64,000 nucleotides of DNA from Megalonaias nervosa. Taxonomy: Eukaryota > Mollusca > Bivalvia > Unionida > Unionidae. The position numbers were made by a program, and so were the translations under genes. Location: NCBI GenBank assembly GCA_016617855.1, contig JAECUM010001809.1, positions 79,691-143,690 of the forward strand, in the 5' to 3' direction. Below, piece after piece: positions 1-64,000 of this stretch. Numbering within the stretch: the first letter of the stretch is position 1; the number at the start of each line of letters is the position of its first letter. The notes under the pieces were generated by a model. It did not search any database. It saw only the letters and a program-made list of their open reading frames with translations, and was not told the DNA's origin.

Positions 1-2222
1 GGCCAAGAAATTCAAAATGATAACAGGACATAGGGTTGTGTTATTCTATATGGATTTACAATTGACCATTCTACCTTGTCACAAATAGATCCATGAATGG
101 CCAACTCCAGATTAATGATTTGTCTAAATGTAATGAGGTGAGCGAGACCAAACAGTCTGAATTAGCTGATTTAGTTGGGACAGTGAGTCCACCATGAAGC
201 AATTCAGCCTGGGATTTGGTAGACTTAGATGTGGATTTTCAATTATGACATCACCTGAGAAAATCCCAAACCAGAAGGCAGAGGTCTTGGGATTTGGTTC
301 TGTCTTGCTTTCTGATGTAATTTACCATAGTTGAGTTGTCAGACAGGATGAGAAATCCCTTTCCAGCCAGTGTCTCGAAATGTGTTCAATACAGTCTTCA
401 ATTCCAGGAGACTGATGTGTAATGAACAATCTTGATGGGAACACAACTCACTAACTTCCTCAACTGAGGGAAAGAGATGGGCTTCCTTTCAGCTTGTTAT
501 TCCCAGTGGATGAATCTGCAGAGAATACCTGTTGCACGCTGAGATGGGACTTTTGTTATTTGCTGAGATGGGACTTTATGTATCCTGAAATTTGAATCAC
601 TTGATCCAGTGTGGCAAGGCTTCAGTCACCACTGAAACAAGAAAATTATCTGCATGGTCTCATGAACAGACAGCTGAAGATGATGAGATCCTCCGCAGCA
701 TTGTGGAAGCCTGATAGGCATACAAATTCCTGTACTGTGATATGATTCTCTGATAGAATAGTAGACCTACTGAGATGAAGATATACTCTGTCCCAAGCAT
801 CTGAACTCCATACCAAAGTGAGTAAAATGTTGGGATGGGACTATATCTGCTTTATCTTTGTTCACAGTGAATCCAGGATAAAGCAACTGACTCAATCAGC
901 CAGGTTGTTGTGATAAACAACACTAAATATTTAAAACTCTAGAATACAAAAATATAGTTTCATGGGTCTACGTAACACTATTTATTCAGATGTGTTCTTT
1001 ATATGCAGACCTGCCAACCCTGATATGACCTTCTCAGTAAAGCAGTTGATTTTTTTCTGTAAGTGTGACCAATTTTCAGTAAGATGTAACAAAATATAAA
1101 CTGCTATTGTAAAGCTGGAAAATGTATTTAAAAGATCGGTATTTGAAACATGCAAAGATGGTCTCAAGTAACAATTATTTTCAACTGAAAAGTCTGTGAA
1201 GTACACATAGACCTTATTTACCATTAGTACAGTTGCACAAACTTCAGTTCCAGACACTATGCAGTTTGATGGCTTGTTGCCATCTCTCAATTTGATGTAA
1301 TTCTTGGAATTTTTTCAATTTCACATACTCAAATTGACATGTTATGTCCAATAAATGTAACTGTATCCTTCCTGCTTTTATGTACAAGAATCTGAATATT
1401 CTTTATTATTCTTCTGTGTTAATTATTAACACATTTTAAGAGGCTTATTTTCCCTTTCATCTTCAACATGCATCGCTTGCTGGATGCCATTTTAAAAAAA
1501 ATTCTAAAATCAACAGTTTGATCATGCAGGTGCTTTGTATGAAAATATATGTGCAATTTAAAGCATCTAAGATACTGCTGTAAAGTTTGTCTGGTTCCCT
1601 GACTAACTCCACTAATTCTAACATGAAACCTGGATCCAAATCAAACATGGATGAAACAATTATCTGGATTTTTCAGCAACAATCACTTTTCCGTAGGTTT
1701 TGCTTTCATTTCATAAGTCCATATTTTAATGGTCATTTTTGTAAGACTTATGGCAAAATCATAAGGGTTGGCAGGTCTGTATATGTGATGTGGCACTTTT
1801 TAGCTTCATTAAATTGGTTTCTAAAATTGTTCATTCAAATGTATTCTTTACATGTGATGTGACACTATTCTCACTTAGTTAAATCATTTTATTTCCACTC
1901 AAGGGGCATATTGCTACTTCACAGTCTGGAAGTCAATACACTTGACAAAAAAAGTGCTCCACTGTCAGGATACACAATCTGGTCAAGGTTCAGCCATCAT
2001 GAGGCATGCACAACTCAAGAACGTGGGCCCTATATACAATCAGCACTATATCACCTCAACACTTTAATTTATTTACATGTTGGAAAGCATCCTCCATTGA
2101 TGGGTTTGATGCTGCAAAGCATCATTGTAGAGTCTTCATTCCACATATTTTTGCCATGAAGTATACTGAACATGCTGATTTGTATTATAATATTTTAAGT
2201 CAGTATTTGGAATCTTCCACTT
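1..2222. other. Host non-coding DNA
   Basis: AT-rich sequence. No open frame here has convincing splice sites or a recognisable domain. A minus-strand open stretch at about 1500-1648 could be a further exon of the host gene, but no clear splice sites bound it. Nothing else supportable was seen. Confidence 0.5.
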
Positions 2223-2223
2223 A

Positions 2224-2411
2224 GGGCTGTTCCATTAAAACATACCTGGGACCCAAGGAAGGAACTTTTAATGTGGGGTACTCACCCACAGATGCAATTT
2301 AGAATTGTCTTATCATTTTAATATGAACTCTGTGCAATCAATGTTCCTTGACATACATTTTTAAAAACTCTGTCTTCTCTGGGTACCATGTATTTTTAAA
2401 TGGAACAGCCC
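2224..2411. mobile_element. MITE copy 1 (Harbinger-like)
   Basis: About 188 bp bounded by inverted ends that begin GGGCTGTTCCATT and end in its complement (AATGGAACAGCCC). A second copy about 80% alike lies at 14515-14701, with the same termini and no coding capacity. The flanks here are TTA on the left and TTT on the right; the sister copy has TCA on both sides. A 3-bp T-W-A type duplication is usual for PIF/Harbinger elements, so that superfamily is inferred. No transposase is present. Confidence 0.75.
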
Positions 2412-3010
2412 TTTGAAACAGGTGATTGCAGGGCACTTTTTGCTACTTTATGTCTTTCACTATCCATAATGCTATTGTGAATAGGCAGGCAACAGTAAAA
2501 AACAAAATACTTTTTCAATAGGAGTTAATCATGTTTCTGCAAGATATGGCATACTAATGGGTTGTCAAATTTAAGGTTCTGCAAAGTTTTCAGCATGGAA
2601 AAGGCTTTGTGGCCAACCTAAAAGTACTTTTACCATCAAGATTTAATCTTACTGAAATTTTTGTTTCAGAGCTACGAGTGCAAAAGAGTACGTGTGGGCT
2701 GGGGCATTGAGATAGGAGCCAGACTGAAACTTGTTCAAAGCCTTTTGTGAAACAGTGGTTTGGTTGTAGTATTTTCACTGATGCAGTCTTAACATTCTTT
2801 TTACATTATGATTTTTTATGAAATACTGCACAAACTTTCAATATGCCTCAAACACCACAAAAAGGTCAATTATACATTTAAAAATTTACTATCCATATTT
2901 TGTGTGAAACAAACTGCTAAAAATATCTACAGAATTAAGAGAATTCGGAATTTGTGGACAATCTGTAAGTATGGTAAGACTGTTGATGCATACATTTTTA
3001 AAGCCTTTAC
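2412..3010. other. Host non-coding DNA
   Basis: Probable intron or 3' flank of the minus-strand host gene. No repeat or coding signal was seen. Confidence 0.4.
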
Positions 3011-3155
3011 CTGTTTGTGAACTGCATGAAGGTTGATTTTGATTCTTTCTCTTCTCTTAGTAAGGCTTGCACCATACACAGATGGTAGCGCAGGTATGGA
3101 TGTGTCTTGGTGATGAACTGTAGACGTAGCTCGGCTTCTTGTAACCAATTACTGT
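3011..3155 (-). CDS. Exon of unrecognised host gene (downstream exon)
   Basis: On the minus strand an acceptor ending TTTATAG is followed by 145 nt of open frame and a donor AACAG|GTAAAG. The encoded stretch is amphipathic and helix-like (…SNWLQEAELRLQ…THPYLRYHLCMVQALL…), similar in character to the exons at 10613 and 14875. It enters after one base of a codon and leaves after two. The exon at 10802-10613 leaves after two bases, so at least one exon between them is missing from this annotation. The protein looks like an alpha-helical repeat protein, but the family is not recognised. Confidence 0.6.
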
Positions 3156-4089
3156 CTATAAATGAACAAGTTTTATTCGCAATAAAATGAAAATTATATA
3201 CAGTATATAATGTGAACCATGTAACTTATCCAAGCCATCCTCGCTCTTTTACCTGGTTTCCTCTGCAGACTGGCAAAATATTTTGGCTCCATTTGGACTG
3301 TTTTGCTAAAAATCAACTTCTATATGCCAGCCATGTCTATACACAAAATCATTGGTCCCAAAAGTGGCCCATGAAGAAAATATTTACTGTTAATCTACCT
3401 TAAGAAATAATGTACAAGATGGGCCTAATTGCTGGTGCTTTTGCAACTGATTTGTGACAGGACCAGAGCTTTCTGAGCCAGGATATAAAGATTTCTTCTG
3501 GAATCTTCAGTTTCTGTCACAGTGGTAACACAAGTTCCAAGAAATCTTATGTCTTGCAATCTTTTTAACCTGATACTGACACATTTCAATTTCAAATGAT
3601 CTTGACTTTGCCTAAGGATCAGTGGGAGGGTTGGAATGTATGGGCAACAAAAAACTTGGACAAAAATCTTAACCACTGACGACACTGTAAATGGCTGTGG
3701 CACTGCCAGAATGGGTTAAAACTATTTCTCACCTGCAGCAGGAAAGTTACCAAGATTAACACACCTGTTCGGCTGATGAAAGTCTTCAAGTTATTACAAC
3801 TTCCTGCAGGTAAACATAAGTATATCCTTTTTGTTAACAAATTAACACATCTACAAAATAAATAGTGAGCTAAAACTTACCCGCAAAGACTTCAAATATT
3901 CTAATAAATAACAACATGAACATACAGTGCAGTTCATGTGATTTATGTTTCTCCATGCATTGTGGTGGGGATGAAGACAGCATGGAGAGGATTATAAAAC
4001 AGTCTGTCCACCATCTCCCCACGCATCCTCAATAAAGTGAGTGAAGTTTACCATTTATGACCTCAGCAAGCATGCACTAAAGAATTTTC

Positions 4090-4091
<2 letters not shown>

Positions 4092-4129
<38 letters not shown>
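4092..4129. repeat. (GA)n microsatellite
   Basis: About 19 uninterrupted GA units. Confidence 0.95.
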
Positions 4130-4132
<3 letters not shown>

Positions 4133-4784
4133 TCAGTGAGGCACTGATTTATCCATGATTTTGCCCTTATAAATTAATGGATATATTTTTAATTTTTCCA
4201 AATCCCAGGTGTCCCATCCCTTTAAAAATTATATGGCCTGTTTCTAACAGAGACTTGGCTTCAGTGTATGTTATACAGAGGTAGTAACCATTGTCAACAA
4301 TGTTATAAAATAATGACAAAAATTACCATGTAAAAAGGATGTCATTCACATTACACAAATCCATCTGACTTAGAAGCCAACAAATATGCCTCTTATAAAG
4401 GTAGTGGAAAAGTTAAGGACCATTTAAATTTGTAGGTGGAGGGGGAGGGGCTAGAACTGTTTTTTTAAGAATTTTCTAGCCCTCAAATAGTTTGAGAAAT
4501 TAATTCTTGCACTGACTGTAGAAAAAAGAACCTCTTATATCCATTCTTTCAACTGAAAAAATCTTAACTTCAACAAATAAAAAAATAGTACAGGTTAAAA
4601 GAAAATCCCAACTCTTGAAAATTAAATGGTAAGTCCCTAAGTTCAGATTTCTTTGATTAAAATAAAAAGGAAATTTTAAAGTAAATTATATTTCTCTGAA
4701 AATATTTATCCAATCTCATCTGCTACCTCCAGAATCCAGCATTTGCTGAAAGGTGAAAAAACTTCTTGCTGTCTGTATGGTACA

Positions 4785-5003
4785 GTTGTTTTTGTTTTGG
4801 GTTTAACACCTTTCTCAGCTTAAGATAGGCTATAAATGGCAGCCAGTAAAACTGGTGGAGAAGAACCGGGGTAAAACCCCATTAAGAACAACCAAACCCT
4901 GGTAAGCTATTGGTAGTCTGAAACTCCAATTAACATGGAAGAGGTAAGATGACAGTTATCAGTACAGGCAAGTGTTTTAGACTACTTGGCCACCCAGGGA
5001 CCT
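4785..5003 (-). mobile_element. Decayed SINE (family A) copy
   Basis: A diverged relative of the copies at 15206, 17908 and 28615. It shares the GGGTTTAACRCC block, the 'ATAGGCTATA.ATGGCRGCCAGTA' block and the 'CTGGTAAGCTATTGG' block in the same order. The T/G-rich run on the left corresponds to the (AAC)n tail read on the minus strand. No target duplication could be made out. Confidence 0.6.
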
Positions 5004-8000
5004 GTGTACAGTTCAGATAAAGGTGAGTAATTCTTACAGATTACTTCCCTTGTTCCCACTAGGTGGCAACCAATGTCCCAGATATGATGAATTTAAACAT
5101 GAGCAACATTATCAACAGGATGCTTGTATTTGTGGAGAATGGTGGGAGGGATTGATAGCAATGTGATCGGGTAAGTACTTTTGCAGAGACATAATTTACA
5201 ACAAAATCTCCTTTTCTGTCAAATACATTACTTGATCACATTAACATTATGAGAATAAGTAAGAGAAGGAGTAAATGCTTGAGCATCGAACTGCAACCTA
5301 CATTATTGTTCTACTAAAACAATGAACTCCCCATAATATTTGACATACGTGACCAGTCCTTATGGGATCCATCACCTGGCTATTTCAAAAGTTTCCCAGT
5401 GAATACAGTACAAGTCGCAAGGTCATGCTTGGGACTGATGTTGTACTGTTATGCATGGGGACATCATAACTGTTTGTGCAGCTACCAGAGGCTGACAAGA
5501 TCTTTTTTGTTATGCCATATCATGTAAATCACTCAAGAAAGAAGACTGGGTGTGCCAGCCAACTGACTCTACTATACCTCAAATTGAGAAATTATGTTCA
5601 AAGATGAGGTTCATTGAAATTGCTTGTATTTTTGTGAGTCACAATTTCATGAACTGTACTCAAGTCAGTGACAATTCAAAGTAGGCTGATCTAGTAACCC
5701 CCTTTAGCCAAGCAGCCAGTACTTGTGGGGATATGTCTTTCTTTCCAGTCTTCAGCCATAAGAAGAGTTTTTAGCGACCTTGGTGGATGTTCTCAGTGTG
5801 ATTCCGAGAGCATAGACCAGATCCTGTAGCTTTGCCTCTCTTGATAGATTGATTCAGGAGAAATAGTGTACAGTTATTGCTGATTGCCCATTGATGGCAA
5901 CCTGTTTTTCAAAACAAAATCTGGTTCCATCATTAATATGATTGTGCCACTGAACAGAATTTTATGTAGTTAGGGTCCATGGACAGCGCGTACAACTCAT
6001 TCACCTTGGAAACTGATGCTAGTGTTGTCAGGAAGCATTCCTTCTATGATAATTGCTTCAGCATGATGGATAATTGGGGCTCAAACTTATAGGAATTGAT
6101 CCATGTCAATACTCAGAATATGTTTCATTTCAGGAACATGGTAGTGAGACCTGATATATCAGAATTGGTCAAGTCCAAAAGGTTCTTGTTGCTGCCAAAT
6201 GTCATCTCTTCCATCATGTATGAAAATCCCAAATAAAATGGAATGGTGACTCTTGATTTTGATATGGGTTTAGTATCTTCAGAAAGCAACAGAAAGAAGT
6301 CTGTTATCTTCAAAATGTAATAGAAAGAAGTCAATCAGTTGGGGAATGGGGAATAAGAGTGTTGTGACATTGTTAACTCAGCACCAGGCAGTGAAAATGC
6401 ACCACTTCCTCTCAGATGCTTTTAAGGATGAGGGCCATCTAGCTGCTGTGATCTTCTTTGTGATAGAAGGGCAGGACTCCTTTTCTTGCAAGGCCTCTCT
6501 AAAATGAGTCAGGCATGAAAAAAGGGTTTCTCCTGACATGGATGGAATAGTAGAGACCTTCACTGATTGAGAAGCATGGAATTCACTAAAATATTTTCTG
6601 GATACATTTGTGGTCAAATTGATGAGCAGTTTTTGCACCTGATTTTCTGAATTAATTTTGTTTTTAAAATTAATGGGAAGGCATATGCCAAATTCCCTCC
6701 CAGCTGATTGCAAGGGTATTCATGACCCAAGTTAATGGCAGGGAATGGGGAGATGAAGGCAGGCAGTTTCTTATTCCACCTCATTACAAAGAGGTCTATC
6801 CGATGAAAAATGGAACAATTGGAAAATCAGCCAGGACACCGAACCTGCCTGGGATATCTCATAATCGTTTATGTGGTGTTGGGTATTCCCAAATCATACA
6901 GCAAAAATCTGATGATTCTGTACCCCCTCCCAGTCATTTGAAGAGGTAGTTCACCATAACTGAGTTGTCTCACATTACCACCTCAGCCTTACTTTGGATG
7001 CATGCCACTCATACTGGTGTTGAGAATGGCCTTCATCTATTGATGACTGATGTTGTGTCCACTTGCTGTTAGCCATCACAAAGTGTGCAGCATGTGACCC
7101 TCCCCGCCCCCCACAAACCTTTATCTTATTGTCTGTGCAGATTGTGATTTCTGGTTAAGTGGCTTACAAAAGGTATTCCTGCTGCAAGCCAGTCCCTATC
7201 TTTTATTAAAGTTGGAAGTGTTTAAGTTTGGCTGAGATGGTAATTTAATTATTTAAACAACCCAAGAATGAGTGCCTCCATGCCAGAAGGGCTATCTACA
7301 AAGGATACATATACAGTAGCCTGAGACACAAGATCTGCCACTGCTTTGAAGAGACCATGGAGTTGAAAGAATTTCCTTGCCAAAATTGTCATCCTGGAGG
7401 AAATTTTCTCTTATGCATAAACAAAGCCTTCAAAGCACTTGGAGGGAATATAAGAAAAAGATTGATACCAGTCAAAAACTCCATACCAAGATGAACAAAG
7501 TGCTGAAAACAAATGTCTGACAACTTCTTGACACTGACTATCCACCATAAACTGCAAAAGAAGTAAAAATATGTTGATCCAATGTTTTGGAAAAGGCACA
7601 ATTACTGAGAGTTAGGATGTATGGAATGACATGAAATTAGTAAACTACCTTGAAGCATTCATAGTAAAGGTATTTAAATGATGCAGTGTGAATTGAAATA
7701 TGAAATATGCATCTAACAGATCGAGACTGATCATCTATTCATTGTGATGGACAGACAGGAGGATGGATCTTGCCATCTCCATCTTGAATTTTTGGGAAGT
7801 AACAAATTCTTTGAGTTTCCTCATGTCTATGACCAGTCTCAATTGTCTGCATGCTTTCATAACCAGAAATATCCTGGAATAGAAGCCCACTGAGACCCGG
7901 TCTTCTGACTCCCTCCACTGCTTACCTTAAGAGAAGAAACTCCTTCTGCAAAACTTCCACTTTCATGGAGTCACTTCAAGTCTCTATCTTGTGGGTGTAT

Positions 8001-9349
8001 GACAAAGGAGAAGTGGGCTAGTTGAATGAAATGCACAGCCCCTCTAAACAAACTTGGATGAGCCAATAATTTTGGGGGAATAACTCCATCCAAGTGTGGT
8101 GAAAGAGGAATCTGGCACCCACAAGGGGATCAACATCAGGTGGGAGGAATGGCAAGTCACTGACAGCTAATAGGAAGCTCAGGGGAGGAGAAACTTTTTT
8201 CTTGTTCCCCCTCCCGGCCACCTGTAACTCATGTGGTCTTCAAAAGATTGCCCTTGTTGTTGGGCACTGGCTCTGCAATCTTACTGATTGTAATTGTCCC
8301 TTCTCTGCTACAATGCCTGATGGGGTCCTGCAGAGATAAGGAGCTGAAAATGCAGCTCCTCCAGTGCTACCTACTTTCTGACGTACTCAATCTGACCATC
8401 AAACAAAAATGAGAAACTGAATGGGAAGGGATGTATGATCACTGAATGATGATATTTGAGTGAAGAAGGGATCCAAACCCAATGTTCATTATATACTGAT
8501 ATTCAAAATTGCAGAGCTATTTTCAGTAAGGGACAACTTTAATTACTGATCATAACATGCCATTATTGACAACAAATAGTAAGAAAAATGGTGCAAACAT
8601 CACATAAATGTAGAAGTCTGCAAAAAAAGCACCATTATTCACACACTTTACGAACCTCCCACCTCTCCATTACACATATATGCATGAATTCCCCATCCTT
8701 CTAATTATCCGTCTAATTCTCTCTAAATTATGAAACTGTTGTGAACACATACAGACCACTCTTGATCATATCCCAAAGTCTTTAGTTTCTATCCTAAAAG
8801 GCACTGGAGTTGTTTAACATTGGCATGATGACATTAATTGCAGCCTGTTCTTTAAAAACTCCTAGGGTTAATAACTGACAGGTGCTATAATGATAGGAAA
8901 CGGTATAAAGGTGTATATTTTCAGTAACTAATAATGATAGTTGTGCAAATTATACTGTCCTGAGAATTCCTTAAACTAGAAGTATGTACATGGAAAATAT
9001 ATTCCACCTGTCTGAGTAACTATCCTGAATCAAAAACTTAACCAGACAGACTGAGCGACAGGCAAAGCCCCTACTATATTCATTGAGGGGTAAAAAATGA
9101 CCAGATATTAAATGTACCTGTCCAATGGTAACCATGGTAACAAAGGAATGATGTGATGGCAGCAACTGCATTTGCCTCCTGGTGGGATGTAAGGTGAAGG
9201 ACAATGTTCCAACTCTGTCCAGCCTGCCTTGCTTTGGACTGTAACATTGGCCTTGACATGAAAAGACAATATAACAAAATTTGCATTGTGGTATGTCAAA
9301 AATTTGCTGGAGCTTGGTTCACCTAATTCATTTAATATTCAGAAGAATG

Positions 9350-9725
9350 AGGAGTTAGGTTTTGTATATAATGTATTTTGGGTGGGTACCAATGAGTAGG
9401 ATTTCCTACAAAACATATGTTGAGTTGGTAACAATTAGAAGGATTTTCTATATATCATATGTTAAGTGGGCAAGGGTGGGTTTCCTACCTTTGGTGAGTG
9501 GGTAAAGATATGGTGGATTTTTACACAAGGTATTCTGATTGTGTAAGGATGAATAGGGTTTTCTCCATATCATACATTATGTAGGCAATGATGAGTTGGG
9601 TTTCCTACCTATGATGAGTGGGTAAGGACAATTAGGATTTCTACATAACATATTGTGAGTGGGTATGGATGAGTATGATTTCTACTTATCAATGAAGAGT
9701 GAGTAATGATGAGTAGGGTATTGCT
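9350..9725. repeat. Degenerate minisatellite, units about 57-60 bp
   Basis: Six or so imperfect units, each built from 'GAGTGGGTAAGGATGAGTAGG' -like, 'TTTTCTACATATCATATG' -like and 'TTTCCTACC' -like blocks. Divergence between units is high, so the array is old. No coding signal. Confidence 0.6.
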
Positions 9726-10612
9726 TGTCACCAAGCAAGGCAGCTGCTAGCCCCAGATAATTTTTGTGCATAGAAACAATGGAGGGTGCCCTTTGTGCAT
9801 AAAACCAATCAAGGGTGTCTTGTGCATATATGCATCCACAGATCTGAACCCTCTTCTTAACATATATCTATGATATCATTCAAGATACGTTAGAGTTTTA
9901 TGAAATTATTCATTACATGCATCAACATGGGCAACTGTAAACATATTGTGAATGTATGTACATACAGTGGACTCTGGCTCAAGTTGAACCTAACCATGAT
10001 CTTGTAGGGATGAAACTCCAAAAAGAGGAGAACAGGATTACGATGTTACGGCTTCATGCTCACATAGATGAAATAGAAAAGTATAAGCACTCTGTGAAAT
10101 ACAGTCTCTGGCATTATCATGAAGTAATAATAGGGTACTGTGTAATATGTAATATGTATATATCCTTAACACATAATATTATTATTACATAATGTCATGT
10201 AGTCAAAAACAGTACTTACCAAATTAAAGGGTCAATGTTATAAAGAAGTACATTTACAGTGAGGGAGCAATGTAGAAATAGTATCCTGACATTTTAACTA
10301 AGCTAATGATGTAAAAAGAAATGTGACTTTAAAAACCTGAAAACAGCACATTTAAATTTTTCACAACAATACAATTAGAGTATAAATTTAAACTTACGAT
10401 ATTATTTTGCAAATGTTTCAGTTCAGTACAGCTACTGGTGTAGACTTTTGAAATCTTGAACACAGAAGCTAAACATTGTTGATGATAACAATCATTACAC
10501 CCACATCAACACACCCATGAAACAATACCTATCACTTGTGTTTCACAGGTAGTATAAAATATGCCTTGTCATTTGCTTCACTCCAGCAACCAATAAACAA
10601 AAAATAACAAAC

Positions 10613-10802
10613 CCTTGGTCATAGGCACTAGCAATCAAGACCAGCATCTGTTCATTAACTTCATTGATCTGAGCATCAGAGTATCGAGATTTCTCCAAGG
10701 CTGTGTCAGCTGCCAAATGGTGAAACTTCACACCCTTCTCTATATCACCAAACTGAAGGCTCATCCGGGCAACTTCACTCAGATACATCGCTTTGTGACG
10801 AC
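10613..10802 (-). CDS. Exon of unrecognised host gene
   Basis: On the minus strand a pyrimidine-rich acceptor TTTTATCTTAG is followed by 190 nt of open frame and a donor CCAAGG|GTTTGT. The peptide (…KAMYLSEVARMSLQFGDIEK…, then …NEQMLVLIASAYDQG) has paired amphipathic helices like a TPR-type repeat. The exon needs one codon base from upstream, while the exon at 14875-14997 would supply two, so an exon between them is missing or that exon ends differently. Family not recognised. Confidence 0.65.
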
Positions 10803-13606
10803 CTAAGATAAAATAATAATCGCTATAGAATGTAGAATTCATTACACATTCTGTTTATTACTGCAGTCTATAGAATGTAGAGTTCATTACACATTCTGTT
10901 TATTACTGAAGTCAGTATTTCTTGCAGTAGATAAGAAATGACTTTAAGGAGATGTTATAAATTACAAAACATCAACAATTACAACAAAAACATGAATGCA
11001 TGTATTCTGTACAACATCATGTCTTCAAAGTAAAATGTGAAAACCTGATGCTTTCTCTTACATTTAGATGAATTTTTGTTGAATGTGCATTTTTGTTGGA
11101 CTTGATGCTTTCACAATTTCTAGTAATGGCAGCCAAATTTTATTATAAGAATGGATTGATATTATTTCTACAGATCTAAAAGATTTCCATGCTCTGTTTC
11201 AAACTTTGGTTGAGACTGGTCCAGTGGTTTTTAGAAGAAGTTGAAATTAGCAAATGCTGATGTATGATGCACAATACACAATGGATAACAGATGACAAAT
11301 GAAGGGTAATTGTTAGTTCCCTTGGCTTTACATTCATGTGAGCTGAATTATTTGGCACCATCACCAAATCAAATGCTGTAGCCCACAGCTACATACTCAA
11401 CTTTTTGTTCAGTCTCTAGATTGGAAAATAAGAGGCCCAAGGTCAGTCACCTGCTCCACCACTAAGGCTAATATCACAGCATTTTGTGAAAAGACTTGGG
11501 TTAGTATGATGTATTATGAATTTAGAGGGTATTTTTATTTTTGCAATGGCAGCCATAGTGGCTGTTTAGTAGTTATAATGAAGAAGTCCTTAAACTTTTC
11601 ACATTTTAACTCATTCTGGTCATGTTCCAATCGCTGGGGTCTTAAACTACATAACAAGAAAGAGCAATAGCCAACAAGATTTGTATAATTTAAAATATTA
11701 ATTTATTTTACTGAAATACAAAGTGAGCGAATTAAAAAATAACATACAGTATGGTGAACGAGTTCCTAAAATCCTAAAGTTCAGGCAATTCCAATAGTTC
11801 CAAGTAGTCTGTAATCTGAATAATACATTTCAAAGGTATTCTGAATGATAACTGTAACATACTGATGTACCAACAATGCAGAAGAATCACTGTTATAAAT
11901 GTCTTTAAATGAAATCATGGTAAATCCAAATGAGATATAAATCCAAATGTCCTTGAATGTTTCACAATAAATGCGCACAACTATTATAATATCCAAAAAA
12001 ATCTTTGAATAAATGTTACAACACTGCAATTCCAATGATTAATTATCCTAAAAATTGAATCTATCAGCTCAATGTATCTCTTTCAAAACCAGTAGTAATA
12101 TCAAGAATGATTAATTCTGTGTAAGAATCTCATACATACTAAGCTAATACACACTAGAGAAAATGCAATATTGGGGTTTTAAATGAATCATTCTATAATT
12201 TCAAAATAATGATTTCATTTCGTGCATAAGGATATCCCAATACATCACATTCTGTTGGGCATGTCAACCACATGAGACTGAATTCCCATTTTTGCTTCAA
12301 ATAAAACAACATTGAAATTTCAACAACTTTGTTAATCTTTCAAAAACAGATAGATCCATCAGTAAACATATGCATAAACAAATGGATACAGAAAGTCATA
12401 AGCAAGTACAAACATGTAATGATTTTCAATTTTTCATGTGCTAAAGTCAATCATCTGGTTATTGCTCAAGTTAAAAAGCCAATTGGTAATACATAATTTC
12501 ATATTTCTAAAAGCATTTCAAGAATACTTGGTTCTGACACTGAACACACAAAGTCAGGTTTTGTTAGGCACATGTTTCTTTTTAATACAATGAAGATGAA
12601 ACAACACCGATGAATAGTTCTAGCTTTCATATAATATAATCATCCTCTGTACATCATCATCTACACCACAAATACAATATTTGACTGTACAAATTAAAAA
12701 TCACTTATCAACTGTCTTTGGCACAAGCACATGCTTTTGCAAAAAGTATTTGTACATAAACGGTCTGGCATAATACACATACTATATAATTTTAATTCCA
12801 TAAATGATATTGTATCCCAAAAAGCATTGTCCACAAATACTTTCAAGGAGAAACAATCTTGGGGACACCATAAAAAAATAAATTTAAAAAAAAATTACAA
12901 TACTATCTGTCAGAATTAGCTGCATTTCCATTTGACTGTAATATGCACAATTGCAGTTCAACTACACAATTTTATATTGTCTTTTGTCAAATGGAGGGAC
13001 TTAATTTAAAGTATAATCTAAGTATCATTTCAATGAAGTTAATATCCTTATCAATGATTAAATCAGAATTTTATCTTGAATATATTAGAAGTTGACAAAG
13101 GTTTGTTCAGGAAGCAAAATAGCAGCGCAAGGTGCGCATGCATTGCATTATGTGTATATACATGTAATCAAGGTGTCTTTGAAAACTACCCATATATGAC
13201 TCCTCTGTAAAAGCGCAAACTATGATGCTAGAATACTAGCATTAAAAAATGTAATTAACTAAATGACCTTTACAAAACTCATTGTTATGAAAATAATATA
13301 CATATCATAGACATAAATAACACCTCCCTTCATAAAAAAAAAAGATTTATGCCAAGCCAAATTTATACAAGTTAGAAAACCAGTAAGTCAGTCCTCTGCT
13401 TATAGTCATGTGTTAGCTGTCAATCAGTAGAGAAATTAGTGTTTTGTCATGGTGCAGAAAACATAGATCGGTGGTTATTTTAAGACAGTGATGATATCAT
13501 TTATCAGATAGGTTCAAATGAGCAGGAAACAGTACTTGTGTTTAGAACATACAATTTGGGATGAACAAAATATGCATATTTTATCATTTTGTTCAATAGT
13601 ACACTT

Positions 13607-13608
13607 AA

Positions 13609-13647
<39 letters not shown>

Positions 13648-13661
13648 CATCATCATCATCA
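13607..13661. repeat. (AAT)n then (CAT)n microsatellite
   Basis: About 13 AAT units run directly into five CAT/ATC units. Confidence 0.95.
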
Positions 13662-14514
13662 TACTGATATTCGGTGCATGGTATTCTTTCAAAACCAATT
13701 CTGCGCACAATAAAGGCTCTGAAGTGTCTTTATTGTCACTTTTGAAGTAGATGCTATAATATCCATTGTGAGACAATGTTACCTTTAGAAAAGGCCAAAT
13801 GACATTTTATACAGGTAAAAATCAGTAACACAGCATGTGTATAACTATGAAGTGGATGCTAAGAGAAGATGACATAGAAAACTTACCTGTATGTATTCAG
13901 ATGTAGTAAAATTAACAGCAATATCAAATGAGTTTTGTATAACATGCCCCAGACCTGGAGTTATTATAACAGTTATAGCAACAAGTGAACACCATTGCGA
14001 CCTATGCGGGTATGTACCAAAGGTGCCTAAGTGCGTGACGACAGCAAAGTGATAACATTGAAAATTTAGATACTTTGTAATCCACAAATAGAAAGAAAAG
14101 AAAAGTTAGAAATTTAAAGATGGAGTATACTTCCCTTCAAAGATGAAAGACATCCAGCTTGTTTAAGTTAAAAAACTTCCAATCAGCTTGCATTGCGAGG
14201 CCTCTCTATCTGTAGAGAGCATGTTACTCAGCACTAGTGGAAGTAGTTACTGATCATTTCATTGGACTTGGCATCAATCCCAGAATTAAGGAAATATCAC
14301 TCAATCTAACTGCTACCTAGGCAGACAGATAACTTTTAGCTTTTTTAGCTAAAAAGTTTTAATCTGGGAGGGCTGGATTTACAGGGTAGTAGTAGTTCTC
14401 CTCAGGTTTTATGATCTGATAAGGTATTTGAAGAATAAATAAATATTTCTCTGCTTTAGCTTGAACTTGAGACAACGTCTCTTTTGATTAGTGGAGACTG
14501 AAAACTCAATCTCA

Positions 14515-14701
14515 GGGCTGTTCCATTGAAACATACATGGGACCCAGGGAAGGCACTTTTAAAGTGGGGGAACTCACTCATAGATGCAATTTAAAATTTC
14601 TTATCATTTTAATATGAACTCTGTGAAATCAAAGTACCCTGGCATATATTTTTTAAAAACTGCCTTCCCTGGGTACCATGTATGTTTAAATGGAACAGCC
14701 C
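14515..14701. mobile_element. MITE copy 2 (Harbinger-like)
   Basis: Same termini (GGGCTGTTCCATT / AATGGAACAGCCC) and length as the copy at 2224-2411. It is flanked on both sides by TCA, consistent with a 3-bp target duplication. Non-coding. Confidence 0.8.
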
Positions 14702-14874
14702 TCAGATTCCAAGTTTAATTATATCCAGGCCTGACTTGGATGCCACAACAGAACTTCAGCTTGGACTTGAACTTAAGTCTAAAATTCAGAGAGCTGACTG
14801 AACATTTAGTTCTCACTTAATATTAGCCAAATCAAATGTCTTAAGTTTAACTACAAGTATCATATTAATTCTAC

Positions 14875-14997
14875 TTGCTTCTTTTCTCTGCTTTGGCTAA
14901 GTTAATAAACATCTCAGTTGCAGACTGGATATTCCCTCGTGCCCACATCACATATGGCAGAGCGATGTCATATAAATGCTCAACAACTGTAGGAAAT
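14875..14997 (-). CDS. Exon 3 of unrecognised host gene
   Basis: On the minus strand the acceptor TTTATTTCAG is followed by a 123-nt open frame that joins in phase to the exon at 17590-17737: one base completes the split Arg codon. The peptide (…VVEHLYDIALPYVMWARGNI…ATEMFINLAKAEKRS) is helical. At the far end the sequence reads CAA|GTAGAA, which is either a weak donor or a lysine codon followed by a TAG stop at 14871-14873. If the TAG is used, this would be an alternative terminal exon. Confidence 0.7.
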
Positions 14998-15194
14998 CTG
15001 AAATAAAAGGAAACTAATAACTGAATACAAGTTCTTTTAAACAGCTTTGACTGAATATTTAGGAAACATTTGTATAGCCAAAACACTAAAGCATCTTGTT
15101 TAACACCACACAATGATTATGGTGTATTACATATTACCCTTGTCCATTCCTCAGTGTAGACAAGTTCTGTATTTAGGTCAACCTCTGACCCACA

Positions 15195-15201
15195 AACTTG
15201 G

Positions 15202-15205
<4 letters not shown>
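15195..15205. repeat. Target-site duplication of SINE-A copy 1
   Basis: AACTTGGATTG here is repeated exactly at 15439-15449, on the other side of the SINE. Confidence 0.85.
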
Positions 15206-15233
<28 letters not shown>

Positions 15234-15438
15234 AGGGTTTAACGCCATTTTTCAGCACACGATAGGCTATACATGGCGGCCAGTATTAATGGTGGAGGAA
15301 GAACCCGGGTAACCCCGGAAAGAACCACCGACCCACGAGAAGCTACTGGCAAGCTTTCTCACATACCCACATTGGCCGAATCCGAGACTCGAACCCACGC
15401 AGACAGAGGTGAGATGGCAGTGATCCGTAATGGAGAGG
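15206..15438 (-). mobile_element. SINE family A, copy 1 (tRNA-derived, (AAC)n tail)
   Basis: Read on the minus strand, the element starts near 15438 and has a tRNA-like head containing a pol III B-box (GTGGGTTCGAGTCTC). It then has a unique body and ends in an (AAC)n tail, seen as (GTT)n at 15206-15231. An exact 11-bp duplication flanks it, so it is a retroposed insertion. Very similar copies lie at 17908-18120 and 28615-28791. The partner LINE is unknown. Confidence 0.85.
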
Positions 15439-15904
15439 AACTTGGATTGAATATTCATATACTATTTCTAGTTTATGTAATATAATTCTTTTTATTGACA
15501 TGTCTTTCAATCTAGATAATTATAAAAATGTCAACCAAAAACCAACATCAAACATTTTTAAAAATATAAATCACAGCTCAGGTGTTTAAAACAACCATTG
15601 GGGTGCTCTTTTTATAGAATATAAGCTGCACACATTCTGTATAGACCCACCTGTGGCCACATTAACACTATCAATTTATTTTTACCAAAAATAACACTGT
15701 TTAATGTAATACTTGCACAATTCACTTAAAAATTATTACTTATGTAAAAGTTAAAACTATGATAATAGGTGCTAACCAATGATGTCATAAAATAGTGTCC
15801 CAATCCCATGATGCATGTACATACTAAAAGAGTTAGCTTTTTCTGTGGTGGGAACTCTTCATTTTCTTAATTCTCTCTCCATATATGGTCACACTCAATG
15901 AAGT

Positions 15905-16943
15905 ACATGCAAGCGTTTCTCTGAGAACCTAATTGTTGACCATGTTTTGATAACTGACTTGCAGAAGTATTTGTTTTATTGTTGCACTGAATTAGAAGCT
16001 GGCCTCCTTTGAATTATTACATCAATTATGTCTTTTAAATCAAATAAAGGAGGTGGAATAAAAAAAAAATTTAAAGGCACGCAGATCGTACACACTTACA
16101 ATCTAGCGGCCCCAGTTATATGTCAGGTGAATTCACTTCAGTTGATCAATCGAACACTGTTATAAATGTTATTGTGTATGCAACATAAACTACCTTAAAT
16201 TAACCGACTCATTCATAACTGTGACCAAAGATAGCAAGGCAACCAAGCGAAACGAATACTTCGTAAAATAAAGAGCTTGGTTTCACAGATATGGACCATT
16301 GTGGGCAAGCAATTTTCTGAGAATTCCTTAACTGGCACTTAAAGATATCCTCAAGGATGATAAGAAGTTTCACTATTTACTTTCAATGAAATCACGACAT
16401 CAATATTGTACTAATTGAACAATACAAAAATTGAGTTTCGATGGAACAGATTGTCTCATGAAGTAAATATCAGTAGTTTTTGAAAAAAAAGGAATCTTGT
16501 TTGGTGGTGTATCAACAGTTAGGCTAGTTCCTGACTACGCTGACTCCCGACTTGGTCATATGCTATTAAATACTACTCCGGGAACCAGACTAATCAACAA
16601 AACAAAAAGCAGTGATGTAATACACATTTTCGCATACACGTGGTGGTTGTTCAAACCAGTTGGAACGATCTTTCACATGCTGGACATTTTGAAAATAAAT
16701 GTTATTTATACAGAATAACAAACAACTTCATTAGGAAAAGCACATTATTAACAATTATTATCGACGTGATTGTAAAATGAGGATTCAGTCATTAAACAGC
16801 GCAATTCCCTCCCCCCTTTGGTTTTCTCGATGTATAAGTGGATTTTTTCAATTCTGGGAGGTCCCTTGGTAACTCACACCCTCGCTTATAGTGCGGTCTA
16901 AGTTTGTGGACCCCATTGTGCGTGAATTATTGAGGGAGAGGTG
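15905..16943 (-). mobile_element. Truncated pogo/Tigger-like transposon relative
   Basis: Collinear, inverted similarity to the complete element at 26248-27819. Shared blocks include the sequence around 'CAGTTGATCA', the 'GCTCTTTATTTTAC' -like block and the terminal CTCCCTCRATAAYTC. The right end (GAGGGAGAGGTG followed by TA) is a decayed copy of the other element's terminus; the left end is missing. It appears non-coding. Confidence 0.65.
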
Positions 16944-17589
16944 TATATGATTCTTGAGACGTGCACATTATGTGAAACACAGTATATGAACTGTAAGTGC
17001 CCATTACCTATAGTGGTCAAGGCAATTCACCTATAAATCCAGTAGCGCAAGTTCATGCCTTGTTTCTGATGCCTGATAGAAAGATCCACTTCTAAGATAA
17101 AAAACCCTGTAAATCCTTGTTTCTTATAGACTAGTGCTGCCACATATATTAATACCTGATTTACATATTTATGCCTATATCAAATCTATGCTACATCAAA
17201 TAAAATGGTGTGGTCCCAGGTTCAATTCCTGGTTCCAACACATGAATACATAATTACTAACTTAAGGTCCAGTTTTGTTTGCTTTAAGAACTAAATTTCA
17301 CCAACATCTGAGGTATCAAGAATCAATGTATTTTATTGTTAAAACTTGTTCATCCCTCAGAATTAAGTTCTAACTACAGCACTGTGACTACATTTCCTTC
17401 TATGGGTATCAATTTTCATCATCAGGGGAAAAAAATATATTTTCATTAGTGCTTTAATTTGTGAATTGAGGAATTGTTATTGTTGTGGTCTTTAAATTTG
17501 TGTTCTGCAGCAAAAAAACCCCCATTAAATCCTTAAAAATTAGTACTCAACAACTGCAGTAAATCGATAGTAACTTAACTCCATATTAC

Positions 17590-17737
17590 CGTTTTTCTAG
17601 AGCCTTTCTGACCCTAATATACATGGTCTCTTTGGCAACCCTGGTGGCTTTCTCTTCTCCCAATATAATCCTTTTCTGTCCAACTAACTTCTCCGAAAAT
17701 GTGTGTGGAAGCATAAGGTCAATGCAGGATGACAATG
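17590..17737 (-). CDS. Exon 2 of unrecognised host gene
   Basis: On the minus strand an acceptor CATTTCAG|CATTG is followed by 148 nt of open frame and a donor AAACG|GTAATA. The exon takes one base from the exon ending at 20092 and passes two bases to the exon starting at 14997, so three successive exons agree in phase. The peptide (…LMLPHTFSEKLVGQKRI…, then …RVRKALEKR) is basic and helical. Family not recognised. Confidence 0.75.
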
Positions 17738-17896
17738 CTGAAATGGAACAGCAAGTTATCTAGTAAACTTTCTATAAACAAGGTCATGAGACACAGTATA
17801 CAAAAATTCAGACTAAACCTTTCAAAATAAAATCTTAACTTTAATATCATTCGAAATCATGCATACAATTTTTTAAAAACAAAATCAAATATTCTT

Positions 17897-17907
17897 GACC
17901 TTTATGT
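17897..17907. repeat. Target-site duplication of SINE-A copy 2
   Basis: GACCTTTATGT is repeated exactly at 18121-18131. Confidence 0.85.
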
Positions 17908-18120
17908 TGTTGTTGTTGTTGTTGCTGTTGTAGGGTTTAATGCCATTTTCAGCACAAGATAGGCTATACATGGCAGCCAGTATAAATGGTGGAGGAAGAG
18001 TCCAGGAGAACCCCAGAAAGAACCACCAACCCACGAGAAGCTACTGGCAAGCTTTCTCACGTACCCACACTGGCAGAGCCCGAGACTTGAACCCATGCAG
18101 ACAGAGGTGAGATGGCAGTG
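17908..18120 (-). mobile_element. SINE family A, copy 2
   Basis: Nearly identical in layout to copy 1, with the (GTT)n tail at the left and the tRNA-like head at the right (minus orientation). It is flanked by an exact 11-bp duplication. A few substitutions from copy 1, such as AACCCGGG to AGTCCAGG in the body, show modest age. Confidence 0.85.
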
Positions 18121-19609
18121 GACCTTTATGTACTTCTAAATATACTCCTAGTAAAGTTAAAGCAGACCAATTTTTGTGTAATTTTGTGCATAAAAAGTTC
18201 ATGATCATGGGGCAAGGGCTTGCACAATTTTTTAAAACTGCTATTCATCAATCTGCATGAAAGACAACACTGTGACTAAAATTTGTTTCATTTTTTAAAA
18301 ATTGTCCATCCTAATCCACCCACCACTTTTCTGGTCAAATGGCCAAAAAAGTGGACAAGTAATTTTCTTTCAGCTTTGAAACGCATTATAGTGATCTGTA
18401 AGAAAATTGGGTCAATACATCAACAAAATGCCATCAAGTTATTCAAGTACTGCAGTTACCTAAAGCAGCCACTTCATTTTTCCTTTTGTCAGTCTCACAT
18501 AGAAAAAAATACATGTTCATGCAAATGCTTTTATCTGTGGAGAACATGAATGAAAACACACATGATGGTAGTACAGAAACAGGTCTGCAGTTCTGGTCTG
18601 GAAATCATAAAACTTGTAAGACTCAGATTAAACTTGATTTCATTTGAGCCAAACATAACTAACTTTAATTTGTAATGTCACTGCTGATTAGTTTCTTTTG
18701 TTTCGTCAGATAACAATCTAAAATAAGTGCATGAATTAATGAGGACTGCCAATAGCACCGAACCTGATCTGTTGACAACTGCAGATCTGTGTCTGTATTT
18801 TTCACAGCTGTGTGCATGTCCTAGTGTGATTAATATTTTTAGAGGTAAAGAAGTGGGCATATGTCCTTTCCTGCTATAATGTTATCCTGTGTGCCCTAAA
18901 GCCAGCCCTTACTATCCTATGTAGGTCAGTAACAATATCACCATAAAACTATGTCATATCCTGACAGCAAAGGTTTCCTATATTTTTCCAGTGTATTTCA
19001 TTTGACATGTCAATTTTAATGTATTAATACTAACTGAAACAATAAAGTATGACATCTAGATGATGGCAGTAAATTATTATACAGATAAAATATCCATAGG
19101 CCATCAAAGGGTCTTTATCTCTCCTCCCATCCCAAAAATTTTAGAAAATTCTAGCTGCAGAACTGACAATTCTGGATACACGTATGAAGAAGAATAATCG
19201 GAAGAAGACAATAATGAACAAAAGATGAATATAAATCTTCAAAGGTCAATGTCTGGACCTCTTACGACCCTCATCTTTTTATCTAAAATGACATGCATAT
19301 TCCCAGTTTTGTTGATCATGATGTGATAAAATCTATCACTAGTGGAAAATGAACCCAGATCATCTGTCTTGCTGTCAAGTACACATATCATTAACTTAAC
19401 AGGCCAGGACCAGTTAGACTGGGCAGTTAATGACCTAATATACCTCAAGCACAACAATGCTTTAGCCTACTCTGACCTTTGTCCTTGAATGTCACTGCAA
19501 TTCACTTCTGAAAGCAGTTGAAATACATCTTACACCACAGTTAGGTGAGCAAAATTTAACAGGGATACAAATTCTAACTATTGCCATCAGCAATCAATGT
19601 GTATTTGAT

Positions 19610-19916
19610 TTGGACTTTTAAAGGAGCTTTAACAATTTTCCCGTCATATCGCTATGATGTCTGGAGCGTGACAGCTTATAGTGATGTCTAGCACTGGGGC
19701 GTCATGCTGCAGACATGTAGCATCATGTCCCACCCAGTCACATTATCCTGACAAGGGGATGACCAGTCCAAGTACTAACCTCTTAATGCTCCATGCTAAG
19801 GGAGGCAGATACTAGTACCATTTGTATAAGTCTTTGGTATGACTCTACTGGGGTTTGAACCCTCAACCTCCCGCATCCGAGGCAGACACTCTAGCCACTA
19901 GGCCACTAGAGCAGTC
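19610..19916 (-). mobile_element. SINE family B (tRNA-derived)
   Basis: Reading minus from about 19916, a tRNA-like head has an A-box-like 'TAGTGGCTAGAGTG' and a B-box 'GGGTTCAAACCCC' with cloverleaf-like spacing. It is followed by a body containing 'GTGACTGGGTGGGACATGATG'-type sequence (19720-19745). That core resembles the conserved central domain of widespread molluscan SINEs; this is recalled and has not been checked. It lacks a closed acceptor stem, so it is not called a tRNA gene. The 3' boundary is approximate. Confidence 0.6.
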
Positions 19917-20091
19917 TTACCATCAGGAATCAAACCCCACTGCAGTCAGGTGCACATATCACTAGACTAAAAAGGGTTAAACAAGCTAGGCTGGTAAGTA
20001 AACAAACCTAATCTTGATCTTGCAAAATTTATTTAAATATGAAAAACAACTTTTAAGAAATGGGAAGAGGTGTCATTGTCAGTTGTCTTAC

Positions 20092-21193
20092 CTGAGAGGC
20101 AGGACACAATCTGTACAGATGTTGTATCAACAAGCTGTTGGTAGTCAGATGCCTGCAGTAAATTCATTTGTCCTGTGTGGCAATTGCTGGCATTCAACAG
20201 GTATGAAGAAACTTTGCTACCTCTGTAAATCTGATTTTGATCATGTGCTTTATGTTTGTAACAAGTAATGTAGTTTAATATATTTCTTGTAGGAAGAAAC
20301 AAAGATATATGATTCTCTTTGTGTATTCTTTTGCCAGTATAATCTGTAATAACCTTGTAACGATCTTCATAGAGACACCTGCTGGTAAAAGTGTTCTCTG
20401 GCTCAAAACTTGCAAGGACATTGTTTTGTAACCATGACAACTGCAATCTCTGCAAGGAGTTAATTTGATTCCTTGAGGACATCAACCTTTTAATCCCCAA
20501 TGGAATTTCTGACTTTTCATCTTCTGAAATTTGGCTGGCAGCTTTAAGGCAAAGCTGCACAAGAGATGGTACTGGATTCTGAAGAGTGACTCCATCATCA
20601 TTTGCTTCAGAAATATCATTCTCTAGGTCAAATAAATTACTTATCACAAACAAATCATTGATATATTCACATTTCATTTCCTGCCTTCGTTTTCTTTTCT
20701 GTTTTTTGCTGGGTCTACGTTTTCTTTCTGATGGATAAGTATTACCAGTATTACATGCTCCAATGGATGAGAAAACATCATTGCTTGTTCTTGTTGTCTC
20801 AAAACTCTCCTCTGTCCCAGTAGATGCATCATCCTCAATAATTTCAACATCTTCAGGGGCTGAATAATACTCACTTTCTTCAGATTCAGTACTGCTGTTA
20901 GTCTCAACAGAAAGTGTGTCAACAGACAATTTATCCATAGAGTCTGTTGATGTTATGGTGTGAACACTAGAGTTTTGACTCAGAGATTCAGTTTCATCTT
21001 TCCCCTTGAGATCTGAACCAGTTTTTTCATCCTTCAAGCCTTCAGTCCTTTTTCTCCTTTGTATTTTCTTTGCTGTGATTTGTTCCTCATCAGATATCTT
21101 ACTAAATTCCCAGGAAATCATGCGGGCAAACCCTGGCCTCTGTAATCTTTGTGTGATGAGACACTGCAGATCCTTTAATTCACATTCCTCCAT
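20092..21193 (-). CDS. First coding exon of unrecognised host gene
   Basis: Open on the minus strand from an ATG at 21193 to a consensus donor CTCTCAG|GTAAGA at 20092: 367 codons plus one base. Upstream sequence to 21260 carries in-frame stops and an acceptor-like TTTCCTCAG, so the ATG is probably the true start after a 5'UTR intron. The N-terminus is charged (MEECELKDLQCLITQRLQR…). It is followed by a Ser/Thr/Glu-rich disordered segment (residues about 75-140), a Lys/Arg cluster like a nuclear signal (about 158-172) and a more ordered C-terminal part. It matches no family I can name. The following exons are helical, suggesting a disordered head on a helical-repeat body. Confidence 0.75.
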
Positions 21194-24026
21194 TATGACA
21201 GTAGGCTGTCACACATTCAATACCTTCAACAACACAGAAATACATTAGATCAATTTCATACCTGAGGAAAAAGAGAAAATGGTTCTGTTAAAAAAGTCAA
21301 ATGAGCTGGCAAGCTGATATGTTTGAAGTGTAGTTTTCACAAATGAAAAATAAAAATTTCCCAACCAAAAATGAACTTACTTGGTTGGAAAGACAAGGGT
21401 ACAATTTTCAATTCTTTCACTAGGGTAAAAGGTCACCTCACTTTAAATTTAACAATCTGCTGTTGTTAAATGAATTAATGTTCTTTGTGTGCAGGTTGTG
21501 AGTTCAAAGATGGCTATATGCTTATGTTTATTCAGAATGGTTTATCTTCTGAAAAAATTATTGGAATTCTTTATCTTTACATTATTAAAATTTACATTTT
21601 TGTCAGCACAACACTGACATTAAACACATGCATGCATCCATCCATACACTCTATATCCAAAAGTTTACATTAGTTTGTATTTTTTTTATAATAAAGTTGC
21701 TGCTATAGGGAAACAAATGCGTGGATACTCTGCGAACTTGGGATTTCCTTACTCTAGCTGAGTGTTATACCTACATGAGCTATCTTCAACTTTAAATCCA
21801 AATATGTGGTACCTCACTATAAAGCCTCTCATTATACCACTACCTTTTTAAAACACAAGTCATGTATCCCACTAAACTGGTAAATTTTTGCAAATCATTG
21901 GTACTTCATTTAAATTTGGTTCTTGGTAATGAGAACCAATTTTAATGCGATATTACATCATTAAATATCTTGTTTCTGTGTTTTAATTCACTGTTAAAAC
22001 ACAGCCCTGTGTTTTAATGCATTGTTAAAACACAGCCTGTTGGAACATTCCTCAGTAAGATTCTGTCACTCAGAACATGACTGATTTTTATGGTTCTGAT
22101 GAGCAGCATTATAAAGACTGGGCACTGCGCTCTCTAAGAATCCACTTGGCAGACATCATCTAAAGTCAGCTTTCTGACTGAATCATAACCCACCTTCTTA
22201 TTTCTTTTTTAAAATGAGATAAATATACAATATATTATTTTCTAAATGGCACCATTTTCATTTAGGACCAACTAAGTATCATAAGAAGTCTTTTAGCAAA
22301 AACCCATGTTGATCTGACGATCCATTCAAGGTCCCCAGGACATAGCATATTTTGATACGTTTCCTGGTGATTTTTTCATCTAATAAAAATATACTACACA
22401 AAAAGCTTTGTCCACACAATGGCATCTTTAGCAATAACTGACAGATTATCTGCCCCAGTTAGTACATATACTGAAGTTGAAAAATGTGCTTAATAAGACC
22501 TCATTTGCATTATGCAACTCCTCAGCAACACAACACTAAATTGTATTGTCAGGGGTTTATCTAGGACGGTATGTGATTTCATAAGGGTAAAATAAAAGAT
22601 CTTTACTGAAGTCTTTGTTTTATCAACATCTTTAATCAAGCATCTGTTGTATGTATTGCTAAGAGAGTTATACATATGCCTTTCATTTAATAATGTCAAT
22701 GTTTTGATCATAAAAATTAGATCTGTTGGCATTTGTCTTTAATAAGTAAATTAGTGCAAGTAATCAACAATAATTATCAATTAAGTTCAATTAGTTGTAT
22801 ATATTCACAGTTATTCAGATGAGGATTAATTTTAGATGAGGATTAATATTAAAAAACTTTCAGTATCCACAGTAATCTTGAATCAGCTTTATTTGCAATG
22901 TTTTTGGAATATGTCCTGCAATTAACTCACCTGTTATGTGAGAGAGGCCTTGAATGTGACTTCAGAATGAACCTGATAAGGTAAGTGAAAGTCAAGGCCT
23001 AAGAAAAGAATGACAGATTGGGAAGAGAAATTCTCTTCATTAAGAAAAAAAAACAATTTTAGAGATATATGTGTTATTTGTTCCTGGTATACAGAATGCA
23101 GAATGATGAACTCTTTCATCAAAGTACTAATTTGCAGTTTTCCGCATTTACCCAACATGAGACAAACCCAGATCATATATATGCTGAGGCAGGGAGGACT
23201 GCTCTGCAGAAAAAAGCAACATAACTGATTCTGATTGGAGAGATCATAAGTGCAACAGTCTAACCCAAAGCCAGCAATTTCACAGTTCATATCATTAACC
23301 TCTGCTGATTTCATTTTAACTTTCAAAACAATGAAGAAATACAAATTTTCATGTATGCTGCCTTCCAGAAATGAAACATATAATGTCAGGTGTAACCACT
23401 ATTTACCATATGTAAGTTGACTTTTATCTTTGTAATAAATAATTATTAAATGAATACATTTCACGATTCTCACATTTGCAAAACTAAAATCCCTTGACAG
23501 TTTGCCTGTCTGCCTCTTTTCATTTCCTTTTTCCCCCGCAGTATAAATACATATTTAAGCAAAATATCAATCATTCACAACAAAAAAATGGTTTTGTTCA
23601 CCAACATCACAAATGCAGATCAGTGTTCTTGGATCCTTTATCTGCCTTTCCAATGAAGAAAAAATATATCTCACTTTCAATACAGCATTAAAATCTTGTA
23701 CTGTTCCTAATTTTACATAAAAAATGTAAAACTGGTGTTAAATTGTCCTACTGTATAAAATGTACCTTGCAACATATTTAATTCTTGCACTGAGGCTGTG
23801 ACTATGATTTTGTTAGGGACTCTCAGAGTTTTCCTTGCAACTCTCTGCATTCATAACCAAGAGACCTTTACTCCCAATATTTAAAACCAAAGAAGTCCCT
23901 GATAAAACAGGAATAAAAAAGTCTACACTTTATTTCTTGACTTTTTATGATTTGGTGGATTTTGTCACTGTGCTTTTATCTCCCTTCATTTAAATGGTGT
24001 GTGTTACAGTGGTAAGTATCTTCCAT

Positions 24027-24027
24027 G

Positions 24028-24062
<35 letters not shown>
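24027..24062. repeat. (GT)n-(TA)n microsatellite
   Basis: About 12 GT units pass directly into TA units. Confidence 0.9.
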
Positions 24063-24677
24063 CCACATACATTAAAAAATAACATGCATTTAAAGTGTTG
24101 GTATAATGCAATTTGATATACCAGTACTATTGGTATATCAAATTGTGATCTGCCCATGGCGCAATAATACACATATATAAACATTCTCTCGAGCGTCTGC
24201 AGTTGATTCTAGATCAATGATCAATTTACAAACATTAGTCACTAGTGACGTATGAAAATAACGATGAAAAGTATTAATAATCCCCGTTTTCTAAATGAAT
24301 TTAATATGGTACACATTTTCATCACAATCCTTTCTGCTTTCTGTTCTCCCCTCCCCTCTCATGCATAATGGACAAACTGCGCAGAAATGTGGAGTGAGAG
24401 AGAAAAGGAATTTGGGCTGGATTAAAACCTTGAAATAGAAATTACACCAAGTAACCTACAAGAATATGGTTCGTCGTAACGATACATGTGCACTTTCCTT
24501 GGGATTTATCAACAGTGTTTATCAATGATACAATGTTGCAAACCAGCAAATTCCTCGGTTACGTGGTACACATACTGTGATATATTTAATGTTATGTTTT
24601 GTTTTGTTTTTTCTTAAACATACCATAATGTTCTAAAAAATCGATCATTATTATTTAAATATGAAAATGTCCAAAGC

Positions 24678-24702
24678 TCTCTCTCTCTCTCTCTCTCTCT
24701 CT
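24678..24702. repeat. (CT)n microsatellite
   Basis: About 12 CT units. Confidence 0.9.
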
Positions 24703-24820
24703 TGACCATCGTAGCAGGATACGGGCTAAAATCTATGAAATGGCGAACGTAGAGGATTTTCCGACAATATCTCTGGACTTATGAATGATGGTAAAAGTTA
24801 AGTCAAACCGACCAGAGGAT

Positions 24821-24821
<1 letters not shown>

Positions 24822-24854
<33 letters not shown>

Positions 24855-24876
24855 GACAGAGTTTTAAAGTCAAACT

Positions 24877-24928
<52 letters not shown>

Positions 24929-24947
24929 AAAGTTTTGAAGTCAAACC

Positions 24948-24985
<38 letters not shown>
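24822..24985. repeat. Compound (GA)n/(GACA)n array with repeated spacer
   Basis: Three tandem modules. Each has 'AAGTCAAAC(C/T)GAC(C/G)AGAG' followed by a GA, GACA or GA run. The recurring spacer shows that the array grew by segmental duplication, not only by slippage. Confidence 0.85.
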
Positions 24986-24988
<3 letters not shown>

Positions 24989-25442
24989 GGTCAGATGTAC
25001 TGTTGCTAAAGCAGAATAATGACTTAGATCAACTGTAAATATATTAAAATATTTTAATTACCTCTTGTTGGTTCGTCAGTTGGCTTAGTTTCTATTTCAC
25101 ATTAATTTCCATGCGCCGGTATCTGAATGGCTTAGCTATCCAAGTGTTGCTACTGCACTACTTTTATCATTAAAACCATCTTTCATGTTTAAATCGTAAG
25201 TGTGTATTATATTGATTTAATCAATGTGGAGAAAAAAAGAAACCAAGAAAAGAAAACAATCAACTTATCAATATGCAGAGGTGATTGTAAATAGCCACTA
25301 CAGGCATAGAACTACATTTTGTAGCAGACACACTCGGGGATGTGAGGAGTTCATTCAGTAGGTCAATACATGGCTGCCTGTAGTAAATCTGAACACCGTT
25401 CAAAGGTCAAATATATGTATTTGTATGTGATATAAACAAAAT

Positions 25443-25588
25443 ATATGTACAGTATGTACGCTGTATCAATGATATACCACGAGATGTATAAATTTTTCAT
25501 TAAAAGGAAACTCAGCAAGCTTCGTTTCCTTTTAATGAAAAATGTATACATCTCGTGGTATATCATTGATACAGCTTACATACTATAC

Positions 25589-25591
<3 letters not shown>
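25443..25591. repeat. Long near-perfect palindrome (foldback)
   Basis: Arms of about 68 bp (25443-25510 and 25524-25591) are almost perfect reverse complements around a 13-bp loop. The right arm abuts a (TA)n run at 25592-25640. No coding capacity. It could be a foldback MITE inserted in TA-rich DNA or a palindromic duplication. Confidence 0.85.

Positions 25592-25640
<49 letters not shown>
25592..25640. repeat. (TA)n microsatellite
   Basis: About 22 TA units adjoining the palindrome. Confidence 0.95.
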
Positions 25641-25641
<1 letters not shown>

Positions 25642-25935
25642 CACTAGGTTAAATGCCCATCCTAGGACGGGAATTAAAAAAAATTAAAAAAAATATTAAA
25701 AAAACAAAAAAACTGGGATGAGCAAGTTTAAAAGAAAGTCTGAAGATGAAAATACAAAAAGGTATTTTAACAAATTTGGATGCCGCTGTGAGTTTTTAAC
25801 TAATGAACTCTTGTTTAGCAAGTGTTACAAACAGAAAGAAAGACAAATATGGATGTTTATATATGATACTATTACATGTACTTACTTTTCTTTAACTGTG
25901 GTCTACATAATCATCACTGACCTGCAGTTTATCAT

Positions 25936-26245
25936 CTACATTAAGATGCTTTATGTATTGACAACTACATTAAGATGCTCTATCTACTGACAACTACATT
26001 AAGATGCTCTATCTATTGACAACTACATTAAGAAGCTCTATCTGTTGACAACTACATTAAGATGCTCTATCTGTTGACAACTACATTAAGATGCTCTATC
26101 TATTTACAACTACATTATGATGCTCTATCTATTGACAACTACATTAAGATGCTCTATCTATTGACAACTACATTATGATGCTCTATCTATTTACAACTAC
26201 ATTATGATGCTCTATCTATTGACAACTACATTAAGATGCTCCATA
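25936..26245. repeat. 29-bp minisatellite, left part
   Basis: About ten copies of a 29-bp unit built on GACAACTACATTAAGATGCT plus CTATCTATT. It is interrupted at 26246 by a transposon and resumes at 27822-27890. Confidence 0.95.
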
Positions 26246-26247
26246 TA

Positions 26248-27819
26248 CACCACTCCCTCGATAACTCGCGCACAACGGGATCCACAAACATAGACCGCGC
26301 TATAAGCGAGGGCGCGAGTTACCGAGGGACCTCGAAAACTTGAAAAAAAAAATGCTTGGACATCGAGAAAACATGGGGGGGTGTCGGGGTTAGGGAACTT
26401 CGCTGTTTAATGACTGAATCCTCATTTAACATTCATGTCCATAATAATTTTTAATAACGCACTTTTTCTAATGAAGGTGCTCATTATTCTGTTTAAATAA
26501 CATTTATTTTCAAAATGTCCAACATGTGAAAAATCGTTCCAACTGGTTTCAGCAACCATTACGTTTACATGAAAATGTGTGCATTACGTCACTGCTTTTT
26601 GTTTTCATGATGAGTCTGGTTCCTGGAGTGGTATTGCATTGTGTCCTACCAAACTGGGAGTGAAAAGAGCAGGGAACTAGACTAACTGTTGATACACCAC
26701 CAAACAAGATTCCTTTTGTTCAAAAAGCAAGCGAAATTTTCGTGAAACAATCGTCTACGTCGAATCTCAATTTTTGTGCTGTTCAATTAGTACAGTACTG
26801 ATATTGTGATTTCATTGGAAGTAATAATGAAACTTTTTATCATTCTTGAGGATATCTCAAAGTGCCAGTTCAAGAATTCTCTGAAACTCACTTGCCCACA
26901 AGGGTCCATATCTGTGAAACCAAGTTCTTTATTTTACGAAGTATAGTATTCTTTTTGCTTGGTTGTCGTGCTATCTTTGATCAGTTACCAATGAGTCAGT
27001 TAATTTAAGGCAGTTTATGTTACATACACAATAACATTTATAACAGTGTTCAACTGATCAACTGAAGTGAGTTCACCCGACATATGACTGGGGCAGCTAG
27101 ATTTTAAGTTTGTAGGATTTTCGTGTCTTTTAACTTTTCTTTTATTCACCTCCATTATTTGATTCAAAAGACATAATTAACGTGATAATACAAAGGAGGC
27201 CAGCTTTTAATTCAGTGCAACAATGCAACAAATACTTCTGCAAGTCAGTTATCAAAACACGGTCGGTACCTAAATAGGTTCTCAGAGAAATGCTCGCGGA
27301 CATAGCTGTTACAGTAGATTGACACATTTTACGTTTAATTACAAGAGGACACATTGCATTTATGATGATTACACTTAAAAGGAACTAGAAGATAGAACTA
27401 GAACACAAATTTCAATTGATAAAAAAATTATTTAATTGGTATTTATTTATTAAAGCACTGCCTCCACTCGGCGTAAGTGACATTTTCATTGATCGAAGTT
27501 TCCTTACACATCATTAATTACGGTGTGCTAGGAATGTCACTTGGAAAGAAAATGTAAAAAAAAAACTATGACTTATTTTTAAATTTGGTAGTTCATAATG
27601 TTGATTAAAATTTCCAGGTCCTATCTACTGTTTTCGACAACAAAACGAGCGAGATATCAAAGTTTTGTATTTAATTTTGATCGCGATTTCCATAAAGTTC
27701 ATAAAATAGGGATCTATTTTTGGGGTAATTTCTGGTTTTATAAAATGGGATCCACGCCTGACCCCGCGTTATAAGCAGGTTCGCGAGTTACCAGGGCGCG
27801 AGTTATCGAGGGAGTGGTG
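26248..27819. mobile_element. pogo/Tigger-like DNA transposon, non-autonomous
   Basis: The ends are perfect inverted repeats of at least 23 bp starting CACCACTCCCTCGATAACTC, flanked by TA on both sides. The CTCGATAACTCG-type terminus and the TA duplication fit the Tc1/mariner superfamily, probably the pogo/Tigger branch. The 1.57-kb interior has no long open frame or DDE domain, so mobility would have needed a transposase in trans. It sits inside the 29-bp minisatellite. A truncated relative lies at about 15905-16943. Confidence 0.8.
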
Positions 27820-27821
27820 TA

Positions 27822-27890
27822 CTGACAACTACATTAACATGCTCCATCTACTGACAATTACATTAAGATGCTCCATCAACTGACAACTAC
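27822..27890. repeat. 29-bp minisatellite, right part
   Basis: Two to three further units of the array at 25936-26245, displaced by the transposon insertion. Confidence 0.85.
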
Positions 27891-28614
27891 ATTTTTCCAA
27901 CTTAAAAAAGTTAGCACACACAGCAAGGTATGGTTTGAAAATTGTAAAGTATTACAGGATTAAATTATTCTCAGCTAGACTGTAAGTGTGCCAGATAAAT
28001 ACTTTCTCAGACAAAGGGTGGAGAATGACTCAATGGATCAGAAATTGATCATTAATAACCAATTTAACCAAAGGATGCCTTGGAATATTTCATTTGCTTT
28101 TATGAGACAATTCCATCAACCTTGATAATGCACATCTATGCACACTGCACAATAAACCTACACCTATTACTGAGGTCTTATATTCTACTATTGACAAAAC
28201 ATTTTAGCAGTGAATGTTTATGCCTGACCCAGGCTCAAACCCAGCACATGTCAGATCTTTACTATCTAAGCTGTACTTAAGTCAATGCCCATGTGCTGCT
28301 GATTTCTGTCCAAAACAATGTTTAATTTAATTCAGATATCACTGTCATGCATACCTGCCAGAACACATCAATAGAATTTTTTCTACCAACTCTCTTATGT
28401 TTGGAAAGCATGATGTTCAATAACCTGAGTCAAAAAGAAATTTTTAAAAAGAGAGTGAGAGATCATTCTCAACACCAAGATGTATGCTCTAACACGAATA
28501 AACAGTAAAAAGTGGTGCTAAATGCTCCTTTGTACAATGTTGCTTATTTGAATCACAAACATTGACCACACTCTGGGACCTATAAATATTTTCTAAGTCT
28601 AAAAATAAAACACT

Positions 28615-28791
28615 AAGATTCGGCGAATGTGGAAATGTGAGAAAGCTTGCCAGTAGCTTCTCGTGGGTCAGTGGTTCTTTCCGTGGATTTCCCGGTTTCT
28701 TCATCCACCATTGATACTGGCCGCCATGTATAGCCTATCGTGTGCTGAAAAATGGTGTTAAGCCCCACAACAACAACAACAATAAACATAA
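28615..28791 (+). mobile_element. SINE family A, copy 3 (5'-truncated)
   Basis: Plus-orientation copy that starts in the body, without the B-box head, and ends with a short (CAA)n tail. AAAACACT at 28607-28614 is repeated at 28792-28799, so this is a separate, truncated retroposition. Confidence 0.8.
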
Positions 28792-29209
28792 AAAACACTG
28801 TTTCAGGGGTCAGCAGGTTTGGTCTTTGCTTCAACATTTAAACAAAATCTAAAAATAAATGAATTAAATTTTCTTGAAAAAAATCAGTTACACAACAGAG
28901 AGTACATGATAAATTGATTAAAACAGTTTGCATGAGAATGATTATTATTTTTATTTTAAAAACCCTGCTAACATACAAATGGTCAGAAACAGGTTAGGAA
29001 CTGACCGTGTAATTTTCTGAGGATGGTGCAAGTTCTGGCTTTCAAACAGTTTTAAAGAAACCATATTTCATCGACTTATAACGACGAAAAATATTACAAT
29101 GATATTATTACCTGGAAATAATAATTTTCTTGAAAAGGAAGAAAAAAATATCCCGACTTGAAAGAAAAGCCTACACCCAACCCCGGAAACAAAAGTCCTT
29201 TAGGGAGGC

Positions 29210-29327
29210 GCGTTAGCACACTGGGGTTCGTTACAAATAAAATTAGGAGCCTAACCTGTAATAATGTTATATTATTACAGGTTAGGCTCCTAATTTTATT
29301 TGTAACGAACCCCTGTGCGTTAGCACA
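29210..29327. mobile_element. Small foldback element with 11-bp duplication
   Basis: Two arms of about 43 bp (29222-29265 and 29271-29314) are reverse complements. They are bordered by GCGTTAGCACA at 29210-29220 and again at 29317-29327. The target resembles the start of a tRNA-like sequence that continues to about 29370 (GTCGGTAGACCGTCGTGCTC). Best read as a foldback insertion into an older tRNA-derived SINE fragment. Confidence 0.7.
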
Positions 29328-29329
29328 GT

Positions 29330-30060
29330 CGCAGTCGGTAGACCGTCGTGCTCACACGGGCTTGTATCGTTGCTTGCAATTTATGTACTAATTATTATGA
29401 CAATTTATAATTATTATAAAGTACACATCTTACTTATAGGTAAATTGCAAGCAAATTTACGAGCCCCCGTGGTCAAGCTTGTAATCCAGATAAATGGGTA
29501 CGATACCCCGGCCCAACCTCGTTCAGTGGTTGGGTTGCTTGTGTTTTGCTGGTAAAGGCATTTAGGTCCCGCTTTCTTGGCATAATTGAGCCAGTGATGT
29601 ATGGGCCATTCCCCCCCCCCCAAAAAAAATAATCCACAACCCTAAACAAAACCAAAAACACCCACACCCAAAAACAACAACGAAACCCCTCCCCCCCAAA
29701 CCAAACGACAGGCTATATGCGCGTTTTGACATGTTAAACGAAGGAAACAAACCTGTCCTTCCTATTAAATATCGCAGAGTCGTCTGAAAATGTTTATGCT
29801 TGTCGAAGGAGCTGAAATGAGCTAAGTGAGGTTTGAATTTATAGGTACACCTCGGATATTGCACAACTGCACCTAAAGTTGATTAGATTGCTAACCGGTT
29901 TGTTTACTCAAGGGAGGTAATTCTTTTTTTTACCTCTGCTCTCACGATCGGAACAGCGATCGGCCATTTCCGTCAGGTCGTGAAGTAACTTTCTAGACTT
30001 AACGGAAAAGAACGAAAAAGTTATGATTGTTGCTATGAAAAACGATATTAGCTAAGTTCT
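29330..30060. other. Junction region between host DNA and older Polinton copy
   Basis: Contains SINE-like fragments (for example 'CTTGTAATCCAGATAAATGG' near 29480), homopolymer runs of C and A near 29610-29640, and unassigned sequence. The exact left boundary of the older Polinton copy is not visible. Similarity to the young copy begins just upstream of the gene at 30115. Confidence 0.4.
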
Positions 30061-30114
30061 TTTGATTTGTGCTCCTCGCAGACTCAAAGTGAATCAATGC
30101 AACAGAGTTAGAAC

Positions 30115-30770
30115 ATGACGGAAACTAAAAAGACGACTAATTGGGGTGTACCAGCCGTGGCGAAAGGAGTGATGGCATATCAGCGGCTACCAAAGCAAAC
30201 ACGGTCCTACTTCCAGAAGAGAACGATTTTAATTGGGATTTAGTGGATTTTCTCTCTTTTTCACAAGAATTTGTTCCTGTACCAGCACCTTCACCAGCAT
30301 CTCCTTCTTTACTGTACGTCGAGGATTTTAAACAGAGGCAGAAAGAAGAATTGGATGAATTTTTGCAACAGCAGAACGAAGCAGAACAAGCTTTTCTCCT
30401 TTAACAGCAACAGCGTGAAGAGGAAGAAGCAAGAAGAAAACGGCAGGAAGAAGAAGAAACAGAGAAGAAACAAGGTCTAGGAGAGAAGGAGGACGGTCAA
30501 AGTCATACGGTGACGGTACTCTTAGACATTTTTGCAGAGTTAAGGAGTCTGAAACGACTGTATCAGACTTCTTTAATACGACCCAAGAGAAAAAGACCTT
30601 CCCGAGCCAAACATTCCAACCCCGTCAACACGACTACTACACCTGAGATACCAGCACTAGTGATTTCTACTAAATCATCGACAGGAGCAGGTCCAGAAGT
30701 AGGCCTTGGCCTGTTGCAAAGGGATAAGGCAGTTAAAGCTTATTACTTCCCGTTCCTGATCTTTTTTTAA
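30115..30770 (+). pseudogene. Coiled-coil accessory gene, older copy
   Basis: Paralogue of the gene at 32190-32815. It starts MTETKKTTNWGVPA, has a Pro/Ser-rich linker, then a Glu/Gln/Lys-rich coiled coil (VEDFKQRQKEELDEFLQQQ), a conserved VTVLLDI.AELR.LK block and a basic KRKRPSRAK patch. A frameshift near 30150 and a TAA at about 30402-30404 (Glu in the other copy) break it. The two copies are broken at different places, so the gene was intact in their ancestor. A histone-type stem-loop follows 23 nt after the end. Function unknown. Confidence 0.7.
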
Positions 30771-30793
30771 AAAATTTAACAAACATACACAGC

Positions 30794-30809
30794 GGCCCTT
30801 TTCAGGGCC
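30794..30809 (+). promoter_or_regulatory. Histone-type 3' stem-loop 1
   Basis: GGCCCTTTTCAGGGCC: a six-pair stem and four-base loop that fits the histone mRNA consensus GGYYYUHHUHARRRCC exactly. It is followed by the canonical ACCCA, then at 30821-30832 by TCGAAAAGAGAT, which resembles the U7-binding histone downstream element. It lies just after the coiled-coil gene. Confidence 0.85.
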
Positions 30810-31029
30810 ACCCATCTCTCTCGAAAAGAGATAGTATTCATTTTGCCAAAATAATTTAAAACTCAAAATCCCTTTTTTGCCCATGATGGACGTGTGAGAG
30901 TACGTGAGTGTAGGTCCTTCTTCTAAAAAATCAAAACCAGGAGACACTTACGTTTTCTTTCTGTTATATTCTGGTACAAATGTACAATCCAATGCCACAA
31001 CACATCACTTTAAAAAGTTCATTAGCTTC

Positions 31030-31336
31030 TTTTTATTTTTGTCTTTTCACTCTCCCTGTTTTCTTTTTCTTTTTTTTTTTTTTTTTTTTTTTTTAATTTC
31101 TTCATTTTTACAAGTTTTCTTCTCTTCTTCCTCACTTTCTTCTCGTCTTCTTTTCATCTCTTTCTTGACGTGACTGGGTTCTTCCTTTTTGGAGGGTGCC
31201 TCTTCTTCCTGTTCTGAACCCCTCTCTCCCTCCTGCTCCTCTTGTTTCTTAGGGCAGTCTGAAGACTAATGTCCTTTCTCTTGACAATGATGAATGATCA
31301 CAGGTATCTTGACTTTTATCTCTTTTGATACCTGTC
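31030..31336 (-). pseudogene. Zinc-knuckle gene of older copy, 3' half
   Basis: Minus-strand counterpart of the gene at 33093-33557. It covers the Lys/Glu-rich tail and the region of the second CCHC knuckle, whose spacing is disturbed. It is severed at 31336; the 5' half lies at 51861-52037, 20.5 kb away. A T-rich expansion at 31069-31094 also interrupts the tail. Confidence 0.75.
31331..31336. repeat. Polinton target-site duplication, left
   Basis: CCTGTC, repeated at 51861-51866. In the uninterrupted zinc-knuckle gene (33093-33557) the matching sequence occurs once, as CTGGTC, supporting duplication on insertion. Six bp is the usual Polinton length. Confidence 0.85.
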
Positions 31337-31495
31337 AATAGTGTAGTGGAATGTTTTAGCGTTAATGGGACTTCCATGCAAAATACCCCCTGGGACACTT
31401 TGGCGTCACGATTTTTAGCGTCAAATTCACACCCTGGGACACTATAGCGTCAATGGGAATTTTGTATAGCGACAAGAGGAATGGAACAGGTGGGA

Positions 31496-31503
31496 TGACG
31501 TCA
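31496..31503. promoter_or_regulatory. TGACGTCA (CRE/ATF-type) site in left repeat
   Basis: Perfect 8-bp CRE palindrome. The same octamer is present in the right repeat (51694-51701) and upstream of the coiled-coil gene (32116-32123). Confidence 0.6.
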
Positions 31504-31679
31504 CGGTACTGGACACTTGTAACAATGTAGCAAGGGACTGACCAAAATACGCGCAGCTACCACTCTAGGGAGGGACAAATACAATAGAGAGACAGAGGCA
31601 TAGATAAACATATAGATAACACACACAGATGGGCAAATTTTTGAATAAATATAAATATCTTTTCGAGGCATATGAAAGT

Positions 31680-31695
31680 GGCCCTCAGAAGGGCC
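31680..31695 (-). promoter_or_regulatory. Histone-type 3' stem-loop 7 (minus strand)
   Basis: On the minus strand GGCCCT-TCTG-AGGGCC, then CCTCGAAAAGATAT (31655-31668) as downstream element. The last loop base is G where the consensus has A/C/U. It lies 27 nt after the stop of the gene at 31723-31956, inside the terminal repeat, and mirrors stem-loop 5 at the right end. Confidence 0.75.
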
Positions 31696-31722
31696 GTTGT
31701 TTGTTATGTTAACAACATTCCG

Positions 31723-31956
31723 TTAACATAGAGGGCATCGCATAGGTCTTCTTCTCTTCCTCAAACTTTGTCTAACCTCTGGTCCATAAATCAGGACTCG
31801 CTTCAGACAGCCTTGTCTCTCCAAATAGATCCTTCGTTTCCAAAGGGCTGTATCAATGATCTGGGTAATTGCCCATGATGGTCTGACATACATGGGATAG
31901 TCCGGGTTGAACAGCATCGACGATAGGAGGGTAGACAATTCTACGTTGGTCCACAT
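31723..31956 (-). CDS. Left-terminal small basic protein (outward-reading)
   Basis: 77 codons, intact. It opens MWTNVELSTLLSSMLFNPDY and ends in an Arg-rich segment (RQSLRKRRR) plus two cysteines. The start is chosen because ACAAGATG precedes it, as at two right-end genes, with a TATAAATA box about 45 nt upstream at 31999-32007. It reads toward the element's end and terminates just before stem-loop 7, mirroring the gene at 51256-51498. The basic tail would suit nucleic-acid binding; that is only inference, and no family is recognised. Confidence 0.6.
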   Translation of the reverse strand: MWTNVELSTLLSSMLFNPDYPMYVRPSWAITQIIDTALWKRRIYLERQGCLKRVLIYGPEVRQSLRKRRRPMRCPLC

Positions 31957-31998
31957 CTTGTGACGAGGAACAGGTGAAGGGAAAGAAGTGAACCGCGT

Positions 31999-32007
31999 TT
32001 ATTTATA
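31999..32007 (-). promoter_or_regulatory. TATA box of left-terminal gene
   Basis: CTATAAATA on the minus strand, about 45 nt before the ATG at 31956. Confidence 0.6.
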
Positions 32008-32115
32008 GTGGAAGACCGGATCGAAACGGATTGAAATTGTTCACCAATCCCAACACGCGCTACAAAATTCAGTCACTTCGCGGAGTCTGTCTTCCAATCC
32101 GAAGAGAGCTACCTG

Positions 32116-32123
32116 TGACGTCA
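32116..32123. promoter_or_regulatory. TGACGTCA site upstream of coiled-coil gene
   Basis: Perfect CRE-type octamer about 67 nt before the ATG at 32190, in the gap between the divergent gene pair. Confidence 0.55.
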
Positions 32124-32189
32124 CATTCCCATTGTAGGTGCGTTAGCGTCTGTGCGCAGTGAATCGATGCGACATTGTTTTGTGAAACA

Positions 32190-32815
32190 TGACGGAAACT
32201 AAGAAGACGATGAATTGGGGTGCACCGGCTTTGGAGACGAAAAGAGATGGCATAGCAGTGGCTATCAAAGTTAACACAGCGCTACTTCCTGAAGAGGTCG
32301 ATTTCAACTGAGATTTAGTAGATTTTCTCTCTTCGCAAGAATTTGTTCCAGTACCAGTACCTTCGCCGCCTCCTCCTTCTTTACCACAGGTCGAGGATTT
32401 TAAACAGAGACAGAAAGAAGAATTGGATAAATTTTTACAGCAGCAGAAAGAGGCAGAACAAGCATTTCTCCTTGAACAGCAACAGCGAGAAGAAGAGACA
32501 AGAAGGAAACGACAGGAAGAAGCAGCAGAGAAGAAACAAGATCTAGGAGAGAAGGAGAACAGTGAACCTAAAACGGTAACGGTACTCTTGGACATTTTGG
32601 CCGAGTTAAGAACTCTGAAACAAATGTATCAAACTTCTTTATTACGACCCAAGAGAAAAAGACCTTCCCGAGCCAAACAGTGTAACCCTGTTACTTCACC
32701 GGAGATACCACCCCTAGTGATTTCTACTAAATCATCGACGGGAGCAAGTCCAGAAGTAGGCCTTGGCCGTGGCAAAGGCTTAAGGCAGTTAAAGCTGATT
32801 GCTTCTCGTTCCTGA
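32190..32815 (+). pseudogene. Coiled-coil accessory gene (one in-frame stop)
   Basis: About 208 codons, starting MTETKKTMNWGAPALETK. The residues are: an N-terminal segment; a Pro-rich linker (PVPVPSPPPP); a Gln/Glu/Lys-rich coiled coil (residues about 70-130, QRQKEELDKFLQQQKEAEQ); the VTVLLDILAELRTLKQMYQT block; the basic RPKRKRPSRAK patch; and a Gly/Lys tail. One TGA near 32309 replaces a Trp codon of the paralogue at 30115. The frame is otherwise open to 32815, so the gene could work only with readthrough. The divergent neighbour is the left-terminal gene. Stem-loop 2 follows 34 nt later. No known family. Confidence 0.7.
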
Positions 32816-32849
32816 GTTTGTTCTAAGAAAAAAAAAACAAACACACAAC

Positions 32850-32865
32850 GGTCCTTTTCAGGGCC
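32850..32865 (+). promoter_or_regulatory. Histone-type 3' stem-loop 2
   Basis: GGTCCT-TTTC-AGGGCC with one U-G pair, then ACTCA and TTTCGAAAAGAGATG (32874-32888). The same TATTCAWTTTGCC block follows as after stem-loop 1. Confidence 0.85.
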
Positions 32866-33092
32866 ACTCATTTCTTTCGAAAAGAGATGATATTCATTTT
32901 GCCAAAATCAATTAAAACTCAAAAATCCCTTGTTTAACCCAATGATGTACGTGTGAGAGTGCGTGAGTGTAGACCCTTATTCTAAAAAATCAAAACCAAG
33001 AGACACTTATGTTTTTTTTTCAGTCTGGTCTATTCTGGTACAAATTTTTACAATCCAATGTCACAACACAAGACAACACTTTTTAAAAAAGT

Positions 33093-33557
33093 TCATAGAC
33101 TTCTTCTGTGTCTTTTTTCTTCTTTCACTCTCTGTTTTTTAAATTTCTTCACTTTCACAGTTTTTTCCTCCTCTTCTTGCTCACTTTTATCTCTTCTTCT
33201 TTTCTTTTCGGTCTTCTCTTTCTGAACGTGTCGGGGTCCTTCTTTTGCTGAGGGTACCTCTTCTTCTTCCTCCTCCTCCAGCTCCTGTTGTTTCTTAGGG
33301 CAGTCTGAAGACCAATGTCCTTTCTCTTGACAATGATAACAAGTATGTTGACTTTTGTCTCTTCTGACACTGGTCTTGCTTTTTTGACGGTCTTGACATT
33401 CTGTAGCCCAATGCACTTTCTTCTGACAGATATAGCAAGTATCTTGACTTTTATCTCGAAAGGAGGGGGAGTAGTCCGTCGGTTTGTCTGAAGAAAACTT
33501 TCGTATGACACCTCGCAAAGCTCTAATCAGAAGTTCGACCTGTGTGGGTTCTTCCAT
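33093..33557 (-). CDS. CCHC zinc-knuckle protein
   Basis: 154 codons, intact, minus strand. It starts MEEPTQVELLIRALRGVIRK. Two retroviral-type knuckles follow: CYICQKKVHWATEC (residues about 41-54) and CYHCQEKGHWSSDC (about 72-85), both C-x2-C-x4-H-x4-C. Then come an acidic run and a long Lys/Arg/Glu tail. Such knuckles bind single-stranded nucleic acid, so a genome-binding or packaging role is possible (inference). It is divergent from the polymerase, with TATATATAAA at 33611-33620 about 55 nt upstream. The older copy of this gene is the target into which the whole element inserted. Confidence 0.8.
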   Translation of the reverse strand: MEEPTQVELLIRALRGVIRKFSSDKPTDYSPSFRDKSQDTCYICQKKVHWATECQDRQKSKTSVRRDKSQHTCYHCQEKGHWSSDCPKKQQELEEEEEEEVPSAKEGPRHVQKEKTEKKRRRDKSEQEEEEKTVKVKKFKKQRVKEEKRHRRSL

Positions 33558-33610
33558 CGTGCTGGTCAGCTTGAGAGCGAAATGAATACTGAGAGGGAAG
33601 GTACCATCCC

Positions 33611-33620
33611 TTTATATATA
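33611..33620 (-). promoter_or_regulatory. TATA box of zinc-knuckle gene
   Basis: TATATATAAA read on the minus strand, 55 nt before the ATG at 33557. Confidence 0.6.
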
Positions 33621-33638
33621 AACTGAGCCTGACATGGA

Positions 33639-33644
33639 TATATA
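33639..33644 (+). promoter_or_regulatory. TATA box of polymerase gene
   Basis: TATATA about 50 nt before the ATG at 33693. Together with the box at 33611 it makes a compact divergent promoter. Confidence 0.55.
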
Positions 33645-33692
33645 GGGGACTATGGCGTTTCAAATGTAGTCATTTCACTTTTTGCAGTCAAG

Positions 33693-36600
33693 ATGAAACT
33701 ATCGCATCATTTCGTAAAGAAAGGAGAAGAAAGTAAGAGGCAGAAACGTGATTTATCGCCTCACACAGTAGCTGAAGTCTTAGCTCAAATTCATTCCAGC
33801 GATTTTGAAGATGAAATGAGTGAGCCACAATCCAGACCCAGAGAGTCTACACCAAGTCAAAGTCCATCACCACCAGTAAACCCTGAAAAGTATTACACAT
33901 TCGAGAGACGGACAAACGCTCCTCTAGAAAATTTAGAACTACAGCCTACACGTACAGGGTGAAGTTTAAAGATTTCAAGTCCGACTTACCACTGGAGAGA
34001 GCAGAAGGGTTCATCACTGATGTGTGGGATTCTTTGTTAACCACACTGAAACAGCAATGTGAAGCCAAAGAAGACGATCGCTTGAGACTTTCCATTCATC
34101 ACGACAATTTGAAGTCCCCAGTTTGGATCAAGTTTAGAAGCCCAGCAGAATTGACAGCTTCCAAAGTCATGCATAAGATTCAATACGTGCAACAATCCAA
34201 CGACAAGTTTCACATCACCGATGGAAAAGCGACACTGTTCATGACCCACGTGTCTCTTCCCCAAGGGACGGGACGCAAAAAGGTGTTATTGGTAGACAAC
34301 CTTCGCAGCACCAAAAAGAGTCTCGTCCAAATTAACAACCCTCAAGACAAGATGTGTTTAGCCCGTGCCATCGTGGTGGGACGAACGTATGCTGACAAGA
34401 ACGACACGGTAGAATGGAAAAGAGCCTGGAAAACTATTCAACAATCGGACCGAGCCAAACAACGAAGCGAAGCAGAACTCTTGTTACAGCAAGCGGGGAT
34501 ATCCAAAGACACCGCTTGTGGCATTCCTGAAATGCAAAAATTGCAAGACGTCTTAGCTCCACGCTACACGTTGAAAGTATACCCTCAAGAAGTGCGTGGA
34601 CCTCTGTTGTTTTGAGACAAAGATTTTAAAGACGGAAAATACATTCACATCTATTATCACGATGAACATTTTGATGCCATTACCTGTATCACCGGTTTCC
34701 TAGGACACGGTTATTACTGTGAGAAATGTGACTATGGCTATAACAATCGAAAGCAACACAAGCGTTGTGGATCGAAATGCTCAGGATGTTTAGCCTCTAA
34801 ACCCTGTCTGGACCAAGGACAAGAACGCGTGCATTGCCCAGCTTGTCAGTGCACGTTTGTCAGCCCTTTCTGTTACCAACATACCTAAAGACGCGAGGGT
34901 CACAGCAGAAATGTGATTGTCCACTCCTGAGATTGTGCCCTACTTGTGGACAAGGCATACGCACTAACAATGCCAAGGCACACGTCTGTTCAGGAAAGAA
35001 GCGATGTCACATTTGTCGCCAAATCGTAGACTTGGGACACCAATGCTACATTCAAAAATACCAATCCAAACATGAAGAAGAAGATAATGACCAGAAGAAA
35101 GGCAATTTCATTTTTATCGATTTCAAATGCATGCAAGAGACTGGCATTCACATTCCTAATTTCTGCGTGGCTCACCGAGCATGTGAGAAGTGCATCCAAG
35201 AGCCTATCTTTACTCATTGCCCTTACTGTAGCAAGATTCCTGGAGGACGTGAAAAAATCTTTCGGGGACCGAACACGCTACCCGATTTCGCCCAATGGAT
35301 CTTAGACCCCATCGACGAGACGTGAAGCCAAGAAGACACCGAACGTTACGGAGATTGTCATCCCCATGCCACGGTGATGGCTCACAATTTCTCGGAATAC
35401 GATGGACAGGTTCTTTTTGAGATACTATACGGAACAAAGTACCGAACGTCCGAAAGTGACTTTGAACGGAGGCAAAATCATTTCCATGCAAGTGGGTCAA
35501 GTGCAGTTTAAAGATTCGATGAGTTACTTGGCCATGCTTTTGAGTCGCACGCCTAAAACGTTTGGAATGACAGAAATGGCCAAAGGCTATTTCCACACTT
35601 TTTCAATACCGAAGCCAATCAACACGCCGTTCTGCCCCATTTGCCTGAGGCTCACTACTACGACCCCGACGACGTGGGTACCGAACGACGAGAAGTTTTC
35701 TACGCTTGGTACCAGACTCACGCCTCGGACCCCTTCGACTTTCAGGAAGAAATGTTAAAATATTGTCGTTCCGACGTGGACATTTTACGGCGTTGCTGTG
35801 GAATATTTCGAGAACTGTTCATGGAGCACGGAGGGATCGATCCTTTGAAAGAGGCTTGCACCATTGCCAAGGTATGATCCTTAGTGTACAGCCAACGATT
35901 CATGCCCGAAAACACTCTGGCTGTCATAAGTCCTCAAACGACGAACTTTGTCAAACGTCGATACTCGGTCAAAGCCCTATGCTGGTTACATTACTTGTGC
36001 GACAAGGAAGACAAATGGATCCAACATGCCCGCAACGGAGGAGGCGAAAAGACCCTCGGAAGGTACTCGGTGGATGGCTGGGACTTAGAAAACCCTCAGA
36101 TCGTGTACGAGTTTAACGGGTGCTTATTTCACGGATGTCCGATCTGCTACCCTTAACGTGACACTAAAAATCAGTTTTTACAACGGACCATGAAAGACTT
36201 GTACCAGGCCACTTGTCAGCGGCGCTTGAAGTTAGAACAGAAAGGATACTAAGAGGTAGAAATGTGGGAACACGAGTACGATCACCGTTTGAAAACCGAT
36301 CCCGAGTTGAAGCGCATCGTGGAAAGTTACAAGATGGTGGATCCACTGAACCCAAGGGACAGTTTGTACGGAGGACGGACGAATGCCACCTGTTTGCTGT
36401 ACGAAGCCGGCGAAGAGAAAGGAGAGGAAATCAAATACTTGGACGTGTGTTCTCTGTATCCGTACGTGTGCAAATATTGTCACTTTCCCGCAGGGCACCC
36501 GCAATTGCTAACGGAACACATCGACCTGGAAAACATTTGACAATACGAAAGATTGATCAAATGTAAAGTCTTGCCTGCCACGTACTTGTACCATCCCGTT

Positions 36601-37691
36601 TTACCTCACCATTGCCAAGGAAAACTGATGTTTCCCTTGTGCCGTACTTGTGCCGAAATGTGCAACCAAGAACAACCTTGTCAGCACACACAGGAAGAAC
36701 GCGCCTTAACGGGAAGGTGCGTCAGAGTGGAATTGTTTAAAGCTCTGGACATGGGATACCAACTGTTAGAAGTGTACGAAATTTACCACTTTCCCAAGAC
36801 AGAAAGATACCACAAGGGTGACGAGACTCAAAAAGGCATTTTCGCAGACTACGTGAATGCCTTTTCGAAACTGAAACAAGAAGCTAGTGGCTATCCTTCC
36901 TGGTGCGACACTCCCGAAGACCAAAAGAAATTCAAAGAGAAATACTGGGAGCAGGAAGGCATCACTTTAGACCACATCGAGAAAAAAGAAGGCGATCGTT
37001 TGCCAAAGTGATGTTAAATTGCTTTTGGGATAAAATGGCAGAACGACCGTGTTTACCGAAGTCGGAGTATTTGACAGAACCTTCTCGCTACTTCCAGATG
37101 ATTCACGACAAAACTAAATACATGAAACACGTGGACGTCCTTCGTGAGGACTTGATCTTAGTCAATTACGAAGAAGAACTGGACTTTGTAGAAGCCGACG
37201 AATTTGGAAATGTCATCATTCCGGCTTACGTGACAGCCCATGCTCGCTTAAAACTGTACGAAGCTTTAGAACTGTTAGGAGATCGTGTGCTGTATTTTGA
37301 CACGGACAGTTGCATCTACATCGATCGCCTGGGTCAACCTCACCCTGTCATCGAAGGAGACCGTTTAGGAGCCTGGACGGACGAGCATCCCGACGACAAG
37401 ATTCTAAGTTTTGCAAGTGGCGGTCCCAAAAATTACGGCTACGAATACCGTGACCCTCAAGGAGAAGTGTACACCGAGTATAAAGTGAAAGGAATGACTC
37501 TCATTTATCGCACCAGTCGACTGGTAAACTTTGGCGTCTTGAAAGAAGCCTTGCAGTCTGGAGAGGATGGAAATTTTAAAGTAACCACCCACGAACCGCA
37601 CAAGTCTATCAAATCGTATACCAAATGCGAGTGCGGCTTCCAAACCACTTCACTTTACCATACGCACACGTCGATATTGGTTAGCATATAA
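33693..37691 (+). pseudogene. polB: Protein-primed DNA polymerase B (pPolB), broken
   Basis: Polinton-type replicative polymerase with N-terminal 3'-5' exonuclease. Visible parts are: a Ser/Pro-rich head from the ATG at 33693; the N-terminal domain (33959-34615); Cys-rich zinc-ribbon segments (34720-35030); an Exo I region reading FIDFKC where DxE is expected (35118-35132); Exo II AHNFSEYDG (about 35380-35410); Exo III YCRSDVDIL (about 35760-35786); polymerase motif A DVCSLYP (36440-36465); and motif C YFDTDS (37294-37311). Breaks include a one-base loss near 33895 seen against the older copy, a TGA at 34613-34615 where the older copy has CGA, and further stops or shifts near 34886, 35323, 35400, 35640, 35875, 36156, 36250, 36538 and 37010. 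Non-functional. Confidence 0.9.
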
Positions 37692-37692
37692 G
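37687..37692 (+). promoter_or_regulatory. TATA box of BIR gene
   Basis: TATAAG 58 nt before the ATG at 37750, overlapping the end of the polymerase frame. Confidence 0.5.
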
Positions 37693-37749
37693 AAGGGACA
37701 ACGTCCAAGACCAATAGTTTATTGTCACTACCAACACCAAGCAAGAAAG

Positions 37750-38784
37750 ATGAATCCTTTCAAACAGCAAGTATCAAGCGTAAGACTCAAGTCCAACGAG
37801 AAACTCGAGTACGATACTATGCCTTGCGATGGCAGGGATGCCGTACGCTATGACCTCAGCGATTCAGTATCACATCATGGGAATTTTTCTATGACTAGAC
37901 CTACCATGGAAAGTGATGCTGTGCGTGTCAAACTTAACGGATGCGAAAGCGATGCCACTCGTTATCGTACTCCTTTTCACTTTACTGATTTTCATGGTGG
38001 ATGTCATCATTATGAAGCCATGAGGCTACCATCCTACGGATGTCATGCAATTCTGAACACACTCCTGCATATTTCACCATACCCTCATCGAAATGAACCT
38101 GTGAAAGACGAATATTCGTTCCCTGTGCGTTTGCCTGAATACTGCTACTTTGAAAGTCGGATCCAAACCTTCCGAGGAAAATGGCCAAAATATCTGGGAG
38201 GACCTACCCCTGAAGAATTAGCTAGAGCCGGATTTATATACTTGGACGAAGGGGATAAAGTCAAGTGCTTCAGTTGCGGTGTGTCACTTCACGAGTGGGA
38301 GAAGAAATATTGCGCTTACCTGGAACATACTCGATGGTCTCCAGATTGTCACTACCTACCTTTAGTGGGACCTCGTCATTGAAGTGGGCATACCATTTCG
38401 TGTAAGAAACCAGCTACGTGGCTAGGAGTCAAACCCTGGACAACACCTAGACAAGTATTTAAATCCCATTGGAAAAAGAATCTTCAAACATTACCAAACA
38501 AATTGCAAGAGAAGATCTACAAGGACATTTGGCAGGGACTTGCCAGAACCAAATCTCAATTAGTGACTGTAGAACTTTTGTGTCGAGAAATTCACAAGAG
38601 GAAATTGACAAAAGTCAACAAACAAGTCAGATTTCTCTGGATCAAATGTGCGTTCATCCAAATATTCCGCTTTAGACCATTTACATTTGAAGATTTTATT
38701 GACATTCTTGACCGATTCCTGGATTGGCAGTGGTCAGAAATTAGTCACTATGTTCGTTACTTTCGCTCTAGGAGAAGTGTTTGA
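37750..38784 (+). CDS. BIR-domain (IAP-like) protein with helical extension after an in-frame TGA
   Basis: 210 codons from 37750 to a TGA at 38380-38382. The same frame then stays open for another 134 codons to 38784 with no ATG, so this is one long gene with a single stop or readthrough. Residues about 135-205 form a BIR fold: RIQTFRGKWP, GPTPEELARAGFIYLDEGD, the zinc ligands CFSC, then H and C in HTRWSPDC. BIR proteins of viruses and hosts bind caspases or IAP partners and restrain cell death. The downstream part has an F-box-like LPNKLQEKIYKDIW stretch. The N-terminal 130 residues are unrecognised. No RING is seen. Confidence 0.8.
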
Positions 38785-38789
38785 CTGAC

Positions 38790-39014
38790 ATGGTCATGGA
38801 TACTTTACAAGAGAACATTTGCAGTTTGCCTGTGGAGTTGAGAGAACGCATTTACCGCGAGTTGGTCAAAATACAAGTGAAACTCAAACTCAAAATCATT
38901 TCTCCATTTTTAAACTATGCTCTTTTCCAAAGGAAGCGAAGTCTGATTATGGGAGAATACTACTTCAATCACAAATATAAACGAGGATATTGGCCACGAC
39001 CCAGTGATTCCTGA
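38790..39014 (+). CDS. Small helical protein with LP-x-EL-x-IY motif
   Basis: 74 codons, intact, from an ATG at 38790, five bases after the previous frame ends. Residues 11-25 (SLPVELRERIYRELV) resemble the F-box start pattern and also the LPNKLQEKIYKDIW segment in the C-terminal extension of the BIR gene just upstream. The two probably share descent. Basic and helix-rich; too short for a full F-box plus substrate domain. Function unknown. Confidence 0.5.
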   Translation: MVMDTLQENICSLPVELRERIYRELVKIQVKLKLKIISPFLNYALFQRKRSLIMGEYYFNHKYKRGYWPRPSDS

Positions 39015-39057
39015 TTCTTATTACCTTACACCTAAGAGGGTATAAAAACAGACTACC

Positions 39058-39527
39058 ATGCCACGACCTTTATCATTCGTGATACAACAGATTCCGTGGA
39101 AGGAAATCAATGACATTATTCAAACGGTGTAGGATTACGATTGCCTATTACGAGAACTGTGTCCATTGAATTGGGGTTGACGTGTAGTGTGTGTCTTAGT
39201 GACTTGCTTTCTGGGATTTCGTTTACTAGCCGATTCCTTGTGGACTCTTTACGAACAGTACATACCACCCAAAACACGAAAGTGGTCCCTTTAAATGTAC
39301 ACGAGAGACTCATTCTGCTCAAAGCTTTGCGCTTTCATCTTGATACTTCTCAACCTCTACGGGAAAACAAGATTCGTCAACTTTTAGGCACTGAAGATGT
39401 GTACGACGATGTGTGTGTAGCTTGTGACTTACACCCTCACTGGAAAGATGTACTTGAGGGGAAAAGTTGGGGTTTTGAGGCTTGGACAAAAGAAGTGGCA
39501 CACTATGCCCAAGATCTGTCGTCCTAA
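39058..39527 (+). pseudogene. Unrecognised Polinton gene, broken
   Basis: A start at 39058 (MPRPLSFVIQQIPWKEIND) runs to a TAG at about 39130. A different frame is open from about 39141 to 39527 and carries paired cysteines (CSVCLSDLL and VCVACDLHPHW), possibly a metal site. TATAAAAA at 39043-39050 is too close to the first ATG to be its promoter, so the true start may be lower. Frame breaks mean it is probably dead. The end overlaps the next gene. Confidence 0.45.
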
Positions 39528-39870
39528 AAAATTAAAACGTTCAGTGAAAAAAGTAACTTTTAAACCAGTGTTAATGACAGTACCAGAAGAAGAAGAAGTC
39601 GTGACCGAGGAAAACCACATTCTTCAGGACAGGACCGTTATCGACATCTCCGAAAGGCCACTCCGGGAGGACTCTTGTGTGACTGTGCCAAGGAGTGTAG
39701 AGACTCTAAGAACATTACACACTACCCCTACGATTTCACCTCTTGATCACCACAAATGTTGTACAGAGACTTGTTTATATTCCACTATGATCGTTTTGAT
39801 GTGTCTTTTATTCATGTACTTAACCATTTGGCTTTTATATATTTTTGTCTTTCGTGTTGTTCACAATTAA
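39505..39870 (+). CDS. Small single-pass membrane protein
   Basis: 121 codons, intact, from an ATG at 39505 that overlaps the previous frame by 23 nt. It has a basic start (MPKICRPKKLKRSVKKVTFK), an acidic Ser/Thr-rich middle, and a C-terminal hydrophobic helix (…STMIVLMCLLFMYLTIWLLY…) followed by a short tail, suggesting a C-terminal membrane anchor. AATAAA at about 39879-39884 would serve as an ordinary poly(A) signal. Membrane proteins of this size are common next to the packaging genes of Polintons, but no named family is claimed. Confidence 0.6.
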   Translation: MPKICRPKKLKRSVKKVTFKPVLMTVPEEEEVVTEENHILQDRTVIDISERPLREDSCVTVPRSVETLRTLHTTPTISPLDHHKCCTETCLYSTMIVLMCLLFMYLTIWLLYIFVFRVVHN

Positions 39871-39900
39871 AGATGAGAATAAACTTGTCCTGAAAAAAAG

Positions 39901-39907
39901 TATAAAA
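39901..39907 (+). promoter_or_regulatory. TATA box of packaging ATPase
   Basis: TATAAAA 57 nt before the ATG at 39958. Confidence 0.6.
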
Positions 39908-39957
39908 ACTCTTGTCTTGTTTGTCTTCGTGTCAAAAGTGACATTTCTCACACTACT

Positions 39958-40683
39958 ATGGCTACCTCTACTGTCTCTGCTACCTCCTCCACTGTCAAAG
40001 TCATTGACGAACACGTAGATCGGACTAGCTGGGAGGCCTTGTATCTTAGCCATCCCTTTAACATGCTCATTGCCGGACCTAGCGGTTCAGGCAAAACCGA
40101 ATTTGTCAAACGTTTGATCGAACATAAACATCATTTGATCGATCGTCCACCTCAACGAATCGTGTGGTGTTCCAAAGAGTGGCAATCGGCGTACAGCCTT
40201 CTGCGAGAAAGTCAAGGCGATTCCATCGTCTTTGTGGAAGGCATTCCTGGCGAAGACGACGGAATCGTGTCTGACCCTAGGCAAACTCATTTGGTTATTT
40301 TTGACGACATGTTAGGAGAAGACGAAGAAGAAATTAAACTCTGGTTTACGCGCAAAGGGCATCATCGTAATACCAGTGTCATTTACATTACCCAAAATTT
40401 GTTTCAACAAAGTAAAGCCCATCGTACCATCAGTCTCAATGCTCATTACGTAGTGTTGTTTAAAAGCCCTAGAGATAAATCGCAAGTGCAAGTCTTAGCC
40501 AAACAGTTAGGAACGCCTTGGCTGACTTATCCGTACGATGATGCCACTAAAACCCCACACGCTTATTTACTAGTGGATTTAAAACCCACCAATCCCGATT
40601 ATTTGCTATTTCGTACCCATCTGTTTCACCAAAGGTGCCAAGACGGAGGGCCTGTCGTGTACACGTCCCCTTCGTCGACTTAA
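39958..40683 (+). CDS. HerA/FtsK-type genome-packaging ATPase
   Basis: 241 codons, intact. Walker A is GPSGSGKT (residues about 40-47) and Walker B is HLVIFDDM (about 110-117). A following ITQNLFQQ stretch fits the sensor region of the FtsK/HerA packaging family (A32-like) found in Polintons and adintoviruses. The length is normal for Polinton ATPases. It would drive DNA into preformed capsids. It is one of the few core genes here with no break, although all intact frames may simply be shorter targets for decay. Confidence 0.95.
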   Translation: MATSTVSATSSTVKVIDEHVDRTSWEALYLSHPFNMLIAGPSGSGKTEFVKRLIEHKHHLIDRPPQRIVWCSKEWQSAYSLLRESQGDSIVFVEGIPGEDDGIVSDPRQTHLVIFDDMLGEDEEEIKLWFTRKGHHRNTSVIYITQNLFQQSKAHRTISLNAHYVVLFKSPRDKSQVQVLAKQLGTPWLTYPYDDATKTPHAYLLVDLKPTNPDYLLFRTHLFHQRCQDGGPVVYTSPSST

Positions 40684-40710
40684 CAACAATCACAATCACC
40701 AAAAAAAGTC

Positions 40711-40718
40711 TATAAAAA
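40711..40718 (+). promoter_or_regulatory. TATA box of gene at 40756
   Basis: TATAAAAA 45 nt before the ATG. Confidence 0.6.
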
Positions 40719-40755
40719 CCTCGGTTACTTTGGCTCTGTCTCACACAGCGTCAAC

Positions 40756-41445
40756 ATGACGTCCCTTCAGTCTCACCTTCCCATCAAATTGATTCGTGCC
40801 CTGTACAGTATCAGTCGCGAAAAAAATCCACAAATACGTGCTCGTGTCTTAGAAGCTAGTCTCAAAGAAGTCTTACGATGGTTTACGGTGACAGCACGTC
40901 AATTACTGCAAGTCATCATTCAGATTCCACATCAAACCAAACTTTGTTTTGAGAGAAACAAAGTAGCCTTGACGCAACAAGCCGCTCCTCGCACTGACAC
41001 TCAAATCAAAAAGCAAATCATTTTGAAACCTGGAGGAAGCGGTTCTCTAGGAGGTGTCATCATTCGTTCCCTCTTAAAATGGGATCCTAACGCTCCCAAA
41101 GTCGTCCCCAAGAAAAAAAGCCACGCCCAAACGTACCCAGAAGAAAAAGAAAAAGAGCAACGGTGTCAAGACCAGGTCACAGCCTCAGAAAAAAAGAAAA
41201 GTCCACAGAAAACAGCTTCTACCCACAAGGGAATGTCTCCCAAAACTTCTCCTCCAGCGGTGACACCCTCTTCCTCTTTGGCGGCAGTGGCCGCTTCTCA
41301 GAAAGTACCTGCCCCCAAAATCAAAGTCCAAGAGAGAACGGGTGTGTTACAGAGTTTACTGGATTTGTCCAAGCAAGAACTGTCCCGATTTAGTCCATTG
41401 CGAACTCCTCCACGACGTGTGTTGCCTGTCATCAAGTTGATATGA
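40756..41445 (+). CDS. Basic, Ser/Pro/Lys-rich protein, unrecognised
   Basis: 229 codons, intact. The helical N-terminal third (IKLIRALYSISREKNPQIRA…VLRWFTVTARQLLQVIIQ) is followed by a Gly-rich turn (KPGGSGSLGGVIIRSLLKWD), a long Lys/Ser/Pro-rich disordered segment and a short conserved-looking C-terminus (FSPLRTPPRRVLPVIKLI). It lies between the packaging ATPase and the small basic proteins, so a virion or DNA-binding role is plausible from context only. No family recognised. Confidence 0.6.
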   Translation: MTSLQSHLPIKLIRALYSISREKNPQIRARVLEASLKEVLRWFTVTARQLLQVIIQIPHQTKLCFERNKVALTQQAAPRTDTQIKKQIILKPGGSGSLGGVIIRSLLKWDPNAPKVVPKKKSHAQTYPEEKEKEQRCQDQVTASEKKKSPQKTASTHKGMSPKTSPPAVTPSSSLAAVAASQKVPAPKIKVQERTGVLQSLLDLSKQELSRFSPLRTPPRRVLPVIKLI

Positions 41446-41476
41446 CGCAAAGACAATCAGTGGCGACGCATTCCAG

Positions 41477-41484
41477 TATAAAAA
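41477..41484 (+). promoter_or_regulatory. TATA box of gene at 41539
   Basis: TATAAAAA 62 nt before the ATG. Confidence 0.55.
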
Positions 41485-41538
41485 AAACCGGAGGCAAACA
41501 ATACGGAACAGTGTTTTTGTGCTGCTAAACGCCCAAAG

Positions 41539-41775
41539 ATGTCCCCTCCAAGAAGTACACACCGTTACCATCATGTTTCTTCTTCGGTCCAAAAAGGAAA
41601 AGGTAAACGAAAAAGACAGTCACGTCATCCTAAAAAGCGCTTAGCCAAACATCGACGTCACCCCCAGAAGAGACACACTCGTCCAAAGAAAACAAGTAAC
41701 AACCAAAAGGGAGGATTTGATATGGTACTTGTCAAAGGGATTGTTTTTACAAGATTCTACCGAAAAGAAATATAA
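41539..41775 (+). CDS. Small Arg/Lys/His-rich protein, duplicate 1
   Basis: 78 codons. The first 52 residues are extremely basic (SSVQKGKGKRKRQSR… then KKRLAKHRRHPQKRHTRPKK), like protamine or adenovirus core protein. It is repeated nearly intact in the next gene at 41825-42016, so this is a tandem duplication. The C-terminal 26 residues after KKTSNNQKGG differ from the duplicate and include a hydrophobic stretch, possibly from a frame change. Condensing virion DNA is a reasonable inference from composition. Confidence 0.6.
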   Translation: MSPPRSTHRYHHVSSSVQKGKGKRKRQSRHPKKRLAKHRRHPQKRHTRPKKTSNNQKGGFDMVLVKGIVFTRFYRKEI

Positions 41776-41778
41776 AAG
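41771..41778 (+). promoter_or_regulatory. TATA box of gene at 41825
   Basis: TATAAAAG 54 nt before the ATG, inside the end of the preceding frame. Confidence 0.55.
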
Positions 41779-41824
41779 GACGTATGTCGAGCCATGGATG
41801 TCAGTGTATGTTGTACACCAAAAG

Positions 41825-42016
41825 ATGTCTCCTCATTGTCGTTCTTCTGTCCAGAAAGGAAAAAGAAAAGGAAAAAGACAGTTTCGTCATCCGAAAAAAC
41901 GCTTAGTGAAACATAGACGTCACCCCCAGAAAAGACACACTCGTCCAAAAAAAAGAGGAGTGACCAAAGAGGAGGATTCTTTGGCGATTTTGGAAAACAC
42001 ATCGTCACTTTTATGA
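41825..42016 (+). CDS. Small Arg/Lys/His-rich protein, duplicate 2
   Basis: 63 codons. The ATG at 41825 is chosen because AAGATGTC matches the start of duplicate 1. SSVQKGKRKGKRQFRHPKKR and the following KHRRHPQKRHTRPKK repeat the basic core of duplicate 1; the tail (EEDSLAILENTSSLL) is acidic and different. An ATG at 41794 in another frame gives only a short peptide. Confidence 0.55.
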   Translation: MSPHCRSSVQKGKRKGKRQFRHPKKRLVKHRRHPQKRHTRPKKRGVTKEEDSLAILENTSSLL

Positions 42017-42093
42017 CGAAGCGATAGTCCCCAAAAAAGATTAAAGGACCGTGTGACAAGTCATCGACGTTAGCGTCTTTTTTGCTGTGTGCC

Positions 42094-42496
42094 ATGGAAC
42101 CAATGAACCAACCGAGAAAGATCTCACCCCAAAAAAGACATTTCTCTTCTACCCCCAAAAGGAAAGAAAAGGAAAGGACTGCCACCTCGTTTAGCCAAAC
42201 ATTGGGACATGTTGTCCGTCCTGTCCAAAGCTTCTCCACCCATGCGAAAAAAATTCATTTAAATTGACTCCAAAGACGTCATCGATACCGTGTGCGAATG
42301 TTGTCTGAATGTCTTGAAAGGCACAATACCTTTGTCTAAACACCAGAAAAAATGCTTAGCCAAACATGGACACGTTCTTCGCCAAATGGTACAAAAGAAA
42401 ATACCCATTGGTCAAAAGAAAAAGATGTTCATGCAACGCGGAGGAATTTTGCCCTTTTCGCCCATGTTGCTGAAAGGAATAATGGGAACTATATAA
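42094..42496 (+). pseudogene. Polinton conserved small basic protein (core-protein-like), frameshifted
   Basis: It starts in one frame (MEPMNQPRKISPQKR, 42094-42267) while the conserved part is in another (about 42160-42496, with a TAA near 42262), so at least one frameshift lies between. The conserved part reads VCECCLNVLKGTIPLSKHQK and, further on, KKKMFMQRGGILPF. I recognise this pattern as a small protein in many invertebrate Polintons: Cys pair, LKG.IPLS, and a C-terminal QRGG plus hydrophobic Gly-rich tail. The tail recalls adenovirus core peptides. A TAA at 42494 falls in TATATAAGG, and similar hydrophobic sequence continues beyond it. Confidence 0.6.
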
Positions 42497-42621
42497 GGAC
42501 CCTTGCTGAAAGGAGTTTTGGGAACGATGGGAAACATCCAGCGAGGATAAAGATAAAAAGTCCGAGAAGATAAAAGGGACCTTTGAAGTCAAAAGATCTC
42601 AGATGCGATCCTTGAAATCCG

Positions 42622-43365
42622 ATGGAAGGACGAAAACTGGCTTTAGTGCCTTCCAAACGATGGATGGAATACCATCGTTGGCAACAACAACGAACCCCAC
42701 ATTTACCTCCCAATCCTCATTTGACCGAGATGTCCCAGTTACAACACGAATTGCAATCATTGATGGATCGCAGTGATTTGTCAGAAACGTAAAAATCTCA
42801 ACGGTACGGTCAGTTGTTGCAATGACTGCAACTCTTTCACCAGAAAGCTTTAGATGAAACAGCTCTACCCACTCTGAAAGATTTTAAGGCCTTGATGAAA
42901 AGTCCATCACCAAGACTACCACCACCACCACTAGCCCCAGTAATCAAGACAGAAAGTCAACCACCACTAGTCCCAGTGATCAAGCCAGAAAAAGAAGAAG
43001 AGCTTCAAATTCCACCAGAAAAAGGATGCAAGTTAACAGCACCACCTACATCCAGAATTAGTTGGATTAAAAAGATGATGGCTACCTCTTCTTCCTCAGA
43101 AGAGAAAAAGAAAGAAGGGAAACCAGAAGTAAAACAAGAACTGATTACTCCAGTTCAGAGATCTTCCTCCTCGACACCTATCGCTCGTCAGACACGTAAA
43201 GCATTACAATCTAAGAAAATACCACACGAAGAAAAGAGAAGCATCAGTGAAGAGTGGATCACTTATAAAAAAAAAGGACAAGGTGTTAGCCAGCATTTAC
43301 TTCAATCCATCCCATCCTGCAGGTTACGGAGGAGTTCAGAAATTGTATCCTTCTGCCAAAACTAG
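42622..43365 (+). pseudogene. Polinton pre-integrase protein, two internal stops
   Basis: It starts MEGRKLALVPSKRWMEYHRW at 42622. The same frame runs to 43365 except for a TAA at about 42790 and a TGA at about 42823. The KLALVP start and the later ELQSLM / YGQLLQ helices resemble a protein that precedes integrase or capsid genes in other Polintons (recalled, not checked). The middle is a Pro-rich linker (PRLPPPPLAP…), then a Lys/Ser-rich part ending EEWITYKKK at an A9 run (43267-43275). Beyond that run, integrase sequence continues in a different frame. Confidence 0.55.
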
Positions 43366-44378
43366 ACTGAAAAGTGTACGTTTACCTCAAGTGCAATGCT
43401 GGTTACAAGACCAAGCACGTACACCTTCCACAAACCCATTCGACGAAAATTTTCCAGAATTCGCACCCGAGTGCAGGGCATCGATCATCAATGGCAAGCC
43501 GATTTAGCTGATGTCTCTCATTTGGCCACCTACAATCGTGGTTACAAACACTTGTTTTGTGTCATCGACGTCTTTTCCAAATTTGCTTGGGTCATACCAT
43601 TGACTTCCAAATCGAGCAGTGAGTTAGTCCGAGCCCTCAAACTGGTGTTGAAACAAAGTGGGCGTCACGCTCTTCGATGGCAAAGTGTAAAGCCACCGAA
43701 TTTTTGAACCAAGCTTTCCAAAAAGAATTGAAGAAACATGACATTCATTTTTTCAATACCGAGAATCCCGAAACCAAAGCCAGCATCGTGGAACGTTTTC
43801 AACGCACTTGAAAGAACGCATGTGGAAATATTTTACACATCAACACACTCTCAAGTACATCGAAGTCTTGCCACATCTCGTCCAATCGTACAACCAATCT
43901 TACCATCGGAGCATCGGATATGCCCCCCAAGATGTGACTCCCGACAACGAAGTGACCGTCTTCGAACGCCTGTTTGGTCCGTTCCCAACAGTGACTGTCC
44001 CCAAGAAAGGTGAAGTGTTGGCAGAAGGAGATTGATGTACATTGGCAAACCAAACGCACTTTCGACAAAGGTTACTTACCCAACTGGACCACCGAATTGT
44101 TTCGTGTCACTGAACGTGTGCGTGGTCGTCATCCTCCGGTCTATAAATTGGAAGACATGAACGGGGAAGTGTTTAAAGGAATGTTTTACTTGCCCGAGTC
44201 ACAACGTGTGACCAAAAAAGAAGACGACGTGTACGAGATCGAAAGAATTCTCGATCGAAGAACCAGAAATGTGGGAAAACGACGTGTCAAAGAAGTCAAA
44301 GTACATTGGAAAGGATATCCTCCCAGTTTTGACTCTTGCATCGACGCTTCGCAAATCATCGACTATAAAAAGAAGTGA
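43265..44378 (+). pseudogene. Retroviral-type integrase with chromodomain, broken
   Basis: The N-terminal part reads YFNPSHPAGYGGVQKLY (about 43290-43345), typical of Polinton integrases. The rve core shows the first Asp in WQADLADVS, the second in VIDVFSKFAW and the Glu region near ASIVERF (about 43786). A helical part follows (VQSYNQSYHRSIGYAPQDVT), then a C-terminal chromodomain (YEIERILDRRT…KVHWKGYPPS, 44229-44345). The frame changes near 43430, 43690, 43808 and 44030, so it is dead. It would have catalysed insertion with the 6-bp duplication seen here. The chromodomain is a known Polinton feature thought to guide target choice. Confidence 0.9.
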
Positions 44379-44791
44379 CCATCATACCCTTCAACACAGC
44401 CTCAGCTACTGCAGTGACCACTCCGTCCACCAGTTCTTCCCTGCAACATCAAGAAAAGCAACCCTTGTGGGTGTGGTGTGGAGAACATGTGCCTAAAACG
44501 CAAATCGTCTTTTTCTGCCAAATCTTTGTGGTGTATTGTGTCATCGGTGCTGCCATTGCCAATTTGAGTTTGCAACAAGGAGACAAACAATTGTGGACCA
44601 TTTTAGCTAGCAGTTGCAATGGTTACCTTCTTCCCAATCCACCTCTGAAATATTTCTCTAACGGAAACGACAACAACGGAAGCCTTGTGTCCAACGTTAG
44701 TCCCCCATCCAACAGTCACCCTAACCATCCTCTTTTAGACACTCCTCTGACTTCCAGTGACTCCTTGGACACTAGAACTATGGAATTATGA
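44375..44791 (+). CDS. Polinton two-helix membrane protein
   Basis: About 138 codons. A Ser/Thr-rich start leads to QPLWVWCGEHVPKTQIVFFC, a hydrophobic segment (QIFVVYCVIGAAIANLSL), a second one (LWTILASSCNGYLLPNP), then a Ser/Pro/Asn-rich tail. The WCGE..PK.Q and SSC.GYLLPNP blocks recur in my memory of invertebrate Polintons, between integrase and penton as here. There is no ATG in the frame: it begins GTG at 44375 after an upstream TAA, so the start codon may be mutated. The stop overlaps the penton ATG (ATGA). Confidence 0.65.
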   Translation: MTIIPFNTASATAVTTPSTSSSLQHQEKQPLWVWCGEHVPKTQIVFFCQIFVVYCVIGAAIANLSLQQGDKQLWTILASSCNGYLLPNPPLKYFSNGNDNNGSLVSNVSPPSNSHPNHPLLDTPLTSSDSLDTRTMEL

Positions 44792-45699
44792 ACAACCAAT
44801 TTTATTTAACGTTACCCAGTGACAGTTCTATGGAGGTGTTTCCCAATAACACTTTGTGCTGTTACACAGCCAAATTACCTCAGGCCGTTCAATTGGATCA
44901 CGAAGCCCATTGGGAAGTGGCTTTGGTGGAAATGATTCACCCTACACAAATCAAAAACATCCTTGAAAATCAAGACACTTTTACGGTAGAAGTTCATGAA
45001 GAGCAAGTGCAACAACACTTGGATGAACGTCGCGGTGCAGCTGACTCTTTGAAATCACAAGACCCCAAAACTAAACGAACCACTTATCGGTTGAAAATTC
45101 TCTCAGGCTATTATTTTAGTGGTCAACATTTGGTGAACGCTATTGCTGACAGGTTCAAAAACGTGTTTGGTAAAGCCTTGGAGAAAACCAGAAAAAGTGT
45201 CACGATCGATTACCGCAAAATAGCTCGTCGCCTAATGATGAAATTTTCAAAGGACAAAGTATTGTCCATTACATTTTGTCCTGAATTGTATGACATTTTG
45301 GGTGGAGATTCTAAGTGGATCGAGATTGCAAACGAAATACCAGCCGTGACAGGTAACTCAGATTTTGCGAAATATTTTAGATTTCCTGTAGAAATGAACC
45401 AAGGACTGAATTTGATGTTTGTGTACTCCGATGTGGCGGAGTACAACGTGGTGGGACACACCTCCGTACCGTTATTGCGTGTCATTCCTTTCAAAGTGGA
45501 TTCTGCCACGGCTGCTGACGAGGAAGGTGGAAACACCTATCACGTTCACTGCGAATTTGTACATCCTCACTATTTGCCCGTCAGTAAGTCTTATTTCGAC
45601 ACTGTCAACATTACTATAAAAGGAGATCTGGGACAAAATATTCCATTTACCAAAGGGAAAGTCACAGTGAAACTCCATTTTCCAAAACGATTACTCTAA
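44788..45699 (+). CDS. Minor capsid (penton) protein
   Basis: 303 codons, intact. It starts MNNQFYLTLPSDSSMEVFPN. The N-terminal strand pattern leads to HWEVALVEMIHPTQIKNI, a middle linker, and a conserved C-terminus with FVHPHYLPVSKSYFDTVNIT and GQNIPFTKGKVTVKLHF. This C-terminus is diagnostic of the Polinton/adintovirus penton (single jelly roll). It forms capsid five-fold vertices. It overlaps the preceding gene by ATGA and is followed by the pVI-like gene, the usual Polinton order. Confidence 0.9.
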   Translation: MNNQFYLTLPSDSSMEVFPNNTLCCYTAKLPQAVQLDHEAHWEVALVEMIHPTQIKNILENQDTFTVEVHEEQVQQHLDERRGAADSLKSQDPKTKRTTYRLKILSGYYFSGQHLVNAIADRFKNVFGKALEKTRKSVTIDYRKIARRLMMKFSKDKVLSITFCPELYDILGGDSKWIEIANEIPAVTGNSDFAKYFRFPVEMNQGLNLMFVYSDVAEYNVVGHTSVPLLRVIPFKVDSATAADEEGGNTYHVHCEFVHPHYLPVSKSYFDTVNITIKGDLGQNIPFTKGKVTVKLHFPKRLL

Positions 45700-45712
45700 C
45701 CTTTTGTCAGTC

Positions 45713-46153
45713 ATGTATCCTGTGTACCAAGGAGTCGCTTGACAGCGAGGACATGGTTTAGGTGATATGCTAAAATCAGCCTTTGGTACAGTGGTTCTCG
45801 TTTTGAAACCGATGGTGACACGGGGATTGCACGCCTTGAAAGATGCCGCGTTGACGCAAGGTAAAGAATTTCTCCAAAATGTCATCATTGACAAACAAAA
45901 TGCCAAAGAAGCTTTCTTGAGAGCATGCAAAAATATCTTCCTTCAAACGGGTAAAGACATTTTTGGCCGACGAGAAACTCCTATAAATGCCATGGGCGCT
46001 GACGAGTCAGGCATTCCTGCTTCCTTGACGCCACAGCAAGGACAAGGCAGAAGAAGACGACGAAGACACCCCTTGAGAGGACTTCAAACCTCTAGAGCTA
46101 GAAAGAAGAAGAAAAGAAAAACGATCCGAGAGTTAGACGTTTTTGATTATTAA
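45713..46153 (+). pseudogene. pVI-like small virion protein with one early stop
   Basis: It starts MYPVYQGVA. A TGA at 45740-45742 stops it at codon 10, after which QRGHGLGDMLKSAFGTVVLV and 120 more codons stay in frame. The QRGHGLG opening and the amphipathic helix after it match the Polinton protein placed between penton and major capsid, comparable to adenovirus pVI, which disrupts membranes. The C-terminal third is Arg/Lys-rich and ends RELDVFDY. The last 19 nt of coding sequence and stop (46136-46154) are identical to those of the cassette gene ending at 50047. Confidence 0.7.
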
Positions 46154-46163
46154 ATCAGAGAAA

Positions 46164-47479
46164 ATGATGCACCGAGTCTTGCGCTTGTTCCAAGTCGGAA
46201 CTGGATCTGTTTGCCATGCCACCCACCATGATGACGATGCAAGAATCCCAATGGGTCGAATTTCATCCCGTCTCCTCTTTGACGGATTCAGCTCCCATCG
46301 AGTTTGAAATCAAAGGACAACCCGAAGGTTACATCGATCTGAATAGCAGTTACTTGTACCTAAATTTAAAGTGATCAAAACCGACAACACCAATCCGGGT
46401 GCCAATGCCATTGTAGCTTCCGACAACAATTTCATGCATTCCTTGTTCAGCAAAATGGATTTGTACTTGAATAACAAACTGGTCAGCAGCAGCATGGATA
46501 CTTACCCTTACCGAGCGTACCTGCAAAATCTCTTGACGTACGGAAAAGAGGCCAAGAACACTCATCTGGATGCTTGCGTGGTATGGGAACCTGACACCGC
46601 AGGTGAGGACATGTTTAACGACACAGCCCTGACAGTCGATGACAATCCTCAGAATGTGGGTTTTAACGACCGTCGAAAGAAAATCCTGCAAGGTCGTAGT
46701 TTAGAGCTGATGGATCGTTTGCATTTGGACATGTGGTTGCAAGACAAGTATTTGCTCAACGGAGTGGATATTTGCCTGAGACTCAATCGCAGCTGTGTCG
46801 CTTTCCATTTGATGACTCATGCCAATGAGTGCAAAACCATCATCCAAGAAGCCAGACTTTACGTGCGTCGCGTAGAAGTGTTACCTAAAGCGGGAAACGA
46901 CATCAGTCACACATTGAGCAGATCGACCGCCAAGTATCCGATACGACGTGTAGAAGTGAAAACGTTAACCATTGCTGCTGGACTCAAATCCAAGATCGAG
47001 ATCATCTGTTCCAAGGACAGTTATCCAAACGTTTAATCGTTGGCATCGTTAGTAATGCAGCCCTCAACGAAGCCCACAATCAAAATCCTTTCCAGTTTAA
47101 GCACTACAGAGTGTCCAAGATCGAAATCAGTCGCGATGGAAAGACCTTGTGTAGCAGACCCTTCGAACCTAACTTTGCCCAGAAGAATTACTTGAGATCG
47201 TACATGTCCCTGTACGAAGCTACCGGACAACTAAGAACCAACACCAGTGACGGTATTTCGTACGAAGATTATGTAGGAGGTTACACTTTGTGGGCCTTTG
47301 ATTTCACTCCAGACCAAGGCAGCGACGAGGGACATTTCCACCCTATAAAATCTGGTCAACTGCGTGTGGAACTTCAGTTTGCAGCAGCTCTCACCGAGAC
47401 GGTCAACGTCATCTTGTATGCCGAATTCGACAATACCATAGAAATCAAAAGTTTGAGAGAAGTCATTCTAGACGATTAG
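46164..47479 (+). pseudogene. Major capsid protein (double jelly roll), frameshifted
   Basis: About 430 codons in all. ELDLFAMPPTMMTMQ and WVEFHPVSSLTDSAPIEFEI mark the start of the first jelly roll, in a frame that ends with TGA at about 46374. The next frame (46371-47036) contains FMHSLFSKMDLYLNNKLVSS and YPYRAYLQNLLTYG. The third (about 47038-47479) contains NYLRSYMSLYEATGQLRTNT and ends ILYAEFDNTIEI…. These are classic Polinton major capsid signatures. A shift near the ATG at 46164 and others near 46371 and 47036 break it, so no capsid can be made from this copy. Confidence 0.9.
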
Positions 47480-47529
47480 AAACAATGTAAGACTCCTATC
47501 CCTCACTGAACGGTAGAGAATCTTTGGAA

Positions 47530-47991
47530 ATGGAATGAGAGGATAGCGTGAAAACAGAACCCCAAGACCGCGACAAAGAGGACGAGGTAGTAGTCAAGTC
47601 CAGATGGCCAGAACAAGAGCAACAGTTAGTGTCCTGTTCTGCTAAACATCTGGCGGATATAATTACTGAATTCGCAAAGAGAGATTGTTATGGATGTCAA
47701 AACGATCATCGCAGTGAAATTCAACACGATAAATGTTTGATGATGAGTCAAGAAGAAAAATTGGACGAGTATCTGGACTACGCTTGGAGTCTCATCTCGG
47801 AAGAAGCAGTTTTGCATGAGTGGTATAAAGGCTTGCGTGATCATTCCTGCCCTCCATTGACTACTCTGGAGATCTATCGCACTGAAGCTCTCTTAACCCA
47901 GAGTTGGGAGACAAGGCGAAGAAACGGTTACTTGACAGATCGTTTCAAACAAAAAGTCAGAATTGAATTTATGACTTATCATTACCTGTGA
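47530..47991 (+). pseudogene. Polinton conserved protein with C-x2-C…H…C pattern, early stop
   Basis: The ATG at 47530 is followed by GAA then TGA (47536-47538). The frame is then open to 47991: about 150 codons with KRDCYGCQNDHRSEIQHDKC, an LDEYLDYAWSLI helix and an acidic-aromatic C-terminal half. The pattern C-x-GC-x2-(D)H-x-S-x2-QHD-x-CLM is one I recall beside the major capsid gene in many invertebrate Polintons; its role is unknown. If translation started at an alternative codon just after the TGA the rest would be intact. Confidence 0.6.
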
Positions 47992-48015
47992 AAACAAAAA
48001 CAACAAAACATAAAA

Positions 48016-48573
48016 ATGGATACCTGGGAACTTTATTACCTTTTGAACAATAGTTAGTATACTGCTTCTTGGAATCCTGTCGTGTGCGCTAAAGATGAAC
48101 TACCTCATCGCAAACCTCAAGACCATGAAGCTTATGTCATCAACACGGACGACAGTCATCTCCCAGGAACTCACTGGGTTGCCGTCTACTTCCCTCAAGA
48201 GGATTGTGTGGAATATTTTGATTCGTATGGATTACCCCCTTTGGAAGACGATATCATTGACTTTATGAGAAGAAATGCCCAGACGACACGATACAATAAT
48301 GTGAAATTACAAGGCACAGATTCCATGGTGTGTGGACAATATTGTGTGTATTTTCTTCATCATCGCAGTCTTGGATATCCTTTAGAACATTTAGTGACTT
48401 ATTTTGATCGTCACTCTTCTAGAAACGATGAGAAAGTAGATCGATGGTTTTGTGACCATTATGGCTATCTTTTGTCTTTAGCTAGGAAACGTAGTGTACA
48501 TCAATGGCCTCATGACTTCCATCAATGGAAATCTCACATGATTTCACAACGTTGTCAACCTTGTCAAAAATAA
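48016..48573 (+). pseudogene. Adenovirus-type cysteine protease, one early TAG
   Basis: 185 codons from an ATG at 48016, with a single TAG at 48055-48057 (codon 14). The catalytic set is complete: His in GTHWVAVYF (about residue 57), acidic partner in EYFDSYG (about 75), Gln/Cys in MVCGQYCVYFLHH (about 112-117). This is the C5/Ulp1-like protease that matures Polinton capsid proteins. Conservation after the stop suggests the TAG is recent. It is followed by AATAAA at 48627-48632, an ordinary poly(A) signal, unlike the accessory genes to its right. Confidence 0.85.
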
Positions 48574-48626
48574 TTTGTTTGATGTTATTGTTAGATGTTA
48601 ATTGTTAATAGTTGATTGTTTGTTTG

Positions 48627-48632
48627 AATAAA
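48627..48632 (+). promoter_or_regulatory. Poly(A) signal after protease gene
   Basis: AATAAA 54 nt after the stop at 48573, in T/G-rich sequence. No histone-type stem-loop follows this gene. Confidence 0.7.
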
Positions 48633-48784
48633 AAATGTTGTGTTTTGAAAAATGTGTCTATGGTTTGTTTTCAGAAAAAGACTGTGAATGTGTACTCTCT
48701 GACTTTCTCTCTATCCCTCACCATGACATTCGCTATGATAGCATTCCGACCCAAACAAAAAACCCTAGTAGGGATGTTTTCTAT

Positions 48785-48853
48785 CGCGTCCGCGTTTGAA
48801 CCATATAAAGCAGGTTGGTCTCCAGTCTGGCCATCCATGGTTGACTCGTCAAC
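48785..48853 (+). promoter_or_regulatory. Cassette promoter 1
   Basis: Ordered module: CGCGTCCGCG (48785-48794), TATAAAG (48804-48810), CAGTCTGGC (48823-48831), GTTGACTCGTCAAC (48840-48853). The same four elements with near-identical spacing precede the genes at 49628 and 50910. Confidence 0.75.
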
Positions 48854-48861
48854 CTATGAAG

Positions 48862-49107
48862 ATGCCTTCCAGACTAGCCAAGCTGAACGAAGCTTACGTC
48901 AATTTACATCGTGTCAGGCTAAACCTGATACCGAAGCCTGATGAGATAGAGAACGTCAGGATGTTAGCAATAGCCCAAGACCTGATAGAAGAGGTTTTCA
49001 GAGAGGAAATCAAGAAAGAAGAAGAAGAATGGACAGAGAAGTGCCGACTTCAGAAGCAGACAGAACAGCAACAACAACAGCAGCAGCAACAGCAGCAGCA
49101 GCAGTAA
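48862..49107 (+). CDS. Right-end cassette gene 1, helical protein with poly-Gln tail
   Basis: 81 codons, intact. It starts MPSRLAKLNEAYVNLHRVRL and has a helical, Glu/Lys-rich body (AIAQDLIEEVFREEIKKEEE); the C-terminal 17 residues are mostly Gln encoded by CAG/CAA repeats. The ATG at 48862 is chosen by alignment of its GAAGATG context with the next cassette; an in-frame ATG lies two codons upstream. The RLAKL…Y…L start resembles cassette 2. Stem-loop 3 lies 161 nt downstream. Function unknown. Confidence 0.6.
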   Translation: MPSRLAKLNEAYVNLHRVRLNLIPKPDEIENVRMLAIAQDLIEEVFREEIKKEEEEWTEKCRLQKQTEQQQQQQQQQQQQQ

Positions 49108-49268
49108 GAACCAGACAGAGGTTTTGTCGACTGCCGTGTGGACACCAAAGAGTTCTCCTTCTCTTTCGGCAGAAGCAGGTCGTATCGTATAGGAAAGCCT
49201 GCTGCCAGACGGGGACGCAGTCTTAGACAGTAAAAAAGATTGCCATCACTCCCCGTCAACAGAAAAAC

Positions 49269-49284
49269 AGCCCTTTTCAGGGCT
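49269..49284 (+). promoter_or_regulatory. Histone-type 3' stem-loop 3
   Basis: AGCCCT-TTTC-AGGGCT, followed by ACCCCA and CTCTAGAAAAGAC (49294-49306), then TATTCAAATTGCC. The bottom pair is A-U instead of G-C, a paired change that keeps the stem. Confidence 0.8.
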
Positions 49285-49332
49285 ACCCCAATACTCTAGA
49301 AAAGACATACTTATTCAAATTGCCAAAACAAA

Positions 49333-49337
<5 letters not shown>

Positions 49338-49378
<41 letters not shown>
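49338..49378. repeat. (GT)n microsatellite
   Basis: About 20 GT units just after stem-loop 3. Confidence 0.95.
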
Positions 49379-49379
<1 letters not shown>

Positions 49380-49548
49380 AAAAAAAGAAGTGTGTCTATA
49401 AGCACTTACTTTCTCTGCCTTGTCATATAATGTATGTCTGTGTTTTTAAGTAAAAAAAGTCCACGTGAGTGTTTCGTTTAGGTTTCGCGCGTTCCATATT
49501 TTTTTGATGATGGTTATTTTAAGTTTTGTGAAAGGGGATGGTTTCCTT

Positions 49549-49617
49549 CACGTCCGTGCTCCAGGGATATAAAGCCAAGAGCGCGTCAGTCTGGCTACCC
49601 ATCGTTGACCTGTTAAC
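49549..49617 (+). promoter_or_regulatory. Cassette promoter 2
   Basis: CACGTCCGTG (49549-49558), TATAAAG (49568-49574), CAGTCTGGC (49587-49595), GTTGACCTGTTAAC (49604-49617). Confidence 0.75.
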
Positions 49618-49627
49618 TTGGAAGAAG

Positions 49628-50047
49628 ATGAGTAACAGAATAGCGAAATTGTTGGAGCTGCAAATGCACCTGGAGTATGCCAGGTGGTTGCTAGATGAGC
49701 TGGCTCTGGAGGCTTTAGCCGAAGAAGCCAGGTTTGAAGAGGAGGAGAAGACAAAGAAAGAAGAGGAGAAGAGAAGGATCCTACCTCACCTCATGCTAAG
49801 ACCTCTGTGTGAGTTCAAGCCTGAGGTGAGGACGCCTCCACAGACAGTAGCAGCACCACAACAAAGACAGCCACAACCTCTGCCACCAGTACCACTAGTA
49901 CCAAGAGTCGCTGTCTACCAGGCAGAAAACTGGGAGGAGGAGGCAATGGTGGAATTGGAAAGACAGAGGCAAGAGTGGGAGCCTCGGCGTCAGCAAGATC
50001 ATCCCAGGGTGTGGAATAGAAGAAGGAGAGACGTTTTTGATTATTAA
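49628..50047 (+). CDS. Right-end cassette gene 2, acidic coiled coil with VFDY tail
   Basis: 139 codons, intact. It starts MSNRIAKLLELQMHLEYARW. It continues as an acidic helix (LALEALAEEARFEEEEKTKK), a Pro/Gln-rich linker (residues about 70-100), and a Trp/Arg-rich C-terminus ending RRRRDVFDY. The last six residues and 19 nt are the same as in the pVI-like gene at 45713-46153, suggesting a copied gene end or a shared short functional motif. Stem-loop 4 lies 149 nt downstream. Confidence 0.65.
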   Translation: MSNRIAKLLELQMHLEYARWLLDELALEALAEEARFEEEEKTKKEEEKRRILPHLMLRPLCEFKPEVRTPPQTVAAPQQRQPQPLPPVPLVPRVAVYQAENWEEEAMVELERQRQEWEPRRQQDHPRVWNRRRRDVFDY

Positions 50048-50196
50048 ACTCAAACTGAGGAGTGGGATAGTGAAGCCCCCCTCTGCGCTCCCAAACCACA
50101 CGCATCAATTGGGAGCAGGGCTGGAGCAGACGATGCGTGTGTGGTGCCCGACCAGGGAGGTGCAGATATTAAGAGGTGTATTTGGGGTTTAAAAAC

Positions 50197-50212
50197 AGCC
50201 CTTCTCAGGGCT
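50197..50212 (+). promoter_or_regulatory. Histone-type 3' stem-loop 4
   Basis: AGCCCT-TCTC-AGGGCT, then AACCA and CTCTAGAAAAGAGAC (50221-50235), then TATTCAAGTTGCC. The loop differs from the others but still fits HHUH. Confidence 0.8.
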
Positions 50213-50299
50213 AACCAGATCTCTAGAAAAGAGACACTATTCAAGTTGCCAATTTGTGTGAATGTAGAGTAGTGTGACTATAAACACTCACTCTTTTAC

Positions 50300-50482
50300 T
50301 GTTGTGTGTGTGTGAGTTTGCGTTCTCGTCCGTTTGTGTGGATAGTAAATATGGTGTGTTTTATGCGTTCGCGTTTGTTGGTGTGGATAGTATAGTGTGT
50401 ATGTTTTATGCATTCGCGTTCGTTGGTGTTAATAGTATATGTGTGTGTGTGTGTTTTATGCATTCGCGTCCGTTGGTGTGAA

Positions 50483-50539
<57 letters not shown>

Positions 50540-50810
50540 TTTTATGCATTCGCGTCCGTTGGTGTGGATAGTAGGTACGGTGTGTTTTATGCATTCGCGT
50601 CCGTTTGTGCAGATAGTATAGTGTGTATGCTTTCTGCATTCGCGTTCGTTCGTGTGGATAGTAAATATGGTGTGTTTTATGCATTCTCATCCGTTGGTGT
50701 GGATAGTAGGTATGGTGTGTTTTTTCTTCTCTTCCCGTTTGTGTGGATAGTATAATGTGTGTGTGCTTTCTGCATTCGCGTTCGTATGTGTGGATAGTAG
50801 ATAATATGTG
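50300..50810. repeat. Minisatellite with GT runs between cassettes 2 and 3
   Basis: About eight imperfect units of 55-65 bp, each with 'TTTATGCATTCGCGTCCGTT' -like and 'GTGTGGATAGTA' blocks, plus a long (GT)n at 50488-50536. The CGCGTCCGTT core resembles the CACGTCCGTG/CGCGTCCGCG palindrome of the cassette promoters, so the array may have grown from promoter sequence. Confidence 0.85.
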
Positions 50811-50836
50811 CAGTGAGTGTAAGGGATGCTTTCGTT

Positions 50837-50904
50837 CACGTCCGTGCTTAACGTATATAACGCGGAACGCTCGTCAGTCTGGCTATCTGCGTTGACTAGT
50901 CAAC
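50837..50904 (+). promoter_or_regulatory. Cassette promoter 3
   Basis: CACGTCCGTG (50837-50846), TATATAA (50854-50860), CAGTCTGGC (50875-50883), GTTGACTAGTCAAC (50891-50904). Confidence 0.75.
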
Positions 50905-50909
50905 ACAAG

Positions 50910-51221
50910 ATGGAATTGTTTAACCAGTTAAGACACAGTTATTTTTGGATGATGGATGCAGCCTACGTGGTGGAAAGGCTTGAAAAAGAATGGAGCTATC
51001 CAGACAGCCAAGACTTTGTGACCAGTCAAGTCACTAGCCTGAAGGTAGCCAGGGATCAGGTGGCAGGAATGATAGAAGAGAAGGTGGAAAAAATAAGAGG
51101 ATTCATAAAGCCAAAGTATGTAAGAGTTGGGACATTGAAGAAAGCACTTGATAATGTAATCCAAGTGGGGTGTTTTTTAGAAGACCAAGCAAATTTTACT
51201 GAATGGTCTTTTGTCTTGTAG
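50910..51221 (+). CDS. Right-end cassette gene 3, helical protein
   Basis: 103 codons, intact. It starts MELFNQLRHSYFWMMDAAYV with ACAAGATG context. It is predominantly helical, with a YVVERLEKEW stretch aligning loosely to cassette 2 (YARWLLDELA). No domain recognised. It has no stem-loop of its own: the next gene begins 34 nt later and stem-loop 5 follows that, so both may share one transcript. Confidence 0.6.
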   Translation: MELFNQLRHSYFWMMDAAYVVERLEKEWSYPDSQDFVTSQVTSLKVARDQVAGMIEEKVEKIRGFIKPKYVRVGTLKKALDNVIQVGCFLEDQANFTEWSFVL

Positions 51222-51255
51222 GGATTACAACAATTAAAAAAAAGCAGAAGACAAG

Positions 51256-51498
51256 ATGAAAAACGTAATGGAAGAAGAGGTAAAGAAAATAAAAGACATC
51301 TGGACAAGAGAGAGAAAGGAAAAAGAAAACAGAAAGAGAAAAGAAGAGTTTGAAAGACTAAATCAAAACTGGATGAAAATACAGCAAAAATTTAGAGCTA
51401 TGGGACACCCAGACTGGATACCAGAAGAAGAAAATAAGAAGAAGAAGAAAGGAATCATTGGAAAATTAAGAAGCTGGTGGAAGAACTGGAGAAAATAG
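51256..51498 (+). CDS. Right-terminal small basic helical protein (outward-reading)
   Basis: 80 codons, intact. It starts MKNVMEEEVKKIKDIWTRER in the same ACAAGATG context. Lys/Glu/Arg-rich helix, then GHPDWIPEEENKKKKKGIIG and a Trp-rich end (LRSWWKNWRK) that could lie on a membrane or nucleic acid (inference). The stop precedes stem-loop 5 by 14 nt, a typical histone 3'UTR distance. It mirrors the outward-reading gene at the left end. Confidence 0.65.
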   Translation: MKNVMEEEVKKIKDIWTRERKEKENRKRKEEFERLNQNWMKIQQKFRAMGHPDWIPEEENKKKKKGIIGKLRSWWKNWRK

Positions 51499-51512
51499 AA
51501 AAAAAACCCAAA

Positions 51513-51528
51513 GGCCCTTTTCAGGGCC
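51513..51528 (+). promoter_or_regulatory. Histone-type 3' stem-loop 5
   Basis: CCCAAA-GGCCCT-TTTC-AGGGCC-AC: this copy also has the canonical upstream CCAAA. CCTCGAAAAGATAT follows at 51540-51553. Located at the inner edge of the right terminal repeat. Confidence 0.85.
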
Positions 51529-51693
51529 ACTTTCATATGCCTCGAAAAGATATTTGTTCAAAAATTTGCCCATCTGTGTGTGTTATCTATATGTTTATCT
51601 ATGTCTCTGTCTCTCTATTGTATTTGTCTCTCCCTAGAGTAGCTGCGTATTTAGGTCAGCCCTTTGCTACATTGTTACAAGTGTCCAGTACCG

Positions 51694-51701
51694 TGACGTC
51701 A
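51694..51701. promoter_or_regulatory. TGACGTCA site in right repeat
   Basis: Perfect counterpart of 31496-31503. Confidence 0.6.
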
Positions 51702-51860
51702 TCCCACCTGTTCCATTCCTCTTGTCGCTATACAAAATTCCCATTAACGCTAAAGTGTCACAGGGTGTGAATTTGACGCTAAAAATCGTGACGCCAAAGT
51801 ATCCCAGGAGGTATTTTGCATGGAAGTCCCATTGACGCTAAAGTATCCCACTACACTACT

Positions 51861-51866
51861 CCTGTC
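51861..51866. repeat. Polinton target-site duplication, right
   Basis: CCTGTC, matching 31331-31336. Confidence 0.85.
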
Positions 51867-52037
51867 TTGCTTTGACACTGTGGACATTCTGAAGACCAAT
51901 GCCCTTTCTTCTAACAGATATAGCAAGTATCTTGACTTTTATCGGCTTGTCTGAAGAAAACCTTTGTATGACACCTCGCAAAGCTCTGATCAGAAGTTCG
52001 ATTTGTGTTGGCTCTTCCGTCGTCCTGGTCAGACTGA
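51861..52037 (-). pseudogene. Zinc-knuckle gene of older copy, 5' half
   Basis: Minus-strand N-terminal half. The initiator ATG of the young gene corresponds to ACG here (about 52019-52021). Part of the first knuckle region is deleted. The rest of the gene lies at 31030-31336. Confidence 0.75.
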
Positions 52038-52159
52038 AAGTGAAATGAATACTTTGAGGGAAGACACTGATCCTTTATATAGGGAAGACACTGGCCTTAC
52101 ATTCATATAGAAGGGGCCATGGCGTTTAAAATGTAGTCATTTGAATTGTTGCACTTAAG

Positions 52160-53277
52160 ATGAAACGATCGAATCATTTCGTGGAGAAAGGAGAAGAAAG
52201 TAAGAGGCAGAAACGTGACCTATCGCCTCGCCTCAAATCCATGCCAGCGATTTTGATGATGACATGGGTGAGCCAGAATCCAGGCCCAGAGAGTATACGT
52301 CAAACCAAAGTCCACCACCAGTAACCCCTGAAAAGTTCTACCACATTTGAGAGACGGACAAACGCTCCTCTAGAAAATTTAGAGCCACGGCCTACACGTA
52401 CAGGGTGAGGTTTAAAGATTTCAAGTCCGACGTACCACTAGAGAAAGCAGAAGAGTTCATCACCGATGTGTGGGATTCTTTGTAAACCGCATTGAAACGA
52501 CAATGTGAAGCCAAAGAAGACGATCGCTTGACACTTTTTCCATTTATCACGACAGTCTGAAGTCACCTGTTTGGATCGAGTTAGCAAGCCATCAGAACTG
52601 ACACCTTCCAAAGTCATCGACAAGATTCAACACGTACAGCAGTCCAACGACGAGTTTCACATCACTGATGGAAAAGCGACACTGTACATGACCCACATTT
52701 CTCTTCCCAATGGGACCGGACGAAAAAAGGTGTTATTGGTTGACGACCTTCGCAGCACCTAAAAGAGCCTCGTCCGAATTAACAACTCTCAAGACCAGTT
52801 GTGTTTAGCCAGAGCCATTGTTATGGTGCGAACGTATGCCAACAAGAACAACACGGCAGAATGGAAAAGAGCCTGGACTATTCAACAATCGGACCGAGCC
52901 AAGCAACGAAGAGAAGCAAAACTCTTGTTACAGCAAGGTGGCCTATCTAAAGACACAACCTGTGGCATTCCTGAAATGCAAAAATTGCAAGACGTCTTAT
53001 CTCCACGCTTTAACTTGAAAGTACACCCTCAAGAAGTGCGTGGAGCCGTGTTGTTTCGAGGCAAAAATTTCAGAGACGGAGAATACATTCAGATCTATCA
53101 TCACGATGAACATTTTGATGCCATCACCAGTATCACCGGATTCCTGTGATACAGATATTTTTGTGAGAAATGTGACTACGGCTATAACAATCGAAAGCAA
53201 CACAAGCTTTGTGGATCAAAATGTGAGGGATGTTTAGCCTCTAAACCCTGTCTTGACGAAGGACAACAATGAGTCCA
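52160..53277 (+). pseudogene. polB: Polymerase B N-terminal part of older copy
   Basis: It starts at an ATG (52160) equivalent to 33693. It retains the N-terminal domain with EWKRAWTIQQSDRAKQR and the first Cys-rich segment. A deletion near 52230, a TGA near 52347 (CGA-type site) and stops near 52485, 52558, 52760 and 53147 break it. Where the inner copy has TGA at 34613 this copy has CGA, and the inner copy lacks one base near 33895 that this copy keeps. The two fossils thus decayed independently. Truncated at 53277. Confidence 0.85.
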
Positions 53278-53913
53278 TTGTTTTATGTGGAAAAGATGGA
53301 AGTGTGCTATGAATCCTTTGTTTCCGTGACTTGTAAAATAGCAGGTGTAGGAGGCGTTGCTTGAGTCTTAATTGATGTTGCGGTTGTTTTTTCATTTTGT
53401 TTGGTTGGATTAATGTTGTTTGAAGCCTGTCCTATTTGTGTCGTGGTTGTAGTAGAGTTTGATTTGGGTTTCATAGTTATCTCACATCTGATTGGTTGTT
53501 TGGTTGGAGATTGAGCAATGCATTCGTACTTTGGGTTATTAATATTAGGTGAATTGTGTTATGATGGTAGCGTCCGCATACGTCATTGGTAGTGTGTCAT
53601 CTAGGTTCACAATTTCAATAGGTTTAGTTGGGTCTTTGAATGATATTGGTGAATCTTGGCTTAGATTTTGACTTGCTGTGCGGATCATGCTAATTGGGGA
53701 GCTGGTTGTACAATTTAGGCTTTTGGCGGTTAGGGTTCTGTGTTTTTGGCTATCGCTAATAAATTGTCCTATCATTAATGGCGAGCCAGTTGGTACCACA
53801 TGGGGGCTTGTTGCTGGAGTGTGGGCAGCCATTTTTTTTATGGTGTTCTGCTTCCTGATCACATTTTTTCTAGCGTTGAACGCCATTTTGTTTTTGTTCC
53901 ATTGTTGTGACAT
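53278..53913 (-). pseudogene. LINE ORF1 (gag-like) N-terminal fragment
   Basis: ATG at 53913 on the minus strand: MSQQWNKNKMAFNARKNVIR. It is Ser/Thr/Pro-rich and contains DSPISFKDP, which is also in the plus copy at about 56705. The first frame stops at 53545 and related Thr/Pro-rich sequence continues beyond. No knuckles remain in this fragment. Confidence 0.65.
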
Positions 53914-54250
53914 TTTGAGGATTTTTCCTTTAAAGCCTTAGTTAATTTAAGTTATTTCTTAGTAATTTTAGATACTGTAGTGTTTTTAAAAGCGATTTTT
54001 AATTTTATAGTTTAGGTTTGATTGTTTTAATTAATAGAGAGGGTGGGAGGATGGTGTTAAATAGTAAGTTATTAGTTCAGCAGAAAAATCTCCTATATCG
54101 GAAAGTTTATGCAGAGGTTTTCAAGAGCTTAAGAACTTGCTAGGATTCCGATCAGATGTGTACTAGTATGATTCCTAGTACCTGCTTTAAGGAGAGTTTT
54201 TAGTAATAGAACGAGTAGAGAATTAGCTGCAGCCGTGCTGGGAAAGAATG
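53278..54250 (-). mobile_element. I/Nimb-like LINE, minus-strand 5' fragment
   Basis: Its 5'UTR (54100-54250) is a reverse-complement relative of 55660-56340 in the plus copy, sharing CCCAGCACGGCTGCAGCT and the AGGTACTAGGAATCATACTA block. It then carries the N-terminal half of ORF1. It is cut at 53277 at the junction with the older Polinton copy, so its 3' part is missing. Confidence 0.75.
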
Positions 54251-54284
54251 ATGGCGCGAATTTATTATTAAATTTAAAATTATA

Positions 54285-54698
54285 GTGGCGTGCGCCCAAA
54301 TGGGCATGTGCCACTGGTTAATGTCCGCACGGCGGACTGCTAATTTTTCATTGGGGAAGGAATAAGAGCCTCGTCCCCTAGGCGTTAATGCTCTCAAAGA
54401 GAGCTGTTAATTTAGCCGTCAGGTAGCGGAACAATAAGTTCATTGCTGCCTGAATGGAAAGCTTTCATGAGTGGGATTGGACCCAGCACACACTCATGTT
54501 AAATTTAGAATGGGTATCCAGTCACAGGCTGTCTTGAGTGGGAATCGTCCCAGCACACACTCAAGTTTAAGCGGGATCGAAATCTACAGCGGAGTGGCAG
54601 GTGTCAACCGATAAGTATGTAACTCCAGTCGCGATTGGTCGGCGACTATGGCGTCACATCGGGACACCTGGAGTTTGGACGGGTGGAAATCGTTCCAC
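54285..54698. other. Dense run of hairpins, about nine in 410 bp
   Basis: Successive inverted repeats at 54285-54314, 54323-54337, 54390-54404, 54420-54452, 54466-54498, 54533-54565, 54598-54670 (enclosing 54628-54646) and 54683-54698. The pair at 54466 and 54533 are sister hairpins (ATGAGTG…CACTCAT and TTGAGTG…CACTCAA) that differ by matched changes. Probably a structured RNA leader, perhaps the outermost 5'UTR of the minus LINE copy. It encodes no protein on either strand. Confidence 0.65.
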
Positions 54699-55061
54699 AT
54701 CTCCGTCCTTGTACGAGAGTCCGAGTCGAGGAAAAGGAGGAAAAGTGTCTCGGCAGCCGGTGAGATGCGAAGCAATGGATGTCGTGTACGCTCCATAAAA
54801 AGCCCGTCCGTACTTATTTCAAATTCAGTCCATTTGTACTAATGGACATAAACTAAGCCAATAATGTGTAAGTCACCTCTGCAATTAACCAAATCCATCG
54901 AGTCTTAAAATTTTCCTATTACTTATCAACCAAATTATTCTAGTACATAGCGTACATAACACACAAGTCCCTAACAATTTTTTAATTACTTGTATGTCTA
55001 AGCCACATAAAAATAGTTTTTTCAATATTAGGCATATGGTTTGAATTTTGAACGATGGAAA

Positions 55062-55130
55062 AAAGGATCAGATCAGGTTTAGTGGTTTAATCGAATTGGA
55101 TCAGATCAGGTTTAGTGGTTTAATCGAATT
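55062..55130. repeat. 33-bp tandem duplication
   Basis: GATCAGATCAGGTTTAGTGG plus TTTAATCGAATT occurs twice in succession. Confidence 0.85.
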
Positions 55131-55171
55131 TAAGCCAAATTAGAATCCTTGTAATAATGTGGCAATTTAGG

Positions 55172-55187
55172 AGCCCTAAAAAGGGCT
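55172..55187 (-). promoter_or_regulatory. Histone-like 3' stem-loop 8 (minus strand)
   Basis: On the minus strand AGCCCT-TTTT-AGGGCT, starting one base after a TAA at 55189-55191, then CCTAAATTGCC. It fits the stem and loop consensus, but no purine-rich downstream element is visible, so confidence is lower than for the others. Confidence 0.5.
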
Positions 55188-55188
55188 G

Positions 55189-55665
55189 TTAAGTCGGCAG
55201 CCAGAATGTTTTCCGGCGAAGCTCTTTTTTACATATCTTGGCCGCAGTATGTGGTTCTTCTTCATAATTACCTTCAAAAATTGCCACAAATCCATACAGG
55301 TTTCCTAGCTTGATGGCGGTATTGATAAGGGTGCCAAGTGAGATTTTGTGGAACGCTCTGCCATAGTAGTCCGAGAGGATACCCTGCCCAAAGTGCCAAT
55401 GCTGTGGCCTGGGATGTGTTCAGAGCACAGGCATAAAAGTAGGCTTTTTTTTTCGCTGTGCAGGGTCTCCTCTTCCTATTTTGGTATAGCGCTGTATGAG
55501 CTCGTATGACTCTTCGTCCTCTGTGTTAGCACCCTTTTCATCCACTTCTTCATCCGATTCTTGTATTTCGAGTGTAGTTTCCTCAGTTTCTGCTGTATCC
55601 TCTTCTTGTTCAGGAGCTGAGGTGATTTCCTAAGTGGTGAAGTCCATTTGAGTTTCCACGTCTTT
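55189..55665 (-). pseudogene. Unrecognised minus-strand gene fragment ending at a histone-like hairpin
   Basis: Minus strand, in two main frames. The first is an acidic segment (APEQEEDTAETEETTLEIQE, about 55615-55500) running into a basic RYTKIGRGDPAQRKKK stretch. After a frame change near 55440, an ordered-looking part (HFGQGILSDYYGRAFHKISL… then NLYGFVAIFEGNYEEEPHTA) runs to the TAA at 55189. One TAG lies near 55629. The upstream end is lost where the plus LINE copy begins (about 55660). Stem-loop placement suggests it belonged to the same kind of element as the neighbouring Polinton genes. Family not recognised. Confidence 0.5.
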
Positions 55666-56451
55666 CCCAGCACGGCTGCAGCTACACATCGCCGAGTTGG
55701 TTGTTGCGGCTGTCACACAACTCAATTAAGCATCAAATCCGACCGGAGTCCGGAACAATAGAAACATCTGAGGACAAAGGAAAAGAACAAAGGTGCGTAC
55801 ACATTACAACAGATTAGCTGCCCGCCCAGCAGACAACAAAGGAAAGGATTTCACCAGCAGAACAAAAGACCCACCTACAGAACAAAAGAAACTGGTAGGA
55901 AAATTTTAGAACCATTTACTCTGTGCTGTTTTTTAATAGATCTCTCGTAAAAGCTCTCCTAACATCAAATCTGTAACTCCCTTCTTTATTCTCCACTAAA
56001 AATTCCATTTCTTTGTTCTCAAATATCACTAATACATTTTGGCTCCATTTTTTCTTAAACAGGTACTAGGATTCATACTAGTTTATACCTGGACTGAGTT
56101 CTTGCGGATTAACAAGCACTAGCGAACTGCAAGATCCTTAGTTATAGGAAAAACCAATACGCTAACTATATACTCTATCACTAAATTATGCTAAAAAAAA
56201 TCTCCTTAAAACAGGTACTAGGAATCATACTAGTATACGCCTGAACAGAATCCTAGCAAGTTTTCGTGCACCTGAAAACCTCTACATAGATTTTCTGTCA
56301 CGGGAGATTCTTCTATCTATCTATTAATCTTCTTAACATTCTACTACCCTAACCCCTTCTTAACATAAAACGTAACTAAACATTATTATACATCATTTAG
56401 GAAAACAATTTAGCTTTAAAAGAAATCAACGACTAGCAAAATTTCTCAACC

Positions 56452-58833
56452 ATGGACCGCTAACAAACTGGCGTTCAACAGGAGGAAAAACAACGTTAGA
56501 AAACTCAACAAAATCAAACAAATGACCCCTACCAACCAATCCACAAACTCCCAACCTAACATCAATATTTCCCCGTTAGTAACAGGACAGTTGGATATCA
56601 GTGTAAACTCAGGGGTCAAACAAATCACACCTAGAACTCTAACCTATCAAACTAGTACTCCAACTAATTTTACGGCAGCGGAACTAAAACAGAGATACCA
56701 TGCAGACTCTCCAATATCATTTAAGGACCCCAACAAGACCACTGAGTCCGAGGGGGATCTGAATGACACCATTCTCACGTTCCATGTGAAAAATGCAATT
56801 ATCCACAAAACTATGCAACAACCAACATATGCAACATTGGAGGCATCCCCCCCCCCAAAAAAAAATACCGATTGGATGTATTTTAAATAAGAAACAAGGT
56901 AACAACTCAACTTCAACCTAAATACAACCTGGGGAAAACAACATAACTCCTCAAATAAATGTACCTTCTCCAAATAACTCAACCATCAACCATCAATTTC
57001 ACAGCCTCAACCATAAAACCCAACAAACACGAAGCAAAAAGGAAAAATAAAAAAAAAAGACAATACATAGTAGTCAAACACCTGGTCCCTCAGGAATATC
57101 CTTGGGCGGCGCCTCAAACAATAAACATAACATCACAGCAATCGCTAAACCAAGCCACCCCTCCATTCAGGTTAAACAAAACGAAAAAGTCACGTACCTA
57201 GGAAAGGGAAAACTTCCCATGAAAACAACAAAAGCAGACGACAAAAACCTAATGAGCATCAACAACATATGCAAAAACAATAACCAAACCATAACAAGCC
57301 AACCTAGGCCCAACAATGTAGTACAAAACAACAAGGAACAAAACAAAACCAAAACTACTAACAATCTAAACCAGGCAAAAGCAAATAATGTAGGGAACAA
57401 CACCAAAACAAATAACCAAATGAATAAACCGAAATATCACTCCCCAGAGCACACACTGTATATAAGTAGTTCAAGCAGCCAGCTTTTCAACCTAGCATCC
57501 AATAGCATAACAGGTGCCCTACTAAGAGCTCACCAAGGGCAATTTAAGCTAATACGACCAAAAGCCAACTACATAATCATACAGTGCAGTACGCTAAGTC
57601 AAGTTGAAAAATTTTTACAACTTGAATACATTGGGCATATAAAGATCAAAATAGAAAGACATCACAAATGTTAAAAGAAGATAATTACCTCACCCACCAT
57701 AACCAAAACCACCACAGAACCAACAAGCAGAAACACAAACAAAATCAACAAAGATCACATCAGCCCACCGCCAACAAAACACTTCAAAGCAGTCCTAACA
57801 CTAAAAGGCAACAATAAGGACATGAATGACCAAATTTTAACAAACAAACTAAAGAAATATGGAAAAATATAGAAAAGCATACAGAATCAAAAATTGGAAA
57901 GGGCAAACAACATCAAAAGCAATATCAGAGTCAACAACACCCCTCTCAACACTAGTTAAGTTAGGCCCCCATGGCGCACTCCATCGCTTAGAACCATTTG
58001 TAAACAAACCGAGGTTCTGCACCAAATGTCAACATTGGGGGCACTATACCCTCAAATGTCGTTATAAGCCAAGGTGCGTCCACTGTGGAGGCCAACACAG
58101 GGGCACGTGTAATAAACAGCATGCAAAATGTTATAACGGCAGGGGAAATCACCACCCTAGGGCAACTGAGTGTATCTATTCTATCAAAGAGAGAAAAATT
58201 ATTGACCTCATGAATAACAAACAGCTAACATACGGAGAGGCAAAACAGGAAGTAAATGCTGCTAAATAGGACGTAAATGCTACTAAACAGGAAGTAAATG
58301 CTGCTAAACAGGAAGTAAATGCTGCTAAACAGGAAGTAAATGCTGCTAAATAGGACGTAAATGCTACTAAACAGGAAGTAAATGCTGCTAAACAGGAAGT
58401 AAATGCTGCTAAACAGGAAGTAAATGCTGCTAAACAGGAAGTAAATGCTGCTAAACAGGAAGTAAATGCTGCTAAACAGGAAGTAAATGCTACTAAACAA
58501 AACCTAAGCAATCAGCTCCCACAGAAATCTAATAGACAAAACTTAAGTAAAGCAACTAAGACCAAGGAAAACAGCTCAAAACACAACAATGACACCAAAA
58601 CTTCAACCAAAACCACACAAACTGAATCACCACAAGAAATTACTAATCATAGTCATATCCACATAGCAACAGCTACAAAAGCAACTACCCCAGATCATGA
58701 TAACAACCATAAATCAGCATGGAAATTACTGCAGGAAATGCTATCAGAAATAGTCAAAATTAACACACCGATCCCACCGACAACTGAAAATATAATACAA
58801 ATCCTACAAAAATTAATTACGAAACACGGCTAA
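56452..58833 (+). pseudogene. LINE ORF1 (gag-like) with zinc knuckles and 7-residue repeats
   Basis: Broken into several frames. The N-terminal Ser/Thr/Pro-rich part (56522-56890) has DSPISFKDPNK. The middle (57102-57674) has an RRM-like end (FKLIRPKANYIIIQCST). A knuckle block (58018-58180) holds CTKCQHWGHYTLKC, CVHCGGQHRGTC and a third CYNGRGNHH whose second Cys is lost. The 7-residue KQEVNAA repeat array follows, then a helical C-terminus ending at 58833. Binds the element's RNA in active relatives. Poly-C/A expansions (56847-56862) and TAG codons in the repeat show decay. Confidence 0.75.
58246..58500. repeat. 21-bp coding minisatellite in LINE ORF1
   Basis: About twelve units of AAACAGGAAGTAAATGCTGCT, each coding KQEVNAA or the variants DVNATKQ/EVNATKQ. 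Two units carry TAG in place of CAG at the same position (58267 and 58351), so a mutated block was itself duplicated. Confidence 0.95.
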
Positions 58834-58884
58834 GATAGAATCAACTACATGGATCAATAAAAAGCATTAAAAACCACACTTAGA

Positions 58885-61800
58885 ATGGATAGCACAATCA
58901 AAAAAGACTTGACAATTTGGCAATGGAACTGTAGGGGTTTAAGTAACAACCTCCCAGAATTAATAATTAAAATCAATAAAACAGCACAAAAACCGGATAT
59001 AATTTGCCTCCAGGAAAAACACCTATCGGATAAAAAAAAATATTCACCTAAAATCCCAGGTTACTCCCCAGGCATAATTAAAAACCGATCTAATGAGAGA
59101 AAGGGAGGAGGATTAGCCACTTTCATTCTGGACACCATACCCTACACAGAAACGCTAGCAGTTCCAATTGAAATAGACTCCATCGAAACACTAGAAATGC
59201 AATACACCTTAGTAAATATTGGATCAACAAACATACAAATAATCAATATCTATGATCCAGGAGGCAATAATAATAGCCTAGTCAGCATCAACACATACCG
59301 TCAAATCTCCCAAAATCAAACGAATAACTTGATAATCTGTGGAGATTTCAAATGCCCACAATGAACTGTGTGTGTGTGTGTGGTGTGGTGGTGGTGGTGG
59401 GAATAGGATTGATAATAGAGGCAGGTTGGTAGAAACACGGACTGCTGAATCCAACCTAGTCATCCTCAATGATGGATCAAAAACTAGACTAGATCCCGAG
59501 GATGGCAACCTCTCTGCGATCGTCTTAACCATAAGCACGCCCAAACTAGCACAAATAACTAACTGGTGGTTGGATCAAGAAAGCACGTTAGGTAGTGATC
59601 ATTTCCCCATTGTCATCTCCCTACAATTAACAGTCCAACATAATCCCATTGAAATCTCGCCTAGATGGAGATATGACAAAGCTGACTGGGATACATTTAT
59701 AAACATCCTAGCTGCAATAAATATCAACGAATTAGAGAACATAAACGTAAACACCTTCAATGATAACATCATTAATACCATACAAGAAGCAACTAATTAA
59801 GCATTCCAAAAACAGGAAATTACCAAACAAAACAATCAGTACCTTGGTGGAATGACCAATGTAAAACCGCATACAAGGCCAAAATACCGCGCTTAACAAA
59901 TACAATCCCCCCCCCCCCCGGAACTCTGGAGATTTTATACAGTATAAAGAAAAGGAAAAGGATCTAAAACAGACAATAAAACAATCAAAAGAACAATCCT
60001 GGCAACAATTCTGCTCTAAATTAAACATAAAGCCAAACTCTAAACAAGTCTAGGATAAAATTAAATCAATCCGGGGAAAAACAGTAAATCTAACCCCTAA
60101 AATAAGAGGTGCTAACAACAACCAATACAAAGCTAATATGCTCGCCAGTCACTTCTCAGACATGAGCAGTAATCTAAATCACACAAAAATTTCCAGGAAC
60201 ATCGGCAAGAAGTGGAAACCACCCATAAACACCTCTTGAAAGACCTAGGATCCAAAGAATCAAACTTAAACAGTGAAATCACCATCTATAAATGGGAATT
60301 AGCTTTAGGGTCCAAAAAAGAAACATCTCCCGATAAAGATCAAATTGGATACGTCATATATAACAACCTCCCTGCCAATTTTACAAATTATTTTTATAAA
60401 ACTACTTAACCAAACATGGGATAGTGGGAAACTACCAGATAGCTGGAAACATGCCATTATAGTACCGATCCCTTAAACCGGGTAAAGACCCAAACAGTAT
60501 GAGCTCATACCGACCCATCTCCCTCACTAATAACATCTGTAAGCTCATGGAAACAATATTGGCCAATAGAATAAACCACCACCTCGAAAGTAACAAACTG
60601 CTTCGGAAAATCAATGCTGCTTTCGTAACAAGCGATCCACCACTGATCAGCTGTTAAAACTAGAAGCGGATATAAAACTAGCTTTCAAAGCCAAAAGGAA
60701 ATCAGAAAGAAACCTAATAGCTGTTTTCCTTGACCTAGAAAAGGCATTTGACCTTGTCTGGACTAAAGGAGTGATTGCCAAACTAAACCACTTCGGAATT
60801 ACTGGACGCATGTTCAACCTGATTGAAAATTTCCTCACAGGTCGGAAAATTGCAACTAAAGTAGGAAACACCTATCCAGAAGAGCACCCCTTAGAAAATA
60901 GCACCCCACAAGGAAGCGTACTCAGTCTTACACTTTTCAATATCATGATCAACGACTTGGATAAAAACCTCACCTCAAAAAAGATAAACATCTCGCAATT
61001 TGCGCACGATGGCGGTATTTGGAGATCAGGAAATACCGCTAGCAACCAAGTCATCTCAGAAATCCAGCAAAGTTTAGACAACATAGGAAGATTTGCGGAC
61101 AAATGGGGGTTCAAAACCTCTCATCAAAAAACAATAGCAATCATTTTCACACCCAAACGTAACAACAAGCTTAGCTACCCTAAACTATACATTCAAAATC
61201 AGATCATTAATTATGTCAAGGTAGTCAAATTCGTAGGCATGTATTTTGATAGCCACCTTGACTGGAAACAGCACATTGAACACCTTACAAAAAATTGCAA
61301 TAAAGATCTAAATTTATTAAGAAACATTAAAGGAACAACATGGGGATCCAACCAAGAATCAATGCTAACTATCTATAGGGCACTTATAAGATCGAAACTG
61401 GACTATGGTTGTCAAGTATACAACTCAGCTAAGCAGCCATACCTGAAAAATACTAGATGCTATACAAAGAAAAGCACTGGCTGTCTCTACTGGCACACTA
61501 CCCTCAACCTCCCTAGACGAACTCCAAGTACTCACTGGAGAACTACCACTAAGGCTGAGAAGACAAGAAATGCTACTCAGATACTCAATCCGGCTAACAT
61601 CTCATCCAAATACGCATCTCACAAAAATGGCTATTAGCAAATGTAACAAAACTTTTAGTCGAAACCTAGCACCAATCTTACCAGGTGGAAAACAAATCCT
61701 AGAATTGAGGAAAATTTTACCAATTTTGGAACAACAGCAGGGATACACGAAAGCCCTCTGACCAAGCCCCTTGGGTAAACCTTAAACCAAGGATTAACAC

Positions 61801-62665
61801 CAAAGCCACCAAATATGTAAACAAATTGGAACAGGAGAATAAACTAAAAACATACATTTCAATGGACATACTCGACACCTACTCCAGTTTCGTTAAAATA
61901 TACACTGATGGATCTAAAGCACCAGAGCCACCCAAAACATCAGCAGCAGCAGTGGTAATCCCAGAACTCAACATACAAATGGGAACCAGATTACTATACC
62001 ACTGCTCTACATACACAACTGAATTCTGGGCTATCAATGAATCATTAAACTGGGTCTTAGAAAACAACATCCCAAAAGCAGTAATCATTAACGACTCCCT
62101 TAGTGTAATAACATCAATAAAAACAAATAACACTAAATCAGGAGAAACGTTCCTTGCCAGGACTTACCACCTGCTTAAAGAACTATCCACCAAAAACCAA
62201 ATCGTGGAATTTGTGTGGATATCATCGCATATAGGAATCCCTGGCAACGAACAGGCGGATAAAGTCGATAAAAGTAAATTAGGAGACCCTAACCCGGCTC
62301 CACTAAAATATAGCATCACAAAAGCCCAAAGCTTAGTTAAAACATACATTAACAATAAGTGGCAGGAATACTGGAATGCTACCCCCAGGGGCAGAAAGTT
62401 ATATTCCACCCTTAAGGGAGTAAATAGGTCCATTAAACCACCCAAGGTTAACAGCTCGGACCAAAATATTATAAATCGAATTATGACGGGCAAAACAAAA
62501 CTAGTAGGCAGCTTTGGTAAATATTTAGGACCAAAACCCTCTAACATAAACTGCTACCACTGCCGCACCATAGAAGACCTCCTTCATATTTTCAATAACT
62601 GCTCTAAACATCAGTTAGCCAGAAATAATTCCAAAGCGCACAAAAAGAAATTGGATCCCCAATAA
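58885..62665 (+). pseudogene. LINE ORF2: endonuclease, reverse transcriptase, RNase H
   Basis: Starts MDSTIKKDLTIWQWNCRGL. Endonuclease motifs WNCRGL, LQEKHL, GDFK (expected GDFN) and GSDHFP (59600) are present, but a (GTGG)n expansion at 59365-59401 shifts the frame. RT motif A is FLDLEKAFD (about 60730), motif B STPQGSVLS (about 60900), and motif C FAHDG where FADD is expected (about 61000). RNase H shows TDGS, E in TTEFWAI, D in NDSLS and D in NEQADK (61900-62260). A C-terminal CYHC…H…C motif lies at about 62551-62610. Stops and shifts near 59800, 60050, 60240, 60410, 60650 and 61636 make it inactive. Confidence 0.9.
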
Positions 62666-62891
62666 CATATCAAGAGTTCCTAGACAAAAACAATAACAAC
62701 TTAAATACAACCAATATAATATCATAAAATACCTAAATGAAACCGGGCTAAAAGAAAAAATTTAATGCCCCATTAATATACCTTGCCAGGCAAAAAACAA
62801 CGCTAACTAAGAACTAAAAAGCACATCCCAAATGCGCAATAAATCAATCAGAACCAAATTTATATTACAAAATGGCATAACCACTGGATAG

Positions 62892-63056
62892 GTGTCTTTG
62901 ATATGTCAAACAGGGACCTGGTTATTCAGCAAAGACACTTGTCCTCCCCCAAATCAACGCCATACGCATAACTAAGTTAAACACAAAATCGGCTCAACCA
63001 TGGGATGGACGTCTTTGATACATCAGCTCGGGACCTGATTATTCAGCAAAGACGTC
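62892..63056 (+). other. Twin 3'UTR hairpins of the LINE
   Basis: GTGTCTTTG…CAAAGACAC (62892-62938) and GACGTCTTTG…CAAAGACGTC (63008-63056) enclose similar loops containing GGGACCTGRTTATTCAG. The stems differ by compensating changes, which argues for RNA structure. They lie at the LINE 3' end, where the reverse transcriptase would bind its template. Confidence 0.7.
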
Positions 63057-63259
63057 TGTCCCCTTTCATAAAATGAAAAGCCTAAACTAAACTAAACCAC
63101 CACCTAAATCAAACTCTATTTAAAATAAATATCTTATACCTCTATCCCCCCTTTCTTCTTCCACCTCTTGCTTTTTACCAAATAACTTGCTAACCGACTC
63201 ATCCTTTAACCCATCCATTCTATTTACTTTCAACCAAGAGATAACAGTCATCCCAATAG

Positions 63260-63904
63260 AATAAGGGAGTCCGAATACCAGGACCATCAGGACCCGCCAC
63301 ACAAGGCGACTACGTAATCAGATTAGAAAAGAACAATAGGGCCCCAAATAGACAATATAAGGTGGTCAAAAAGTCCAATGACCATCAGGCCCCGCTGCAC
63401 AAGGAGGCAAAAACTAATCTACGCAAAGTGATCGGTCCCAATGATAAAATTGCAAGAGGTGGTGAGGAAATGTTGGTTAGGATGCAGTTTGGGGCTTATA
63501 GCCCACATAGATTGGCCATGGAGATCAATAATTATAAGAAAGGGAAAGACATATTAAAGGAGGTGATAAAACAGGAAAAGGAGGAACAGGAAGAAATAGA
63601 CGACAAAGAGAGAATGAGATTATGGAATGAGAAGATGGAAAAAGAAGAAGAAAATGAGAAGAGGAAGAAAGAGGAAGAGGAGGAGAAGAAACAGGAGGAT
63701 GAGAGGAAGAGGAGGAGAAGAAACAGGAGGATGAAAAGAATGAGAAGAAGAAGAAAAAAATGTCATGCAAAAATTGAGGTAATGGTGGACAAGAAGAAGA
63801 AATTAAAAGAAAAACCCAAAGGCCCTTTTCAGGGTCACTCCATTGCCTCGAAAAGATTTTTACTTTCTTGCCTAAAATATTTTTTGTTTTACATACAAAA
63901 TGGT
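63260..63904 (+). pseudogene. Charged terminal gene fragment ahead of stem-loop 6
   Basis: An open frame without ATG begins after a TAG at 63257: GDYVIRLEKNNRAPNRQYKV, HRLAMEINNYKKGKDILKEV, then a long Glu/Lys/Arg run (RKRRRRNRRMKRMRRRRKK). The N-terminal part has more ordered sequence than the other terminal genes. The frame does not stop before stem-loop 6 and reads through it to about 63904. A transcript processed at the stem-loop would therefore lack a stop, so the gene has either lost its stop or is only a remnant. Its 5' end is lost at the LINE junction. Confidence 0.5.
63821..63836 (+). promoter_or_regulatory. Histone-type 3' stem-loop 6
   Basis: CCCAAA-GGCCCT-TTTC-AGGGTC-AC with one G-U pair, then CCTCGAAAAGATTT (63846-63859). 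Same arrangement as stem-loop 5. Confidence 0.8.
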
Positions 63905-64000
63905 TTGTATATGTAAACCCTATGTCTCTGTCTCTATATTTGTCCCTACAGTAGCGCATATTCAAGTCAATTCCCCTTACCACACTGTTCCGCTCGATTG

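Follow-up and report, generated by a model that had tools for sequence, protein, structure and literature searches.

Do genes of a mobile DNA element end in the 3′ signal of histone mRNAs? To our knowledge, hardly any genes other than those of replication-dependent histones are held to use the histone 3′ end, and a first-pass annotation of a 64,000-nucleotide stretch of Megalonaias nervosa DNA (hereafter the window) had placed seven such hairpins at the ends of Polinton genes. Reading of the sequence confirmed all seven, with their positions and strands. The covariance-model search of the window with Rfam Histone3 (RF00032) that had been proposed as a check matched every one of them at 24.3–38.0 bits (E values of 1.6e-7 to 0.02 on a basis of 64 kb × 4227 Rfam families), with two of the seven reaching the gathering score of 34. 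As judged from sequence, the reading that Polinton accessory genes bear histone-type 3′ ends is strongly supported because five lines of evidence point to it: the covariance model, the paralogous copies, the genome counts with their zero controls, an H2A gene of the host that has the same signal, and an SLBP domain encoded by the host.

The pattern GGYYYTTTTHARRRCC, which has a tighter loop than the GGYYYUHHUHARRRCC of the first-pass annotation, matches three window sites, compared with an average of 0.03 in 100 shuffles. Departures from the pattern had been put at a single compensated or loop base. Of the four sites outside the tighter pattern, 49269 has a compensated A–U as its first pair; the hairpin at 50197 has the same compensated pair and also a C in the loop. 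At 63821 the second pair is a G–U wobble, with no compensated change, and 31680 on the minus strand departs at two loop positions. The purine block reported beyond every hairpin is present at all seven sites and begins 13–15 nt past the stem, a spacing shared by 99 of the 110 rows that resemble the hairpin, those of the window among them; the other 11 include some evident chance rows. The flanks were also as described, with CCAAA upstream of two sites and ACCCA downstream of one only (Table 1).

Table 1. Features of the two nested Polintons, A and B, in the window; scores for stem-loops are Histone3 bits.
Feature	Positions	Strand	Details
Coiled-coil gene of outer Polinton A, stop-interrupted	30141..30770	+	ORF; repeat families D8, D9, D17, D20
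Stem-loop and purine block of A's coiled-coil gene	30794..30835 (stem 30794–30809)	+	34.3 bits; flank ACCCA
Polinton B, ~20.5 kb, within Polinton A	31337..51860		Ends, TSD, inverted repeats I1, I3, I5
Left terminal inverted repeat of B	31339..31699		Inner edge bears 31680(−) signal; 94–97% complementary to 51509–51858
Stem-loop of left terminal gene	31680..31695	−	33.2 bits; stop to stem 27 nt; purine block 15 nt past stem
Left terminal outward-reading gene	31723..31956	−	ORF, ~77 aa from ATG
Coiled-coil gene of B	32312..32815	+	ORF; in-frame stop just upstream of 32312 in window copy
Stem-loop and purine block of B's coiled-coil gene	32850..32889 (stem 32850–32865)	+	29.5 bits; 34 nt past stop
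Fragmented type B DNA polymerase with broken frames	34801..37691	+	DNA_pol_B_2 above cut-off in one piece, 33.3 bits
BIR-domain (inhibitor of apoptosis) ORF	37750..38382	+	73.7 bits; no hairpin
Packaging ATPase, Pox_A32-like	39958..40683	+	32.8 bits; no hairpin
Retrovirus-like integrase in pieces	42895..44378	+	Chromo 30.9 bits, above cut-off; rve 27.1, below; no hairpin
Putative minor and major capsid genes, major in pieces	44788..47479	+	By position and size alone; no hairpin
Protease	48058..48573	+	Weak Peptidase_C5, 16.9 bits, below cut-off; no hairpin
Right-end cassette 1	48838..49110	+	Frame uncertain; alternative open frame stops 42 nt before stem
Compensated stem-loop AGCCCTTTTCAGGGCT and purine block	49269..49308 (stem 49269–49284)	+	28.7 bits
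Right-end cassette 2, coiled-coil-like ORF	49538..50047	+	Stop to stem 149 nt
Compensated stem-loop AGCCCTTCTCAGGGCT and purine block	50197..50236 (stem 50197–50212)	+	24.3 bits
Right-end cassette 3	50826..51221	+	ORF
Right terminal outward-reading ORF	51238..51498	+	Basic C-terminus with tryptophan
Right terminal inverted repeat of B	51509..51858		Inner edge bears 51513(+) signal
Stem-loop with CCAAA and purine block	51513..51553 (stem 51513–51528)	+	38.0 bits; 14 nt past stop
Stem-loop (one G–U pair) with CCAAA and purine block	63821..63861 (stem 63821–63836)	+	28.9 bits; decayed right-end gene

The sites had been taken as gene ends of one element. They are split over two nested Polintons, a younger copy, B, inserted in an older copy, A. 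The 6-bp TSD of B, CCTGTC, lies at 31331–31336 and 51861–51866, and in copies such as L009 the sequences that flank B adjoin (blastn breaks at 31331/51864). B resembles known Polintons (Mavericks) in its TIRs with a 6-bp TSD, type B DNA polymerase (pPolB), A32-like ATPase, chromodomain integrase and protease, the last with a weak adenovirus-type match; it differs from them in the histone-type 3′ ends, which are known here from the elements of one host genome. Five sites (31680, 32850, 49269, 50197 and 51513) lie in B, of which 31680 and 51513 are in one inverted repeat and are therefore not independent. The hairpin at 30794 is part of A, the coiled-coil gene of which is a paralogue of that of B (32243–32815), and 63821 is probably part of A too. 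Six of the seven hairpins lie 3′ of a same-strand open-frame stop. The seventh, 63821, follows a decayed gene: an open frame runs on through the hairpin, and stops interrupt the frame resembling the right terminal gene of B, the last of them ∼14 nt before the stem. The location of 31680 and 51513 within the TIRs would suit palindromes that work as DNA when the element replicates, excises or is packaged. Such a role is extremely unlikely, as the coiled-coil and cassette signals lie ∼1–2.5 kb inside the element, every site follows a same-strand stop or, at 63821, a decayed frame, and an asymmetric purine block and an A-rich flank are maintained across sites.

The division of genes by 3′ end is less tidy than had been proposed. 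No histone-type hairpin occurs within 500 nt downstream of the polymerase, ATPase, integrase, putative capsid or protease ORFs of B, and AATAAA was found, as claimed, after the protease (53 nt past the stop) and the small membrane-protein ORF (7 nt past the stop). However, AATAAA also occurs at 51288, 66 nt past the stop of cassette 3 and within the next ORF, and ATTAAA lies 95 nt past the coiled-coil stop, 3′ of that gene's own hairpin. Most core ORFs of B have neither a hairpin nor AATAAA/ATTAAA in the 500 nt downstream. A clean divide between hairpin genes and poly(A) genes does not hold, and for the remaining genes AATAAA points to polyadenylation of two ORFs only. Among the genes themselves, neither Pfam nor PHROGs gave a match for the left terminal gene or the coiled-coil gene of B, Pfam and PHROGs profiles gave no capsid family match for the putative capsid ORFs, and a second piece of the polymerase matches phrog_1907 (E = 5.6e-18).

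The signal extends far beyond the window. In the 2.19 Gb host genome, the exact pattern of the standard stem with purine block has 6,140 matches and the stem with an A–U closing pair (AG..CT) with purine block has 4,298, compared with none for either in the reversed control; these counts are of related copies and not of independent events. The half-compensated stem AG..CC has 189 matches and is 23 times rarer than AG..CT. The first 100 matches listed contain 40 same-contig pairs; among these, seven diverging pairs at 1,185–1,213 bp, 11 diverging pairs at 19.3–20.3 kb and six one-strand pairs at 18.1–19.0 kb have the arrangement of Polinton B. Hairpins scattered at random in the host genome would have spoken against the first-pass annotation; this outcome did not occur, because the spacings of the genomic sites repeat the anatomy of the element. 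A set of 68 loci (L001–L068) was taken from 75 scored genome-wide Histone3 matches. None of the 68 matches any of five typed histones by tblastn, and 64 match Polinton parts of the window, counted with repeats and LINE left out, over at least 50 nt (61 of these over at least 150 nt).

In both terminal classes conservation is high across the hairpin and purine block and drops to ∼0.5 downstream, and in the coiled-coil class that of the hairpin (0.95) is hardly above that of the upstream coding region (0.94). Loci L001–L068 were chosen for high Histone3 scores and part of the conservation is therefore selected. A test on 41 gene copies chosen for a different hairpin, 35 of which keep their own hairpin in place (14/14, 14/17, 1/1, 6/7 and 0/2 by group), lessens this bias without removing it. 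Some stems have decayed: in 96 sites that match at least 12 of the 16 letters, 57 pairs are changed, 41 of which are still paired. A single capture from a host histone 3′ end, spread passively by copy amplification and now functionless, would account for the relatedness of all copies, the counts of which are not independent events, and for a close likeness to host H2A that includes the TTGCC block past the purine element. This history is very unlikely, given that by reading the gene classes have the stem, purine block and TTGCC block in common and little else, that across thousands of copies the closing pair of the cassettes is doubly changed yet paired, the half-changed form being far less common, and that conservation in the terminal classes falls past the purine block.

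The host has counterparts of this signal. One H2A gene (L072, an open frame with a stop) continues from the stop with 41 nt, GGCCCTTTTCAGGGCC and then AGAAAAGA, and scores 37.8 bits; an H2B match scores 30.7 bits. Only three of 18 loci from the histone searches combine a host histone match with the hairpin, and in one of the three a pair is broken. The element signals resemble the metazoan replication-dependent histone 3′ end in stem, loop, A-rich 5′ flank and purine element at 13–15 nt, and also in the short distance from stop to stem at the terminal and coiled-coil genes. They differ in belonging to Polinton accessory genes rather than histones, in the A–U pair that closes the stem in the cassette class, and in number, with ∼10,400 exact pattern matches in this assembly, where host histone matches are very few. 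The SLBP RNA-binding domain (PF15247, above cut-off) was found in two pieces on contig C954 (67.6 and 39.5 bits). Rfam RF00066 gave no U7 match in the host genome, a silence of the search that does not prove absence, and a U7-like pattern had 24 genome matches compared with 26 in the control. Four of the 24 were inspected and none resembles U7; one of them lies, by our reading, in a Polinton integrase.

We consider it probable that the elements borrow host SLBP/U7 processing and so produce accessory mRNAs that are not polyadenylated; timing to S phase is the weaker part of the proposal. In this lineage the signal stands at the ends of the left and right outward-reading genes, the coiled-coil gene and the right-end cassettes, and none follows B's ORFs for core replication and putative capsid proteins. 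The signal is complete and comprises an A-rich 5′ flank, a 6-bp stem with a loop of UUUC/UYUC type, a cleavage region mostly starting with AC and a GAAAAGA purine element 13–15 nt past the stem. Host SLBP would bind the hairpin and the U7 snRNP would pair with the purine element, whereupon the histone cleavage complex would cut a few nucleotides past the stem and leave mRNAs with no poly(A) tail. We infer the cleavage, the missing poly(A) and the U7 pairing at the hairpins from these motifs and, more weakly, a plausible concentration of hairpin-gene expression in S phase, a time at which SLBP usually abounds and the element might replicate. The elements might accordingly be divided by 3′ end into an ordinary core class and a histone-type, S-phase-restricted accessory class that, at some ten thousand signals in a single host genome, may rival the histone genes for SLBP and U7, a suggestion that falls somewhat short of probable.

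A narrower and overlapping form of the proposal would have SLBP and U7 provide only poly(A)-independent finishing, export and translation of short mRNAs that lack introns, regardless of the cell cycle. The germ line or embryo are example settings. The complete and host-like signal suits this form, and so do the element promoters, which have TATA-like boxes and a CRE-like TGACGTCA and in which no conserved E2F site was seen among six aligned rows (an E2F-like motif 5′ of cassette 2 in the window is absent from the majority of these rows). In most somatic cells, SLBP and the stability of histone-type mRNAs are coupled to DNA replication, which argues against a function free of timing; we give the narrower form an appreciable but minority chance of being correct.

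If SLBP/U7 borrowing is correct, a DNA element that gives non-histone genes the histone 3′ end at thousands of loci would represent a natural viral capture of this processing pathway. It would offer a handle on gene timing in Polintons and a natural experiment in the response of a host to SLBP sites added by the thousand. A further warning is that the top Histone3 matches of a genome may not be histone genes.

Among the papers searched, none names both Polinton and SLBP. With pieces of the ATPase and polB as queries, a viral contig collection gave no relative outside the host genome, and the hairpin patterns gave no match there and then three with a second pattern. None of the three has GAAAAGA at 13–15 nt, two have GGAAAAGC nearer the stem, and they are probably due to chance. 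Relatives of Polintons are known to have hairpins at gene ends, and a hairpin polyadenylation signal is common to mimivirus and the Sputnik virophage, according to PMC6723459. By analogy with this related virus group, the window hairpins could mark polyadenylated ends read by a viral or other activity, with a convergent likeness to histones. We regard this as highly unlikely, since a stem, loop and flanks of histone type, together with a purine block at its set distance, are conserved here and occur also at a host H2A gene. The mimivirus and Sputnik signal directs polyadenylation and is giant-virus-specific, whereas the hairpin and purine block here match the host histone signal. Compared with mimivirus-type gene ends, the window hairpins end some genes only and fit the Histone3 model.

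Two Polintons occupy the window, one nested in the other. The inner element, B, is enclosed by an older element, A. Past position 51866 the zinc-knuckle and polymerase region of A picks up again, and the gene preceding the hairpin at 63821 is probably the right-end gene of A. The Polinton assignment is supported by family searches, which returned polymerase matches (DNA_pol_B_2 above cut-off in one piece and PHROGs DNA polymerase in another), an A32-like ATPase, a chromodomain and sub-threshold matches to both rve and Peptidase_C5. The putative capsid ORFs, named solely from size and position, gave no family match. Both elements are degraded: the polymerase and major-capsid frames of B are broken, the coiled-coil gene has an in-frame stop in the A copy and in the B copy, and the A right-end gene is interrupted. 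Coordinates are summarized in the table.

Features of the two Polintons and their surroundings (window positions)
Feature	Position	Strand	Remarks
Inverted repeat	29214–29322		52 nt, near-perfect, 5-nt spacer; probably a small inverted-repeat transposon; miRNA-like score below curated thresholds
Coiled-coil gene of A	30141–30770		
Hairpin	30794	+	
Polinton B	31337–51860		Inverted ends and CCTGTC target duplication
Hairpin	31680	-	Departs from the pattern in the loop
Divergent promoter region	31998–32190		Short; between left terminal and coiled-coil genes
Hairpin	32850	+	
BIR (inhibitor of apoptosis) domain ORF	37750–38382		Within Polinton
Three-copy block	48771–48833, 49535–49597, 50823–50885		Directly 5' of each cassette
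Hairpin	49269	+	First stem pair A-U, both sides changed
Hairpin	50197	+	First stem pair A-U, both sides changed
Hairpin	51513	+	
Polymerase remnant of A	51859–53176		
Non-LTR retrotransposon	56420–62665		Reverse transcriptase and RNase H domains; between A polymerase remnant and 63821 gene
21-nt tandem repeat	58180–58557		Within the retrotransposon
Hairpin	63821	+	One G-U wobble in the stem

All seven histone-type hairpins claimed in the first-pass annotation are in place, and the Rfam Histone3 covariance model matched each of them (24.3–38.0 bits), with two of the seven reaching the curated score of 34. The GGYYYTTTTHARRRCC pattern occurs at three sites in the window versus a mean of 0.03 in shuffles. 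The purine block that had been described 3' of the stems was likewise recovered, as a GAAAAGA-type element starting 13–15 nt past the stem. In B, hairpins lie 3' of the outward-reading left and right terminal genes, the coiled-coil gene and cassettes 1 and 2 of the right-end accessory ORFs; in A, they lie 3' of two genes. None was found within 500 nt 3' of the B polymerase, BIR, ATPase, integrase, putative capsid, zinc-knuckle or protease ORFs, in this one copy and with one pattern. The proposed division of genes between hairpin and AATAAA held only in part: AATAAA does lie 53 nt past the protease and 7 nt past the membrane-protein ORF, but it also occurs 66 nt past the cassette 3 stop (within the ORF that follows), and for most core ORFs the 500 nt downstream contain neither AATAAA nor ATTAAA. 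The stop-to-stem distance is 14–47 nt in those hairpin rows whose ORF end resembles, by eye, that of a terminal or coiled-coil gene of the window, many other rows having broken frames; in a host H2A gene it is 41 nt. For the two cassette ORFs in the window the distances are 158 and 149 nt.

Across the host genome (2.19 Gb, 54,709 contigs), Histone3 gave 75 scored matches, 66 above cut-off, and 68 of the 75 places were fetched as loci. With repeats and the LINE excluded, 64 of the 68 match Polinton sequence of the window for 50 nt or more, and in 61 of them the match reaches at least 150 nt; loci L023, L039, L042 and L058 have no such match of at least 50 nt, and no locus matches a typed histone by tblastn. 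By eye, L023 has an ORF end like that of the left terminal gene. The Histone3 matches of L039 (2083–2128, 42.0 bits), L042 (1998–2043 on the minus strand, 41.9 bits) and L058 (1981), with or without a purine block, stand in loci that resemble neither source and may belong to further Polinton lineages or to host genes of another kind. Since the loci were selected for strong hairpins, gene copies retrieved through some other hairpin were counted apart; their own hairpin is present in 35 of 41 (coiled-coil 14/14, left terminal 14/17, cassette 1 1/1, cassette 2 6/7, right terminal 0/2), whereas its presence is guaranteed in copies retrieved through that very hairpin (18, 20 and 14). A few loci look like near-duplicates (e.g. 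L029/L030 and L065/L066). In the wider count, all 33 coiled-coil copies retain 13–16 of the 16 letters (all six pairs in 26), and hairpins accompany 34/37 left terminal, 1/1 cassette 1, 6/7 cassette 2, 14/16 right terminal and 1/1 A-type right genes. Genome-wide pattern counts, which represent related copies and not independent events, are 6,140 (2,995 + 3,145) for the exact GGYCCTTTTCAGGGCCAC..GAAAAGA pattern, 4,298 (2,103 + 2,195) for the cassette type with the A-U closing pair and 189 (110 + 79) for the half-compensated AG..CC stem, each with 0 matches to the reversed control. The first 100 listed places of the exact pattern contain 40 same-contig pairs: seven diverge at 1,185–1,213 bp, 11 diverge at 19.3–20.3 kb and six are on the same strand at 18.1–19.0 kb (Polinton B equivalents about 1.2, 19.9 and 18.7 kb, respectively), the remaining 16 falling outside these classes.

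Conservation in the left terminal class is 0.97 for the stem-loop, 0.91 for the purine block, 0.90 for the 70 nt upstream and about 0.49 at 70–150 nt from the stem start; the corresponding values are 0.93, 0.87, 0.80 and about 0.50 in the right terminal class and 0.95, 0.91, 0.94 and 0.77 in the coiled-coil class, where the signal is thus barely above the coding part. In 96 sites (those of the window among them) that keep 12 or more of the 16 letters, 41 of the 57 stem pairs that differ from GGCCCT/AGGGCC still pair, as do 19 of 32 changed pairs in the 23 distinct hairpins; the unpaired changes indicate decay alongside wobble and compensated changes.

Histone searches of the host yielded 18 further loci (L069–L086). 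GGCCCTTTTCAGGGCC occurs in L072, an H2A gene whose open frame is complete, and in L069, an H2B match, with AGAAAAGA and GTAAAAGA 3' of it; L069 has no stop ahead of the hairpin, so this H2B copy is possibly not intact. In L074, an interrupted H2B, one pair of the stem is broken, and the hairpin of L085 looks, by eye, like the Polinton type. The other 14, several of them pseudogene-like, gave no hairpin; among them is L080, an almost full-length H4 match. At the L072 hairpin (1318, minus strand), the purine block is followed by TTGATTGCC, which resembles the TTCA..TTGCC block at the Polinton sites and may be an additional component of the host signal.

The SLBP RNA-binding domain is present in the host as two pieces on one contig, and the host is therefore taken as an animal with SLBP; Rfam and pattern searches of the genome did not find U7. 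Processing of such signals by SLBP and U7 is established in animals (PMC9756948, PMC1924863). The same route is most likely at the Polinton genes: RNA polymerase II would transcribe the hairpin genes, SLBP would bind the stem, the U7 snRNP would pair with the purine block, and the transcript would be cut a few nucleotides 3' of the stem, leaving mRNA without poly(A). No paper joining Polintons and SLBP was found, and titles and abstract openings mentioned no histone-type stem-loop on Polinton genes; such 3' ends are likely, though not proven, to be new, as most subscription papers lie outside the search.

SLBP and histone mRNA are usually under S-phase control, and S-phase restriction of the hairpin genes would follow from this. 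The promoters gave no support for such timing: an E2F-like motif 5' of cassette 2 is not conserved across six aligned rows, and no such motif stood out in the 34 rows of the divergent promoter. The divergent promoter contains TATA-like boxes and a CRE-like TGACGTCA, kept in most of the 34 rows. The three-copy block contains a TATA-like box together with a CAGTCTGGC-type motif; it is probably a promoter shared by the cassettes, and the ATG within it, listed as an ORF start, is therefore likely not the true start.
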